A stretch of DNA of 64,000 nucleotides, taken from assembly GCF_016097555.1 (NCBI RefSeq), contig NC_054701.1, positions 30,746,707-30,810,706 on the forward strand. The letters are read 5' to 3'. Positions within the stretch are counted from its first letter, which is position 1. Each line of letters starts with the position of its first letter. Below the pieces are notes generated by a model. The model ran no database searches, had not been told where the DNA came from, and saw only the letters and a list, made by a program, of their open reading frames with translations. Made by a program: the position numbers and the translations under genes. Positions 1 to 64,000 of this stretch are shown piece after piece. The DNA comes from Gigantopelta aegis (lineage: Eukaryota; Mollusca; Gastropoda; Neomphalida; Peltospiridae).

Positions 1-172
1 CCACACACCACCTCCTTCACACTCCCAGGTTGTTCTGAAACACAAGACCAGATGGTTTACACACCTCCACATACTCCTGCCTCCACACTCCCAGCTTGTT
101 CTGAAACACCACACAGTCGCCACATCTACTAGAACTAATTTAGCAACCGTCGGGTGGGGTGGGGTGGGGGAT

Positions 173-400
173 TGGGCGATTTCTCGTTCCAACCAGTGCA
201 CCATGGCTGGTATATCAAAGACCGTGGCATGTGCTATCCTGCCTATGGGATGGCGCATATAAAAGGTTCTTTGGTACTAATGGAAAAATGTGACGGGTTT
301 CCACTATATATAAAAATGATCAAATGATTGACATTCAACAGCCGATAATAAATAAATCAATGTGTACTAGTGATATCGTTAAACAAAACAAAAACTTTAA
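173..400 (+). mobile_element. SINE (family 1), head missing
   Basis: From ATTTCTCGTTCCAACCAGTG through GCATATAAAAGG to GATATCGTTAAACAAAACA. Confidence 0.75.
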
Positions 401-463
401 TCTTTAAAAGGGCAAGCCTCGCCAACTGTAACTTATGCACAGTTTATCTGAGGCATGTTCAGA

Positions 464-543
464 AGGGAGCCGGTACCGGGCTGCGAACCCAGTACCTACC
501 AGCTTTATGTCCGATGACTTAACCACGACACCACCGAAACCGG
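464..543 (-). mobile_element. SINE (family 2) head fragment
   Basis: GGGAGCCGGTACCGGGCTGC to ACGACACCACCGAAACCGGT, a tRNA-like head on the minus strand. Confidence 0.65.
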
Positions 544-603
544 TGAGAGTGTGGGTGGATATGTGTGGGTAATTTTTGGCATGCTTCCATCAAATAACTG
601 TTA

Positions 604-805
604 AAGCACGCGTGTCGTGGGCACAACATCTGACTTCGCCAGAGAGTTCTGTCGATGACGGGCCGGCGAGAGACTTATGTCATGTCATGTCATAGGGTTT
701 TACGTGCACATTCAGAACAAGCTGTTGTAACGCACGCCTGTCGTGGGCACAAGAGCCGGCCTTGGCCGGCTCCTCCGTCCATGACAGGAAAGGCGAGAGA
801 CTTGA
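604..805 (+). repeat. Dispersed repeat C, two partial copies
   Basis: TACGTGCACATTCAGAACAA and CACGCCTGTCGTGGGCAC blocks, shared with 2892-3110 and 52482-52700. Nature unknown. Confidence 0.55.
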
Positions 806-830
806 AAAAGAAGCTTTATAAAGGTATTAC

Positions 831-958
831 CGTCAGCGTTTTGGCGACTTGGTTATAAATCTTCACATAAGGCCGCAAGATGTCGAAGTGGAAGGCCGGA
901 GTCAGCAGTCGCCGGTTCCTCTCCCACTTCTCTCCGTCGCTAAGCAACAGCCCGTCGC
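831..958 (-). CDS. CYP4: CYP4 exon 3
   Basis: The 128-bp exon lies between a TTATTCAG acceptor and a GTAATA donor. It encodes [18 protein letters not shown] and [12 protein letters not shown], the most conserved stretch of this part of CYP4 proteins. Exon 4 would lie beyond position 1; no P450 coding is seen in 1-830. Confidence 0.88.
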
Positions 959-3900
959 CTGAATAAAGGAGAGGAATGATTGCTTTAACGACACCCCAGG
1001 ACATTTTAAACTACGCCAGTCTGTAGTCCACCCAGTAAAACATCGTCCTGCAGAAAACGGATACATTGGTGACTTTCGAGAGGATGTCAGAATGGTAGGG
1101 AGCATACATACGAGTTTAAAGTTTGTTTTTGTTTCTCGACACTACTAGAGCACACTGATTTATTAATCATCGGCTACTGGATGTCAAACATTTGGTAATT
1201 TTGACATATAGTCTTAATTTTTTCCATTATTGGCAAGAAATCTGTTATATGCACCATCCCACAAGGAGGATAGCACATACCACGGCCTTTGATATACCAG
1301 TCGTGGAGCACTGGCTGGAATGAGAAATAGCCCAATGGGCCACCAACGGGGGTCGATATGAGATCGATCGCGCATCAAGCGAGCTTTTTACGACTGAGCT
1401 TGGCAAATAAACTCTTGCTGAAACATATATGTAAATCTTCAAGGAGATATTAATCTATTATTTCAGTATATATCTAAATTACCTCATGTTTGACATTCAA
1501 TAGCCGATTATTAATAAATCAATGTACTCTAGTGGTGTCGTTAAATAAAACAAACTTTACTTTTACTTCAGAGCTACATTACAAACGATCTTTCATTTTT
1601 CACGTTAATATTGTGTCAAAATAAACACGATAATTATGTAAAGTAACCATTCCTGTAGAACTGGAACAAATCTGGATGCGATCAAAGGTTTAGATTTGTG
1701 GTATAGCACATTTGTATAATCCAGCCAGTGCACCACAACTGGTACATCAAAGGCCGTGGTATTATGTGCTACCCTGTCTATGGGATGGTGCATATAAAAG
1801 ATCCCTTGCTGCTAATCGAAAAGAGTAGCCCATTATGTGGTTACAGCGGATTTCCTCCCTCAATATCTGTGTGGTCCTTAACCATATGTCTGACGCCATA
1901 TATCCGTAAATAAAATGTGCTGAGTGCGTCGTTAAATAAAAAATGTCTTCCTTCCTTCATTTGTATAAGTCACTGGTGACACTACTTTCTACAAGACTAA
2001 GTTAAACTGGGGAAAAATAAATAAGGGGACAGTTGATACAGTAGACGAAATTCAATTCATTATAATGAATGCATGAATGAATGAATGTTTTTAAAACTAC
2101 ACCCCAGCACAAAAATACACATATGCTATCAGGTGTCAGAAAAGGTAAGCATATGGAAATATTATTTCATTATAAATGCATGACAAAGATGTAAATGCGG
2201 GTTTGAATGTCAGTAGTGTGGGATTGCCTTTCCGTTGTAGTCTTTGTTAATAGTGTTGGTGTGTTCCTTATTTTATTTTTATCAATATATAATAATATGA
2301 GAAATCAAAGTACAGATATGGCCGACTTTATAAAGCCTGTTTAAGTCTTACACGTGTGTAACTAGGTAATTTACAATCTTAAACATCAGCGTTTAAGAAA
2401 AACGGGCTTCGTAAATTCGGCCCACGCTGGCGTTACCCCTCCCATGTCAGACGAGCGCTCTAACCACTAACCTAGAACCAACTCCACGAACTTACCTATC
2501 CATGGCTTGAGAAGGTCGTACCCCGCCCCTGATTTACACTTGGGTAGCGAGGTTTTCAGGATGTGTCTCACAGTGTCTGGGTGCACGACCCCTACACAGG
2601 CCCGAACCGGCCCCAGCCACCAGAGAAAAAACTTGGACCCGCTATTGATGATCGGCTTATGCATATGTATGAGATCACGATGAGATTTTATCTGAAAAAA
2701 CAAACACATGTACTTATTGTAGTTCCATGAGATCATCTTACGCATTTCGTTCAAACCTAGTGGATTATTTATTTATTTATTTTATTTTATTTTATTTTAT
2801 TTTATTTTATTTTATTTTATTTTATTTATTTATTTATTTATTTATTTATGTTTTGTTTCTTCTTCTCTTTTTTTTTTGGTGGTGGTGGAGGTCAGGTCAG
2901 GTCAGGTCAGGTTATAGGGCTTAACGTGCACATTCAGAGCAAGCTGTTGTAGCGCACGCCTGTCATGGGCGCCGGTGTAGACCCATGTTGGCTCCTCCGT
3001 TCAGGACAGGAAAGGGTTTGAGGTGGGGACTGCCCGTGCTGGCCAGTACAAGAGAGCACCAACAGGCCGACCAGGGTAGCGGGTGCGGGTATTTGTGGTG
3101 CTTTTGAAGTTGGAATATCGCGTAGAATTAAGTCCAATACATAAAAGATTGCGCATTTTTTCATGAGGTAATTTGGAACGGTTAATCGAAAATAAATGGA
3201 GCTATTTGAGTAATGTTGACATAGATTGCCGGCCGAATTGTAGCTCATGGGGGGGGGGGGGGGGTCTTTCTTATGGAGGGGAGGCTGCCTACATGTTCCC
3301 TACCTCTGCAAGTTACGGCCGTGCATACGAAACTGTTAGGAAAATGAACAGTATCATATATTATATGAGATAAATTGTACATAAAAGTATAAAATTCAAA
3401 AGTTATTTATTTCAAATTAGCTAGGCCTACTACTACATATCAAACACAATTAGGGCTGTTCTAGTATTAATAATCTAGGAGGGGAGGGAGATATTTTAAA
3501 ATAATGTACAAACTACAAACTAAAATGTTATTTAAACACAGTATGCATAGAAAAAAAAACAGAGAAGAGAATGCAACCGACCCATCAGCCATACAATCTC
3601 CTCCCCTCATATTATCAGCTTTGGAACAGCCCTTACAGAAAGATAAACCATTCGTGTTCAGGAAGCCGAGCGCTCGCGAACAAGTTTACTGGCATCGTCA
3701 CTTTTTATCACATCACACCCATCTAACGTTGAGGCGCAAATTAAACAACATCCTCCCCCACCAAAAACAAAACAACAACAACAACAACAAAACAAAACCG
3801 TTTGACGATCGACTGCGAACGCTCGCCTTCCTGAACTCGCATACTAACATGACATACATTTGGCAGACTTCCGAAGAGCCAATGGAGAGGTAAATGAGGC

Positions 3901-4022
3901 ACGGTGTCGTCCAATGCAGCATGCCACAGTCTCCATTGCTTGAACAGCGGAAACCATTTCCGTAGATAATACACCAAGGCCAGTACCGCACACACCAGCA
4001 GAAACCCGGGAATAGCAATCAT
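831..4022 (-). CDS. CYP4: Cytochrome P450, CYP4 family, N-terminal part (3 exons, continues off the left edge)
   Basis: Three minus-strand exons (3858-4022, 2496-2691, 831-958) join in phase with GT/AG introns and encode the N-terminal third of a microsomal P450 monooxygenase. Exon 1 gives a membrane anchor starting [20 protein letters not shown] and the HWLFGSLP block; exon 2 contains [18 protein letters not shown] and LKPWIG; exon 3 contains [19 protein letters not shown] and [17 protein letters not shown], diagnostic of CYP4/CYP4F. CYP4 enzymes are typically fatty-acid or eicosanoid omega-hydroxylases anchored in the ER. An in-frame ATG 27 codons upstream (4103) is possible; 4022 is preferred because the anchor starts at once. 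I-helix, ExxR and haem-Cys regions are not in the window, so whether the gene is whole is unknown. Confidence 0.88.
1127..1398 (-). mobile_element. SINE (family 1), between CYP4 exons 2 and 3
   Basis: Minus-strand tail, core and head (CCACGGCCTTTGATATACCA, GATCGATCGCGCATCAAGCG). Confidence 0.8.
1484..1957 (+). mobile_element. Two SINE fragments (tail A at 1484-1566; core and tail B at 1718-1957)
   Basis: The first is only GATTATTAATAAATCAATG to GTCGTTAAATAAAACAAAC. The second has CCAGTGCACCACAACTGG, the TATAAAAGATCCCTTGCTGC core and the type B tail ending in CTTCCTTCCTT. Confidence 0.75.
2496..2691 (-). CDS. CYP4: CYP4 exon 2
   Basis: The 196-bp exon lies between a TTTTTTCAG acceptor and a GTAAGT donor on the minus strand. 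It starts [13 protein letters not shown] and ends LKPWIG with one base over, which fits the following exon. Confidence 0.88.
2769..2850. repeat. (ATTTT)n then (ATTT)n microsatellite
   Basis: Perfect pentamer run passing into tetramers in the CYP4 exon 1-2 intron, 80 bp upstream of exon 2. Confidence 0.9.
2892..3110 (+). repeat. Dispersed repeat C
   Basis: Starts with (GGTCA)n and GGGCTTAACGTGCACATTCA; the same blocks recur at 52482. Could be a further SINE family; no tRNA-like head is recognised. Confidence 0.6.
3858..4022 (-). CDS. CYP4: CYP4 exon 1 (membrane anchor, start codon)
   Basis: Fifty-five codons ending HWLFGSLPN, followed on the minus strand by a GTATGT donor. The exon ends in phase 0, matching the phase-0 start of the next exon. 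Confidence 0.8.
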
Positions 4023-4337
4023 TTTGTGGTCCGAGAGAAGATCTCCAGTTTTGTAAACACTAGAAGAAGCGAACAGAGTAACTCTGTTTAATGTGTCAGT
4101 CACAGCTTAAGTTTACTCAGTAGGTCGCACCGATACCAGCGAACGACCTTGGCCGAAACTGACTCGGCCAAAACACAAGGCAGAAAACCGCTGTGCATGA
4201 ATATTGATCAATTCATAAGCATGCAGCGCTAAGCTAGCTTGGTAACACAATGGTTACTGGTCACATACCTTTAACCTGGACACGGTCAAGTAATCTTAGT
4301 GGTCAAGGCCAATAATAACTTGATGACAAGTGATTTG

Positions 4338-4402
4338 AAGACAACAACAACAGCAACAACAACAGCAACAGCAACAACAACAGCAACAACAACATCAAAA
4401 CA
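4338..4402. repeat. (CAA/CAG)n microsatellite
   Basis: Imperfect trinucleotide run upstream of the CYP4 start. Confidence 0.85.
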
Positions 4403-4739
4403 AAACACAAACAAACAAAACAAGTAACATCAGTCGACTAGACTGTTTACTAATCTAGTTTTATATGTTAGTTAAGATCTAGTATATAAATCATATCTAG
4501 TATTTATCAGTTATATCGCAAAAAAAAGAAGAAAAAAAAAGAAGAAAATATTTTTTGAATGTTTTTATTTACAAGTTGATACAATTTGAACTACAGAGCT
4601 CTCTTTTGTGTCAACATAATAATGTCAACATTTGGTCAAGAGAATGGGAGAAAACCCGCATAATTTACTCGTGCCGAAGAGGAACAATTAATATTTTATA
4701 TGCATATTCCCATAAACCAAACCATTCCCAGTCTGGAGA

Positions 4740-4891
4740 TCGACGCGGTAAGACGTGTTATTATTCAATTAAGGTTCAGTCACGCTATACTTGGTACTCA
4801 CGTCAGAGCTATCTAACCAGGACAGAAAGTTATTGGTTAGTTGTTAATGGTTAGTGAGAGAGAAGTCGGAGAAGTGGCCTCACCCCTACCC
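4740..4891 (-). mobile_element. SINE (family 2) 3' half, flanking the LINE
   Basis: GGTTAGTTGTTAATGGTTAG and GTGGCCTCACCCCTACCC match the minus-strand family 2 body. The head resumes at 6895-6975 across the LINE. Confidence 0.6.
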
Positions 4892-6880
4892 GTAGTAGTA
4901 GTAGTTTATTTATTTTAAGCCGTGCGGCTCATAAGCATACAAGTATATACAATATTATAAGTTATATATAAATACTCATCAGCATAAACATAAACAAGTG
5001 GATGTGTATTTGGAGGATGAACAGTTATACATGTTGCGATCTTAAATGTAATGCATGTTTTAAATATTTTCCAAGGTTACAAAGTTGTTTTCTATTCTGA
5101 ACAGACCGTAATTGTATTAATTTAAAAACAGATTGGCTTAACCAGTAGTATTTTTTTTTATATACAATACGCGAATATGCAAATACAATAGACATATTAA
5201 AATAAAATGAAATTCATCTTCAATGTTATCCCGATTACACATACAACATTTTCTCTGTGATCGTTCAGTTCCACAATACCTTCCTTGTTCAATGAGTAAT
5301 TGGTGCGATGAAACACGAAATTTTGTGACGAGATGAATAACAAATAGGTAATGATATCCTCAGATAATATTGTAAACAAAAAGTATCTGTTAAATACCTT
5401 AAAATATTACATTTAGTTGAATTGTTCAACAATTTGTTTATTTCTTAAATACAGTGATCTGACAGGCGCATGCTAACTCTTTTTATAAATATTACATGAT
5501 TATCAACTTGCTGATTAAACCATACATCTCCAAATCCTAAAGAAAATAATAAATGTTTTACATGGTGTAGCCAGTTAAAAGATTCCTGACTTTCTAACAT
5601 ATCATCATATATTGATTTCAAGATACAATTCTTCGTTTCTAAAAGCTTCAACCAATATTTAACAATTCTTACTTTACGTACTACATGTAGAGGCAATCTT
5701 CCTAATTCTGTTAACACAGCTGCATTCATTGTACATTATTTCACATACAATATCATTTTACAAAAATCCATATGAACTTTTTCTACATCATGAGCTGGGT
5801 CAAAACCCCATACTTCACATCCATAATTTAGCACACTAGATATATAAGTATCAACACATGTAACTGTGTTTCCTTATGAAGTGATAGATTATTACATAGT
5901 CTGAGAATATGACCCATGGTTTTGCAGCCTTGTAAAGCAGTTAATTTTTGAGTTTTTGTAAATTTACCATTGTAATTTAACGTTAATCCAAGATAATTAA
6001 AACTATCAACCACTTGGATTATATTATCATTGTAAGTCCAATCCCAGTAGAGGCATGGGATTTTTAATCCAGATACCGACTCCAAACCCTGAGTGAGTGC
6101 TCCGCAAGGCTCAATGGGTAGGTGTAAACCACTTGCACCGACCAGTGATCCATAACTGGTTCAACAAAGGCCATGGTTTGTGCTATCCTGTCTGTGGGAA
6201 GCGCAAATAAAAGATCCCTTGCTGCCTGTCGTAAAAGAGTAGCCTATGTGGCGACAGCGGGTTTCCTCTAAAAACAGTGTCAGAATGACCATATGTTTGA
6301 CGTCCAATAGCTGATGATAAGATAAAAAAATCAATGTGCCCTAGTGGCGTCGTTAAATAAAACAAACTTTTTAACTTTTTTTTGTAAGTCCATTTGTCTT
6401 TAGTGGCAATTTCCCCCGTTTCTGAATACAATTTTTTTTCTTCTATATTTACATCAGTATTCCATTTAGTACTATAAGTATATAACGAATCTAATATCTT
6501 CTGCGGACCATCAACAGACTCTGACAGCAGCACAGTAGCGTCTGCGTACATTAAAAGAAACAGTGAAATATGTTGTATATACATCGGCTTACTAGAACCT
6601 TTAATTAACTCGTTCTCAAAATCATTTACTTACAATGAAAACAAAAATGGTGACAAGGCTTCGCCTTGCATAAGTCCTGTGTTACGACTGAAAAAGTCAC
6701 AAAAACCAGATTGGAATTTTACACACGTCTTTAAGACCTCATACATAGATTTAATAATGGTATGAATTTTCCCTGTGATACCGTTTCGGGCTAATTTAAA
6801 TAATAGTTAATCTATTTATACTGTCAAAGGCTTTCCTGTAATCAACAAAACAACAATACAGCTTCTGCTCCTTTGGAGGA
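4892..6880 (-). mobile_element. LINE (non-LTR retrotransposon) relic, 3' part, broken
   Basis: Minus-strand reverse transcriptase remnants: DYRKAFDSINR and LMQGEALSPFLFSL (about 6850-6640), then MYADATVLLSES (the YADD box, last Asp changed to Ala), KWNTDVN, VDSFNYLGLTLNYNGKFT, ELGRLPLHVVRKVRIVKYW, and a Cys-rich C-terminal region (CCMCNRDNIEDEFHF near 5260-5200). Several stops and frame changes; the 5' part is missing. The 3' end carries a (CTA)n tail at 4892-4904. A SINE interrupts it at 6041-6381. Confidence 0.82.
6041..6381 (+). mobile_element. SINE (family 3) inserted in the LINE
   Basis: Flanked by the 11-bp duplication TTGTAAGTCCA (6030-6040 and 6382-6392). The LINE reading frame resumes on both sides (DKWTY / NDNIIQ). 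The SINE lacks the tRNA-like head and starts ATCCCAGTAGAGGCATGGGA; it ends GTCGTTAAATAAAACAAAC. Confidence 0.85.
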
Positions 6881-6894
6881 GGGGGGGGGGGGGG

Positions 6895-6975
6895 GCGTTG
6901 CAGAACCGAGATGCTAACCCAGTACCTACCAGCCTTTAGTCCGATAGCTTAACCACTGCACCACCGAGGCTGGTT
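6895..6975 (-). mobile_element. SINE (family 2) head
   Basis: Minus-strand tRNA-like head (CCCAGTACCTACCAGCC, CACCACCGAGGC). It is preceded by a poly-G run and is probably the other half of the SINE at 4740-4891. Confidence 0.6.
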
Positions 6976-7341
6976 TGTTCGACAGTGAGATGTTCTCGAA
7001 AGCTACGTAAACAAATTCATATATCCACACAGAAACAAATTAATTAAACGCATTAAAGAACCTTTACTGTTTTTACGAAAAGAAAAAAGAAAAGAAGAAA
7101 AAACCCAAAACAAATATATACAAAATGAATGAAAGAAGAAAAATCTTCATTTTAAGCATGAGGTTATTTCTCTATAATATACCAACAGTACACACAGAAC
7201 ATTATATAAATTGTTACGATAAGAAACGCGGGTTCTGTTACAACGGTGACATTGGTGGTGATGTTCTGAACCCAACACCGCTATTGTTCTTTAGCATTGA
7301 TTACATAAATACGTCAACGCACGTTCGGGTCACTGCGCCAG

Positions 7342-7349
7342 TATATTTA
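7342..7349 (+). promoter_or_regulatory. Putative TATA box of gene 1
   Basis: TATATTTA lies 53 bp before the start codon, leaving a short 5'UTR of about 20 nt if transcription starts 30 bp downstream. Gene 2 has the same arrangement. Confidence 0.4.
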
Positions 7350-7394
7350 CGACCCAGACTTGAGATTTTTTACATATTCTTTCTTTCACACATC

Positions 7395-7440
7395 ATGGTT
7401 TCTTTTCAAACCGGATTCGCTTATCAATTAGTTTTATCAT
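7395..7440 (+). CDS. Gene 1 exon 1 (start of signal peptide)
   Basis: ATG plus 14 codons and one extra base, then a strong GTAAGTAT donor. It has the same 46-nt length and phase as exon 1 of gene 2, with matching residues (MVSFQ versus MACFQ). A TATA-like box lies 53 bp upstream. Confidence 0.72.
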
Positions 7441-9307
7441 GTAAGTATATTATCTAATATTTCATAATTTTAATATAACCAAGAAATTTTAATTATTTTG
7501 TTTTAATCTACCTTATTCAGTTTACGACTACTGGGCTACATCAGGGTTTCTACCAAGGGTATGAAGGGTAAAATTACGTATTCTAAAATCTTGGAAATTA
7601 ATGGATACAATGTTATATTGTTTAGATAGAACTGTTGTTTTAAAAAAAATTAAAAGTACATGAAATACAGTATCCAATTTCAAAAGATTTCAAACCTATA
7701 ACCACCTAGTAGTGGAACGTTTGATCTATTTTGTCTTTATTATGTACCCTCAAATTATTTTCTGGCAGAAAGCCTGTAACTGTCCAATATATGGAAAATA
7801 TGCCAAATTGTCTGAAAATGATATAAATGACTCGCTTCAGTACAATAATTCAACTATTGGCGATTAACAGACAGAATACACATACCACACCTTTTGGCCT
7901 AACAGGAACGGGAAATATATCAAAGATGGTGAAAATCAATCTGATTAAAATTAGCTCTACTGGTCTACCAGTAGATCTAACAGCATTGCATGGACTCCAA
8001 TGTCCAGGTGACATTTCATGTATAAATAACAATTTAAATATTGACCAATTACACTTCGCCTTTTGTAGCGTTATTCGGGAGCATACAAATTCCAAAAATA
8101 TCGTGCGAGACTATTTATGCAATAGGCGAACTTGTTGGTCTATTTCAACATTAAAAAAAACAGGGGGAAAAGTGCAATAATAAACTCTGGATTGTATACT
8201 AGTATAAACAGATTTTATGGCTATACCATCACGGTTTTTTTTGTTTGTCTTGAAACGAATTTTATATAAAATTTTATATTGAAATTAGTTTTCAGCATAC
8301 TTCGTAATTCACCCGAATCATTTCGTATACCCTCGGCATAATCCCGAATCTTTTCAAATTCTTTTCAAATCACTTGCATGATTTTGCAAGTAAGGTTTTG
8401 ATTGATCGAATGAAAGGTCAACTGGACATGATCTCCAACGGGGTGCTGTTAGATCCACGGGTAATAGTAATTAACCACTGGAGCTAATTTTAATTAGATT
8501 GAGTGAAAATAACAGGATAAAAAACAAATGGGTGAAAATGTTTGCTTAAATGTTTTCCTTCTTGACCCGTCTGAAAGGTTTAAGTATACTGCACAACAAA
8601 CGAAACACGAATATCTTTTCCATGATACAATTAATTCGGTAAAGAAACCTTCAAAATGGACTTTGATACTTTTAATCGGGACAAAAACTAAGAGAAATTC
8701 AAACTTAATAATTTAAAATATATTCAAGAAAACTAAATTAATATTTGCTTTTTATTGTTCTTCAGTATATGTGTGGATGTGGTGGAAAGGAAAACAATCT
8801 CTGTTCCAGATAGTTGGGAAAGAAAACCCACTGGTCGCCACGTGGGCTACTTCAACAATTAATCGTATAGCGCACCTTTCTTAAAGGTAGCACTGCACAA
8901 AACAGGCCCGTAAGAATGACATCTGGAGGGGGTGGAGGCACAATCTCTGGTGACGGGGGAACAGTCTTTAGTGGGGGAGGGGCGCAAAAGCCATATTTTA
9001 ATCATTATTTATAGAGAATAGGAAAAAAACAACCCCAAAAAACAAACCCCCGTACATCTTCGTTCTCAAATGAGGGGAAGCACCGGCTCTCCACTCCTGT
9101 TTCCTACGAGCCTGCAAAATCATGATCTTTGATATACCAGTCGTGGGACTGTTTTTTGTGGACGGTGAAAAATTCAATTGATCCAAGTTCAAGTTCAAGT
9201 TCTTTATTGCTTTAAGTTTTTACAACTTATCAGCATAATACAATGTACAACAAAATAATAAATATATACAGGATATGTACAGTATTATGGTGGAGAGTGA
9301 TTTAGTA

Positions 9308-9343
<36 letters not shown>

Positions 9344-11152
9344 AATTAAGGTTCTATTGACTTATATTATTTAATACATATAAGTCATTATTACGTATAC
9401 TGAGAGATACATGTATTATTGGTTTAATATACATGTAATCGAATAGTACTATACTAAATAAATAGAAGTAATGTTAATATTAACCAATCCAGACAGGACA
9501 ATTGATTCTACGACTTCAGACAAGCGCTCTGCTATTTATATTATCTACATCCTCCTCCGGCTTTGAAGACTACTTGGCTGAACTTGTTTCTAGAGTAGAA
9601 AGCTACTAATGTCGTGTAACGCAGTGTAAACCAGTCTAACGGTCATCATATGCACAACTAGGAGAAATGAGTAGGGTGTAGGCTGCGGTTTCTAGGATCT
9701 GGTGACGTCAACGGACACAGTTGTTGCCAGATGTACCAAAGGACGTAGGATGTGATGTTTTGTCTTTGGGAAGTGCGCATGTAAACTGTTCCTTATATAT
9801 GCAGCATTTTGCCTGCAGCGGGTTTCCTTCCTCACACTAATACATTAAAGGTTACCTGTGGTGATCGCCATAATCATCACCATTACTATCATCGCCATCA
9901 TCATCAAATCATTATCATAATCATCGTCATCATCATGGTCGTCGTCGTCATCATTATAATCGTCGTCATCATCATCATCATCATCAATATCATCATCATC
10001 ATCATCGTCGTAATCATCATCGCCTTTGTCATCGTCAATATCATCGATTCATCATCAACTTCATTATCATCATCATCTCTTTTGCTACCACTAACATCAT
10101 CATCGTACGTGATCAACATTAGCTTGGTTAATCATTAGATTTAATCGACCTATTCCAGATTGATTTGCTTAGGAAGAGAGTCGGTATAAAGAAAAAAAAT
10201 ATTATGAATCAGAGGATAACCCTGTTGTGTTTTCCGATTTGCGGACGTAGAGCTTAACTGGTCACGTGCGACGCGACAGATTTATTAATACGGCGATTGA
10301 AATCAATGATTTCTAAAATAATCGCTCGCATCGCTCGCATCGCTCACGTCCGGTTAAGATACAATTTACAAATGTTTTCTATAAAGCGGTCTCCTAACCG
10401 GACGCGAGCGACGCGAGCGAGGCGAGCGACTATTTTATAAATATGTCGCGTCGCGTGCGTGCAGTTAGGATACGGCAATGGAAATCAATGATTTTTAAAA
10501 TAATCGCTCGCATCGCTCGCGGACGATTCCCATTACCATAGTTTGACACCCAATAGCCGATGTATTTTTCGTGCTGGGGTGTCGTTAAACATTCATTCAT
10601 TCATTCATTCGCTCGCGGACGGTTAGGATAGCGCTTTAGAATACTAGTTCTTCGAGGTTTTCACCACCACGGTATTGTTTTCTGTTTCTTACAGGTTGGA
10701 TAGTGTTTTGTGCAACATCAGCACAAGACACCACACCACTGCGACGGATTTTAATACCGACATCTCGACCATGGAATCCTTTTAATGGAAATACTAACTA
10801 TGACCAAACTCAACCGCTGCCAGACTCAAACAATCAACCATACTGGGGTAGACGTCACTGGGGTGGGTGCCCTATGTGCGGTGGTGGATGGGGTCCTGGC
10901 AGAGGGTGGGGACCGGGCGGAGGTTGGGGTCGTGGCGGCAGAGGATGGGGCCCTGGCGGTGGAGGGGGTCCTGGTGGCAGAGGATGGGGTCCTGGCGGCG
11001 GAGGAGGGGGTCCTGGCGGTAGAGGATGGGGACCTGGCTGGAGATGGGGTGGTAGAGGAGGACGAGGGTGGGGACCTGGCTGGAGATGGGGAGCTGGAGG
11101 TTATGGTACCAATGGCAATGGATTGAGCAATACCAACACCCCAGTACAGTGA
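7395..11152 (+). CDS. Gene 1: secreted Gly/Trp-rich protein, 167 aa (2 coding exons)
   Basis: Not a family I recognise. Exons 7395-7440 and 10695-11152 join in phase 1 (46 + 458 = 504 nt). The protein starts MVSFQTGFAYQLVLSC and WIVFCATSAQD, a signal peptide with likely cleavage after Ala25. Residues 26-70 are an Asn/Pro/Gln-rich linker; Cys74 and Cys77 form a CPMC motif; residues 78-151 are low-complexity with five RGWGPG repeats and two WRWG motifs. Trp makes up about 10% of the mature chain (14 of 142) and Gly dominates the tail. Same exon layout, signal-peptide split and SAQD cleavage site as gene 2, whose protein also has two Cys just before a WGP repeat region. An extracellular structural or adhesive role is inference only. 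A likely 3'UTR intron donor (GTATGT) lies 27 nt after the stop. Confidence 0.78.
7441..9183. other. Gene 1 intron 1, first part, nothing recognised
   Basis: AT-rich unique-looking DNA. Open frames here are short and show no family resemblance. Confidence 0.5.
9184..9310 (-). mobile_element. LINE 3' end, truncated
   Basis: Begins with tandem (CAAGTT)n then CTTTATTGC, the look of a LINE 3' tail on the minus strand; no coding remains. An (AAT)n run follows. Confidence 0.45.
9708..9832 (+). mobile_element. Degenerate SINE (family 1) fragment
   Basis: GGACGTAGGATGTGATGTTT, a worn core and AGCGGGTTTCCTTCC remain. Confidence 0.4.
9862..10108. repeat. (ATC)n microsatellite, long
   Basis: About 250 bp of imperfect CAT/CGT triplets in gene 1 intron 1; opens spurious frames on both strands. 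Confidence 0.9.
10245..10628. mobile_element. Two adjacent GC-rich palindromic MITE-like repeats
   Basis: 10245-10355 runs from TAACTGGTCACGTGCGACGC to its imperfect inverse CGCTCACGTCCGGTTAA; 10390-10628 runs from CTAACCGGACGCGAGCGACG to ATCGCTCGCGGACGGTTAG. Both contain CGCTCGCATCGCTCGC and GAAATCAATGATTT. They end about 65 bp before the gene 1 exon 2 acceptor. Confidence 0.6.
10526..10609 (+). mobile_element. SINE tail (type C) inserted in the second GC-rich repeat
   Basis: ACACCCAATAGCCGATGTAT and GCTGGGGTGTCGTTAAACA with (CATT)n, flanked by the 12-bp duplication CGCTCGCGGACG (10514-10525 and 10610-10621). Confidence 0.75.
10695..11152 (+). CDS. Gene 1 exon 2 (mature Gly/Trp-rich protein)
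   Basis: Starts after a TTTCTTACAG acceptor in phase 1, encodes the end of the signal peptide (WIVFCATSA) and the whole mature chain, and ends at a TGA. The GC-rich GGNTGGGGNCCTGG-type repeats leave several other frames open. Confidence 0.82.
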
Positions 11153-11686
11153 GAAAAGTCCATCTTTCAGCATCCTGAGGTATGTTTACAAAAAGGTAGT
11201 ACTAAACCAAATAACTTCCGGCTGGGTCAAAGTTCGAGGTGCACCCAACTTTTGATAGAGAAGTTAACACCACCAGTCCTGTGATTGGTGATAAATGTGA
11301 GTGTGTTGGTTGTAAAAAAAATTAGTTTCATCTGGGCAAAAGATGTATGCAATTTTATTTCATCTAGTTCCACTGTGTAAAGTAGCCATGTGCTTGAAAC
11401 ATGTATGGGGTACCTGTAAAAAAAAAAGTACTCAATTATTTTCCGGAACTAGGGTAGTCATAGACGCTACCCGTTATCTCTTAAATGACCCCCATTGTTT
11501 TCTAATTCACTTTAAGGGTGACGTCTGGTAGTATAAATAATTTATATCTGTCGTGTTTATGTCGATTGATACGCTGCAAGTAGGAGTTTTAGCCACATAT
11601 GTTACTATTGTCGTCTATGTGATTTGATTTGGTACATGTAGTACACACCCTATAGTAAAATAATATTCCACTGATGTCTAGCAAGG

Positions 11687-11986
11687 GGGGGGGGGGGGGG
11701 GGGGGGGGGGCGGGACGTAGCTTAATGCGCGGTCTGTTTGGGATCGATCCCCGTCGGGCTATTTCTCATTCCAGCCAGTGCACCTCGATTGGCATATCAA
11801 AGGCCATGGTATCCTATCTGTGAGATGGTGCATATAAAAGATCCCTTGCTACTAATGGCAAAATGTAGCGGGTTTCCTCTCTAAGACTATATATCGCAAT
11901 TACCGAATGTTTGACATCCAATAGCTGATGATTAATACATCAATGTGCTCTAGTGGTGTCGTTAAACAAAACAAAGAAACTTTATA
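11687..11986 (+). mobile_element. SINE (family 1) with a poly-G 5' extension
   Basis: About 24 G precede the head CGGGACGTAGCTTAATGCGC; core and type A tail follow. It lies after gene 1 exon 2. Confidence 0.8.
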
Positions 11987-12175
11987 ATCTAATTGGCAAT
12001 CACTCCTTAAGAGTTCATTGTTGTTAGACTCTACCTCATGGAAAAGGACTGTCCCATTCAATCGAAATCACGTTTTGAAAATACCTATATGATGTAAACC
12101 ACATTTCATAGACAATAGTAAGGTGAGTGGCTGATTAACACACACAATAGATATAAATACTACAATCCCTCATCC

Positions 12176-12572
12176 TTAAAGGGACACACCCTAGTTTTTA
12201 AACACTAAGGCATATTTTTCACTTAGACCCTAGTTTCAACCCGTAAAAATTGACACTAAATTTGGTTAATTTACAAACCTGTAACAAATTTGGATACAAC
12301 AGAGTGAAACAAGAGTCTGTGACGTTGAAATACCCTTAAAATATTCTAAAACGCGACTACATAACCGTTGCTTCTCAGACGCACGTGCGTTTCTAAAAAT
12401 ATCAAAAATGCATTTTGTGGTATTAGAAACATCAGGATGACCAGAAACACTTCGGTTTTATGGAAATGGATAATAATAAAATATAAGTAATGTTTGATTT
12501 CAGTGATCATAATTGGCTCTAACAGTGAAAAATATGTCTTGGTGTTTAAAAACTAGGACATGTCCCTTTAAA
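12176..12572. mobile_element. MITE family A, complete copy
   Basis: Ends TTAAAGGGACACACCCTAG and, inverted, TTTAAAGGGACATGTCCTAG; internal CAGACGCACGTGCGTTTCT. Flanks resemble TTAA. Other copies at 20805, 23304 and 47581. Confidence 0.75.
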
Positions 12573-12859
12573 GTAAATCAGAACATGGGGGAGGGGTATG
12601 CTCTTAGTTGTAGACATGATGGGAAACGTCTTTGACTGCCTTAGTTTCGCTGAAAAATGGTCATCCCAAGTTTAGTTGGATCCCGCACATCAGATGAAAT
12701 CAAATTACAATGATTTACGGGTCAGATGAAACAACGTTTTATAACATCTCATCAAAGGCATATGTGTTCTATTTTATGTGTTCTTTAAAGGTAGGTGCAC
12801 TTCGAACTTTGATCCAATCAGATCCTATATGCTACACTGTCTACACAAGTCTTACAGGT

Positions 12860-12927
12860 TCCCCAACCTGTTCACTGCCTATGTTCTGGGGGCAATAAAT
12901 CTTTAAAAAAAAAAAAAAAAAAAAAAA
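12860..12927 (+). mobile_element. Very short 5'-truncated LINE tail with poly(A)
   Basis: A 40-bp body with GGGGGCAATAAATCTTT and a run of about 25 A, flanked by the duplication AGTCTTACAGGT (12848-12859 and 12929-12940). Confidence 0.75.
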
Positions 12928-13594
12928 AAGTCTTACAGGTGTAAAACTCGCCTCACCATGATATACTATCAGTGACTAATGCAAAATACAAACACAACGC
13001 GTTTTTTTTTTCCATACTGTGGAATTTAGTACAAGTTATTTATTTCTGAGCCGATTATTTTCTAAATTGCACACACACCAGTTTTTGTTTTTCGTTATTT
13101 CCAAAACACTTTTACTTTTGTACTTACGTCAAACCAAACTGAAATTATTTACACACAAAAAACCCACATTTTTGTAAGAGGCTGGGACGGACTAAAGACA
13201 AAATGCTCCATACATACATATATAATGTGGGTTGGCCCCTCAATATGCCCCCCCCCCCCCCCTCCCCCCAATATAAAATCATATACGCCAGTGACACGAA
13301 CCGATCAACTTCTCCTGAACACACAACCCTGACAGTACGGTTGTATGCCCAGAGTGCTTGAACAGTATCAGCACGGACATAAATTATGATTAGCCTCATC
13401 GATTAAATATCATTTTAGCTTTGGTTCAGTGAAAATGAACCATTGCTCACCTTATAAAGAGCATGGATATTATTTTAATGAGTGTTCATCAGTTGCTTAT
13501 CACACTTCAACCCTCATATTAAAACGACCTGTGTTCAGCAGCCATGTTCCAAGAGACCACCTGTTTATACTTCACTGTGTAGCGCCTTTACACT

Positions 13595-13600
13595 AAATAT

Positions 13601-13687
<87 letters not shown>

Positions 13688-13758
13688 ATGAGAGAGAGAG
13701 AGAGGAGAGAGAGGGGGGTGAGAGAGAAATAGAAGATACACAGAGAGAGAGAGAGATG

Positions 13759-13806
<48 letters not shown>

Positions 13807-13826
13807 GTGAAAGAAATAGAATATAC

Positions 13827-13892
<66 letters not shown>

Positions 13893-13898
13893 GGGGAG

Positions 13899-13982
<84 letters not shown>
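13595..13982. repeat. (CA)n then (GA)n satellite-like block
   Basis: About 390 bp of near-pure dinucleotides; open frames here are artefacts. Confidence 0.95.
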
Positions 13983-13984
<2 letters not shown>

Positions 13985-14472
13985 AAGCTATCTTAAAGCT
14001 ACGATAAAACCGTAAAACCCTCGTAAGCGCTGACGTCACAACGACGCATGCCATAGCCTACAACGATCTTGCGATGTCGTAGCGCTAAATATCTTCGAAG
14101 ATCTGGGTCCTGGAACTTACTTTAGCACCACTTAGTTTTGACCACATAACTTGTACTGTACACGTATGTTAGTGTGACTATGTCTTTGATACAAAACACT
14201 GAAATTAATGTACTGTGTTCTCTGATGACATCGAAAAAGATGGACAGCAATTAATACTGTCGTTACATCAATATTTAATGTATTCTAGGCAGAAAGGACA
14301 GACATCACATTTATAAATAATTAATTTATTAATGTCAATTCGGTAAATACTCAACATATACAAAACATGTAAAAAATGTCAATACCTGGCAATACTCCAG
14401 TCAGTACGAACAACTGTTTCTAGGCGCGTTTCTGCTTGCAGTACAATTTAAATGATGCTTAATTAATGTCCA

Positions 14473-14580
14473 GGGCCCCGTTCCACGAAGCAATCTTAGC
14501 CCTAAGATTACCGTAACTGCACAGCTAACATATGCATTTAAGGTGATCTTAGCGCTAAGATCGTTTTGTGGAACGGGGCG
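14473..14580. mobile_element. Palindromic MITE, copy 1
   Basis: GGGCCCCGTTCCACGAAGCA ... and its inverse GATCGTTTTGTGGAACGGGG; the second copy is at 35775-35883. Confidence 0.7.
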
Positions 14581-14611
14581 CAGGTGTATATTATTCATCC
14601 ACGTGTATTTC

Positions 14612-14890
14612 GAAATGTAGCCCAGTGGTAGAGCGGTCGTCTGAGCTACGATTGGTAGAAAAATCGATCGCCTTCTATGTCCTCACATTTTTCCACATCC
14701 CAACCAGTGCAGAGGTTTTGATATCTTTTATTTGCACCATCCCACAGACAGGGAAAAACATACCACGGCATTTGATATATTAGTCATGGTGGACTGGATG
14801 GGACGAGAAATAGCCCAATGAGCCCACCGACGGGGATGGATCCTAGATCGATCGCGCTTCTGGCGATCCCTTTACCACTGGGCTACGTCT
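14612..14890. mobile_element. Two SINE (family 1) pieces in opposite orientation
   Basis: A plus-strand head (AGCCCAGTGGTAGAGCGGTC, to about 14710) abuts a minus-strand core and head (ACCATCCCACAGACAGG to CACTGGGCTACGTCT). Confidence 0.65.
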
Positions 14891-14948
14891 ATAATTGTGA
14901 TATATTATAAACTAGCATGTATATATGTTTACTCAATATTTTTTTCAG

Positions 14949-15060
14949 GATTTGATGTTCATCCAGACTGGATACTGGCGCGTGTTTACAAGACGATTTC
15001 AACAAAATAAGATGGAGTACTATAAAAAGTTTAACTTAAAAACTATCCTTTAAAACAGAC
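14949..15060 (+). other. Possible 3'UTR exon of gene 1
   Basis: A good acceptor (ATATTTTTTTCAG) ends at 14948 and would suit the orphan GTATGT donor at 11180. No coding continuation and no clear AATAAA just after. Weak; the end coordinate is nominal. Confidence 0.2.
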
Positions 15061-15235
15061 AATAACATAACACCAATGTTAAAGAAAGTTACTTATTATT
15101 CTCATGTCAGTATGTTACTTGTTTATTAAAAATACCAATAATTGTTGTTGTGTTCTTCAAATCGCAAAACCATAAAACTGATACTTCAACAAAACCAGCT
15201 CTGAGTGTTCTGTTTTATCACTTTAATGTGTTTGA

Positions 15236-15480
15236 TAGTTTGTTTTGTTTAACGACACCACTAGAGCACATTTATTTATTCATCATCGGCTATTGGATGT
15301 CAAGGATTTGGTAATTTTGTAATATAGTCTTAGAGAGAAAACCCGCTAAATTTTTCCATTAGTAGCAAGGGATCTTTTATATGCACCATCCCACAGACAG
15401 GATAGCACATACCACGACCTTTGATATATCAGTCGTGGTGCACTGGCTGTAACGAAAAATAGCCCAGTGGGCCCCCGCAT
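15236..15480 (-). mobile_element. SINE (family 1), head missing
   Basis: TTGTTTTGTTTAACGACACC to CACTGGCTGTAACG on the minus strand. Confidence 0.8.
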
Positions 15481-15486
15481 CATAGG

Positions 15487-15800
15487 TGATTGTAAGATGT
15501 TTTCGACTGATAGAGAATTTTTAACAATTCAAATTACATATTAAATACATTTTCTTGTTTAAAATGTCAGTGTCTGAATACAGAATGTGTTTTCTGTTAT
15601 TATATCCTGTTGTTTGTAGTAGCCCAAATCGTATTTTACCTCCAACTAATTTCGTAGGTACGAATTATTTTTTATATTAAGAAATAAAATGAAATTTAAG
15701 CTCGTACTAACATTAAGACAACCAAAAACATATTCTATATACAGAAACTGATATTCCAAACAATACACTGTATTCAAGATGTAAGCTATTTTGTTAAAAA
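15487..15800. mobile_element. MITE family B, degenerate copy
   Basis: TAAGATGTTTTCGACTGATA, GAAATAAAATGAAATTTAAG and CAGAAACTGATATTCC blocks match the copy at 44166-44525. Confidence 0.55.
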
Positions 15801-16047
15801 GATGTATTTTTTTGGAAATATGTTTCAATGGTTGGAAACTTCGGGTAGTTCCTTTCAAGGGCATTATCATCCAGTGTCCCATGGTTTGTGGAAATAAGAA
15901 AACTGGAACAAAGGCATGGCTGCGTTCAGCCAGACCGAGCCAAAAAAAACACATGCTGAACGCAACCAAGATTTTGAGTGGTTACTGTATTCTGACATCA
16001 GTTTATTTGATTTAAACTGTCATTCAGTCAGACATAACAAACCGTGT

Positions 16048-16960
16048 GCAGCGTAAGGCCCAAAACACACCGAATAGTGTTGGAAAGACGTCATGGCTGG
16101 TGTATTTTGATGTCTGGGTTACTGGGTCTATGACTGATAAGTGTTATCTGTCTGTCTGTCTGTCTATATGTCTGTCTGGCTATCTATCTATCTATCTATC
16201 TATCTGTCTCTCTGTATGTCTGTCTAGATATATGTTTACCTGCCTGCCTGCTTGCCTGTCTGCCTGCCTATCCGCCCGTCCGCCCATCCATCCATCCATC
16301 TATTTATATACAAATGTAAACGTAGGGCTGGAACATTATGCAGCTGCCAGTCTGGCAGTGACAGAATACATGTATAGTACATGTTCTGTGTCGTCTTTTG
16401 CCCGATCTCAGAGCTGTCAACCTGTGGCAATTCTTAGGCGTGAGAAAATTAGAAGTCAGGGTCCAGGGACTGCAGGCTCTTGGTCGAGTCCAGGGCGAAG
16501 TTTTTTTGTTGTTGTTTATTTAAGTCCAAAATGGAAATCGAGCGAGTGCAAGTTTTACTAATTAATACGGTTAATGTTAAACCATACACGTCGGTCATTG
16601 GTAGCACCCGCGAGTGATTGTTGGTATTGAACCGAGGGTAGGTTCGATATGCTAATCGGTAACGAATTCAGAGACCCTGCATAATCAGCATATAATTCCA
16701 TCCAGCTCTAAAATAAGCCACGATTATAAAATATTTCTATTTTTAGTAAAAGCGTGAGATTATAGTAACGTTGCGTGAGAGCGTGATGTTTGTTGCAAAT
16801 GCGTGAGACTCACGCCAAATGCGTGAGACTCACGCCAAATGCATGAGAGTTGACAGGTATGCGATCTGTAGTTCGCCCCAGTATAGATGCGATGTGTTTT
16901 GTCACATTTGATTTAGTGCGGTTCTTTTTCGACTAAGTACCACTCATCGTAACAAGACCC
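16048..16960. repeat. Dispersed repeat D, copy 1, interrupted
   Basis: GGCCCAAAACACACCGAA, GCTGGTGTATTTTGA, GCAGCTGCCAGTCTGGCAGT and TTTTGTCACATTTGATT recur in order at 23985-24370. A CTGT/CTAT tetramer run (16138-16225) and a 453-bp insertion interrupt it. Confidence 0.6.
16409..16861. mobile_element. 453-bp insertion with inverted ends inside repeat D
   Basis: Left end CAGAGCTGTCAACCTGTGGC; right end, inverted, CATACCTGTCAACTCTCATG; CGATCT on both sides (16403-16408, 16862-16867). The copy of repeat D at 24.26 kb lacks it. Confidence 0.6.
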
Positions 16961-17329
16961 AGACCCAGCTTCGGAGTGTTTCGGGACTGGCAACATCGAT
17001 AAGAGTGTCAGCAACCATTACAATTGTTGTTACAAAATATATGGCCAAACATCACAATAAATGCATGTAGTTCACAGGATAGAAAATAGTCGTCTTCACG
17101 AACGCAACAGGTTTGCATTTACGTGGAGGGAAGGGTCTTGAGCGTCCCCTACTTTTTGCTTCATATTTTCACAAATGTTTTTGGTGAATAATAATACAAT
17201 TTTAAAAATACATTTTACATTACGTATTTGTTAAAGGGACGTCCGCCATTCGATACCTTTACACACCTTCTGAGTTTTTACATTCCGTTTTAATCTTCTA
17301 TCTTATTTCATTTCATTTCAACTTATTTT

Positions 17330-17575
17330 CGTGTTTATGTTTAATTATGGTTCAAGCACGCTGTCCTGGACACACAACTCAATTATCTGGATGTCTGTCC
17401 AAGACAGTGGGTTAGTTGTTGGTGATTAGTGAGAGAGAAGAGGGTGTAGTGGTCTTACACCTACCCACCGAGTTGTTAAAACTCGCTCTGGGTGAGGTCC
17501 GGTACCGGGCTGCGAACTCAGTACCTACCAGCCTTATGTCCGATGGCTTAAACACGACACCACCGAGGCCGGTTT
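17330..17575 (-). mobile_element. SINE (family 2), nearly complete
   Basis: Minus strand: GGTTCAAGCACGCTGTCCTG to CACGACACCACCGAGGCCGG. Confidence 0.8.
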
Positions 17576-17606
17576 TCATCTTAACAATTCCTTTCAAAAT
17601 CGGAAA

Positions 17607-17923
17607 GGATGGGATCTAGCTCAGTGGGTAGTGCGCTCGCCTGAACTGCTTGGGTCAAAGCGTGGAATCCCTCGGTGGACTCATTCTCTGACTGTTGTTT
17701 TCGTCCCAACCAGTACCTCACGACTGGGATATTAAAAGTATGTGGAATGTGTTGTCCTGTCTGTGGGGGAAAATGCACATAAAAGATCCCCAGCTGCTAT
17801 TGGACACATGTAGAGGGTTTCCTCTAAAGACTATGTGTCAGAATTACCAAATGTTTGACATCCAATAGCCGATGATTGATTAATCACTGTGCTCTAGTGG
17901 TGTCGTTAAACAAAACAAACTTC
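17607..17923 (+). mobile_element. SINE (family 1), complete
   Basis: Head GGATCTAGCTCAGTGGGTAG, core CACATAAAAGATCCCCAGCT, type A tail. Confidence 0.8.
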
Positions 17924-18312
17924 TTCTTTTTCAGTCTGGACATAAACTATTTCAACGACGTTAACTTACGGGGTGTGTGGTGTGATTTTAATATTTAACT
18001 ACAGGGCATCTGACTTGTGCCCTCTTCACCCACCGTCCGAAAGACAATGCCTCCTCCACTATTTAGACTGTGCCACTCTCCCCAACTCCAGATATCATTC
18101 CTATACGCGTGCTACGAGATATCGGACCAAACACTAGACATCGCTTTGTGTCAAACAACGAAAGGAACTTTTTATATATCGAAACCTCAGCACATTTAAA
18201 ACCACGATTCTTTGGTGTTTAACATACGGATATTTTGACAGAAAGAGAAGAAACCCGCCTTTATATACACTTTCTCGTAGATGGGACAGTCGTGTAAGCG
18301 TAAGAGATGGGG

Positions 18313-18321
18313 ATCTCTCTC

Positions 18322-18404
<83 letters not shown>
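18313..18404. repeat. (CT)n microsatellite
   Basis: About 90 bp of nearly pure CT; a type B SINE tail follows at 18404-18530. Confidence 0.9.
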
Positions 18405-18405
<1 letters not shown>

Positions 18406-18785
18406 GCCCATTGCGTGACAGCAGTTTGTTTCCTCTCTCATTATCCGTTTTATACTTAACCATCTCCAACACCATATATCCATAATTAAGATGTCTTGAG
18501 TGTGTCGATAAATGAAAACAAATATCTGTTTTCCTACCGGCCTCGGTGGCGCAGTGGTTAAGCCATCGGACAACAGGCTGGTAGGTACAGGGTTCGCAGC
18601 CCGGTACTGGCTCCAACCCAGAGCGAGTTCTTAAGGGCTCAGTGGGTAGGTGTAAGGCCACTACACCCTCTTCTCTCTCTCACTAACCACTAACAAACTA
18701 ACTACTAACCTACTGTCCTGGACAGATAGCTGAGGTGTGTGCCCATGACAGCGTGCTTGAACCTTGCACAAAAATAAGTTGAAAT
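18404..18785 (+). mobile_element. SINE tail B fragment (18404-18530) and complete SINE family 2 (18534-18785)
   Basis: The family 2 copy has the tRNA-like head CCGGCCTCGGTGGCGCAGTG, then GGGTTCGCAGCCCGGTAC and the body GTAGGTGTAAGGCCACTACA to GCGTGCTTGAACCTTGCAC. Confidence 0.8.
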
Positions 18786-19436
18786 CAAATCTGTTTTCCT
18801 TCCATTTAGAAATGCATAGTGATTCGTTTGAAACCTTATATAGCTGTTTGGTAGTAATATAAATATTAATAAGCGTAGATATGATAAAAGCTATTAATAA
18901 TAACACAAATGAACTTTCGCTTGTTAGATACATTTAAAACAACTCATTGTGAGATAAATGGTATCTAACGGCCACTCATGTATTATTCTCTATGCATATT
19001 ACACTAGTCATTGGTGTTTACATGGTATCTATATATGAAATGTATATGGAGTATGGAATATCAGTCATAGAATATTTTGAAGAATCTCATGGATATGCTT
19101 TGAGCAGGAAATCAATTTGTGTATTATAACGAAAATTTTAAAACAAAAGAGAATGAGGTTTGAAAGAAACTGGGCTGGAAGGCGGGACACGAGAAAGAAA
19201 GAGGAAGGAATGATGTCTCAAACTTCGTAATGAAGTTAAGTACAGTTAGTGTACGTGTATGTGTCACTATACACATCGGTACACGTACACATACAACATA
19301 GGAACCGCCACCTCGCTTTAGTTCATTCATCAGTTACATATGAGGGTATTAATTTCAAGCAACATCATGTCAGCTTAATTTACTGTTATAAGTATTTCAA
19401 ATCGACCAGCGGAAGCAGTAGTAATATATAATCAGT

Positions 19437-20270
19437 CCATTAAAACTTTCAGAATTATATGGCATTTTGCTTCCACTACCTTCAAATGTCGGAAATTTCG
19501 TAAAACTGCCATAACAAAAATCAAGCTATTATATATTTTAATTTGGAACTATTTGACTAAACATGTTGTTTTCATCTTATATTTACCTAGACGTATACAA
19601 TTTTTTTTTAAACCTAATTTTTATAGAAATAAGAGAGAAGTATGACCAAAGAAAATGGACCAATTTTAAGCGTCGGTAACACAGTGTGACATTTTGACCT
19701 CTGGTGACCTAGCTAATCAACTAACCATGTAGAAATTCAGATAAATGATTACCCCATGTTATCACCTTCAATTTGAGTGGTACTATATAATACTACCGTT
19801 AAGACTTTTAGAGTTATATGGCATTATGTTTCTCCTACCCTGGGAACCAGTTAACTAAATCTGTTGTTTTCCTCTTCCATGTACACAGAAGTATTCAGAA
19901 ATAGTTTAAAAGATTTGATAAACCACATTTTACAGAAATGAGAGAGATGTTTGACACAAAAATGGCCCAGATTTTAAGAGCCGGTTCAAAATGGTGACCT
20001 TTTGACCTCTGCTGACCTAATTAAAATATTTATATTGGCAGAAATTTTATAAATATGTAGTAGATACTAGTAGCATTAATATGTTATTCTATCTTGTATA
20101 TTGACTGAACTACATAATTACAGTTATCCCTACCCCTAATTCCTTCATGGCACAGATTGCAACACTGTTATTAAAAATATCAAATGTTTTAAAAATCGGA
20201 ATAAATTTGGCAACTAAGAAACCCCATTTCACAAACTACATATATCAGGGTATTCAAAAATACCCTCAGA
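19437..20270. repeat. Tandem repeat (period about 355 bp), relic related to the Academ-like inverted repeat
   Basis: Two units, near 19437 and 19793, and part of a third share TTATATGGCATT, TTCCACTACC or TTCTCCTACC and TTTTGACCTCTG(G/C)TGACCT. Both the block order and the sequences GAGTGGT and TTTTGACCTCTG.TGACCT resemble the repeat at 58588-58693 read on the minus strand. No coding sequence is left. Confidence 0.5.
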
Positions 20271-20339
20271 CCTTTTGGGTTAAATACACCCTCCCCCCCC
20301 CCCCCCCCCCCCCCCCACACACACACACTCTTGGATTAA

Positions 20340-20430
20340 TATGTCAAAATTACCAAATGTCTGACATCCAATAGCCGATGATTAATAAATCAATGTACTC
20401 TAGTGGTGAATTTTAACAAAACAAACTTCG
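20340..20430 (+). mobile_element. SINE tail A fragment
   Basis: CATCCAATAGCCGATGATTA to AACAAAACAAACTTCG, after a poly-C/(CA)n run. Confidence 0.7.
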
Positions 20431-20804
20431 TTATCATCAACTATACTGCTTTCTATATCCTCCCTCTGGACAATGAGAAATGTTGTACAAGTAACCTTTT
20501 CAAAAGTATTGCTTAATGAGTCAAAACTGTAACCTTTTACACTTCTTTGTTTTAAATACCAACCATGCTAGATGATGTGTAGCCCTCTGAGTTGATCTGA
20601 GACCTGAATACACCATGAAGACTATATCTGAAGCTGAAATCAATTCAAAGGTAATAGTTTGTGCAGGTGTAAGGTTGTGTATTTGCATTATAAAAAAATA
20701 ATGAATAATGAAATAAAAGAAAAACTGAAAACCCCCACAAACAACCCAGTCCCCTAATGTCAGAAAATGACTGACGAGAAACAAAGAATCTAATTTCATT
20801 AGCA

Positions 20805-21149
20805 TTAAAGGTGCAGACCCTAGTTTTAAGCCGTAAAAAAGGGACACTAAGTTTAGTTAATTTACAAACCTATAACTCATTTGGATAAAGTTACAATAGA
20901 GTGAAAGAAGGGTATGTGACGTTAAAAGGGGAAATATCATTAAAAATAGACTAGAACTCGAATCAATAAACCGCTACTTCTCAGATGCACGTGCGTTTTT
21001 TAAAATATAAAAAATGCAATTTTGTGGTATTAGAAACACCAGGGTGACCAGCAACACTTTGGTCGTACGGAAATGAATAATCTAAGCAATAAAATACAAG
21101 TAATGTTTGATTTTAGTGATCACAAACGGCTCCAATAGTGTCCCTTTAA
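20805..21149. mobile_element. MITE family A copy
   Basis: TTAAAGGTGCAGACCCTAG to AGTGTCCCTTTAA with internal CAGATGCACGTGCG. Confidence 0.7.
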
Positions 21150-21186
21150 GATTTGTGATTCGTTTGTGTTAGATCCATAAATACCA

Positions 21187-21672
21187 AGGGCCAGTTGTTC
21201 AAACATTAATTAGCTTAACCAACGATTAACGAAACTTTTCAAAACCAAGGACTGAATACAGACAAATTAAATAATAACTTGATTTAGAACAAGAGTTATC
21301 CATACATCTTTCCAACAAGTTTATTTTGCATTTGTGAAACAGTAATTAAAAGGAGTGCTGCTACTTTACAATCATTTAATATGTTAAACACTGTACATAA
21401 GTGAGAGAAAAAAAATATATCTCACATTAATGGAACAGAAATAATGAACATAGATACATATAAACATAGTTTATAGTTTTATGGGGTTAACAGAGAAGCT
21501 AGAAATAATAGAAATAAAGAGAAGGAAGGAGAGAAAGAAAGAAGAAAGAAAGATTGAAGGAAAGAAAAAGTAAATTAATTTTAAAAATAAATTTCAAAGT
21601 AGAAAAGGAAAACATTAATTAGACTAACATATATGTAAGATTAATTTAACTATGCTTTGACCAACTGGGGCC
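21187..21672. mobile_element. Short inverted-repeat element
   Basis: AGGGCCAGTTGTTCAAAC at the left and TTTGACCAACTGGGGCC at the right pair as inverted repeats; AT-rich, no coding. Ends 180 bp before the gene 2 TATA box. Confidence 0.45.
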
Positions 21673-21852
21673 AGATATTTACCCGTGATCATTGCTCTTG
21701 TTACAACAGAAATAACTGTTTGATAACAAGTGGTGCTCTATTGCAGTGTTAAAAGGTTACGTGATATCAACGCCATTGTGTAGTGGAAAACTGGGTTATC
21801 CTCCCCTAGCCCGTCAATTAAAGACAATCACGTTTAAGTAAACATGGAATGG

Positions 21853-21868
21853 TATATATATATATATA
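21853..21868 (+). promoter_or_regulatory. Putative TATA box of gene 2
   Basis: A TATATATATATATATA run ends about 36 bp before the start codon, at the spacing expected for a TATA element and a very short 5'UTR. Confidence 0.45.
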
Positions 21869-21903
21869 CAAGAGGTTTATGCAGTACTTCATAACAACAC
21901 CCA

Positions 21904-21949
21904 ATGGCTTGTTTCCAAATAACTTTAATCTGTGGACTGGCATTATTAC
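21904..21949 (+). CDS. Gene 2 exon 1 (start of signal peptide)
   Basis: ATG in the context CCCAATGG, 15 codons plus one base, then a GTGAGTAT donor. Joining to 26936 completes a Leu codon and a continuous hydrophobic core. A (TA)n TATA-like box lies just upstream. Confidence 0.75.
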
Positions 21950-24900
21950 GTGAGTATTCATTGTTGTGGTTATAAATCAGCGTTTTTGTTTTGCTTTTTT
22001 CTCTCTACGGAATTACTGTCAGAAAAAATGCTGTATAAATGCCAGATATCAAACAAACATCAAACATATCATAAGTTGGTGCGGGGTCGTCATAGGAGTT
22101 CTGTACCCCGCAACACCTTTTGAAGTAACTTTTTAATGACTTTCTTTTAAATTCATTTTCCACAATATACGACACAAAATGACACTGAAAAAGCGTCTCT
22201 GGTCTACTATATTAAAAAAAAAACCCCGTGGTATGTGCTATCCTGTCTGTGGGATGGTGCATATAAAAGACTCCTTGCTACTAATGGAAATATATATATA
22301 GCGGGTTTCCTCTCTAAGACTATATGTCAGAATTACCAAATGTTTAACATCCAATAGAAGAAGGAAATGTTTTATTTAACGACGCACTCAACACATTTTA
22401 TTTACGGTTATATGGCGTTAGACATATGGTTAAGGACCACACAGATATTGAAGGAAGAAACCCGCTGCCGCCACGTCATGGGCTACTCTGTTCGATTGGC
22501 AGCAAGGGATTTTTTATATGCACCATCCCATAGACAGGATAGCACATACCACGGCCTTTGGTGTATCAGTCGTGGTGCACTGGCTGGAGCGAGAACATCC
22601 AATAGCCGATGATTAATAAATCAATGTGCTCTAATGGTGTTGTTAAACAAAACAAACTTAGTTGCTAGTGAGAAAGAGGTCGATATAGTGGCCATACACC
22701 CACCCTTTTAGCGTTTAAAATTCACTCTGGGTGGGAGTCGGTGCCGAGATGCGAACCCATTACCTTCCAGCCTTAAGAGAGATGGCTCAACCATTATACC
22801 ACTAAGGCTAGTAAGGCATAGTGTACATGGAATGACAGAAACTGAATTTGAAAACAATATGGCAATCACGGCTGTTGTGAGATAAAGCAAACGTCACATT
22901 GTTTTGCTAAAGCATTGCGTATTAAATGGCTAACAATACGTTAGTGTCTTTAAATTTTATATTCTATATATATTTAAGAGATAAACATACTCTGATTTCA
23001 TTTTCGAGGTAGGTTATCGTGGATTTAACACCGTTAAATGTCATTTACAACCGAACGCGTTACCAATGGCAAAGGTGCCCTCTTGTTCGGCTGACATGTT
23101 TGTAAATACCGCCTTGTAAAGCGAGTAAAGAGGCCTAATTAAATATTAAGTGGTTCTCTATGATTAATCACCTAGGAGTTAAAGTAAGTGGCCAGTCAGA
23201 ATCGAGTATTTTCCAAAGTCATGATAGAATTTATATTATACTATATTTTAATGTTGAAACGTTTTGTTTAACTGAGTTAGCAATTGAATATAGTGACATA
23301 AAATTAAAGACGCAGATTAGTTTCAGCCTGTCAAAAAGAATACTAATTTTAGTTAGTCTACAAACCTGCAACACACATTTGGATACGGTTATAACAGAGA
23401 GAAGCTAAAGTCTGTGATGTTTTGACGTGGAAATACCGTCCAAAAATAGACCAGACCGTGTCTCGATAACCATTACTTCTCAGACGAACGTGCGTTTTTA
23501 GAATTATGAAAAATGCATTTTGGGGTATTACAAAAACCTGGATGACCAGAACCACTTCAGGTGTACGAAAATTAATATTAAGTACTTTTAATTTAAAATG
23601 ACCAAAAACGGCTTTAATAGTGAAAAATGCGTCGTAGATTAGGGTCTGTCACTTTAAAATGTCAGTGTTCCCTAACTTATTTTGTTTTGTACTACATACA
23701 AACTTGAATATAGTTGGAATTAAAACTTTTGTCATTTGTAATGGGTCTTTTACTATATTTCCCGGACTATCGCTGAGAACATCAGTTATCACTTGTGATA
23801 ATACACTTGTATTATCGATTTAAAGACACACGACTGGTCTTTACAGCCAACCAGGACCCGAATAATATAGCGTAGCGCCCATGAGTGTTTCATCGACTGG
23901 TACTAAACAAACACCTAGAAATAAACAGAACCCGAACGCCCGTTCTACAGCCAATGAAAAAAAAGGACGATCATTAGTTCTATGACGTTTAGGCCCAAAA
24001 CACACGAAAGCTGGGCCTGGGTTTGGCGAGTGTGGCAAAGTCACTATGTCTGGTGTATTTTGACGTGTTGGTCTCTAACTGTCATTAGTTTTCAATATAC
24101 AGGTATATTAACTGCGTTCATATCTTTAAAAATACTTTCTTCTATAAACACCAACAATAACTATGAGAATCCTACTTTTATTCAGACCAAAAATTAAAAT
24201 ACGGCTTGCACAGGCTGCAGCTGCCAGTCTGGCAGTGTAAAAATATAGTAGAAGTTCTATGTCGTCTGTTGCCAGATCTGTAGTTCGCGCCTGAACAGAC
24301 GCGGTGTTTTTTGTCACATTCGATTCAGTGCGTTTCATTTTTGACTGGTGCCACGTCGGAAATATAGAGATGTCACTAACAGACTGAAGAATGTTGTTAG
24401 CGAATACAACCAGCCAGTGTTGGACTACTTACGAGGCATTGCACACAACCTGGAAATGTAGACTGTTGAATGTGTTCATGTGTTTGTTTTCAATGTTTCA
24501 CATAAAATATTATAAAATAATAATGTTATTTATTTATACCACTAATGACTGGGGGGATACCAGTGGGGAAAAGACATGGGGCAAATGACCGGGGGGAAAT
24601 GACTGGGAGGTAGGGGGGTGGGGGAAATGCCCTGCTACCTTGATGGTATGCTCCCCCGTAAAATTTTGAAAACTGGATGTCCTAAAATGCTTCTTTTTTT
24701 TTTGCATTCTACAAGTAAAATTAATCTCTGCCTTAAGATTTATTACGAATAATATTTTTGATTCAGAATTATTGGGGGGGGGGGGGGGGGGCACCATGCT
24801 CCGCCGTTACTGAGTTGAGTAGAAACTGAGTACTCTGTGACGCATACGTTAGCTTCAACCGCAAGAGCCGTTAATCGGTTTTAGTTGGAAGAGCGTTGTT

Positions 24901-27669
24901 GTTTTCTTTGTCAGAATATACAAGTAATAGATTACTACATTCATGGCCGTTAGTAGCCCGAGTACTCTGACTGTTGAGGGCTATACGGACATTTGGACAG
25001 ATATTCAGCCCTGGATAGCTGTCCAAATGTCCATATAGCCCTCAACAGTCAGAGTACTCGGGCTAGGCCGTTAGATATCAGTTATCCTACAACTAGTTGT
25101 TAATAAACGTATCCAACTCGCTCTCGCTCGTTAGATACGTGAAACAATTCATAAGATAAATGATATTCCAGTTCTAACGGCCAGTCATATCGTATGTCTC
25201 CATTTATTATCAAAGTGCCCCCATCCTTTTCCCGGCGAACGTGTGTACACATCCGGGCTGCGTTCAACCACACCGAGCAGGAAAAACGTCCGCTAGACTG
25301 GTTTAGGCGCCTCACGTTAAACCAAATGTCCACGTCGGGAACCAATAAAATATTTTTAAAATATGAGCGAAACGTTCGCTGGCTGAACGTAGGGCTGTTG
25401 TATGATGACGATGATTATCATAGAGCTTGGTGCTGATGCATAGCTTCTGTACTCTGACTTCAGTGGACTTGGTTTGAGTTTGGAGTTTTCCTTCTCCTAG
25501 GAGAGTTTCTTTACTAGGATTCTGAGCCTCTCCAGCCCAGTTTTGATTTTGGAGTTTGCTTCTCCTAGACAGTTGTCTTTCTTGACTCACGTCCTCTGTC
25601 TGTCCGATCCATAGTGGCCTAGTCTCTGCCCTTTGACAAGTCCAGCTTGGGTGACCCTACCAGGAGCTGATGCTCCAGCCTGCATAGCTTTCCGAGTCAT
25701 TGAAACATGCAAGCTACCTCACCACGTCAAGGAATGGACCATGAGATAGTTGTTGTATGTATTAATGTAATCAACAGAACGATCGTGTACACATGTTCGC
25801 CGGAAAAAAAGGGGGGGGGGGGGCATAAATACTATGTGTAATGTTAGAATATGTTGGCCAAACGTTTTACAATGTTTTTGCAATGATTTATGCTGCACGA
25901 CAGGACAAGAAATGTAAAAAGGGCAATAAGTTAGTTATCTCCCTTGACATGTCTTTTTTTTCTTCTTTCTATTTTTTTTTTTTTTTGGTGGCGGGGTCAT
26001 CATCCATTTATTGGAGTCTCGTTGGCCTTGTTGGAATTCGTTTGTTGATTTGTTTGAAGGCATAAAGGCCAATAGACTCAGCTGTTAAAGGGTAAAATAA
26101 TGGACCGACCTGTTATCCAGTTTTAGTCCGAATCGGACCAAGAAAATTGGTATTTTTTAAATGTAGATATTGGGTTACTCAAGTTTGCCTAAATTAACTG
26201 CAATATAGATTCGAGCTTGTCGCTGAAAATTTACTAGAATGACAAGCCACATTAAAAAAACAAAAAACAATTCATGTTAATTAGGGTATATTATGACGCC
26301 ACAAGTCCTAGGCTAAAGTCAAGATCAAAGAGTACAAATGATGGCCAACTGCCACCGTAAAGTTTAGTTGTTTTGTCGTCTGGTACTTAAAATAACGCGT
26401 AAAAATAACAATCAAATAAAGTTGTATATACCACAACAAATGTACATGTACGTACAATGGAATATCGCATGGCTGATATATCAAAAGTCGTAGTATGTAC
26501 TGTCATGTATATGGGACTGTGCATATTTGATAGAAGTACATGTACAAGTAATCTCGTTGGGAACATAGAGTTTCTTTTCTCTCGCTATCTATATCAAATG
26601 ACTCAAAGTTTGTTTTGTTTAACGACACCACTAGAGCACATTGATTTATTAGTCATCGGCAGCTGGATGTCAAACATTTCATAATTTTGACATTTAGTCT
26701 TAGAGAGGAAGCCCGCTACATTTTTCCATTAGTAGCAAATGATATTTTATATGCACCATCCCACAGACATGATAGTACATACCACAGCCTTTAATATACC
26801 AGTAGTGGTGCACTAGCTACGACGAAAAGTAGTCCATTGAGCCCACCGATGGGGATCAAATGACGCAAAGATGCGGCCGGTAAGGGCGGTTAAATGTTTT
26901 CGCTATTTTCACTCTTTGTTTTCTTTTGTTCACAGTTGGGATTGTATTTTCCACGTCAGCACAAGACCCCCAACAAGAGCGTGTTACTGTAACAAACACT
27001 CGCCCCAACACCACAACAACAGGACAATATCCTTACTACGGGCCACCGTGTCGTTGGGGAAGATGCTGGCATCATAGAGGATGGGGTCCTCCGTGGGCGT
27101 CGCATAGGCGAGGATGGGGACCACCTTGGGCATGGAATCGGGGCCAAAACCAAGGATCCAGTCAGAATGACGGATCGCAAACACCAGAGGGATCACCTCA
27201 AGGAAGAAGATGGGGTCCTCCTTGGGCGTGGCAAGGACGAAGATGGGGACCACCTTGGGCTTGGAATCAGGACCGATGGGGACAGAACGACGGATCCAGT
27301 CAGAATGAGGGATCACAATTACCTCAAGGATCAGACCTGGGTCCAGAATGGGGACCACCTCAAAGGTGGGGACCACCCGAAGGATGGGGTCAGGGCGTGG
27401 AATTGAGCAACCCAGAGGAATCCAACCAGAGTGCAGGGTGGGGTCCACGTCCCTGGGGCTGGGGTCGTGGAAGAGGAATTGGCCCCGGCTGGGGTTGGAG
27501 ACATCCCGGCTGGAGATGGGGTCATGAATGGAAATGGGTTCCAGGGCAGGGATGGAGTCATGTCGGGGCCCCGACGCCAACTGATAGTCCAGCAAATAGT
27601 GACCCGACCACACCAATGTACAACAACCAACTGAATTCGTTGGAGGGAGGATTTGAAAGGCAGCAGTGA
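21904..27669 (+). CDS. Gene 2: secreted Trp/Pro/Gln-rich protein, 259 aa (2 coding exons)
   Basis: Not a family I recognise. Exons 21904-21949 and 26936-27669 join in phase 1 (46 + 734 = 780 nt). The signal peptide MACFQITLICGLALL / LGIVFSTSA probably ends after Ala24 (STSA/QD). Residues 25-50 are Thr/Gln/Asn-rich, then Tyr-rich; Cys54 and Cys59 form CRWGRC. Four copies of RGWGPPWA or RRWGPPWAW follow, separated by Gln/Asn/Ser spacers (QNDGSSQNEG type), then WGPP repeats and a Trp/Arg/Gly segment (WGWRHPGWRW); the C-terminus is hydrophilic. I count 27 Trp in 259 residues (10.4%). Close relative of gene 1 by signal peptide, intron position, paired Cys and WGP repeats. A probable 3'UTR intron donor (GTACGT) lies 32 nt after the stop. 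Expected to be secreted; function unknown. Confidence 0.8.
22205..22660. mobile_element. SINE (family 1, plus) interrupted by a second SINE (tail B, minus)
   Basis: Outer copy 22225-22357 and 22602-22660; inner copy 22358-22589; the target AACATCCAATAG is duplicated at 22346-22357 and 22590-22601. Confidence 0.85.
22665..22815 (-). mobile_element. SINE (family 2), partial
   Basis: TTAAAATTCACTCTGGGTGG to ACCATTATACCACTAAGGCT on the minus strand. Confidence 0.65.
23304..23657. mobile_element. MITE family A, diverged copy
   Basis: TTAAAGACGCAGATTAGTT to GGGTCTGTCACTTTAA with CAGACGAACGTGCGTTTTT. Confidence 0.65.
23985..24370. repeat. Dispersed repeat D, copy 2
   Basis: GGCCCAAAACACACGAAAG, GCTGCCAGTCTGGCAGT, GCCAGATCTGTAGTTCGCG; uninterrupted where copy 1 has its insertion. 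Confidence 0.6.
24645..24812. repeat. Dispersed repeat E, copy 1
   Basis: GTATGCTCCCCCGTAAAATT, TTGCATTCTACAAGTA and GCCTTAAGATTTAT recur at 54735-54912, each ending in a G run. Confidence 0.55.
24954..25065. mobile_element. 112-bp near-perfect palindrome (MITE) with 9-bp target duplication
   Basis: Arms of 46 bp (AGCCCGAGTACTCTGACTGT ...) around an 18-nt loop; GGCCGTTAG on both sides (24945-24953, 25066-25074). Nine-bp duplications are typical of Mutator-like elements. Confidence 0.8.
25255..25392. mobile_element. Inverted-repeat MITE F, copy 1
   Basis: GGGCTGCGTTCAACCAC at the left, GGCTGAACGTAGGGC at the right; relative at 52004-52145 and half copy near 15915. Confidence 0.5.
25393..26600. 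other. Gene 2 intron 1, third part, nothing recognised
   Basis: Unique-looking sequence with a G run at 25811 and a T run at 25971; no coding or repeat family seen. Confidence 0.5.
26607..26862 (-). mobile_element. SINE (family 1) just before gene 2 exon 2
   Basis: Minus-strand tail A, core and part of head; ends about 75 bp before the acceptor. Confidence 0.8.
26936..27669 (+). CDS. Gene 2 exon 2 (mature Trp-rich protein)
   Basis: Starts after CTTTTGTTCACAG in phase 1 and runs to a TGA. The exon lies 70-80 bp downstream of a minus-strand SINE that sits in the end of the intron. The opposite strand is open along almost the whole exon because of the repeat composition. Confidence 0.85.
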
Positions 27670-27839
27670 AAAACAAGACTAAATTCTGAACAACGTGAGA
27701 GGTACGTTTACTATAGTCAGATGTGAAGCTACGCGTTTCGTACTTAAGGTATCTTGCTAATGGGCAGCGGGATGTGATTAATTGGAAGGGTTATTCCTTG
27801 GTGGTGGTGGTGGTGGTGGTGATGGGGGAGGGGGGGGGG

Positions 27840-28390
27840 TGTTGCGAGATTTAGCTCAATCGATTGAGTGATGGCTTGAGGTGCTTTCATCGCAGGATCG
27901 AACCACCTTGGTGGATCCATTTTAATTATTATTTTTTTCTCGTTTCAGCTAGTGCACCACAACTGGTCAAAGGCCGTGGTATGTGTTTTCCTGTCAGTGG
28001 GAAAATGCATATAAAAGATCCCTTGCTGCATTAAGAAAAATGTAGCGGGTTTCCTCTGATGAAGAAGTTTGTTTTGTTTAACAACACCACTAGAGCACAT
28101 TGATTTATTAATCCTCGGCTATTGGATGTCAAACATTTGGTAATTTTTACATATAGACTTAGAGAGGAAACCTGCTACATTTTTCCATTAGTAGCAAGGG
28201 ATCTTTTGTATGCACCATCCCACAGACAGGATAGCACATACCACTGGCTGGAACGAACGCTTTACCACTGGGCTGCGTCCCGCCCTCTCTTCTGACGACT
28301 ACGAGTCAGAATTACCAAATGTCTGACATCTATTAACCAGTGATTAATTAATCAGTGTGGTCCAGTGGTGTCCTTAAACAAAACAAACTT
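27840..28390. mobile_element. SINE (family 1, plus) interrupted by a minus-strand SINE
   Basis: Outer parts 27840-28065 and 28291-28390; inner copy about 28070-28288 from AGTTTGTTTTGTTTAACAAC to ACCACTGGGCTGCG. Confidence 0.75.
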
Positions 28391-28794
28391 TATTCCTTTG
28401 AGTCAAGTTGACAGCCTGATTGAACTTTCCCATTGGCGGATCCATAGGTGGGGTATGTGTGTCAACCCCGCCTGTTTGAATTGCCATTTTTAAAGACTTT
28501 ACTTCTCTCTCTCTTTTTTTTTTTTTTTAATTCATCATCTAAATTGCCCTAAAAACGCGTCTCTGGGCATATTTATATCATATATTTCCGGGGAGCATCC
28601 TTTACAGATCTTGTTCCCTTTGCGAGCTCGGATAATTTGCCTTCGGCAAACTTAAACTTTCCCTTTTAGAATTGTGTGACTCCTCCCCTTCAAAATTCAG
28701 TATCCTCCCTTGCTTCCAGTGGACCTAAGAACAAAACAAAACGAAAACATCTTTAGAATATCCAAAAACATATGTTTTTAAGACAAAATTAGGT

Positions 28795-29020
28795 TTTTTT
28801 GAGCACATGGATTTGTTAATCATCGGCTATTGGATATGAAACATTTAGTAATTTTTATATATAGTCTTAGATAGGAAACCCGCTACATTTATTTCATTGG
28901 TAGCAAGGAATCTTTTATATGCGCTATCCCACACAGGATAACACATACCACGGCATTTCATATACCAGTCGTGGTGCACTGTCTGGAACGAGAAATAGCC
29001 CAAAGGGCCACGTTCGGCCC
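28795..29020 (-). mobile_element. SINE (family 1), head missing
   Basis: GTTAATCATCGGCTATTGGA to GGAACGAGAAATAGCCC on the minus strand. Confidence 0.75.
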
Positions 29021-29264
29021 CTGTAAGACAAAGAGTTTAGTGGATGTTCAACTAGATCGTGACATAATTCCAACAACAAATTCTACATGCATGCTTAGCC
29101 TACTTTATAGAGCATTTAATGCTCGAAACTTGGTTATTTAAGTTTCAGTTATATTCTTTCAGTCATTTTCATTCAGTTATATTATTTCAGTTATATATTC
29201 TATTGATGTTATTGTTTCAATTATATTGTTTCAGTGTTATATTATTTTTGTTTATTTATTTCAG

Positions 29265-29390
29265 AATATGGTCTTTTGGAAATTTGTCAACTGGGTTGCA
29301 ATAATGGACGAGTCGTTTTCCTAAAAAAAATAATTACTAATTTTTGACATTTTCATCCAACTTTACAAAATAAATATATACAATCTTGAA
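29265..29390 (+). other. Possible 3'UTR exon of gene 2
   Basis: An acceptor (TTATTTATTTCAG) ends at 29264, and AATAAA at about 29369 could be its poly(A) signal. It would pair with the orphan donor at 27702. Low confidence; no comparison between genes supports it strongly. Confidence 0.2.
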
Positions 29391-29422
29391 TATTTTAAGG
29401 TTTTGTTTTTTTATGAAACGCA

Positions 29423-29820
29423 CCGGCCTCGGTGGTGTCGTGGTTAGGCCATCGGTCTACAGGCTGGTAGGTACTGGGCTCGGATCCCAGTCAAGGCATG
29501 GGATTTTTAATCTAGATACCGACTCCAAACCCTGAGTGAGTGCTCCGCAAGTCTCATTGGGTAGGTGTAAACCACTTGCACCAACCAGTGATCCATAACT
29601 GGTTCAACAAAGGCCATGGTTTGTGCTATCCTGCCTGTGGGAAGCGCAATTAAAAGATCCCTTGCTGTCGTAAAAGAGTAGCCTATGTGGCGACAGTGGG
29701 TTTCCTCTAAAAAAACAATGTTATAATGACCATATGTTTGACGTCCAATAGCCGATGATAAGATAAAAAATCAATGTACTCTAGTGGCGTCGTTAAATAA
29801 AACAAACTTTACTTTACTTT
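29423..29820 (+). mobile_element. SINE (family 3), full length
   Basis: Family 2-type head (CCGGCCTCGGTGGTGTCGTG) joined to a middle (GATACCGACTCCAAACCCTG) and a family 1-type core and tail (TTAAAAGATCCCTTGCTG, GTCGTTAAATAAAACAAAC). Confidence 0.85.
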
Positions 29821-29911
29821 TATATGAAACGCAAGAACAATTATTGACGGATAACACGTAACATAACCTATACACAGATAGAAGACTGAGGTTCATATGC
29901 CAGGATCACCA

Positions 29912-30471
29912 TTAGTGGTGTATCAATACATCGAACTATCGATATATTGCGATAGTCAGTGTCTCGATAGCAATGCATTGGTAGTTAATTCAACTATCGA
30001 ATTGTTTGCGATAGTTTCGATATTGTGCATTGTAAAATCCTTTGATCTTGTGGAGTAAGAAATAATCAAAGATATTCATCGTTATCCATCATTGCAAAGA
30101 AGTACCTCTGCGTGCCTGCTACGTCGGTTCCCCAAGATATTATTTTCAACAGCCGGCGATATTGTCAATATACAGCAATTAAAGTCAAAACACATTTTTC
30201 TACACATTCAAATTATATTTTTTGTAGAAACATTCGAAATCATAAATAAATAGTCTAATAATAAGTTGATGTTTCTGCAAAAACATTGGATACTACAGAA
30301 AATAAAGCATAACAACAACAATGTTTATATTATAAATTTATTAAATATCATTTCACTACCTTGTGACATTATTACAAATAACTAAGTACAAACACAAACA
30401 TACACACAAACACAAACATACGTACAGACGCACGTACACTAAGACAAACACACACACATCCATACATCCAT

Positions 30472-30532
<61 letters not shown>

Positions 30533-30710
30533 GATTGAAGTAAATAATTTTGCGAAATATCTATTTATATTAGTTAACGATTTAACAATTCACAACACTA
30601 TTGCAATACTATTGTAATAGTAATATCACTATTGCAATACTATCACAATAGTAGTTTAACTATCGCAATATTATTGTAATAGTAAAACTGACCGCAATAG
30701 TCACCCCTAA
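29912..30710. mobile_element. AT-rich inverted-repeat element (MITE-like)
   Basis: TTAGTGGTGTATCAATAC at the left and, inverted, TTAGGGGTGACTATTGCG at the right; internal palindromic TATCGCAATA/TATTGCGATAG words and a (TA)n run (30473-30528). Confidence 0.5.
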
Positions 30711-31212
30711 TCATCATCTATAGTCCGTCTCATCCTTTTATAAAAATGTGTTTTGTAAATAATTTCAGTTTGATTTGACGTAAGAAGAAAAGTAAAAGTG
30801 TTTTGAAAATAACAAAAAGTGACCATTTTTGTGTGCAATAATTTTTTTAAATGTGACATTTAAAATGGGCACATACAGGACTAAAAATACAATTTTTAAA
30901 AATAATATATCGGGTGAGCCACCAACCACCCCCCCCCCCCCAAAAAAAAAAAACAACAACCCCAAAACCCCCCACACTAAACCCCCCCCCCCCAACAACA
31001 ACAAACAACAAAACAACAACGACCGTTAACGCTACTACATATGAAATTATTCTAAAAGTATGGGACTATAACTTTGATATTTCACATCTATTAGTGTATA
31101 GATATTTATTATACAATTCCATATCCATATTGGGTTATCGTTTGTTTGTTTTTTCTCGGCCACCCGAAATATGGCAGTCTTCATCTGAAACAGCAAGATG
31201 ACCAACATAATA

Positions 31213-32711
31213 TACTCTTCAAAAAAAAGAAACGCAAAAGGGTACAAATGGGTTATAACTCCGATTTTATGTTTCCTACCGGTTCATGCTTTGTGAATAT
31301 AAGGTCATTGCATGTCCCAAACACATTCCCACGGTTACATTCGATAAAACGCAGCTACTGTACAATAAAGTTCCAAAATGTGAATATTCGCAAAAACGCA
31401 GCCACGTGCAAACCATGTCACCACTGCACGTGCGTTGTCTGCACGTGCAACATGAACACCGACAGTATAAAAGTGCAGGGTGTTCGCTTGCCTGGCCTCT
31501 GTATCTGGCCGACAGTTGACAATCCAGGACATGCCACGTCTCAGTGAACCGCAGAGAAACAATGCCATCGGCCGACTAGACGCAGGCGAATCCAGAACGG
31601 CCGTTGCCAGGGCATTCCATGTGTCCCCAAGCACCATCTCCAGACTGTGGGACCGTTACCAGCAACATGGATCAACACGTGACCTCCCTAGATCCGGTCG
31701 ACCACGGGTCACTACCCCCGGGCAGGACCGCTACATCCGGGTACGCCACCTTCGGGAACGATTGACTACTGCCACCTCCACAGCCGCAGCAATACCAGGT
31801 TTGCGCAGGATATCCGACCAGACCGTACGGAACCGCCTACGTGAGGTAGGAATTCGTGCCAGACGTCCAGTTCGAGGTGTCATCTTAACACCACAACATC
31901 GTCGACTCCGACTGCAGTGGTGCCAGATTCATCGACAATGGCCTCAACTGCGATGGAGACAGGTGTGGTTCAGTGACGAGTCCCGATTTCTGCTCCGACG
32001 TCATGATGGAAGATGTCGCGTGTATAGGCGTCGTGGTGAACGTTATGCGGCAAACTGCGTGCAGGAAGTGGACAGATTCGGCGGGGGTAGTGTCATGGTG
32101 TGGGCAGCCATCTCACACACTGGCAGAACTGACCTGGTCCACGTGCAGGGCAACCTGAATGCACAGGGCTACATTGACCAGATCCTCCGGCCACACATCG
32201 TTCCAGTTATGGCCAACGCCAACGCAGTGTTCCAACATGACAACGCCAGGCCTCACACAGCACGTCTCACAACGGCTTTTCTACAGAACAACAACATTAA
32301 TGTCCTTCCTTGGCCATCGATATCACCGGATTTGAACCCAAATGAGCATCTATGGGACGAGTTGGACCGACGCCTCCGACAGCGACAACCACAGCCCCAG
32401 ACCCTGCCCGAGCTGGCAGCAGCCTTGCAGGCCGAGTGGGCCACCATCCCCCGGGACGTCATCCGTACTCTGGTTGTTTCAATGGGCAGGCGGTGCCAGG
32501 CAGTTGTCAACACACGCGGAGGCCACACCCGGTATTGACTCCAGATGACCTTGACCTTGGTGGTGTGTCCTATTACTTACTCACAATGGACTAGAGTGAA
32601 TTGTGAACAATCCTGCAACATTTGGTAATTATCGGACTCACCATTCAATAATTAAATCAATTCTCCAAATGTTACGACAATGTGGTTTTGCGTTTCTTCT
32701 TTTGAAGAGTA
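31213..32711 (+). mobile_element. Tc1/mariner-type transposon, apparently complete
   Basis: About 1.5 kb between TA dinucleotides. The left end begins CTCTTCAAAAAAAAGAAACG and the right end is its inverted match (CTCTTCAAAAGAAGAAACGC on the minus strand), then they diverge after about 25 bp. It encloses one uninterrupted transposase gene. A SINE begins within 10 bp of the right end. Confidence 0.9.
31531..32538 (+). CDS. Tc1-family transposase, 335 aa, intact
   Basis: Catalyses cut-and-paste transposition into TA sites. The N-terminal half has the paired helix-turn-helix DNA-binding region (AVARAFHVSPSTISRLWDRY around residues 24-43) and a GRPR AT-hook-like motif at 56-59. The catalytic triad is Asp149 (WFSDESRF), Asp237 (FQHDNARPHTA) and Glu272 (SPDLNPNEHLWDEL), with 34 residues between the last two, the DD34E signature of Tc1. 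The glycine-rich box FGGGSVMVW is present at 183-191. Length is normal for the family. The start at 31531 (MPRLSEPQRN) is chosen because upstream in-frame codons have no family resemblance. No stop or frameshift is seen, so the copy may have moved recently. Confidence 0.93.
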   Translation: MPRLSEPQRNNAIGRLDAGESRTAVARAFHVSPSTISRLWDRYQQHGSTRDLPRSGRPRVTTPGQDRYIRVRHLRERLTTATSTAAAIPGLRRISDQTVRNRLREVGIRARRPVRGVILTPQHRRLRLQWCQIHRQWPQLRWRQVWFSDESRFLLRRHDGRCRVYRRRGERYAANCVQEVDRFGGGSVMVWAAISHTGRTDLVHVQGNLNAQGYIDQILRPHIVPVMANANAVFQHDNARPHTARLTTAFLQNNNINVLPWPSISPDLNPNEHLWDELDRRLRQRQPQPQTLPELAAALQAEWATIPRDVIRTLVVSMGRRCQAVVNTRGGHTRY

Positions 32712-32713
32712 TA

Positions 32714-33050
32714 TTAAAGCGGAGACGTAGCCCAGTGGTAGAGCGCTCGCCTGATGCGCTGTCTGTCTGGGATCGATCCCAGTCGGTGGACCTATTGGGC
32801 TATTTCTCGTTCCAGCCAGTGCACCACGACTGGCATATCAAAAGCCATGGTATGCGCTATCCTGCGCTACAAGGATGAATATCTGTCCAAATGTCCGTCT
32901 AGCCCTCTACAGTTAGAGTACTCGGGCTAATGGGATGGTGCTTATAAAAGATCCCTTGCTATTAATGGGTTTCCTCTCTAAGACTATGTCAAAATTATCA
33001 AATGTTTTACATCCAATAGCGGATGATTAATAAATCTAGTGGTGTCATTA
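32714..33050 (+). mobile_element. SINE (family 1) containing half of a palindromic MITE
   Basis: Head AGACGTAGCCCAGTGGTAGA; the core is interrupted at 32869-32928 by CTGTCCAAATGTCCGTCTAG ... GAGTACTCGGGCTA, one arm of the element seen at 24954. A short minus-strand tail follows at 33053-33085. Confidence 0.75.
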
Positions 33051-33194
33051 AAGTGTGTTTTGTTTAACGACACCACTAGAGCACACCGAGTCCAAGAAAG
33101 GATATTCACACAATGTATTTCTCTTCGTCCTAGTATTTAACAACGTAATTTTCTTTTTAATTCAAACGATATGGGGTTTTTGTACACACATTTT

Positions 33195-33310
33195 GGGGGA
33201 AGTAAAATATAGTTTCGGGATACTATGTACAAAATTAAGACGACCAGAAATACCTTGTTTATACGTGCAGATACTGACATTCTAAGCAACAAACTGTATT
33301 TAATGTGCAG
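33195..33310. mobile_element. MITE family B fragment
   Basis: AAAATTAAGACGACCAGAAA and GATACTGACATTCTAAGCAA match the family B right half. Confidence 0.5.
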
Positions 33311-33639
33311 AGGCGGATCCAGGGGGGTGACCATGGGGACGCGTCCCCACACCAAATTTTTCAAGTGACCTCAAAATGTTCAAGTGACCTTTTTGTTTAT
33401 ATAAAAATTGATTTTCACGTAAGCATTTTTAGCTGCATGTGTTTAGCTGTTGTGCATGTATGTGCAAGCTTCCAGATGTGTGTCTGTGTTACTGAGTCTC
33501 AATGGGGTTCACCACATTGTCTAATGCGAGTAATGAGCGCCTTAAAGTTACGTGATCAAAGTTGCATAATGATAGCCTAATAGTTTTTGCTTTGAAATGG
33601 TATTGATTTTCAAAATTACTAATGAACAATAGGCTCTGT

Positions 33640-34060
33640 GATTTTCATGTATATCTGCTCTACCTAGACAGCTGTCTCTACAGTGCCCTTTACAGCTATA
33701 GTTTACAAATGCCCCTTTGTATCGTTTTTTTTTTTTTTTTTTTAACGTATAATTGCCCTACCCAGATAGAGTCGTCCTTAAAATAGTTCCAGTTAAAGTT
33801 ATAATTTACAAACGCCCCTTTGTATCGTTTTTTTTAATTTAATTTTTTTTTTTATAACTGCCTTTCCTAGACCGAGCCATCCCTAGACTAATGCCTTTTA
33901 AAGTTTTAATTTACAAGTGCTTACAAGTGCCCCTTTTTATCGGGTTTTTGTTTTGTTTTGTTTTTGTTGTTTGTTTGTTTGTTGTTGTTGTTTTTTGTAG
34001 GCTATATCTGCCCTTCCTAGACAGATCCGCCCCTGGAATAGTGCCTTTTACAAAACGTTA
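33640..34060. repeat. Minisatellite, about 115 bp x 4, diverged
   Basis: Units share TGCCCTTCCTAGACAGA, TAATTTACAAATGCCCCTTT and GTATCGTTTTTTT. Confidence 0.6.
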
Positions 34061-34099
34061 TCAAAGTCAAATTACAAAGAAATATATGATAGTCATACT

Positions 34100-35600
34100 T
34101 ATATACGAAGCAAAGTTGATTCAATGGCTTTTTTCTAAAATTCACGATTTAGTGATTGAGATCTTAGAATAATAATTAATAATAATTAATAATAATTAAT
34201 AATAATTTTTGGATTATAAAAATCCAAAAGAGGAAGTGATCACTGTCTGAAAATGGGTAATTTTACTATCAAGATGCCAAGGGGAAAAACACATTCTTGG
34301 GTTATAATACTATGCAAAATAATGCTTAAAATAGTTTTAAAATTATTGTTTAAAAATAACTAATTTTGCGATTCAGATGCCAAGAAAAGGCGTTTAAAAC
34401 CATCCGTTTTTAAAATATCCCCGGGGGAGCATACCCCCGGACCCCATATATATCTCGTGCCATTCTCAACAACGACCCTGATTATTAGTCAACCCCACTT
34501 TAAAAAAATGCTCACACGAGCCTCAAAGCTCATACAGAAAACCGCAGCTCGTACACTGTGATGAATACACAAACGCATTCATATTAACTGCAAATATCAA
34601 AACTTTTATTAAGATGCCCTTTTAACGAGCCAATGTGTCCCTTTTTGTTTGCCCCCCCCCCCCCCCCCCCCAAAATAAAAAAAAATAAAATAAAATATTC
34701 CTGAATCCGCCCATGATGATTAATTATGCTTGTCAAAAGGATTCCGTTAGTCGAACACATATCACAATTGAAGCCAACCAGAAGAGTTTCTTTAACTAAA
34801 TGTTTTCAGCTCAAAAGTGCTACATTAATGTATGTAGTATTCAAAGGGATTCATATATTAAAATAGAGGCGGATCTAAATTTTGTGAGTTATAATTTATT
34901 ATATATTAATTTATTTATTTTTTTCGATCCCTCTCCAAAGCTCCCCAAAAGTTCCCTTGGCATTCCGCCTCATGCCATTGCCCCCCCCCCCCCCCCCCCG
35001 AATGGATTTTCTGGATCCGCCACTGTAAAGTGTAGCTGTGCTTTGCAGTTTGTTTTATTTTGTATATAGTCTTCGAGAGCATATATACCAAGAGTGGTGG
35101 TTCATAAAATAAGTTTTTTTCTTATTTAAAAGTGCAAATTTAGAGCTCCTATTCTAGGAGATATTACTATTTAACCATTGAAAGTATCTTCAAAATATTG
35201 TAGAAAAACTATGAAAAAAAAAGATATTACTACTAAACCATTGAAAATATGTTCAAAACATTTTAGATACATTATGAAAAATATATCACTTCTTCCAGTA
35301 ATATCACACAAAATTAGGTTTTGTTAAATTCATGTTTTTGTTTACGCTATGTGGCATTTTTATACACCAACTCTGTAGGATTGGACTTTACCACTAAACT
35401 ATAGACACGGGTCTACCCTACAGCTGACCTAGGTTCATGGGGTTTTGCTATCCAGGTCAGAGCTTCTTTCTTTCCTTTTTGTTCCCAACAAAATAATAGC
35501 CGCGTCGGTGATTCCGTGTCGGGTCGGTTTCTTCAATACAAAGACTCGCAGGTCACATGGCGAAGACAGAAGACCTCCTAGGAATCCGTGGAAGAGGTTC
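34100..35600. other. Intergenic, nothing coding recognised
   Basis: AT-rich with an (AATAATT)n run (34160-34206) and C runs (34652, 34980), often beside TGAATCCGCCCATG- or GGATCCGCCACTG-type words that hint at one degraded repeat. Confidence 0.45.
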
Positions 35601-35611
35601 ACACATCTGCG

Positions 35612-35642
35612 ATGATGATGATGATGATGTGGTCGCTTATAG
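35612..35642 (+). CDS. Gene 3 exon 1 (start of signal peptide, six ATG codons)
   Basis: Six consecutive ATG codons, then TGG TCG CTT ATA G and a GTTAGT donor, the same donor hexamer as gene 4. Joined to 41781 it completes an Ala codon and a signal peptide ending LGYVAS. Any of the six ATGs could start translation. Confidence 0.55.
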
Positions 35643-38600
35643 GTTAGTCACAACAGTTTCTCAACCTTTTCTTTCTAGCGGCGCACCAAAATATAACTTA
35701 TAATGTTTCTTTTGGACGTCAGTATAAGTTCTCTTACATTTATAGGCTCAAAATGGAAAGTAAACTATGGTCCTGGGCCCCGTTCCACGAAGCGATCTTA
35801 GCCCTAAGATTACCGTAAGCGCATGGCTACCCTATGCACTTAAGTTGATCTTGGGGCTAAGATCGCTTCGTGGAACGGGGCCCTGGCCTGTTGTTATCTT
35901 TGTATACCAAATTAAAAGGAGTAATAACATTTTATAACGACTAGAATTATATATTAAATACATTTTCTTGTTTAGAATATCAGTGCCTTCATATTCGATA
36001 TGTTTCTGATCTTCCTAATATTTTCAATTAGCCCAAAGTACAGTTGGTATCCCAATAATTTCGTGAGTTCGAAATTATTAGGAAATAAAATGAAGTTTGA
36101 CCGTGTACAAACAGTAGGACGATCAGAAACACGTTTGATATACAACCACTTATATCAGAGCCATACCCTCCGGGGGGGGGGGGGGGGGGGGGCAGGGGAG
36201 ACAGTTGCCCCCCTGAGAATCTCACTTTTTGTCTTTTACTCCAGAAAATAGCATACACATCTCAGGGTTTAATTTGTATAGTGTTTCATTTGTTTATAAA
36301 AAGTAGTGCCCCCCCCCCCCCCCCCAGCATTTTTATCAGTGTACGGCCCTGTTATATTTTATTTAAAAAAAATATTTAATATATAATAACAGTCTCTGTT
36401 GGTTGACATCATCGCCGATAAGTGGATAATCCCTTTAATGTTTTTGACTGTTTTTGCTATACGTCTTGAAACGACAGTTTACTATATTGTTTCCACTACA
36501 GTCAATTAGTGGATTTGTTTTTAAATAGTTAAGTTATAACGTAACACGTGTTGAGACATGAAAACAAATATTGACGGTAACAAGTATTCTAGTAAAGGAA
36601 TTGATCATACTTTAAGTTCGGAGATTGGAACAAGCTAGAGGAAATCCAGTACCCACTCAACACCTATACACTAGAACATTTTAGCTGGCCCGCAAATTCC
36701 TGGTTTGATGGAGTCTGGAATAGCCTTATATACTAGTAAACTAAATGATGGTATTGTTTGCTTTATTTATTCTATGTTCCAATCTAGCATACTTCTTATG
36801 TGCAGGGGCATAGCGTGATCTGGACCTGGGAGGGTGGGGGGGGGGGGGGGGTGGGGGGTCGAATATGAACCAAGTGGAACATTTTTCTATTTTGTTTTTA
36901 CACCACCAGAAACTCCATATGTATATAACAGTATGTTTTAGTTCTGAAAGCGGACCATTTGCTTCCCCCTCCCCAGCCTACGCCTCTGATGTGGGGGCTT
37001 GATCTAGCTCAGTCAATAAAGTGCTCGCCTGAGATGCTTGCGTTCTAGGATCAAACAAGTGCACCACGACTGGTATATCAAAAGCCGTGGCATGTGTTGT
37101 CCTTTCTGATAAAAGATCTATTGCTGCTAATGGAAAAAATGTAGCGAGTTTCCTCTATGATTACGAGTCAAAAATTACGAAATGTTTCACATCTAATAGC
37201 CGATGATTAATAAATCAATGTACTCTAGTTGTGTCGTAAAACAAACCAAACCTTAACTTTTAAAAAAAAAAAAAAATGTGATAATACATTTTGTCAGTCT
37301 TAACGGTATGCTAATTTTAGCAGTGTGCGTTTTGAAATAACTACCCACATTTGATAAAAACAATAATAACCTACTGGAGTGTCTGTCGTCACACAATTTT
37401 TCCTTTTACGTTTATATTTCTTTTTCTTTATGTACGAATTTACTCCGAGAATTACTGGAATGGAAAATAGCTCATTCGTTGGGCGATCCCTTGAAATGCG
37501 ATATATCATAGAATTGACTCACCTTAGTAAACCAATTAGGTTTGTTTAGATGTCCCAACTAGTGTTCCACGGCCGGTATATCTAAGGTGTGTGCCTTTTG
37601 CTGGAAACTACATATAAAAATATCTTGTTACTGTTCTGTAGGGGTCGTCTATATGGCAGAAGCGAGTTTTTTCTTATTCTGTAGACCAAATGTTGCAATA
37701 ACCAGTTTTAGATACCTAAATGTACACCGTTCTTCAAAAATATAGCAATACAAGTTGCATGTTGTATGGCAGCAGTTGACGATATCCGTTGGCAATAAAG
37801 AGGCATGGCTGTTGAAATTTAGGCTATAATTGGTCTGTGTTTTGCATTATTAAAATATGTAGAAAATTATAGTAATCCTGGGACGTTTTGACAATGTGAC
37901 GGTGTGTGGGTGGGTGGGGGGGGGGGGGGGGGAGTGTGGTTAAGCAGACGTGTTTTTTGTCTAACAACTAACTGCAACAATCACCAGAGGTGGACAGAGA
38001 ACATTTTGGAATCACGGGGAAGTTATTTTGGAATGAGAAAAAGTGAAAGAACGAATGTTATAATGTTAAAACGCATCTGCTATTGGGTGTCGAATAAATT
38101 AAATAAAACATATGTGCATATTCACGCTGGGATTTTTGATAAAATAACTAAATAGGTTCCTCCTATCAGTGGACTCACTATTTTTGCATTATACATTTTT
38201 AGGATAGTAATTACTATATATATTTGGTACTTAATAGACTGTACTATATACCCTGTACCAACCTCCATTTAAAGTATTTTTTTGCTAATAGTTAAGGTTT
38301 GGCTTGATTTTAAAAATTAAAAAAAAAAAAACTATTTTGGAAATAACCAAAATGTTCTGTTGTTTTTCTACGAGTAATTTTTAATATAAAAAACATTGAT
38401 CAAGATATAAATGAAACAACAATTTTCAACCATAGTAAAGGATGTCTGCTCACGGAGTTTGAAGTTATATTTTCTCGATTTCTTGGATGTCTAACTATTA
38501 GAAAGAGATTAATAAATAAATAATCAAATATAGAGTTTAGTCGGATAAACTACATAAGAAAATATAATTTCAAAAGCCATGAGCGGACATTCTTCAGTAT

Positions 38601-39889
38601 TGGGCGAGTATTGCTGTTGCGTTTTTCTAATGGCCAATGTTTTCTTCTTCACAACTTGCGCATAAAGTAGATTTTTAATTTTGTTGTTTCCAAAGCACTT
38701 TTCGGTTTTTTTTTTTTAACGTCAAGACAATATTAAAAAAACTGACAGAAACCCCCCAAAAAAACAACAACAAACAAACAAACAAAACAAAACCAAAACA
38801 AAACAAAACAAACAAAAAACCACCAACCCCACACAAAAAACCCCACCAAACCAAACAAACAAACCCTCCCACACTTAAAAATGAGGATGGTACGAGGTAT
38901 AGGTATTGTGTGGTGAGTAACACAAAAAAAAAGAAAAAAAAAAAAAAAGAGAGAAAAAAAGCCATTGCCTAGACACTGTGCTGGGGTTAAACAGTTTCAA
39001 GTGTCATAGACTGGTTTTCTTCCAAAGGTACATGCATATAATTAATGGGCATTGCAGTAACGCTTAGTCATTGTAAAAATAGATGTCATGTGATACCGCC
39101 TCACGTGAGAATGATCTTGCCAATTCAAGTGAGGCCAGGCGTGCAATTCGGCCATGATGCTAGTACACCGTCACAAAAAAGAACTGAAAAGTCGCTGCCC
39201 GTTTCAATTCTATGGCGCATTGTTATACAGCATATCAAGTTGAGAAACGAAGACACATATTTTAATCTTTGTTATTCTGACAATGATTCAAGTCTCTCAT
39301 CAAGTCTTAAGGCTGTTCCATTATTATGATAATAGAGTGAGGTATTATAAACAAGCATTTTGAGAGTACTGCTATAAGCAATACATATTCCCTATAGCTA
39401 CCGGGTCCCACACATTTTCGTATCTTCTAAGTGTAAGAGCCATAACTCTGTGAAAAACAGGTAGATCATCATGAAGTCTGTAGCAGTACACCATAGTTTG
39501 ACACCCAACAGCCGATGTATTTTTCGTGCTGGGGTGTCGTTAAACATCTAATCTAATCTAATCTAATTTAATCTAATCAGTAGCAGTACATATTAAAGCT
39601 AGACATAAAGTTTCTTGAGGCATTCCGAAAACAAAATGCAGAAAACAAACTTTTGTATCTCCTAAGTTCAAGGGCCATAACCCTGTCAAAAATGGGTAAA
39701 TCGCCATGAAAGACAAATTTCTTCTGTAGCAGTACATATTAAAGCTAGACAGACGGACGGACAAAAGGAGGGTGACGAAACCTATTGTCCTCTCCTGGAG
39801 GACCGGTAGAAAACTAATTAGACCGAATATTTCTGTCTCTGTAAAGCTTTATTTAACGTTTTATTTAAAAAAAATAATAATTTGTCTAT

Positions 39890-39946
<57 letters not shown>

Positions 39947-42900
39947 TCGCGGAAAAAAGTTCCTGTGCACCAAATGATTGGATATAGAATATAATTTACT
40001 TGAAATCTGGTTATAACAATTTCAGTAACTGAACGTGTAATCACTCCCGTCGATATTCCAGCGGTGTCCTGTCAATTGCAGGAACTATTCATACTTTGTG
40101 ATCACACGTTGCTTCTGTTTGACGTCATTTTTCTTATCATTGGACTTTAAAACTATTGTATGGATTCTCATCACTCAGAAAAATATTTTTGTTGGTATCT
40201 GATCGTCGTCAGTGTGATGCCACGCCTCCCAGAAAATGGACTCCTTCGAACGATGGGTATGATTGAGGTTATAACGGCACAAACGCTGTTGCTAGTAATT
40301 TTGGTATTCATTGGTGTTCATCAGAACACTATGCAATATCTGCGGAGATGTTCTCGACAGTTTAGGGGTGCTAGAGATCTTCCATGTTTAAGGAGTCGAC
40401 ACGTGACGCCACGTCAGCAAATCGTCAGTATTAAGCGGGTGCACATATGGAATCATTTGGAAATGATACGTTTAACATCCTAATGCATGTCTAAGCTAAG
40501 GCCAATCAGTGGAAGAAATGAACGCAACCGATTAGGTGATAACAAAGTACGACCATGACCGTACATCAGTACGTTGTTCTGTTCCATCATCACCGACGGC
40601 TCACCAAACATTGTGTAGACAGTACTTCAGGTTCAGAAGGCAGGAGAGGATCACCATATTTTTAACAGATAAATAGTACATCTATGTAAATCACAATATT
40701 TTTAAATTTAAAAGTCCTACTGAAATTTTAATGATGTACAGGAACTTTTTTCCGTAAGTATATATAACTTATGTTCAAAGCCATTGATATAAATATAAAA
40801 TTGACAAATCATTAAAAAATAAAAATAAAACATGAATTAAAGCTTTACAATAAATCAGTGGTGTTATTGTAGGAATAGGCCTTAAGACAGGTAGGTACGA
40901 GGTTCGCACGAATTTTAATGTCTCAATGGGAGACAACTACACCGAACCATTAATGTACCGTCCTGGCCTGTCCCGAAGTGAGTGCTAAATACAGCGTGCT
41001 TGAAACTTACTTGGATATAAGCTCGGAAACAAGTGGAAACAACTAAATAACTAACTAAACAGACACACGTGTACGTCACAACATAAACATATAAACGAAA
41101 CCAGGCAGGATCTAGCCCAGATTGTAGAGCGTTCGCCTGAGGTGCTCGTGTCGTAGGATGATGATTGAACCACCTCAGTGGGCCCATTTTATAATTGTTT
41201 GTTTCCCGTCCCAACCAGTGCCCCACGACTGGTATATCAAAGGCCGTGGTAACAAACGTGTATATTAAAGATCCCTTTCTGTTAATGGAAAAATGTAACG
41301 GATTACCTTTAAGACTATGTTTTAAAAATTTACCAAAATGTTACAGTCAATGTTTAACCGCTACACCACCAAGGATGTTATTGTCCTTCAAAGTATTGTT
41401 GTTTTTCAAATACTGACACGTCATATAACTGTTGTTTGGGTTCTCTTTTCAGCGCTGGGGGCGGGATGTAGCCCAGTGGTAATGCACTGTCCGTCGGGAA
41501 TAGATTCCAATCCCTGTAGGTGGGCTCATTTGGCTATTTCACGTTCCAGCCATTGCACCACGACTGGTATATCAAAGGCCGTGGTACGTGCTATTCTGTG
41601 GGATGGTGCATATAAAAGATACCTTGCTACTCATGGGAAAAATGTAGCGGAGTTTCTCTCTAAGACTAAATCAAAATTACCAAATGTTTGACATCCAATA
41701 GCCGATGATTAATAAACTAATGTGCTCTAGTGGTATCGCTAAACAAAAAAAAACCTTTACTTTTTTAAACTCTTTTTCAGCGCTGTGCATATTGGGATAT
41801 GTTGCATCAAATAATGGCGAAAGCAGACATCACCGCGGTCGATCGGAAACTGACTTCCGGCAGATGATGCACCGCCAGAGACAGGACGGACAGCTGGACG
41901 ACCGGGCCGTGCGCGAATACTGCGAACAGATGCTGAGGTATCACCAGATTGTGCAGAATATCCGGGACAACCCTTCCGATGCAGGACGTTACCGAGAAGA
42001 ACTCCGACTACACCACCAGGCAATGCACGGACAAGGATTTGGACGGCGCCAGGAACGGTTCCACCATGGGAGATCCCACCACGGAGGGTCCCGCCATGGA
42101 AGATTTCGTGATATGATGGGCCATCGTTTGTCCAGCCATCACGGACATCATAGATCGAGAGGCTTTAGAGGCATGGAACATAACGTCTGCGACCAGTACA
42201 GGGGAATGCAGCAATCTGCAGGACAACGTAGAGGATACAGGACGGAAAGGGGGCGTCCTGCGGTTGGTAAGGATTGTACAGAAATGATAATCTGTATATC
42301 ATTTATTGCCTTTAAAATGCGCCATTCACAGAACAAAATTAAACTTCCTCTAGTCCCCACCCCCACACCATACCCAGCAAAACACCAACATCGAAGAAAA
42401 AGAAGACAAAATGTCTGGTCCGACTGGGCTATTTCTCGTCACAGACACTGCATCACGATTGGTATATCAAAGGCCGTTATATGTGCTATCCTGTCTGTTG
42501 GATGGTGCTTATAAAATATCCTTTGCTATTAATGGACAAACGTAGTGCATTTCCTCTGAAGACTACGAGTCAAAATTACCAAATATTTGACATCTAATAG
42601 AAGATGATTAATAAATCAATGCGCTCTAATGGTGTCGTTAAATAACATACACTTTAACTTTTTTCACGAGTCTGGAGAGACGTCCACTTTGCTACTCTCT
42701 TCCACCTCGTCTTATGTGCTCATGGTAATAGTAGAACGATCACATAACAAATATTAGTGGGGGCGGGACGTAGCTCAGTGGTAAATTAAAGCTTTTGCCT
42801 GATGCGCGATCGGTCTAGGATCAATCCTCGTCAGTGGGCCCAATTAGCTATTTCTCGTTCCAGTCACTAGTGTAACAAAGGTCTTGGTATGTACTATCCT

Positions 42901-43649
42901 GTCTGAGGGATACTGCATATAAAATATTCCTTGCTGCTAATCGGAAAAAGTAGCCCATTACGTGCCGGCTACGGATTTTCTCTCTATTTATCTGTGTTGT
43001 CCTTAACCATATTTCTTACGCAATGAGACTGTAATTAAAATGTGTTGAGTACATCGTTAAATACAACATTTCCCCCTTTATCTTTCATGGGGCGAGACGT
43101 AGCCCAGTGGTAAGCACTCACTTGAAACGCGGTCGGTCTGGGATCGATCCCCGTCGGTGGCCCCATTGGGCTATATCTCGTTCCTGCTAGTGCACTACGA
43201 CTGGTATATCACAGACAGTGGTTTTTGCAATTCTGTCTGTGGGATGGTGCAAATAAAACATCCCTTGCTACGAATGGAAAAGTATAGCTGGTTTTCTCTC
43301 TAAGACTAGATGTGAAAATTACCAAATGTTTGACATCCAACAGCCGATGATTAATAAATCAATGTGCTCTAGTGGTGTCGTTAAACAAAACACACTTTAA
43401 CTTTATCTTTCATAAATATTACTTGGAAAACAAAACAAAACATGCATCACGCACTACATCTATTTACAAAACATTAAACGATCGACTTAGACTCGGCGTT
43501 AAATACTCGAAAGGTATATTATATATTCTGTACGAATTTTAACATCAATATTTTGTCTTGTTTCAGACCAGGACTTCCAGGACGACATAACCTTGAATAA
43601 CATGGCTAACATGGGCAACAACGCTCGACAAGTCCATAAGAAAAAATAA
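35612..43649 (+). CDS. Gene 3: secreted Arg/His-rich protein, 199 aa (3 coding exons)
   Basis: Not a family I recognise. Exons 35612-35642, 41781-42266 and 43567-43649 join in phase 1 at both introns (31 + 486 + 83 = 600 nt). The signal peptide reads MMMMMMWSLI / ALCILGYVAS with cleavage likely after Ser20. Residues 55-94 form a module shared with gene 4: REYCEQMLRY, then NP at 74-75, YREELRLHH and MHG. Residues 97-142 are His/Arg/Gly-rich (HHGRSHHGG, GHHRSRG). One Cys lies in the module (Cys58) and one at 147. Exon 3 adds DQDFQDDITLNN and a basic end. I count about 31 Arg and 19 His in 179 mature residues. The first exon is the least certain part: an out-of-frame ATG lies upstream at 35556. 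Metal, phosphate or polyanion binding would suit the composition but is inference. Confidence 0.72.
35775..35883. mobile_element. Palindromic MITE, copy 2, in gene 3 intron 1
   Basis: GGGCCCCGTTCCACGAAGCG and inverse CGCTTCGTGGAACGGGGCCC, perfect over the outer 20 bp; about 130 bp after exon 1. Confidence 0.75.
35935..36150. mobile_element. MITE family B, degenerate copy
   Basis: TTCTTGTTTAGAATATCAGT, GAAATAAAATGAAGTTTGAC and AGGACGATCAGAAACACG blocks. Confidence 0.5.
36995..37258 (+). mobile_element. SINE (family 1), shortened
   Basis: Head TTGATCTAGCTCAGTCAATA to tail A, with part of the core missing; a worn second copy lies at 37530-37710. Confidence 0.7.
37711..39480. other. Gene 3 intron 1, middle, nothing coding recognised
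   Basis: AT-rich, G run at 37917-37932, long A/C-rich tract 38750-38960 (CAAAACAAAACA type). Confidence 0.5.
39491..39580 (+). mobile_element. SINE tail (type C) with (AATCT)n end
   Basis: GTTTGACACCCAACAGCCGA to GGGTGTCGTTAAACATCTAA; same tail as 10526-10609 but a different terminal microsatellite. Confidence 0.7.
39893..39944. repeat. (TA)n microsatellite
   Basis: About 50 bp of pure TA, directly abutting the transposon end at 39944. Confidence 0.9.
39944..40760. mobile_element. Non-autonomous TA-target DNA transposon
   Basis: Ends CTCGCGGAAAAAAGTTCCTG and, inverted, CTTACGGAAAAAAGTTCCTG next to TA. The 0.8-kb interior has one 107-residue frame without recognisable transposase motifs. 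Confidence 0.7.
40883..41345 (+). mobile_element. Degenerate SINE family 2 (40883-41040) and SINE family 1 (41107-41345)
   Basis: The first keeps ACAGGTAGGTACGAGGTTCG and CAGCGTGCTTGAAACTTAC; the second keeps head GATCTAGCCCAGATTGTAGA and core CCACGACTGGTATATCAAAG. Confidence 0.6.
41458..41769 (+). mobile_element. Full-length SINE (family 1) across the gene 3 splice acceptor
   Basis: A 312-bp tRNA-derived SINE: head GATGTAGCCCAGTGGTAATG, core GGATGGTGCATATAAAAGAT, tail GATGATTAATAAACTAATG. Target duplication CTCTTTT(T)CAGCGCTG at 41443-41457 and 41770-41785 contains the intron acceptor and first 5 exon bases of gene 3. Confidence 0.88.
41781..42266 (+). CDS. Gene 3 exon 2 (40-residue module and His/Arg-rich region)
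   Basis: Starts at the CTCTTTTTCAG acceptor that belongs to the downstream copy of a SINE target-site duplication, and ends at a GTAAGG donor. It is a symmetric 1-1 phase exon of 162 codons. Confidence 0.82.
42415..42655 (+). mobile_element. SINE (family 1), head missing
   Basis: Core and type A tail (GATTAATAAATCAATGCGCT) in gene 3 intron 2. Confidence 0.75.
42762..43080 (+). mobile_element. SINE (family 1 head, tail type B)
   Basis: Head GGCGGGACGTAGCTCAGTGG, core TGCATATAAAATATTCCTTG, tail ATATTTCTTACG ... GTTGAGTACATCGTTAAATA, the tail type ending in T/C-rich sequence. Confidence 0.8.
43089..43400 (+). mobile_element. Full-length SINE (family 1), young, in gene 3 intron 2
   Basis: Also 312 bp, head GAGACGTAGCCCAGTGGTAA to tail AACAAAACACACTTTAA, with the perfect 13-bp duplication CTTTATCTTTCAT at 43076-43088 and 43401-43413. 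The duplicated target lies at the end of the SINE at 42762-43080. Confidence 0.88.
43567..43649 (+). CDS. Gene 3 exon 3 (C-terminus)
   Basis: Starts after TCTTGTTTCAG in phase 1; encodes QDFQDDITLNNMANMGNN and ends in a Lys run before TAA. Matches the position and phase of exon 3 in gene 4. Confidence 0.72.
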
Positions 43650-44165
43650 ACTGTCCAAAAATACCATTCTTTGTATACTAGTATTTATACTGTACCATTT
43701 TTACTAACCAGTATAATTTGGACACATTTCGATCGCCGTTACATAAGAAGATGATTTATCATTTTGAGTACGTCAAATCTCTAACATCAATTATTTCTGC
43801 ACATAGCAACAAGGCAAGCAATTAATTTGTGACGTTGTTAAATGGACATGAACTGGAACTGTTTGTGGTGCTATTATATACACTTGTACCTGGAGATGAA
43901 CACACGATGTGTAAACAGAAACAAATATAATCAATACACTGCAGGTTGCTATTGAGTAATAATAAAAATGTCAAAAACTCAACATTTGATTTTTTTCAAA
44001 CAATATGTATCTATTATACAATAATTTTAGTGTTCCAAACATCATATAATCACATAGATGTACATTCTTTTATTCACACATACAACAATGAGCCATATCT
44101 GTATTCGTAACAATGCATAGAATAAACATCTTTTCTCTTCTCTTTTATTCAGTTTTGTTAAGGTG

Positions 44166-44525
44166 TTAAAGGGACATTCCTGAGTTTGCTGCACTTTTTA
44201 AGATGTTATCGACTAACAGAGACTTTTTAACGATTGTAATTACATCAAATGTATTTTTTCTGCATAAAATATTAGTGGCTGTATATTAAACGTGTTAAAT
44301 TTCATCTTATTTCTTAAAATATAGTTTTTTCGTACGTACGAAATCATTTGAAGACAAAATCCACTTTGGGCTTCTTACAAATATTAGGACGACCAGAAAC
44401 ACATTGAATATACAGACACTGATATTCTAAACAAGAAAATATATTTAATATGTAAGTTTAATCGTAGAACTATTTTATTAGTCGGAAACATCTTACAATG
44501 CAGCAAACTCATGAATGTCCCGTTA
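44166..44525. mobile_element. MITE family B, complete copy
   Basis: TTAAAGGGACATTCCTGAGT and, inverted, TTAACGGGACATTCATGAGT; GCAGCAAACTC at both ends; flanks read TTAA. Confidence 0.75.
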
Positions 44526-44847
44526 AAAATGAGTAATTGTAATGTATAAAATGATCGGCAATCCAAATACACATGTCCGTATTCGTATTAAAAATGTTCT
44601 GCTCTGTGCATGAAAGTGAGATACTATTAAAGGTATATTTTAATTTGTATGCATCCTTTTATGCGTGTTCTTTGTATAATAATTATGTACATTAATATTT
44701 ATATTATTACAGATAAGCCGCGTGCACACTAGCCGTTTTCTTTCATAATTCCTGTAAGGAATGGCGTATGTACTTTTATATTGTATTTTATATTACATTT
44801 TATTACTGTGTGCATAAAGTGAGACTCATTTCATTTCATCTTATTTT

Positions 44848-45091
44848 TGTGCTTATAGCCAATTAAGGTTCAAGCACTCTGTCCTGGCACACACCGCAGC
44901 TATCTGGGCTGTCTGTCCAGGACAGTGGGTTAGTTGTTAGTGGTTAGTGAGAGAGAAGAGGGTGTAGTGGCCTTACACTACCCACTGAGTTGTTAAAACT
45001 CGCTCTAGGTGGGAGCCGGTACTGGGATGCGAACCCTGTACTTACCATCCTTATATCCGATGGCTTAACCACGACACCACCGAGGCCGGTC
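44848..45091 (-). mobile_element. SINE (family 2), complete
   Basis: Minus strand, GGTTCAAGCACTCTGTCCTG to ACGACACCACCGAGGCCGG. Confidence 0.8.
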
Positions 45092-45904
45092 AAGTGAGAC
45101 TCAAATCAAATGTCTTTCTGTCTGTCTGTCTCTCTGTCTTCCTCTCTGTCTGTGTGTCTATATATCTTTTTCTATGTCAAGCATTGCTGTCACAAAACCT
45201 GCTGATTCATTAGCTCAACTACTAATCGTGTATTCGTAACTGCGTTTATGAACGACTAAGAACCCGTTTTTGTCACACCGCTATATGCGAGGTAATATGA
45301 GATATGATAACGGGGACACGTCCACGAAAATATGCTCGACTCTTCGAACCGTTTAGGAACACGTTCCATGCACCAGACCAGTGATTACAATACACGGTAT
45401 AATTAGAACACACGATATAAGTACGTGTTACGCTATAATCCGTTTTCGTCAAAAGGGAATCGATAGAAATTTTAAAATAAAAAAATAAACTCTTTATTAA
45501 CTCCACTGCAAAAAGTAAAATCTTTCTAAAAAAAAAAATTTTTAATTCCAAATGGACTATTCACCCACCCACCCATATTATTTTTTGATTATTGGATTTT
45601 TTTGTCTTGTAATATTTACAAAGCCCCTTCGTTTTGTTCTGGTGGTGGTGGTGGATTTTTAAAATTTATTTATTTTGTTTATTTTTTTGTGAGTGTATTT
45701 TTTTATTTGTTTTGGTTTTGTTTCGTATTTTATTTTATTTTAAAAATGTATAAATGTCGAACTCTCCACATGTAATCGATCTGTTAACAATACCGATGTC
45801 ATAGCCGTCAGAAGCGGTAGATGGGGTGGGGTGGGGTGGGGGGGTTGTGTATCTTCCCCAACCACTAACATTATATCATGTGTTACCAAGGTGTATTACA
45901 AATA

Positions 45905-46015
45905 GGGGGCGGGACGTAGTGGCCTTACACCTACCCACGGAGTCGTTAAACTCGCTCTGAGTGGGACCCGGTACCGGGAGGCGAACCCAGCAGTACCTGC
46001 AATTTAACCACAAAA
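45905..46015. mobile_element. SINE chimera fragment
   Basis: GGGGGCGGGACGTAG (family 1 start) runs straight into GTGGCCTTACACCTACCCAC (family 2, minus strand). Confidence 0.5.
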
Positions 46016-46224
46016 GTGTGACTGTTTTAACAATGTTTTAAAAGTAATATCTGCTATGAGGACGCAACACACGAGATAATGAGCTTTTCCATTGTGCGTG
46101 CTTCATACTAGGAACTTAGTCATGTCAGGCAGATCGGCTCTTATTTAGTGAAACGCCGAGCTTAATCCTGCATTTCTACAGTAGTGGGTGACCTCCATCA
46201 CCAGAATTCAAGTACAAGGTCGCG

Positions 46225-46239
46225 GTGTGTGTGTGTGTA

Positions 46240-46314
<75 letters not shown>
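46225..46314. repeat. (GT)n(GA)n microsatellite upstream of gene 4
   Basis: 90 bp of dinucleotides about 360 bp before the start codon. Confidence 0.9.
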
Positions 46315-46318
<4 letters not shown>

Positions 46319-46521
46319 GTCGAGGTGACACAGACACAGACACAGGCACAGACACAGACTGACAGACAAACAGACAGACAAGAGAAATAATAAAAAAACA
46401 CACCGAAAAACAACAACAACCGAAAACAGATCAAATGATATTAACTAGCTGCACATAAACACTGGTTAAAAATGTATGAATACACCGAATGCTTGTACCT
46501 GACACCGCAAGGAACACACAC

Positions 46522-46529
46522 CATAAAAG
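46522..46529 (+). promoter_or_regulatory. Weak TATA-like box upstream of gene 4
   Basis: CATAAAAG lies about 140 bp before the ATG. It would give a 5'UTR of roughly 110 nt. A (GT)n(GA)n tract lies 200 bp further upstream. Confidence 0.25.
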
Positions 46530-46669
46530 AAACCATTGACCCTTTAATCTAGAGCACCACAGTCACGTTCTATCCCGAGGACGTAAACTGCTTAGTGTAA
46601 AAGAATCGTGTGACGAAACAGACGCATTGTTCAACATCAGCGGCAGGGAGTCGGAAATCAACATCCACA

Positions 46670-46691
46670 ATGGCGACGCTGGCTCTGCTAG
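46670..46691 (+). CDS. Gene 4 exon 1 (start of signal peptide)
   Basis: ATG in the context CCACAATGG, seven codons plus one base, then a GTTAGT donor. Joined to 50048 it gives a textbook signal peptide with the LGYVAS end also found in gene 3. Confidence 0.78.
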
Positions 46692-49600
46692 GTTAGTAAA
46701 TTATGTTAATTATCAATACGAAGTGAGTATTTATTAAAGGTGTGCTACACTGCAAATGGTGGTTTCTAAATTTTCGTCTTGTGTAATTTAGAAAACTATA
46801 GTGTAGATACGTGCTAGTTTGAATACATTCATCTCTACGCATTATTGACTTTGTTCAAACCTATGTGCATTGAGTCACTACACACAGTTAATGTAGACAT
46901 TGATTAGAAAGTAAACATCTGCATGACGTCCCGTGGATAGGAAATACACGTACATATAAGACATTAATGAATCGAACTGGAAACAGGAAAAAACCCTAAA
47001 CAAACAAAACAAACAAAGAAACAAAAACAAACAAAAACTCATCTCAATTATGAATACAAATGGCTTGTATGGGTTTGGGGTTGTGTTTCTGGGGGAATAA
47101 TTTATCTAATTCTAAACCAAAAAAAAAAAAAAAAAAAAAAAAAAATAATAATAATAATAATAAAATAAACAAATAAATAAAAATAAAATAAAATTCCCCC
47201 ACATTAACAATACAATCAAGTAAATCGTTAGATCCATAGTAAATACAGGGTTCTTCTTTAAATATACAAATGTATTTCTAAATCAGGAAATGTACTGCTT
47301 GAACGGGCATCTGAAAATAAAAAATGCGTGTATCCCCAAACGCATGTGCATGAAATTGTACATGACAGGTCAAGACTGATGAGCGAAATTTCTAGGGGGT
47401 CGGGTCATGTTTCACCCGGAGGTTATATATTTTTTTTTAAAGGCAAGGAGGTTCGAACCCTAAACGCCCCCTCTGCACACACACTTGAACCCATTTGTCG
47501 ATTACACAAAAACTAATTTAGGTACCCATTTCCTTTTTACGCAACCAGTTAAGTCCATGTAAATGATAAGATGCCCTTAATTTAAAGGGACATACCCTAG
47601 TTTTTAAACACAACAGCATATTTGTCATTATTAGAACCGTTTATGATCACTGAAATCAAACATTACTTATATTTTATTCTTTAGATTATCCATTTCCGTA
47701 GAACCGAAGTGTTTCTGGTCATCCTGGTGTTTGTAGTATCAAAAATTGCATTGTTCATATTTTACAAAACGCACGTGCGTCTCAGAAGTAGCGGTTTATT
47801 GATTCGAATTCTAGTCTATTTATAAGGATATTTTCTGTTTTAACGTCACAGACTTTTATTTCATTTTATTGTAACTTTATCCAAATGAATTACAGGTTTG
47901 TAAATGAACTAAACTTAGTGTCCATTTGTTTACAGGTTAAAACTAGCATCTGCGCCTTTAATGCGAGAACCAAAAATAGGTTGCACAAAAGTAGATTTGG
48001 TTTGCGAACGAAGCTTCTCACAATTTTCAGAGGCCTTGGCCTGCCAAAATCATGTTTTGATATATTATTCTAGGGAAAAAGTTACGTCGTATTTTTACAT
48101 GTCCATATGTTAGAAAAGCGTCATTGGTTTTTTTATACATTAAATGTCTTAATAATTGAATTGAATGTATTTTAAATAAGATATAATAGTTCTATCTTTC
48201 TCAACGAGTAAAACTAGCATCTGCGCCTTTAATGCAAGAACCAAAAATAGGTTGCACAAAAGTAACATTTAGGGACATTCCTGAGTTTGCTGCAATTTTT
48301 AAGATGTTATCGACTAATAGAGACTTTTTAACGATTGTAATTACATATCAAATATACTTTTCTGCATAAAATATTCGTGGCTGTATATTAAACGTGTTTC
48401 TGATCGTTCTAATATTTGTACTAGGTTAAATTTTATTTAGTTACATTGGAGCATTTGTTCTATGACTGCTCTAAAGTCTTTCTTTTATGGAAGGAAATTG
48501 AACGATGGATTCAGGACAAAGGTGAACATACACAACTCAATAAACAGACAGTCTTGTTTGGAATCATAAAGAGGGAAAAAAGCAAGATGTATTTATTAAT
48601 TGGCTCATTATCAATGTTAAATACTATATATAGATCTAAAATGCAGAAATATGGACCTAACATATATGTTTTTTAAAAATATTTTAAAAGATAAAATAGA
48701 AATTGAAAAATATATACTTCTCAAAAATGGTCAATTTCAAGAATTTGAGGAATATTGGGCACCTTGGTCCAGATACCTAGAAACAAGACATGGCAATACA
48801 ATGTTCTAGAGGTATTTCAATACAAATATGTTTTCTCTTTCGAAATGAAAGTATTTAATTCACGCTTTCTTTCCTTCTTCCTTCCTTACCTTCTCTTTTC
48901 TCCCTTTACCATTTCCTTCAAATCTTTCCTCTACCTCTATCTTCACTGTTAACCCCACATATTAGTGAATTCCATGTTTTCATGTATTCATGCTTATTAA
49001 TATTATTATATTGATTCTAATTACACTATATTATATATATAAATAATGTTCATATGTACTTATAACATGGATGTAAGGTAGTGAAATCAGGGCCCCCAAC
49101 CCTGACACTGCCATACTTGTGTGTCTGGGGTCAATAAAAAATAAAAAAAATAAAAAAATAAAAAAATGTTTTTTTTTAAATTTTGTTTCCTAAAATACAA
49201 TTGTTTTTCGTACGTACGAAATTATTTGAAGACAAAATCCAGTTTGGGCTTCTTACAAATATTAAGACTACCAGAAACACATTAAATATACAGACACTGA
49301 TACTCTAAATAGGAAAATATATTTAATATGTAAGTTTAATCGTAGAAATATTTTATTAGTCGGAAACATCTTACAATGCAGCAAACTCAGGAATGTCCCT
49401 TTAATATTGTATGATATTTTGTTTTATTAACTTCATTTAATGTGTTTTAATAACATATTTTTAAATCTATACTGTCTATACTTGAAAGTTGTTAATTATA
49501 GTGTATTTTATTTTGTGTTAAATTATTTAAATATTTTATTAATGTATTATATACCTGTCGATTATTTTTTAATATTCTCTCATAAATTTATTGTGAATGG

Positions 49601-52600
49601 CTCAGTGATATTGTAGATTTTATTGCATTTAGTGATGATGTATATTTTATAACTGAGGTGAGACTTTAATAAACAATTCATATGTCTATATTGTTTGTCT
49701 GTCTGTCTGGTTGTATACAGTAGAGTTGGTTTATAGTTTATACCAGCTCATTAGTTTGTCTATATTTCCTATGTCGATGACAGTGTTTGAGCTACTATAG
49801 TATGATACATTTGTCCACCTTACTTGTAAAATTATATTTGAAAAGTATTTTAAATTGAAGAGACCACACCCAGAGTATTTAAAATGTTAAAATAAAGAAG
49901 AAAAAACCCCAACTAAAGCCAAAAACATTTAAATTGAAAAATAACGCACTCACAACATCTAAGATTTTGTTGGTTTTCGTATTTTTAACAATGTATTTGT
50001 TGATTATCATTTATTTTTAACTATTTGCTTTTCTTTTTTATTTTCAGTAATATGTTTATTAGGCTACGTTGCATCCCAGGAAGGGCAAGCGCCTAAAGAC
50101 ATCCTCACGAACAACAATAACATGGGGTTTGGCATGGGAGGGATGATGGGTCAGATGTTCGGGGGAGACGAAGCCGCAACTCGTGAGCACGTTGAAGCGA
50201 TGAAGAAATTCCGCCAGAACATGATGGCGAGCTGGGGCAACCCCGAGGAGATGCAGAAACACCGAGAGCAGATGAAGAAACACATCAAGAAGATCCACGG
50301 GTCGCGAACTAGACACCATCATAAGTCGAAACAGAGGGGACCCGGCAACTACGGCATGATGGGGGGCCCCGGCATGATGTGGCGCAACGGCATGATGGGA
50401 GGCCCTGGCATGATGGGAGGCCCTGGCATGATGTGGCGTAACGGCATGATGGGAGGCCCTGGCATGATGAGAGGCCCTGGCATGATGTGGCGCAACGGCA
50501 TGATGGGAGGCCCCGGCATGACGGAACAACAGAGACGAGTGATGCAGCAGTATATGAACAACATGATGGGCTATCCCGCAAAGAACGGTCCAGGTAAAAT
50601 CATTTTAAACATAAAACTCAAGCAGAGGCAGGTAGGATGTTGTGCAGTATTAGATCTTTCTCCTGATTTGATCATGATCGCACGACCACATCTCCCCACC
50701 CCCACCCTATCACAAATCTTAATGGACACATCGTTCATGTTTTTGTTTCAACCAGTACTCCACAATCGGCATGTTAACGATGTGATAATGCGTACGGACT
50801 CCCATTTTTGTTGGAGGGCAGGTTGATTTTTCCCCCGAATCATACTAAAATGCCTTAATCTGGATAACAACATCTATTCATAGGGCCCATTCGAATTGCT
50901 ACCAAACACTATATATGGTGTTACAAGCTAATCACTACGCAGTTTCACATGGATTACAAATAATATTATGAGTAGAATGATGAAAACATCCAGACCAGCT
51001 CATTTGTCCGAACGTCTCCATCGTTTTTACCCGAATGCGACCTTCTGCTCCAACACGGGGAGGGGTGGACTAGTAATATCCTCGCTTGACCCGCCCTTCT
51101 CGTATGCTTTTACAGAAGAAAAAATGGAACTAATAAATTTAAATTATCATGAACCCCAATTAACTTAAACAAAAAAAGGAATCTGTGTGTTTGTGTAACG
51201 ACGCCAGCATCACAACACAAAGTTCAATTAGCAACTAGGAAGGAAGGAAGGAAAATGGTTTTTAACGACGCACTGAACACATTTTATTTACGGTTATATG
51301 GCGTCAGACATATGGTTAATGACCACACAGATATTGCGGCAGGAAACCCGCTGTCACTACTTCATGGGCTACTCTTTTCAATTAGCAGCAAAGGATCTTT
51401 TATATGCACCATCCCATAGACAGGATAGCACATACCACGGCCTTTGATGTACCAGTCGTGATGCACTGGCTGGAGCGAGAAATAGCGCAATGGGCCCACT
51501 GACGGGGATCGATCCCAAACCGACTGCGCGGGTATTGTACCACTGGGCTACGCCTCGCCCCCCCCCCCCCCCCCCCCCCCCCCTACCAAGGAGTCTTTTA
51601 CATGATCCTGTCTTTGGGATGGTACATATAAAAGATCCCTGGCTGCTCATCGAAAGCTGCTACATTTTTCCATTAGCAGCAAGGGATCTTTTATATACAC
51701 TTTCCCACAGGCAGATAGGACAGCACATACCACGGCTTTTGATATGCCAGTCGTAGAGTTCTAGGACGGGGGTTTGATCCTACAACAAGTACATACAACT
51801 CCGGCGAGCGCTCTACTGACTGAGCTAGAACCCACGCCTATGAGTTAGCTACGTTGTGTTTTACAATACATATATTGTATGACTATACTTTTTAAAGTTG
51901 CTTTATATGACTAAGTAGAACGCACCGCCGAGCACGACGATCTTATCAAAGGTACAAAAATACACCAACTACGTGCGTAGGCCTACAGGTACACGAAGTT
52001 CAGGGGCAAGTTCAGCCAGACATTAATCGCTAACGCTCGCAATACCGGTTTTTACGCTGCAAGGTAAACCGAATAACTACTTCGGGAACCAGTCAAAACA
52101 GTTTGCAAAAGTTTTAACGAAAAATGGTTGGCTGAACGCAGCTGGCCATGTTTCGTGAGGCGTTTGTAAAATGATGTCACTCAAGATGATGCATTAGTCA
52201 CAACAATACGTCAGGGCTCCGGGTAATGTGTCAGGCAAGATAATGCGTCAGTTAAACAACCAAAACAAAACTGTAAAAATGTAATTAACAAAAAAAAAAA
52301 AAAAAAAAAAAATCCATTATTGTATGGCTGACTGGCCGGCCGGCCGGCCGACTGGCTGGTTCGTGGCTGGCTGGCTGGCTGGCCGACTGGGTGGGAGTGG
52401 TTGGATAGCTAGATGGCTGGCTGAATGGAATGGGTGAATGGCCGGCCGAACAGAGTGTCTGTCTGTCTATCTGTAAATATGTAGGTCAGGTCATAGAGCT
52501 TAACGTGCACATTCAGAGCAAGCTGTTGTAGTACGCACCTGTCATGGACATAGGTGTTGACAGACACGGGCTCATTCGTCCAGGACAGGAAAGGGGTTGG

Positions 52601-53398
52601 GATGGGAGGGAGAAGGGACCACCCGCGTTGGCAAGTGCAAGAGATCACCAGCAGCCCGACCGTGGTGTATCTGTGGTGTTATTGAATTGTAAAGGTTCGG
52701 TAGGATTAAGTCCAAATATTAAAATTTGCGCAGTTTCTTGAGGTAATTTTTCATTGATTCATCGAAAGTAAAGTTGAGGAGCTATATGAGTAATTTTGAC
52801 TTAAGTTTGCCACAATATAGCTCTTATCTGTAAATATCCATATCGGTTGGCCCGAAAAAAAAGATAACCCAACTGAATATGGAATTTTAGAAAAGTATGG
52901 GGACTAACTTATATTTCACAAATGTAAAAAAAAAAAAAAAAAAAATGCTGTTTTTACTTACAATTTTGGATCTGTTGCTATTTTAACAATATTTGACCTA
53001 CATGGGCTACACTTTTCGATTAGCAGCAAGGGATCTTTTATATGCACCATCCCATAGACAGGATAGCACATACCACGGCCTTTGATGTACCAGTCGTGGT
53101 GCACTGGCTGGAGCGAGAAATAGCCCAATGGGCCCACCGACGGGGATCGATCCCAGATCGACCGCGCATCGAGCGAGCGCTTTACCACTGGACTACGTCC
53201 CGCCCCTATTGATAGATAAATGTATGGATGTGTGTGACTGCATTGATAAATGGACGGATGGATGGCATGGGTGAATGTAACGTTGTCTGAATTGATAGAT
53301 GGGTGGATGGGCGAGTGAATAAATGGAAGGTGTGTGTGTGTGTGTGTTTCTGTGTGTGTGTGTGTCTCTCTCTCTGTGTGTGTGTGTGTGTCTGTCTG

Positions 53399-53449
<51 letters not shown>

Positions 53450-53471
53450 CTGTGTGTGTGTGTGTCTGTGC

Positions 53472-53519
<48 letters not shown>

Positions 53520-53522
53520 ATG

Positions 53523-53598
<76 letters not shown>

Positions 53599-53908
53599 AA
53601 TGAATGGATGGATGAATGGATGGATGGATGAGTTAATGTATCTGTGGATGAATCGATGAGTATATGGATGAATGAATATGTTATTGGATGATGCATGGAA
53701 GGATGGTGGATGTAAGGGATGGAAGGATGGTGAATGGATGAACGGACGGAGGATGACTGGATAAATGGAGGGGTGGAATAACACTCATACTCAAATATTG
53801 TATTGTGTTATATATATGATACTAGTTTTTCTTTTTTTCGTTTCAGAATCAGTAACTCAGCAAGGCTCACCAGTGTTGAAGGATGTGAATAAAATGGTCG
53901 CCCCATAA
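46670..53908 (+). CDS. Gene 4: secreted Met/Gly-rich protein, 209 aa (3 coding exons)
   Basis: Not a family I recognise. Exons 46670-46691, 50048-50593 and 53847-53908 join in phase 1 at both introns (22 + 546 + 62 = 630 nt). The signal peptide MATLALL / [10 protein letters not shown] probably ends after Ser17. Residues 33-48 are Gly/Met-rich. Residues 53-92 are the module shared with gene 3: [12 protein letters not shown] at 72-73, HREQMKKH and IHG. A basic His/Lys stretch (RTRHHHKSK) follows. Residues 114-165 hold three near-exact 18-residue units ([18 protein letters not shown] type). Residues 166-209 contain [18 protein letters not shown] and a hydrophilic tail. I count 34 Met in about 192 mature residues (18%) and no Cys after the signal peptide. 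The many MM pairs recall copper-binding Met motifs, but nothing here proves binding. Confidence 0.82.
47581..47961. mobile_element. MITE family A, inverted orientation, in gene 4 intron 1
   Basis: TTTAAAGGGACATACCCTAG to GCATCTGCGCCTTTAA, with ACGCACGTGCGTCTCAG inside. Confidence 0.7.
48268..49404. mobile_element. MITE family B interrupted by a LINE tail
   Basis: Left half 48268-48438 (GGGACATTCCTGAGTTTGCT), right half 49176-49404 (GCAAACTCAGGAATGTCCCT); the sequence corresponds to the intact copy at 44166. Confidence 0.8.
48439..49175 (+). mobile_element. 5'-truncated LINE tail inserted in a MITE
   Basis: Encodes the C-terminal zinc-finger-like end of a LINE protein: [44 protein letters not shown], then one frame change and [18 protein letters not shown] before a stop. 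A CT-rich 3'UTR and GGTCAATAAAAAATAAAA tail follow. Flanked by TTAAATTTT(A/G)TTT (48426-48438 and 49176-49188). Confidence 0.8.
50048..50593 (+). CDS. Gene 4 exon 2 (module and Met/Gly repeats)
   Basis: Starts after TTATTTTCAG and ends CCA G before GTAAAA; a symmetric 1-1 phase exon of 182 codons. The 54-bp repeat units leave two minus-strand frames open. Confidence 0.87.
51239..51830. mobile_element. SINE cluster in gene 4 intron 2
   Basis: A complete minus-strand SINE with tail B (51239-51560, CTTTTAACGACGCACTGAAC-like tail to CACTGGGCTACGCCTC), a poly-C run, a short plus-strand core (51585-51650) and a minus-strand core and head (51650-51830). Confidence 0.75.
52004..52145. mobile_element. 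Inverted-repeat MITE F, copy 2
   Basis: AAGTTCAGCCAGACATTAAT at the left and GGTTGGCTGAACGCAGCTGG at the right. Confidence 0.5.
52322..52450. repeat. (GGCT/GGCC)n imperfect tetramer repeat
   Basis: GGCCGGCCGGCCG and GGCTGGCTGGCTGGC runs. Confidence 0.8.
52482..52700 (+). repeat. Dispersed repeat C
   Basis: GGTCAGGTCATAGAGCTTAA, CACATTCAGAGCAAGCTGTT; third copy. Confidence 0.6.
52998..53207 (-). mobile_element. SINE (family 1), core and head
   Basis: AGCAGCAAGGGATCTTTTAT to CACTGGACTACGTCCCGCCC on the minus strand; the tail is absent. Confidence 0.8.
53225..53780. repeat. (GGAT)n / (GT)n / (CT)n block
   Basis: Alternating GATGG runs, (GT)n and three long (CT)n runs (53328-53600) in gene 4 intron 2, ending 65 bp before exon 3. 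Confidence 0.9.
53847..53908 (+). CDS. Gene 4 exon 3 (C-terminus)
   Basis: Starts after TTTTTCGTTTCAG in phase 1, encodes [19 protein letters not shown] and stops at TAA. The intron before it contains SINEs and a 270-bp (GT)n/(CT)n block. Confidence 0.75.
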
Positions 53909-55512
53909 ATATAGCAGAACGTGCAGCCATTGACTGTTCACCGTCTGTAATTTAAAATATCTCACAGACAAGTCATTATTATTTTGTGACATATTACAAA
54001 ATAATAATAATAATAATAATAATAATCTTACATATTATTAACATTCCACTGTGGCCAGTCGATTCTACGCTCAGCCACAGACGAATCCTATAGTTACCAT
54101 TAAAAAAAACCCATCGCACTCTGGTGTGACATGAATAATACTAATAATTTTTTAAAACCACAAAAAACCCACCAGCTGATAATATGGCATGGTCTGAAAA
54201 AAAAAAGTGTGTTTTCGGGAACGTGCCTAAACATATGGTTTGATAGATAATTCTTTGTTTAATTACTGTTATATATATTTATATATACACACAGTCAAAC
54301 AAAAAACTAAATTCACCCCTACGGGTTCAGATAAAATGTTACATATGTACGCTTTTCAACTGCTTTAAAATCGAAAAACACAAACTAATACATCGAACAT
54401 AATTTTTAGGGTCGGCCTTTTTTTATTCTAGGTAGGGTCAGGTTCACGGAAACACACAATGCTTTACTTGTTTGTTGTTGTTATTTGTTTTGTTTGTTTG
54501 TCAATCGTATTTGTTTTCAGCTTTTAAACACACTGATTCAAGTCGTTATCATTGTAAACTAATTAACGTCGATATTAAATATACACATACTATTCACGTG
54601 TTTGTCCTTATATATCTGGTGGAATTTGCCAGCTTTTCATCACGTAATGAAATACAGGCACGGCGGAAGAAAGTAGACATTGTGAGTTGGGGCTAACAGA
54701 CCGAGGGCGCAAAGCAAAGTTTCTAGTGGGTTAGGGTGTATGCTCCCCGTAATCTTATGAAAACGAGATGTCCTGAAATACAATTTCCTGCATTCTACAA
54801 GTACAATTCAGCTCAGTCTTAAGATTTACAACCAATAATATTTTTTATTCAGATTTATGGTGTGTGTGTGTGTGTGTGTGGGGGGGGCAGCCCACCTGCT
54901 CCGCTGTGCCTGAAATGCGCTCCATCACACATGCTACTCCAAACGAATAGGAGCAAAACATTTACCATGCACTTTCTCACAGACAGGACAGTACATACCA
55001 GTCTTTGATTCGTGTGACACTGGTTGAGACAAGAAAAAGCGATCGATCTACAACTTTTCATACCTCAACGAATGTTACCTCTACCATCCAGAGAGCGTTC
55101 TATTTTTAAAATTTGGACTGGATAAGTACAAGCAACAATTTCCAAGGATATGCACGTTATTTCACACACACACACACACACACACACATGCCAATGGCGA
55201 ATCCAGCGTGAACTCAAGCAGGGAACAAAACAAGACTGTGAAGCTGGCGATGGAGAAGGGATTGGTGGGTTTTGGGGTGGGGTAGGCCTAGTAATTTTGT
55301 AACATTGTCATAACTGGCAGGGACGGTTGCAGAATATTTCAAGGTAGTGGGCGCAACGCTTAAAAGGGTCATCTACAGTATTGAAAAGTAAACTAACATT
55401 GTATTATCTGCATAGTAATCATCCACAGAAATATTAAGCTGAATACTGTAAATATGTTCTCCGCTAAAAACGAAGAAATGCATCATTTTCATCTGCCACA
55501 ACACTGGATTTT

Positions 55513-55543
<31 letters not shown>

Positions 55544-55730
55544 ACATTGCGAATTTCAGGATGGATGGGGTGGGTGAGGTGTGCCCCTCCAACACCCTCC
55601 TCTTGGATCCACATTAGCAGTCCTTCGGGAGCAGTTCTTATGTTTAACTTGATGCAAGAATTGAACTGAGCTGGATTAACCTGAATTAACATTTCTTGTA
55701 TAAAATACTGGCTAAACACCCAACCTCCTA
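53909..55730. other. Downstream of gene 4, nothing coding recognised
   Basis: Contains (AAT)n at 54001-54026, repeat E copy 2 (54735-54912), a worn minus-strand SINE (54967-55060), (CA)n at 55164-55188 and a T/G run at 55508-55542. Confidence 0.5.
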
Positions 55731-55743
55731 CTTCATCGGTCCT

Positions 55744-55892
55744 CGCATATAAAAGATCCCTTGCTACTAGTGGAAGAAATGTAGCGGGTTTCCTCTTTAT
55801 GACTGTCAAAATTACCAAATGTTTGGCATCCAGTAGCCGATGATTAATAAATCGATGTGCTCTAGTGGTATCGTTAAACAAAACAAATATTT
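55744..55892 (+). mobile_element. 5'-truncated SINE (family 1) with target duplication
   Basis: Starts inside the core (CGCATATAAAAGATCCCTTG) and has tail A; TTCATCGGTCCT at 55732-55743 and 55893-55904. Confidence 0.8.
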
Positions 55893-55904
55893 TTCATCGG
55901 TCCT

Positions 55905-57088
55905 TAAAAAAACACAACCAGTTAAACAAACAAACAATTAATCAATCACTTACCTCTATTGACAGATCCACCCAGATTTGCAGGGAATATTGGAACCGAA
56001 CAGCACAGTAGTTACATGTCGTCATTAGGTAGTATTAGATCCATGCACAAATGTTTTATATGTATAGCCATTTTAAATAAATATGATTATAAATGTCAAA
56101 CAGCGATCTTTTCGCACATTTCTGAATTTAAACTATATTCAGATGAATGTACGTAGTATCGCTTTGACATCAATAAGCATATTAATAAAACGTTAAAGCA
56201 TTGTTGACGTCACGTCAAAGGACTGTTGACGTTTTTATGATAACGGCTTCGGCAATTGCGAGATCAAATGTTGGCTCGTAGACGATTCCTACTTGTCTGG
56301 CCATAGATCTCTACCTGTTGCGACTTCTCAGTTGTTCCCTAAGACGGTGACAGTGTGTTGACGTAATTTACCTGTCTGTCTGTCGTAATGTCACGTGTAC
56401 AAGATACCGGTCTTCACGACATGATGCTGATTTCGGCATACCAGAACGAGGGCTATAATAAATGGTCACTTGGAAGCGTTGCCAGTTTGAGAAAGACCCT
56501 TTTTTAAAGGATGTCTAAGAACAGAAATACTAGTGTCTTTGAGATACTATTCATATCATTAAACAACTCGTAAGAGAACTGGTATCAAACTGTCATTCGT
56601 TTTTTTTCTCTATTCATGCTATGGTCAAAAATGTACCAGATCTATATCCATATTAACAGCAAAAATATTTAAATAAATTATAATTTTAATAATTTTCAAA
56701 AGGTTATACGTCCGAAAACACGTTAAAATGGCTGTAAAATCAGATTAGTCTCTTTAACGTAGACAGCGATACTTGTATATCACCTTCCAACTTCGTTTAG
56801 ATGTGACCAAAAACTAAGGCTTAATGACGTTTACACAGAACAAGACTAAGCAATCGCATCACAGTTAACTTATACAATTGTTTTTATCAATACCAGCAAG
56901 TGACTATGCAAATCAGATTTGCAGAAAAACTGGCAAAAGTCTTGTCTGTTACAAGTATATTATTTTTAAACATGTTTTTCAACTTCATTATGCCTAGGCT
57001 TATAATGTCATCCATACACTTTCAATACAACAAAAATATTTCGAAACTCTGTACACAATCTCCTTCCAAAAGGAATGAAAATGGATTT

Positions 57089-57119
<31 letters not shown>

Positions 57120-57896
57120 TGATGGTGTTAACCCGGTAGCTGTGAAAAAAAATGTTTGAATACGTCTAGTCTTTTTTTATTTATATGTATAAAATTTGGT
57201 TCTGCAAATCTGGGATGGATTGTTTTTGCTACAACAGTAATTTATAAGTGGGATTAAATTTTGCCTGGCAGTTTTATTCATGCAAGAAAATATGACGTTA
57301 TGTACCACCACTATAATTCAGACGCCAGTAAATTCAGACAAAGTAGATACATTAGGTATATGTCGTTGTTCAAAAGAAATTTCAATCATATAAGTAGTTT
57401 GCTCCATAATTAATGTCATACTGACACAACACTGCGTAGGACATTTTGGCCAGCTTGACTCAACCCCCAACTATTTTGATTTCACGATCTTAAATGGGTA
57501 CTCTCAAACAAACGTATAAGGGCTGAATACCAGTGGTTTTAAGTGTAATATACTAATCAGCGTCCATATTAATTACTTCAGTAACAAATAAGAATAATTA
57601 TACGAAAATTTGTGTAATGCGTGGGACGATTTCCTTTTATATGTTTATTTGACGAATACATCGATTTGGCATTGTTTGTTGTTGTTTTTTAAATCAATAT
57701 ATGGACATATATTTAAGAAATTTCTATGACTAATTAGAGCACTATATATGTTGAATAAATAACTAGTTTAGAAGGATGAAAACATCAACAAAATAAGAAA
57801 AAACCCACTTGGATTTCAGTTGATCATGATAAAAAGTTGCGAAAAATCAATACAAATAGGACAGTTAGTAAGAAGGAAATGAGACTTTTTCATGAA
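55905..57896. other. Intergenic, nothing recognised
   Basis: AT-rich unique-looking DNA with one long G run at 57100-57119; short open frames show no family resemblance. Confidence 0.5.
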
Positions 57897-58003
57897 TGGG
57901 CGGTGCGTAGCTCAGTGGTACAGCGCTTGCTATTTCTCGTTCCAGCCAGTTTTCCACAACTGGTGTTACCAAGGCCGTGGTAGGCCATGAGCTAGCCCAG
58001 ATA
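57897..58003 (+). mobile_element. SINE (family 1) head, truncated
   Basis: GGGCGGTGCGTAGCTCAGTG to GGTGTTACCAAGGCCGTGGT; core and tail are missing. Confidence 0.65.
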
Positions 58004-58215
58004 TTGGTACCACCTGGAGGGAATAAACGCCATTATGATTTTCTGAAAGTACTAGGTCTATAGTTTCAGAAAATCTTTGAAGCCAAAGCTGGATCCACAG
58101 CTAAATTGTAGTAATCGGCCTTTGAATGTGGGTATGCATGTCGAAAATTGAGGACAAAATTTTGGGGTAGGGCAAATCAAAAATGCAATTACTCCAAAAG
58201 TAGGAGGAATAATTA

Positions 58216-58340
58216 AACAAATGACCACTCATAGTGCTGCTTATTAAATATTTTATTAAGTAAAATAGGTTTTATGCAAATTTGGTCATTATCAAGGTCA
58301 CCAGAGGTCAAAAGGTCATGATTTTTTGCTGGTGCCTACA
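58216..58340. repeat. Outer diverged unit of the left inverted repeat
   Basis: Shares AAATGACCACTCAT, TTATGCAAAT and GGTCATTATCAAGGTCA with the inner unit 369 bp downstream but has many differences between these blocks. Confidence 0.75.
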
Positions 58341-58587
58341 ATTTAGATGCCCACTCAAGAAATCATAATAGGAACCAAACCAATTGGAATTTCTTCAAGC
58401 AAAATTAGTCTTATTATAGCTGAAGGAGTTTAAAACCCATTTTTAAAAACATAATGAGTTTATAATTATCAACTGAGGCAGGACATGGAATAATTCCAGA
58501 CATATTTTTAAAAAGACGAAAATTTCTCCGATTTGGAGTAGGGGAAATGAAAAATGCAATAATTCAAAGTATATGGAATAATAAACC

Positions 58588-58693
58588 AAATGACCACTCA
58601 TTTTTCTGCTTATCAAGAGTTCTGTCACATGGAATGTGTCTTATGCAAATTAGGTCATTATCAAGGTCATCAGAGGTCAAAACGTCAAAATTT
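58588..58693. repeat. Left inverted repeat of the Academ-like element (inner unit)
   Basis: Starts AAATGACCACTCATTTTTCT and pairs with 63895-64000, one mismatch in 106 bp. Confidence 0.9.
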
Positions 58694-58988
58694 TGGGAGA
58701 TTGCCGTAAACCTGCGCATTGAGCCATGTAAACATGGCCTATATATACCATAGATCATAAAAATTACTAGTAAACGGTTTATTCCAGAGATACTCAGCTA
58801 AACAGAGTTTTTTAGTCCAAACTATCCACAAAAGTTTAACCCCAAACCATGGAAAACAGTGCATATTAGTGGTAAACGGTTCGCAGCTTTCAAAAGAATA
58901 CAAAGATTTAAGATGAAAACAGTGCAATTGTGAATCTAGGCAGAGGCGGCCAACTTGTTACTGAGAAGGTAACACCTGAAACTGAAGA

Positions 58989-60544
58989 TCAATCACTTTC
59001 GCTAGCATCGTCGTCGTCATCATCGCCGCTGTCACCATCGTCTATATCGTTTAAAGTCACAAAGTCATCCTCAGTGTCTTTCTGATTGGAACAAGTTATC
59101 AGTTTGCACATATATCTACACTTCAGATTATTTTGAAGACAAGTGCAGATTTCCTCAACACACTCCTTTGAACAAGTGCAGGAAAGAAGTTCCATAACAG
59201 CTTCTGGGGCAGGTGGTGCATCACTCCAATTAATGACCAGTTCATCATTTTCAATTGTCCATCCATTGCCAATGGCTGGGGGAATCTCCGGGAATGCCCC
59301 CAAGCTCCTCTTCCATATTCCACACTGGTAATTCGCCCTCTTACTGTGGTTAAGTAAGGACTTTGAACATGGGGGGAGCTGCCATGATTCTGCCTCACCT
59401 TTCCGGGCACAGAACAGATTGAAACGTAGTTCATTGATTCTTTTTGTTTTAGAGCCTGAGCAGTAAGGGCCTCTACACTGTTGAAGAGGTCAGTAGACAA
59501 ATCCCAATTGGAACCAAGGCGTTTCAACGTTTCTTGATGTTCCTCACTTTTGCAGACTAGTTTTAAAGTGGAAAGCTTGCCTTTGCCAGCAAATGAACTC
59601 ACTGTGTCGTACCCTGTGAAGGCGTGAAGTCCAAGAAATGCGTCACATATATCATGCCCAAGTATGTTTGCAACTTTCCGTATGTCAGTGTACTGGATGC
59701 GGGTTTTTGTGCCACTTTTGATGTAAATTGGGCAGGGTATTTTGGAGGAGAATGCTACGCATAAAACGAACACATCTGTGTCCTCAGATACAATCAAAAC
59801 TGGAGAAAAACCATATTTTGCACAATGTGCGGCATGCAATAGCATCCTTGTGTCCGCTTCTTCCTGACCAGACCCGAGGCATTCAACATTACTGACAGAG
59901 TTCACTGTCAGTTTCTGACACTTTTCTACTACTGTAACAAACATTTCTTTATTTGCTAGTTTCTCCCGTTGATCTGCGCTGCTCCAATCATTTGCAAGAA
60001 ATTCAATAAGTCTGTTTTTGTTTTCTGACGTCCGAAGGAACTTTCTCCACTGTTTTATCCTGTGTCCTTGGGCAATAGCTTTGAATGTAGTCCCACTGGC
60101 AGTCCCCCGATTAACGCGCTCTGCGTCTTTTATCGATTGCTCACGATATACGTCAAACACGACATCAACACGTCTCGAGACCGAACCTTCCCTCAACACC
60201 ATCCTATGCAACATCTGAGATAAGTCGGCAAAGGTCATACCATCTGCATTAATTTTCTGCACAAGGGCCATTCCATCTATTATGCAAGCAGAATTTCTGT
60301 AAATTTACTCTATAGGCTGTAAATCCTTTTTCAAACTATCCATCAATGAAGATTTTTTTGTCTTTCTCAGTGTGCCCTCTGGTTTTGCAATTGCCCATGG
60401 GATCGGCCCTAATCGATGTGCCAAAACGTACTTCATACTCAGATGTCTAGTCTGTGCAATCAGGGTCATTTTGGCAAAAAGATCACGGTCAGCTTTCAGG
60501 ATGATCTGTCGTCCCGCAGCCTGGTATTTCTTCTTGACAATCAT
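58989..60544 (-). pseudogene. Academ-like XPG/FEN-type nuclease and Cys-rich C-terminus
   Basis: Same-frame pieces 60544-60305 and 60271-59123 are split by a TAA at 60305-60307; a further piece, 59303-58989, is in another frame. The order of acidic motifs follows XPG/FEN1 nucleases: IIDGMALVQKINADGM at the N-terminus, VDVVFDVYREQSIKDAERVN, then EEADTRMLLHAA, SEDTDVFVL and LHAFTGYDTVSSFAGKGK, the last resembling the helix-two-turn-helix Asp region. The last piece has WTIENDELVINWSDAPP and eight or more cysteines (LSCTCSKECVEEICTC, LKCRYMCKLITC), then an acidic tail. The frame change falls near a run of six C's at about 59370. Confidence 0.65.
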
Positions 60545-60605
60545 ATCGCTGAAGTTTTTAGGTTTTTGCTTCTTCAGGGGTGCAAAAAAATTAGTTTTTG
60601 GAGGT

Positions 60606-62672
60606 TCACATTCTGTCTTCCCTGAATTCCCTGGAGGCTTTTTCTCCGGAGTCCTTAGCTTGCAATAGGTCTTCTGTTATGTTGTCTGGTGCAGCCATCC
60701 CAGTTGAAATGCTAAGGAGGTCTGAGCTTTCAGTGCTGAAGGGATTGATCCAGTTATTCTCCAGCATGCCGATCAAGGACACTACGTCCTCTTCATCCTT
60801 CTTAATTCTAGATTTGCTTAGATCTGGGTGATTGAAGTCCAAGGAGTTACTGGTTCCAATGGCATCCCTGGGCATGTGTAGGAAGGAACTGCGATACTCT
60901 GCAGTAAGGTAGTATTTACTGATTGCACCAGGCTTAAGGCTAAACCCCTTTGTGCCACTAGGAGTCTGTGTGTCTTTATTAACAGTTTCCTCGATTGTCT
61001 GGTCTACAGGGATCCTACCAAATGGATTTCTTGAGCCAAGTTGAACAGAAAATCCACCATGTTCAAGAAACTCATGAACTTCAGGATGCTCGGTTTTTAG
61101 GTGGGTCATTTCAGCACTATAGTGGGATAGATATCTTGCATAATTGGTATTGTCATATGCAAATACCCAGGGTATCATGTCTTGAACTGCTTGCAGATGC
61201 ATTGCCCAATTGCCCTCTGTAGAACTACGCAAATAGTTCAGCAATACGTCAACCAGATCCAAGTACGACATCCAAAATGCAGCAAGGTTCCCTGCATCAC
61301 TGCGTAGATGGTCTAGATGCAAATAGAACTGTTCGGCTAGAGATACGAACGTCATCTGACATACATTGCTTGAAAATTCACCAATCAAATCAGTTATTTC
61401 AGTCTCTGCATTTGAACCTTTGGTTACTGGGAAGCCCTTCCATGCAAGCCGAAGCAAAGCTTCATAGAGAAGCTTATGCAGTCTAACTGCTCGGTTGTAT
61501 TTCTTACCATCAAGCACCCCACTTACAGAGCCTGCAGCTATCACCCCGGACTCAATACACAAATCTTTCAACCCGGTATCTTGAAACCTCTTTCCTGTTA
61601 CACCTAGCAAGTTACATATTGTGTGGAAGACACCTAACCTGGGGACGACATTTGCAAACTTTTCATTATGCTTCCAAATGATCTCTGTTGCCTTTGCATA
61701 AAGTGCTTGATCAAACACAATCACAATGCTTTGAAGAAACAAAGAACTCCTGATCTTCTCTGACTGTAGTAGTACCTCTTGCACTGTAGAGAGCTGTGTT
61801 GCTGGTGCATTAATGGTAGGCAAATAGCGCACAACATCTATCGTAACATGTATATCGTCTCGGACACTAATATTGAAACCAGTCCAGCTGTTCACAGTTT
61901 GCGTTTGGACATTGTGGATTCGTGCAAGAACCCAGAGAAACGTTTTCCTGTAGACGTCCCGCTTTATTTCGTCACCACTAAGTTGAACATAGCTTCTGGA
62001 AGGTGGACCAACACGCTCACCAGCATTGTAGATCGGCAGGAGTGGTTGGACTAACCCAGTTGCCCTTGGCTTTTTACCAGACTCCTGTAGACTACACATT
62101 GGGATATCCTTTGGCATGGGGTCCGGTCCGAATGCGTTTGGCTGTACCATGATTCCATTCACTCTGTGTGAAGTGCTTCCACCGCTTAGTGTTTCTTCGA
62201 GCCTGTCTAAGTTGTCCCATGCCAGGGTCGTCATGATGTTCGGTTTAATGTCCTCTGGCAAAGCAATACCGTCAGTTTTATGAGTTTCTAACTTTTGAAG
62301 AGCAAGAGCTGTCTCAACCTCTTCAAGCTGTGTATAGGACATTCCATGTCCATAGCGGTTTAGAATCCGTATTAACTCAACATTTCCAGTGAGTGTCTTT
62401 ACCGCCTCTGGTAATATGATGTCTTTTGGGGGCGTAAGTCTTGAGCAAGTAACACCGTACACAATGTCCTGCCCAATTGAGTCCACTAATCTATCTACCC
62501 TACCTGAGCAGCTGGTAGATTCCCCACTGAAAAGATATCTTAAAAATGCATTTAATGAAATAGGAATAAATTCAGATGACTGTTTTAACTGAGCAGGTAC
62601 AGGGGGCCAAGGCATTTTGGTTTCCTGCATTTTGATATCACTTCTAAGTATGAGGGAGACATGCTTGGCCAT
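60606..62672 (-). pseudogene. Academ-like transposase core (688 aa open frame)
   Basis: Longest open frame in the window. Recognisable blocks common to this transposon-borne family: IVFDQALYAKATEI with a candidate catalytic Asp, RLGVFHTICNLLG, YNRAVRLHKLLYEALLRLAW, FWMSYLDLVDVLLNYLRS, MIPWVFAYDNTNYARYLSHY and VDQTIEETVNKDTQTP. It is a different reading frame from both neighbours, so it lies between two frame changes. A role in catalysis of transposition is inferred from position and the conserved acidic residues; I cannot assign a definite DDE triad by eye. Confidence 0.6.
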
Positions 62673-62766
62673 ATTTTCATTGTGACGTGTTCACTTTGAA
62701 AATCTGCAGTTCTTCTTTCAACCTCATATTTTCCTTAACAACCTCACCTAGTGAAAGATTATCTGG

Positions 62767-63706
62767 TTACACCAAAATTTTACCTTTCTCATCAGGAATC
62801 ATGTGTAGGCTTTCACCAAACTCAGCAACAAGTTTTCTCTGAATATGTTTTTTGGTAGAACTGTTGACCTCTGTTACACCCATAGATACTAAACTATCTG
62901 TCAGTTTCTTTGTCAGTTCAGTAAGTCTAACAACATTAGGTTCAGGAAACGGATCATTTCTAATAAATCTAAACAGTTCTTCATAACTCCTTTTTTCAGC
63001 TCTGGTGTAAATTACTTCAGGATCAAGTTCTATTTCCGTTGTAGAAAGATTGTTATTGTCATCATTTGTCACTTTCTTTGGTGGCCTTGTGAATGCACGA
63101 TAGCACTGCCCATGATAATGTCCTTCGGCAGCCACTAATTCCCATGAAAGAATAGCAATTATACGATCATTTTCGTTCCGCACAGCTGCCTCTCTGATTG
63201 TCCTGTCGGCACGAAGATCTACACATTTAATTAGTTGGTCCCTAGTATTTGTACCTTTTATGTATTTGCTACTCTTTAAACAGAAGATGCAGATAGGTTT
63301 GTACACGGTAGATGCAAATGGGACAGATGATTCTCTCCTATGAAAAGTCTTTGGTTTACCAGTGGCTTCAGATGAATCCCCCGAATTCTGGTTCTCAAGA
63401 ATGGCGTCCAAGTCTCTCTTTATGAAACGATTTCTACACTGCCTATGATAAAACACCTTTGGGACACGACCAGATTCAGCTTTTGCAGAAATCCTAAGAA
63501 TATCATTATTGCCCCTAATTTCAGCAGCTTGAACAAGTTTTGTCCAGGAGTCCCCAGTCCTTTGGTAAAATGAGTTCAGGGTCCTGATCATTGCAATTAA
63601 AAATACAACACTTTCGTATTTTTTTCTCTGGCAATTCAATGTCCCCCTGGTCAACATCAGCTTGATTATCAGTAGGAATACCTTGTTCAGCATCATCCAT
63701 GATCAA
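62767..63706 (-). pseudogene. Academ-like protein, N-terminal zinc-finger-like region
   Basis: Two overlapping frames (63706-63521 and 63696-62767) encode one N-terminal region. The first begins MIMDDAEQGIP and has CCIFNCN; the second has VFYHRQCRNRFIKRD, CIFCLKSSKYIKG and GHYHGQCYRAFTRP, cysteine/histidine pairs like those of transposon zinc-binding domains, ending GESLHMIPDEKGKILV. The frame changes near 63550. A stop at 62767-62769 is followed in the same frame by a short coiled-coil-like stretch (VKENMRLKEELQ) ending near 62680. The region probably binds the element's ends. Confidence 0.6.
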
Positions 63707-63894
63707 GTAGGGTATGGCTCAAATGCACTTCGTTACCCTGAAAAACCATATGAGGCATCGATAAGGCTGATGAAAATAGATTTTATTGTTATCGTCAACA
63801 ACAATTCAAGAAATAGGTGAGGTATTGTGTTAAACTTTTATCTTTCATCTTGGTCAAAAACACATTTCAAGGTAATTTGAGAAATCAAAGAAAG

Positions 63895-64000
63895 AAATTT
63901 TGACGTTTTGACCTCTGATGACCTTGATAATGACCTAATTTGCATAAGACACATTCCATGTGACAGAACTCTTGATAAGCAGCAAAATGAGTGGTCATTT
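63895..64000. repeat. Right inverted repeat of the Academ-like element (cut by window end)
   Basis: Reverse complement of 58588-58693 (TTTGACCTCTGATGACC block); continues beyond the window. Confidence 0.9.

What the first reader, a model, noticed from the sequence alone, without database searches (positions are those of the whole stretch)
7395..53908. Tandem family of four secreted-protein genes built on one plan
Four plus-strand genes over 46 kb share a layout: a tiny first exon (22-46 nt), a phase-1 intron of 3-6 kb splitting the signal peptide 8-9 codons before the predicted cleavage site, and one large exon for the mature protein. Signal peptides pair up: SAQD in genes 1 and 2 (MVSFQ / MACFQ starts), LGYVAS in genes 3 and 4. 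All exon sums are exact multiples of three. Mature sequences share almost nothing between pairs and are extreme in composition. This suggests duplication with very fast low-complexity divergence, as known for shell-matrix, byssal, egg-capsule or slime proteins. I know no named family that fits.
Basis: partly seen in the sequence, partly recalled or inferred. Interest (0 to 1): 0.9.

Follow-up and report, generated by a model that had tools for sequence, protein, structure and literature searches.

The report
Two pairs of secreted snail proteins
A deep-sea vent snail carries, side by side, two pairs of genes for secreted, repeat-rich proteins that look like building material for a shell, mucus or similar outer layer; the genes look real, but they form two small families rather than one, and this type of gene is already well known.

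Summary
The four gene models largely hold up. The window is Gigantopelta aegis contig C3. My spliced gene 2 is identical to a public protein of this species (259 aa, named 'endo-1,4-beta-xylanase C-like'). Gene 3, given a third exon that I located, is identical to 'uncharacterized protein LOC121367874' (199 aa). No record was found for gene 4 or, searched only as a profile row, gene 1. A scan for the layout found these four genes on the plus strand, none on the minus strand and none in 20 shuffles, with cut-offs set after seeing the splice scores. 'One family' is not supported: genes 3 and 4 are clear paralogues, genes 1 and 2 probable ones, and cross-pair similarity is absent or repeat-driven. 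Phase-1 introns in signal peptides are common in animals (PMC1626468). 'Very fast divergence' is unproven: synonymous sites of genes 3 and 4 are near saturation. Most likely they are lineage-restricted, low-complexity secreted structural proteins of the shell-matrix kind. Tissue and function are untested.

The parts
7395..7440 (+). gene 1 exon 1 (46 nt; start and first part of the signal peptide; phase-1 donor GTAAGT)
   Evidence: (donor rank 12 of 3817); one other possible first exon in the scan; no public record found (as one profile row)
10695..11152 (+). gene 1 exon 2 (end of signal peptide, mature Gly/Pro/Arg/Trp-rich protein, stop)
   Evidence: acceptor rank 7 of 3430; only itself found in own genome at E <= 0.001; composition
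21904..21949 (+). gene 2 exon 1 (46 nt)
   Evidence: spliced product 100% identical to public protein P0003, 259 aa
26936..27669 (+). gene 2 exon 2 (end of signal peptide, mature Gly/Pro/Trp-rich protein with RWGPPWAW-type repeats, stop)
35612..35642 (+). gene 3 exon 1 (31 nt; begins in an ATG repeat; start codon as in public record P0004)
41781..42266 (+). gene 3 exon 2 (end of signal peptide, helical block, Arg/Gly/His-rich tail; phase-1 donor)
   Evidence: AlphaFold helices 51-73 and 75-94
   Evidence: found, read, acceptor rank 31 of 3430, confirmed by P0004; my notebook entry gives the end one base too far
46670..46691 (+). gene 4 exon 1 (22 nt; donor GTTAGT like gene 3)
   Evidence: three other possible first exons in the scan; no public record
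50048..50593 (+). gene 4 exon 2 (end of signal peptide, helical block, Met/Gly-rich MMGGPGMM repeats; phase-1 donor)
53847..53908 (+). gene 4 exon 3 (C-terminal residues and stop)
   Evidence: acceptor rank 1 of 3430; gene 3 has a corresponding exon

Best explanation
Two neighbouring pairs of locally duplicated, lineage-restricted genes for secreted structural proteins. In each, the first exon and the start of the second encode a signal peptide that sends the protein into the secretory pathway (inferred from sequence). The mature products are low-complexity chains. Pair A (genes 1, 2) is Gly/Pro/Trp-rich WGP-repeat material, suited to aromatic and hydrophobic self-assembly (inference). Pair B (genes 3, 4) has a short two-helix block followed by a tail that diverged into Arg/Gly/His-rich (gene 3) or Gly/Met-rich (gene 4). 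I infer that they are laid down outside the cell as part of an insoluble organic layer, most likely the mantle-made matrix or periostracum of the shell, with mucus or another gland as the next choice. Repeat slippage would change the tails while signal peptide, helical block and exon structure stay. Shown here: gene structures (two of four confirmed by public records), paralogy of 3 and 4, composition, no copies detected elsewhere in the genome. Inferred: secretion, assembly, tissue.
For: Exact public protein records for genes 2 and 3. Layout scan. Genes 3/4: signal peptide z 7.8, mature z 8.1, helical block z 10.7, C-terminal part z 4.4 with 0 of 1000 shuffles as high, equal three-exon phase-1 structure. 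Genes 1/2: mature z 4.9 and a 58-bp DNA match over acceptor and signal peptide, 75.9%, E 9e-5. Composition: G 37%, P 12%, W 10% (gene 1); G 17%, P 14%, W 11.5% (gene 2); R 17%, G 11%, H 11% (gene 3); G 19%, M 18% (gene 4). AlphaFold on a two-row alignment: residues 51-90 at block means of 70-81, 147 of 199 residues below 50. Precedents: G/M-rich [GMPG/MXn] repeats after a signal peptide in a major abalone shell protein (PMC6003135, passages); methionine-rich insoluble shell proteins, one of which (NU-5) is needed for nacre tablets by knock-down (PMC7591529, abstract and passages); repetitive low-complexity domains at a higher ratio in mantle-expressed genes of the scaly-foot snail but not in its scale-secreting epithelium (PMC7142155, passages).
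Against: No expression, proteome or localisation data were available. Low-complexity composition is shared by glues, silks, mucus and antimicrobial proteins, so shell matrix is a choice by precedent. Genes 1 and 4 have no public protein record. No convincing relative outside the species was found: gene 2 found only itself at E <= 1e-3 among 870 candidates, the A1 profile only the gene 3 record below 1e-3, and gene 4 one protein at 8.4e-4 that matches by Met/Gly repeats. Gene 1/2 similarity outside signal peptide and repeats is not significant (z 0.9), and their mature score is hardly above that of genes 1/4.
Confidence: 0.55

Rival explanations
1. All four genes descend from one ancestral gene whose mature part was replaced or diverged beyond recognition.
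For: Same strand, within 46 kb, same phase-1 signal-peptide intron in all four; no other gene of this layout in 200 kb to the left (5400 N) or 50 kb to the right apart from two matches inside one long ORF; genes 1 and 4 score z 4.7 in the mature part.
Against: The 1/4 score lies in Gly/Pro repeats; no other cross-pair similarity in signal peptide or mature part, none clear in 300 bases upstream; pair B has three coding exons and pair A two; this intron type is common (PMC1626468).
Confidence: 0.17
2. Foot, hypobranchial, egg-coat or adhesive mucus proteins rather than shell matrix: secreted, repeat-rich, changeable glue-like proteins.
For: The Drosophila Sgs1-3-7-8 glue family has a similar plan: first coding exon 28 bp in Sgs1 (19-28 bp in Sgs3), phase-1 intron in the signal peptide, repeat-rich second exon (PMC10835880, passages).
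Against: No tissue data either way; the Sgs signature motif is absent (read by eye); first introns here are 3-6 kb while those of Sgs1 are 50-71 bp; the second Drosophila glue family lacks this intron position.
Confidence: 0.25
3. Secreted defence or symbiosis peptides: cationic Gly/Trp- or His/Arg-rich proteins acting on microbes.
For: Net charge by K+R-D-E of +11, +3, +13 and +13; the host keeps two bacterial endosymbionts (PMC7895826, abstract in the search listing and passages).
Against: No Pfam or NCBIfam family above threshold; 0-2 cysteines in each mature part; long WGP and MMGGPGMM repeats resemble structural material more (judgement). PADLOC and PHROGs were not searched.
Confidence: 0.13
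4. Artefact: exons joined by eye across intergenic DNA.
For: First exons of 22-46 nt are easy to find by chance; the scan offered 2 for gene 1, 11 for gene 3 (most of them nested in the ATG repeat) and 4 for gene 4.
Against: Two of four models equal public proteins exactly; 0 of 20 shuffles gave any such gene; splice sites rank high.
Confidence: 0.03

Closest known systems
Repetitive low-complexity shell matrix proteins of molluscs (review PMC4897951; Haliotis laevigata CLC_12027/idb_54497; Pinctada NU-5 and LMP)
   Same: secreted, biased composition, disordered repeats, lineage-restricted; the G/M/P repeats of the abalone protein recall gene 4
   Different: no sequence relative found; presence in a shell not tested; for the Trp-rich WGP repeats of genes 1 and 2 I found no precedent: none of the 12 papers listed, of 52 found, holds the term 'tryptophan-rich'
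Drosophila Sgs1/3/7/8 salivary glue gene family (PMC10835880)
   Same: tiny first exon, phase-1 intron inside the signal peptide, large repeat exon, local copies
   Different: no IRXC[L/V]C motif by eye; long first introns; third coding exon in genes 3 and 4; no sequence comparison was run
Met-rich proteins P0002, P0005, P0006 (probably bacterial; no organism given)
   Same: weak database matches to gene 4 (P0002, E 8.4e-4) or profile A1 (P0005, P0006, E 4.3e-3 and 6.4e-3), all with [12 protein letters not shown] stretches
   Different: gene 4 exon 2 shows neither of P0002's two precomputed Pfam domains at E <= 1; taken as convergence of composition
Endo-1,4-beta-xylanase C (public name given to gene 2)
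   Same: only the name
   Different: gene 2 exon 2 has no Pfam match at E <= 1; the name is probably a composition-driven mislabel (inference)

Membership tests
single four-gene family | similarity of signal or mature sequence across pairs above composition | tested here: not met
   mature z 0.1, 0.1, 2.4, and 4.7 for genes 1/4 within repeats; signal peptide z -0.2 to 1.6
paralogous pair, genes 3 and 4 | mature homology plus equal exon structure | tested here: met
   acceptor-plus-LGYVA pattern, at most 1 mismatch, found only at genes 3 and 4 in the 1.15-Gb assembly, reversed control 0
paralogous pair, genes 1 and 2 | homology beyond composition | tested here: inconclusive
   mature z 4.9 but partly repeat-driven; non-repeat part z 0.9; signal peptide z 2.0; 58-bp DNA match E 9e-5
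mollusc shell matrix proteins with low-complexity domains | signal peptide | tested here: met
   simple hydrophobicity and small-residue rule only; SignalP not available
mollusc shell matrix proteins with low-complexity domains | repetitive low-complexity mature chain | tested here: met
   composition, all four; disorder by low pLDDT for gene 3 only
mollusc shell matrix proteins with low-complexity domains | found in the shell and expressed in mantle | not testable with these tools
   no transcript or proteome data held
Drosophila Sgs1-3-7-8 glue family | phase-1 intron in signal peptide, tiny first exon, repeat exon | tested here: met
Drosophila Sgs1-3-7-8 glue family | C-terminal IRXC[L/V]C motif | tested here: not met
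   read by eye in the four protein sequences
endo-1,4-beta-xylanase | glycoside hydrolase domain | tested here: not met
   0 Pfam families for gene 2 exon 2; 0 NCBIfam for P0003

The most novel reading that the evidence does not exclude
A vent-specific extracellular mineral-handling set: His/Arg-rich gene 3 and Met-rich gene 4 bind metals delivered by vent fluid, and the Trp-rich genes 1 and 2 form the organic sheet beneath, helping G. aegis carry the thick rusty layer on its periostracum that its congener G. chessoia lacks (observation from PMC5333402, passages). Metal binding by Met- and His-rich repeats is recalled general knowledge and was not tested here.
Probability: 0.07. Interest if true: 0.7.

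Novelty: new member of a known kind. Interest (0 to 1): 0.36.

Why it matters
It gives corrected models for four uncharacterised secreted genes in a vent snail, two of them confirmed by public records and two for which no public record was found in my searches, and shows one exon plan carrying apparently unrelated low-complexity products. If expressed in mantle, they are candidate shell or periostracum components in Neomphalina. Gene 2's public enzyme name should be checked.

Tried and rejected
More members: tblastn of the four proteins over 200 kb left (5400 N) and 50 kb right gave no convincing further member (listings capped at 25 and 12 rows per query). The Gly-rich matches near left 159 kb lie antisense to a Pro-rich ORF beside retrotransposon-like ORFs by eye; those at left 145-148 kb are a simple repeat; short Gly-rich matches near left 161.1 and 190.7 kb were not followed up. 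Own-genome searches with exon 2 of each gene returned only the query at E <= 0.001; none detected its own partner, so distant relatives elsewhere in the genome can be missed. The pattern did not spell gene 1's true start and tests nothing. Segmental duplication: apart from the 58-bp gene 1/2 match, the DNA matches between the four loci look like interspersed repeats, many copies per locus (judgement). Promoter conservation: none clear. Bacterial origin of gene 4: matches are repeat-driven by eye; rejected. Rfam: 0 matches at gathering score; tRNA: 0; PDB by sequence: one match, E 0.15, for gene 4 exon 2, the only one searched. Fold search was not run because only 37 of 199 residues reached pLDDT 70. 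The paper search for LOC121367874 found 0 papers. PMC7736800, the other G. aegis genome paper, was seen in passages only: no mention of 'shell matrix', 'mantle' or 'xylanase'.

The public-record search for gene 1 was made only as one row of the three-row profile A1, where 7997 candidates sharing most words were scored, so its absence is less certain than that of gene 4 (single query, and a row of A1).

Full report
What the window is. The own-genome search places the window at contig C3:30746707-30810706 of a 1.15-Gb assembly. My spliced gene 2 is 100% identical over 259 residues to a protein labelled Gigantopelta aegis, whose record gives a longest contig of 96,789,575 bases, the length of C3. 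I take the species as settled: a deep-sea hydrothermal vent snail.

The observation. I rebuilt the four genes. Gene 1: 7395-7440 and 10695-11152. Gene 2: 21904-21949 and 26936-27669. Gene 3: 35612-35642, 41781-42266 and 43567-43649. Gene 4: 46670-46691, 50048-50593 and 53847-53908. All four first introns are phase 1, 3.3-6.1 kb long, and lie 8-9 codons before a small-residue cleavage site. Scored with a simple consensus, the six acceptors rank 7, 13, 10, 31, 2 and 1 among 3430 AGs and the six donors 12, 90, 69, 35, 69 and 60 among 3817 GTs. A scan for the layout (ATG exon of 16-61 nt, phase-1 donor, intron up to 8 kb, good acceptor, open frame of 130 codons, hydrophobic leader) returned exactly four exon-2 acceptors on the plus strand, none on the minus strand, and none in any of 20 dinucleotide shuffles. 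The cut-offs were set, so this is a consistency check, not a blind test. Relaxed to 60 codons it added one acceptor, at 41453, on the plus strand and none on the minus strand. In the flanks the 130-codon scan gave 0 in 200 kb on the left (5400 N) and 2 in 50 kb on the right, both inside one 1579-codon ORF.

Independent confirmation. Gene 3 lacked an end: its large exon closes with a phase-1 donor. A search for a partner of gene 4's last exon pointed to 43567-43649; it was not the best match by similarity to gene 4's exon but stood out among candidates with a good pyrimidine tract. The resulting protein is identical to public record P0004, 'uncharacterized protein LOC121367874 [Gigantopelta aegis]', 199 residues, whose start makes exon 1 31 nt. 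So two of four models are reproduced by an annotation I did not use to build them. No record turned up for gene 4 or, as one row of a profile, for gene 1. For these two the first exon rests on sequence alone, and the scan found one and three alternatives.

Family relations. Genes 3 and 4 align at 28% over 88 residues, E 1.7e-10. Against 1000 composition shuffles, z is 7.8 for the signal peptides, 8.1 for the mature parts, 10.7 for the helical block and 4.4 for the C-terminal part. They share the three-exon, phase-1 structure. An acceptor-plus-LGYVA DNA pattern with up to one mismatch occurs only at these two places in the assembly, with 0 for the reversed control. Genes 1 and 2 share SAQD, WGP repeats, a mature z of 4.9 and a 58-bp DNA match across the acceptor (75.9%, E 9e-5), but outside repeats their mature N-termini are not similar beyond chance (z 0.9). 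Across pairs, genes 1 and 4 reach z 4.7, nearly the value of genes 1 and 2; the aligned stretches are Gly/Pro repeats. The other three cross-pair values are 0.1, 0.1 and 2.4. In the 45-codon helical block of genes 3 and 4, pS is 0.74 and dN 0.66. Synonymous sites are close to saturation, so an old duplication with constraint on the helical block is as good a reading as fast divergence.

Base rate of the layout. Phase-1 introns near the signal-peptide cleavage site are over-represented in animals (PMC1626468, abstract and passages). The Drosophila Sgs1-3-7-8 glue family shows a similar plan, with a 28-bp first exon in Sgs1; the second glue family lacks that intron, and the two match only in the signal peptide (PMC10835880, passages). 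The layout is therefore real but not unusual, and it does not by itself make the four genes one family.

What the proteins look like. Mature parts are 142, 235, 179 and 192 residues: Gly/Pro/Arg/Trp-rich, Gly/Pro/Trp-rich, Arg/Gly/His-rich and Gly/Met-rich. Pfam gives nothing at E <= 1 for exon 2 of genes 1-3 and only two matches below their cut-offs for gene 4; NCBIfam gives none at E <= 0.1. AlphaFold on the two-row alignment of gene 3 and gene 4 exon 2 puts helices at residues 51-73 and 75-94, with block means of 70-81 for residues 51-90, and leaves 147 of 199 residues below 50. Gene 2's public name, a xylanase, has no domain behind it.

Explanation. The best-supported reading is two local pairs of lineage-restricted secreted structural proteins, probably of the shell-matrix kind. 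Precedents are a major abalone shell protein with G/M-rich repeats after a signal peptide (PMC6003135, passages), methionine-rich insoluble shell proteins of Pinctada including NU-5 (PMC7591529, abstract and passages), a review of repetitive low-complexity shell proteins (PMC4897951, passages), and the report that such domains have a higher ratio in mantle-expressed genes of the scaly-foot snail but not in its scale-secreting tissue (PMC7142155, passages). Mucus, glue or egg-coat proteins remain close rivals. Existing G. aegis RNA-seq from foot, mantle, ctenidium and oesophageal gland (PMC7895826, passages) would decide, but could not be mapped here.

Limits. Own-genome searches with each exon 2 found only the query, and even the known partner was missed, so copies as distant as 28% identity could be overlooked. 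The pair A pattern search did not complete. The right flank was read for only 50 kb. No sister-species genome was available.

Noticed in passing
31471-32538: Open Tc1/mariner-like transposase frame (355 aa, DDE_3) between genes 2 and 3; a copy about 6 kb left of the window is identical at 1062 of 1068 bases, suggesting recent movement.
   Followed up: partly
59123-63702: Three large minus-strand ORFs (393, 694, 311 aa) in a row with no Pfam match above the curated cut-off; unidentified gene or mobile element.
   Followed up: partly
26936-27669: Public protein name 'endo-1,4-beta-xylanase C-like' for gene 2 looks like a mislabel: no Pfam family at E <= 1.
   Followed up: yes
L025:6525-6860: ORF right of the window with a mevalonate-kinase-like look (by eye); possible conserved flanking gene for synteny tests.
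   Followed up: no
L022-L023, joined left-flank coordinates 179403-180239 and 183089-183916: Two minus-strand ORFs with metallophosphoesterase-like motifs (by eye); possible left flanking genes for synteny tests.
   Followed up: no
L029:5504-7492: 663-codon minus-strand ORF; the part printed (first 200 residues) is a tandem RGGITVAPHHSPETSS-type repeat.
   Followed up: no
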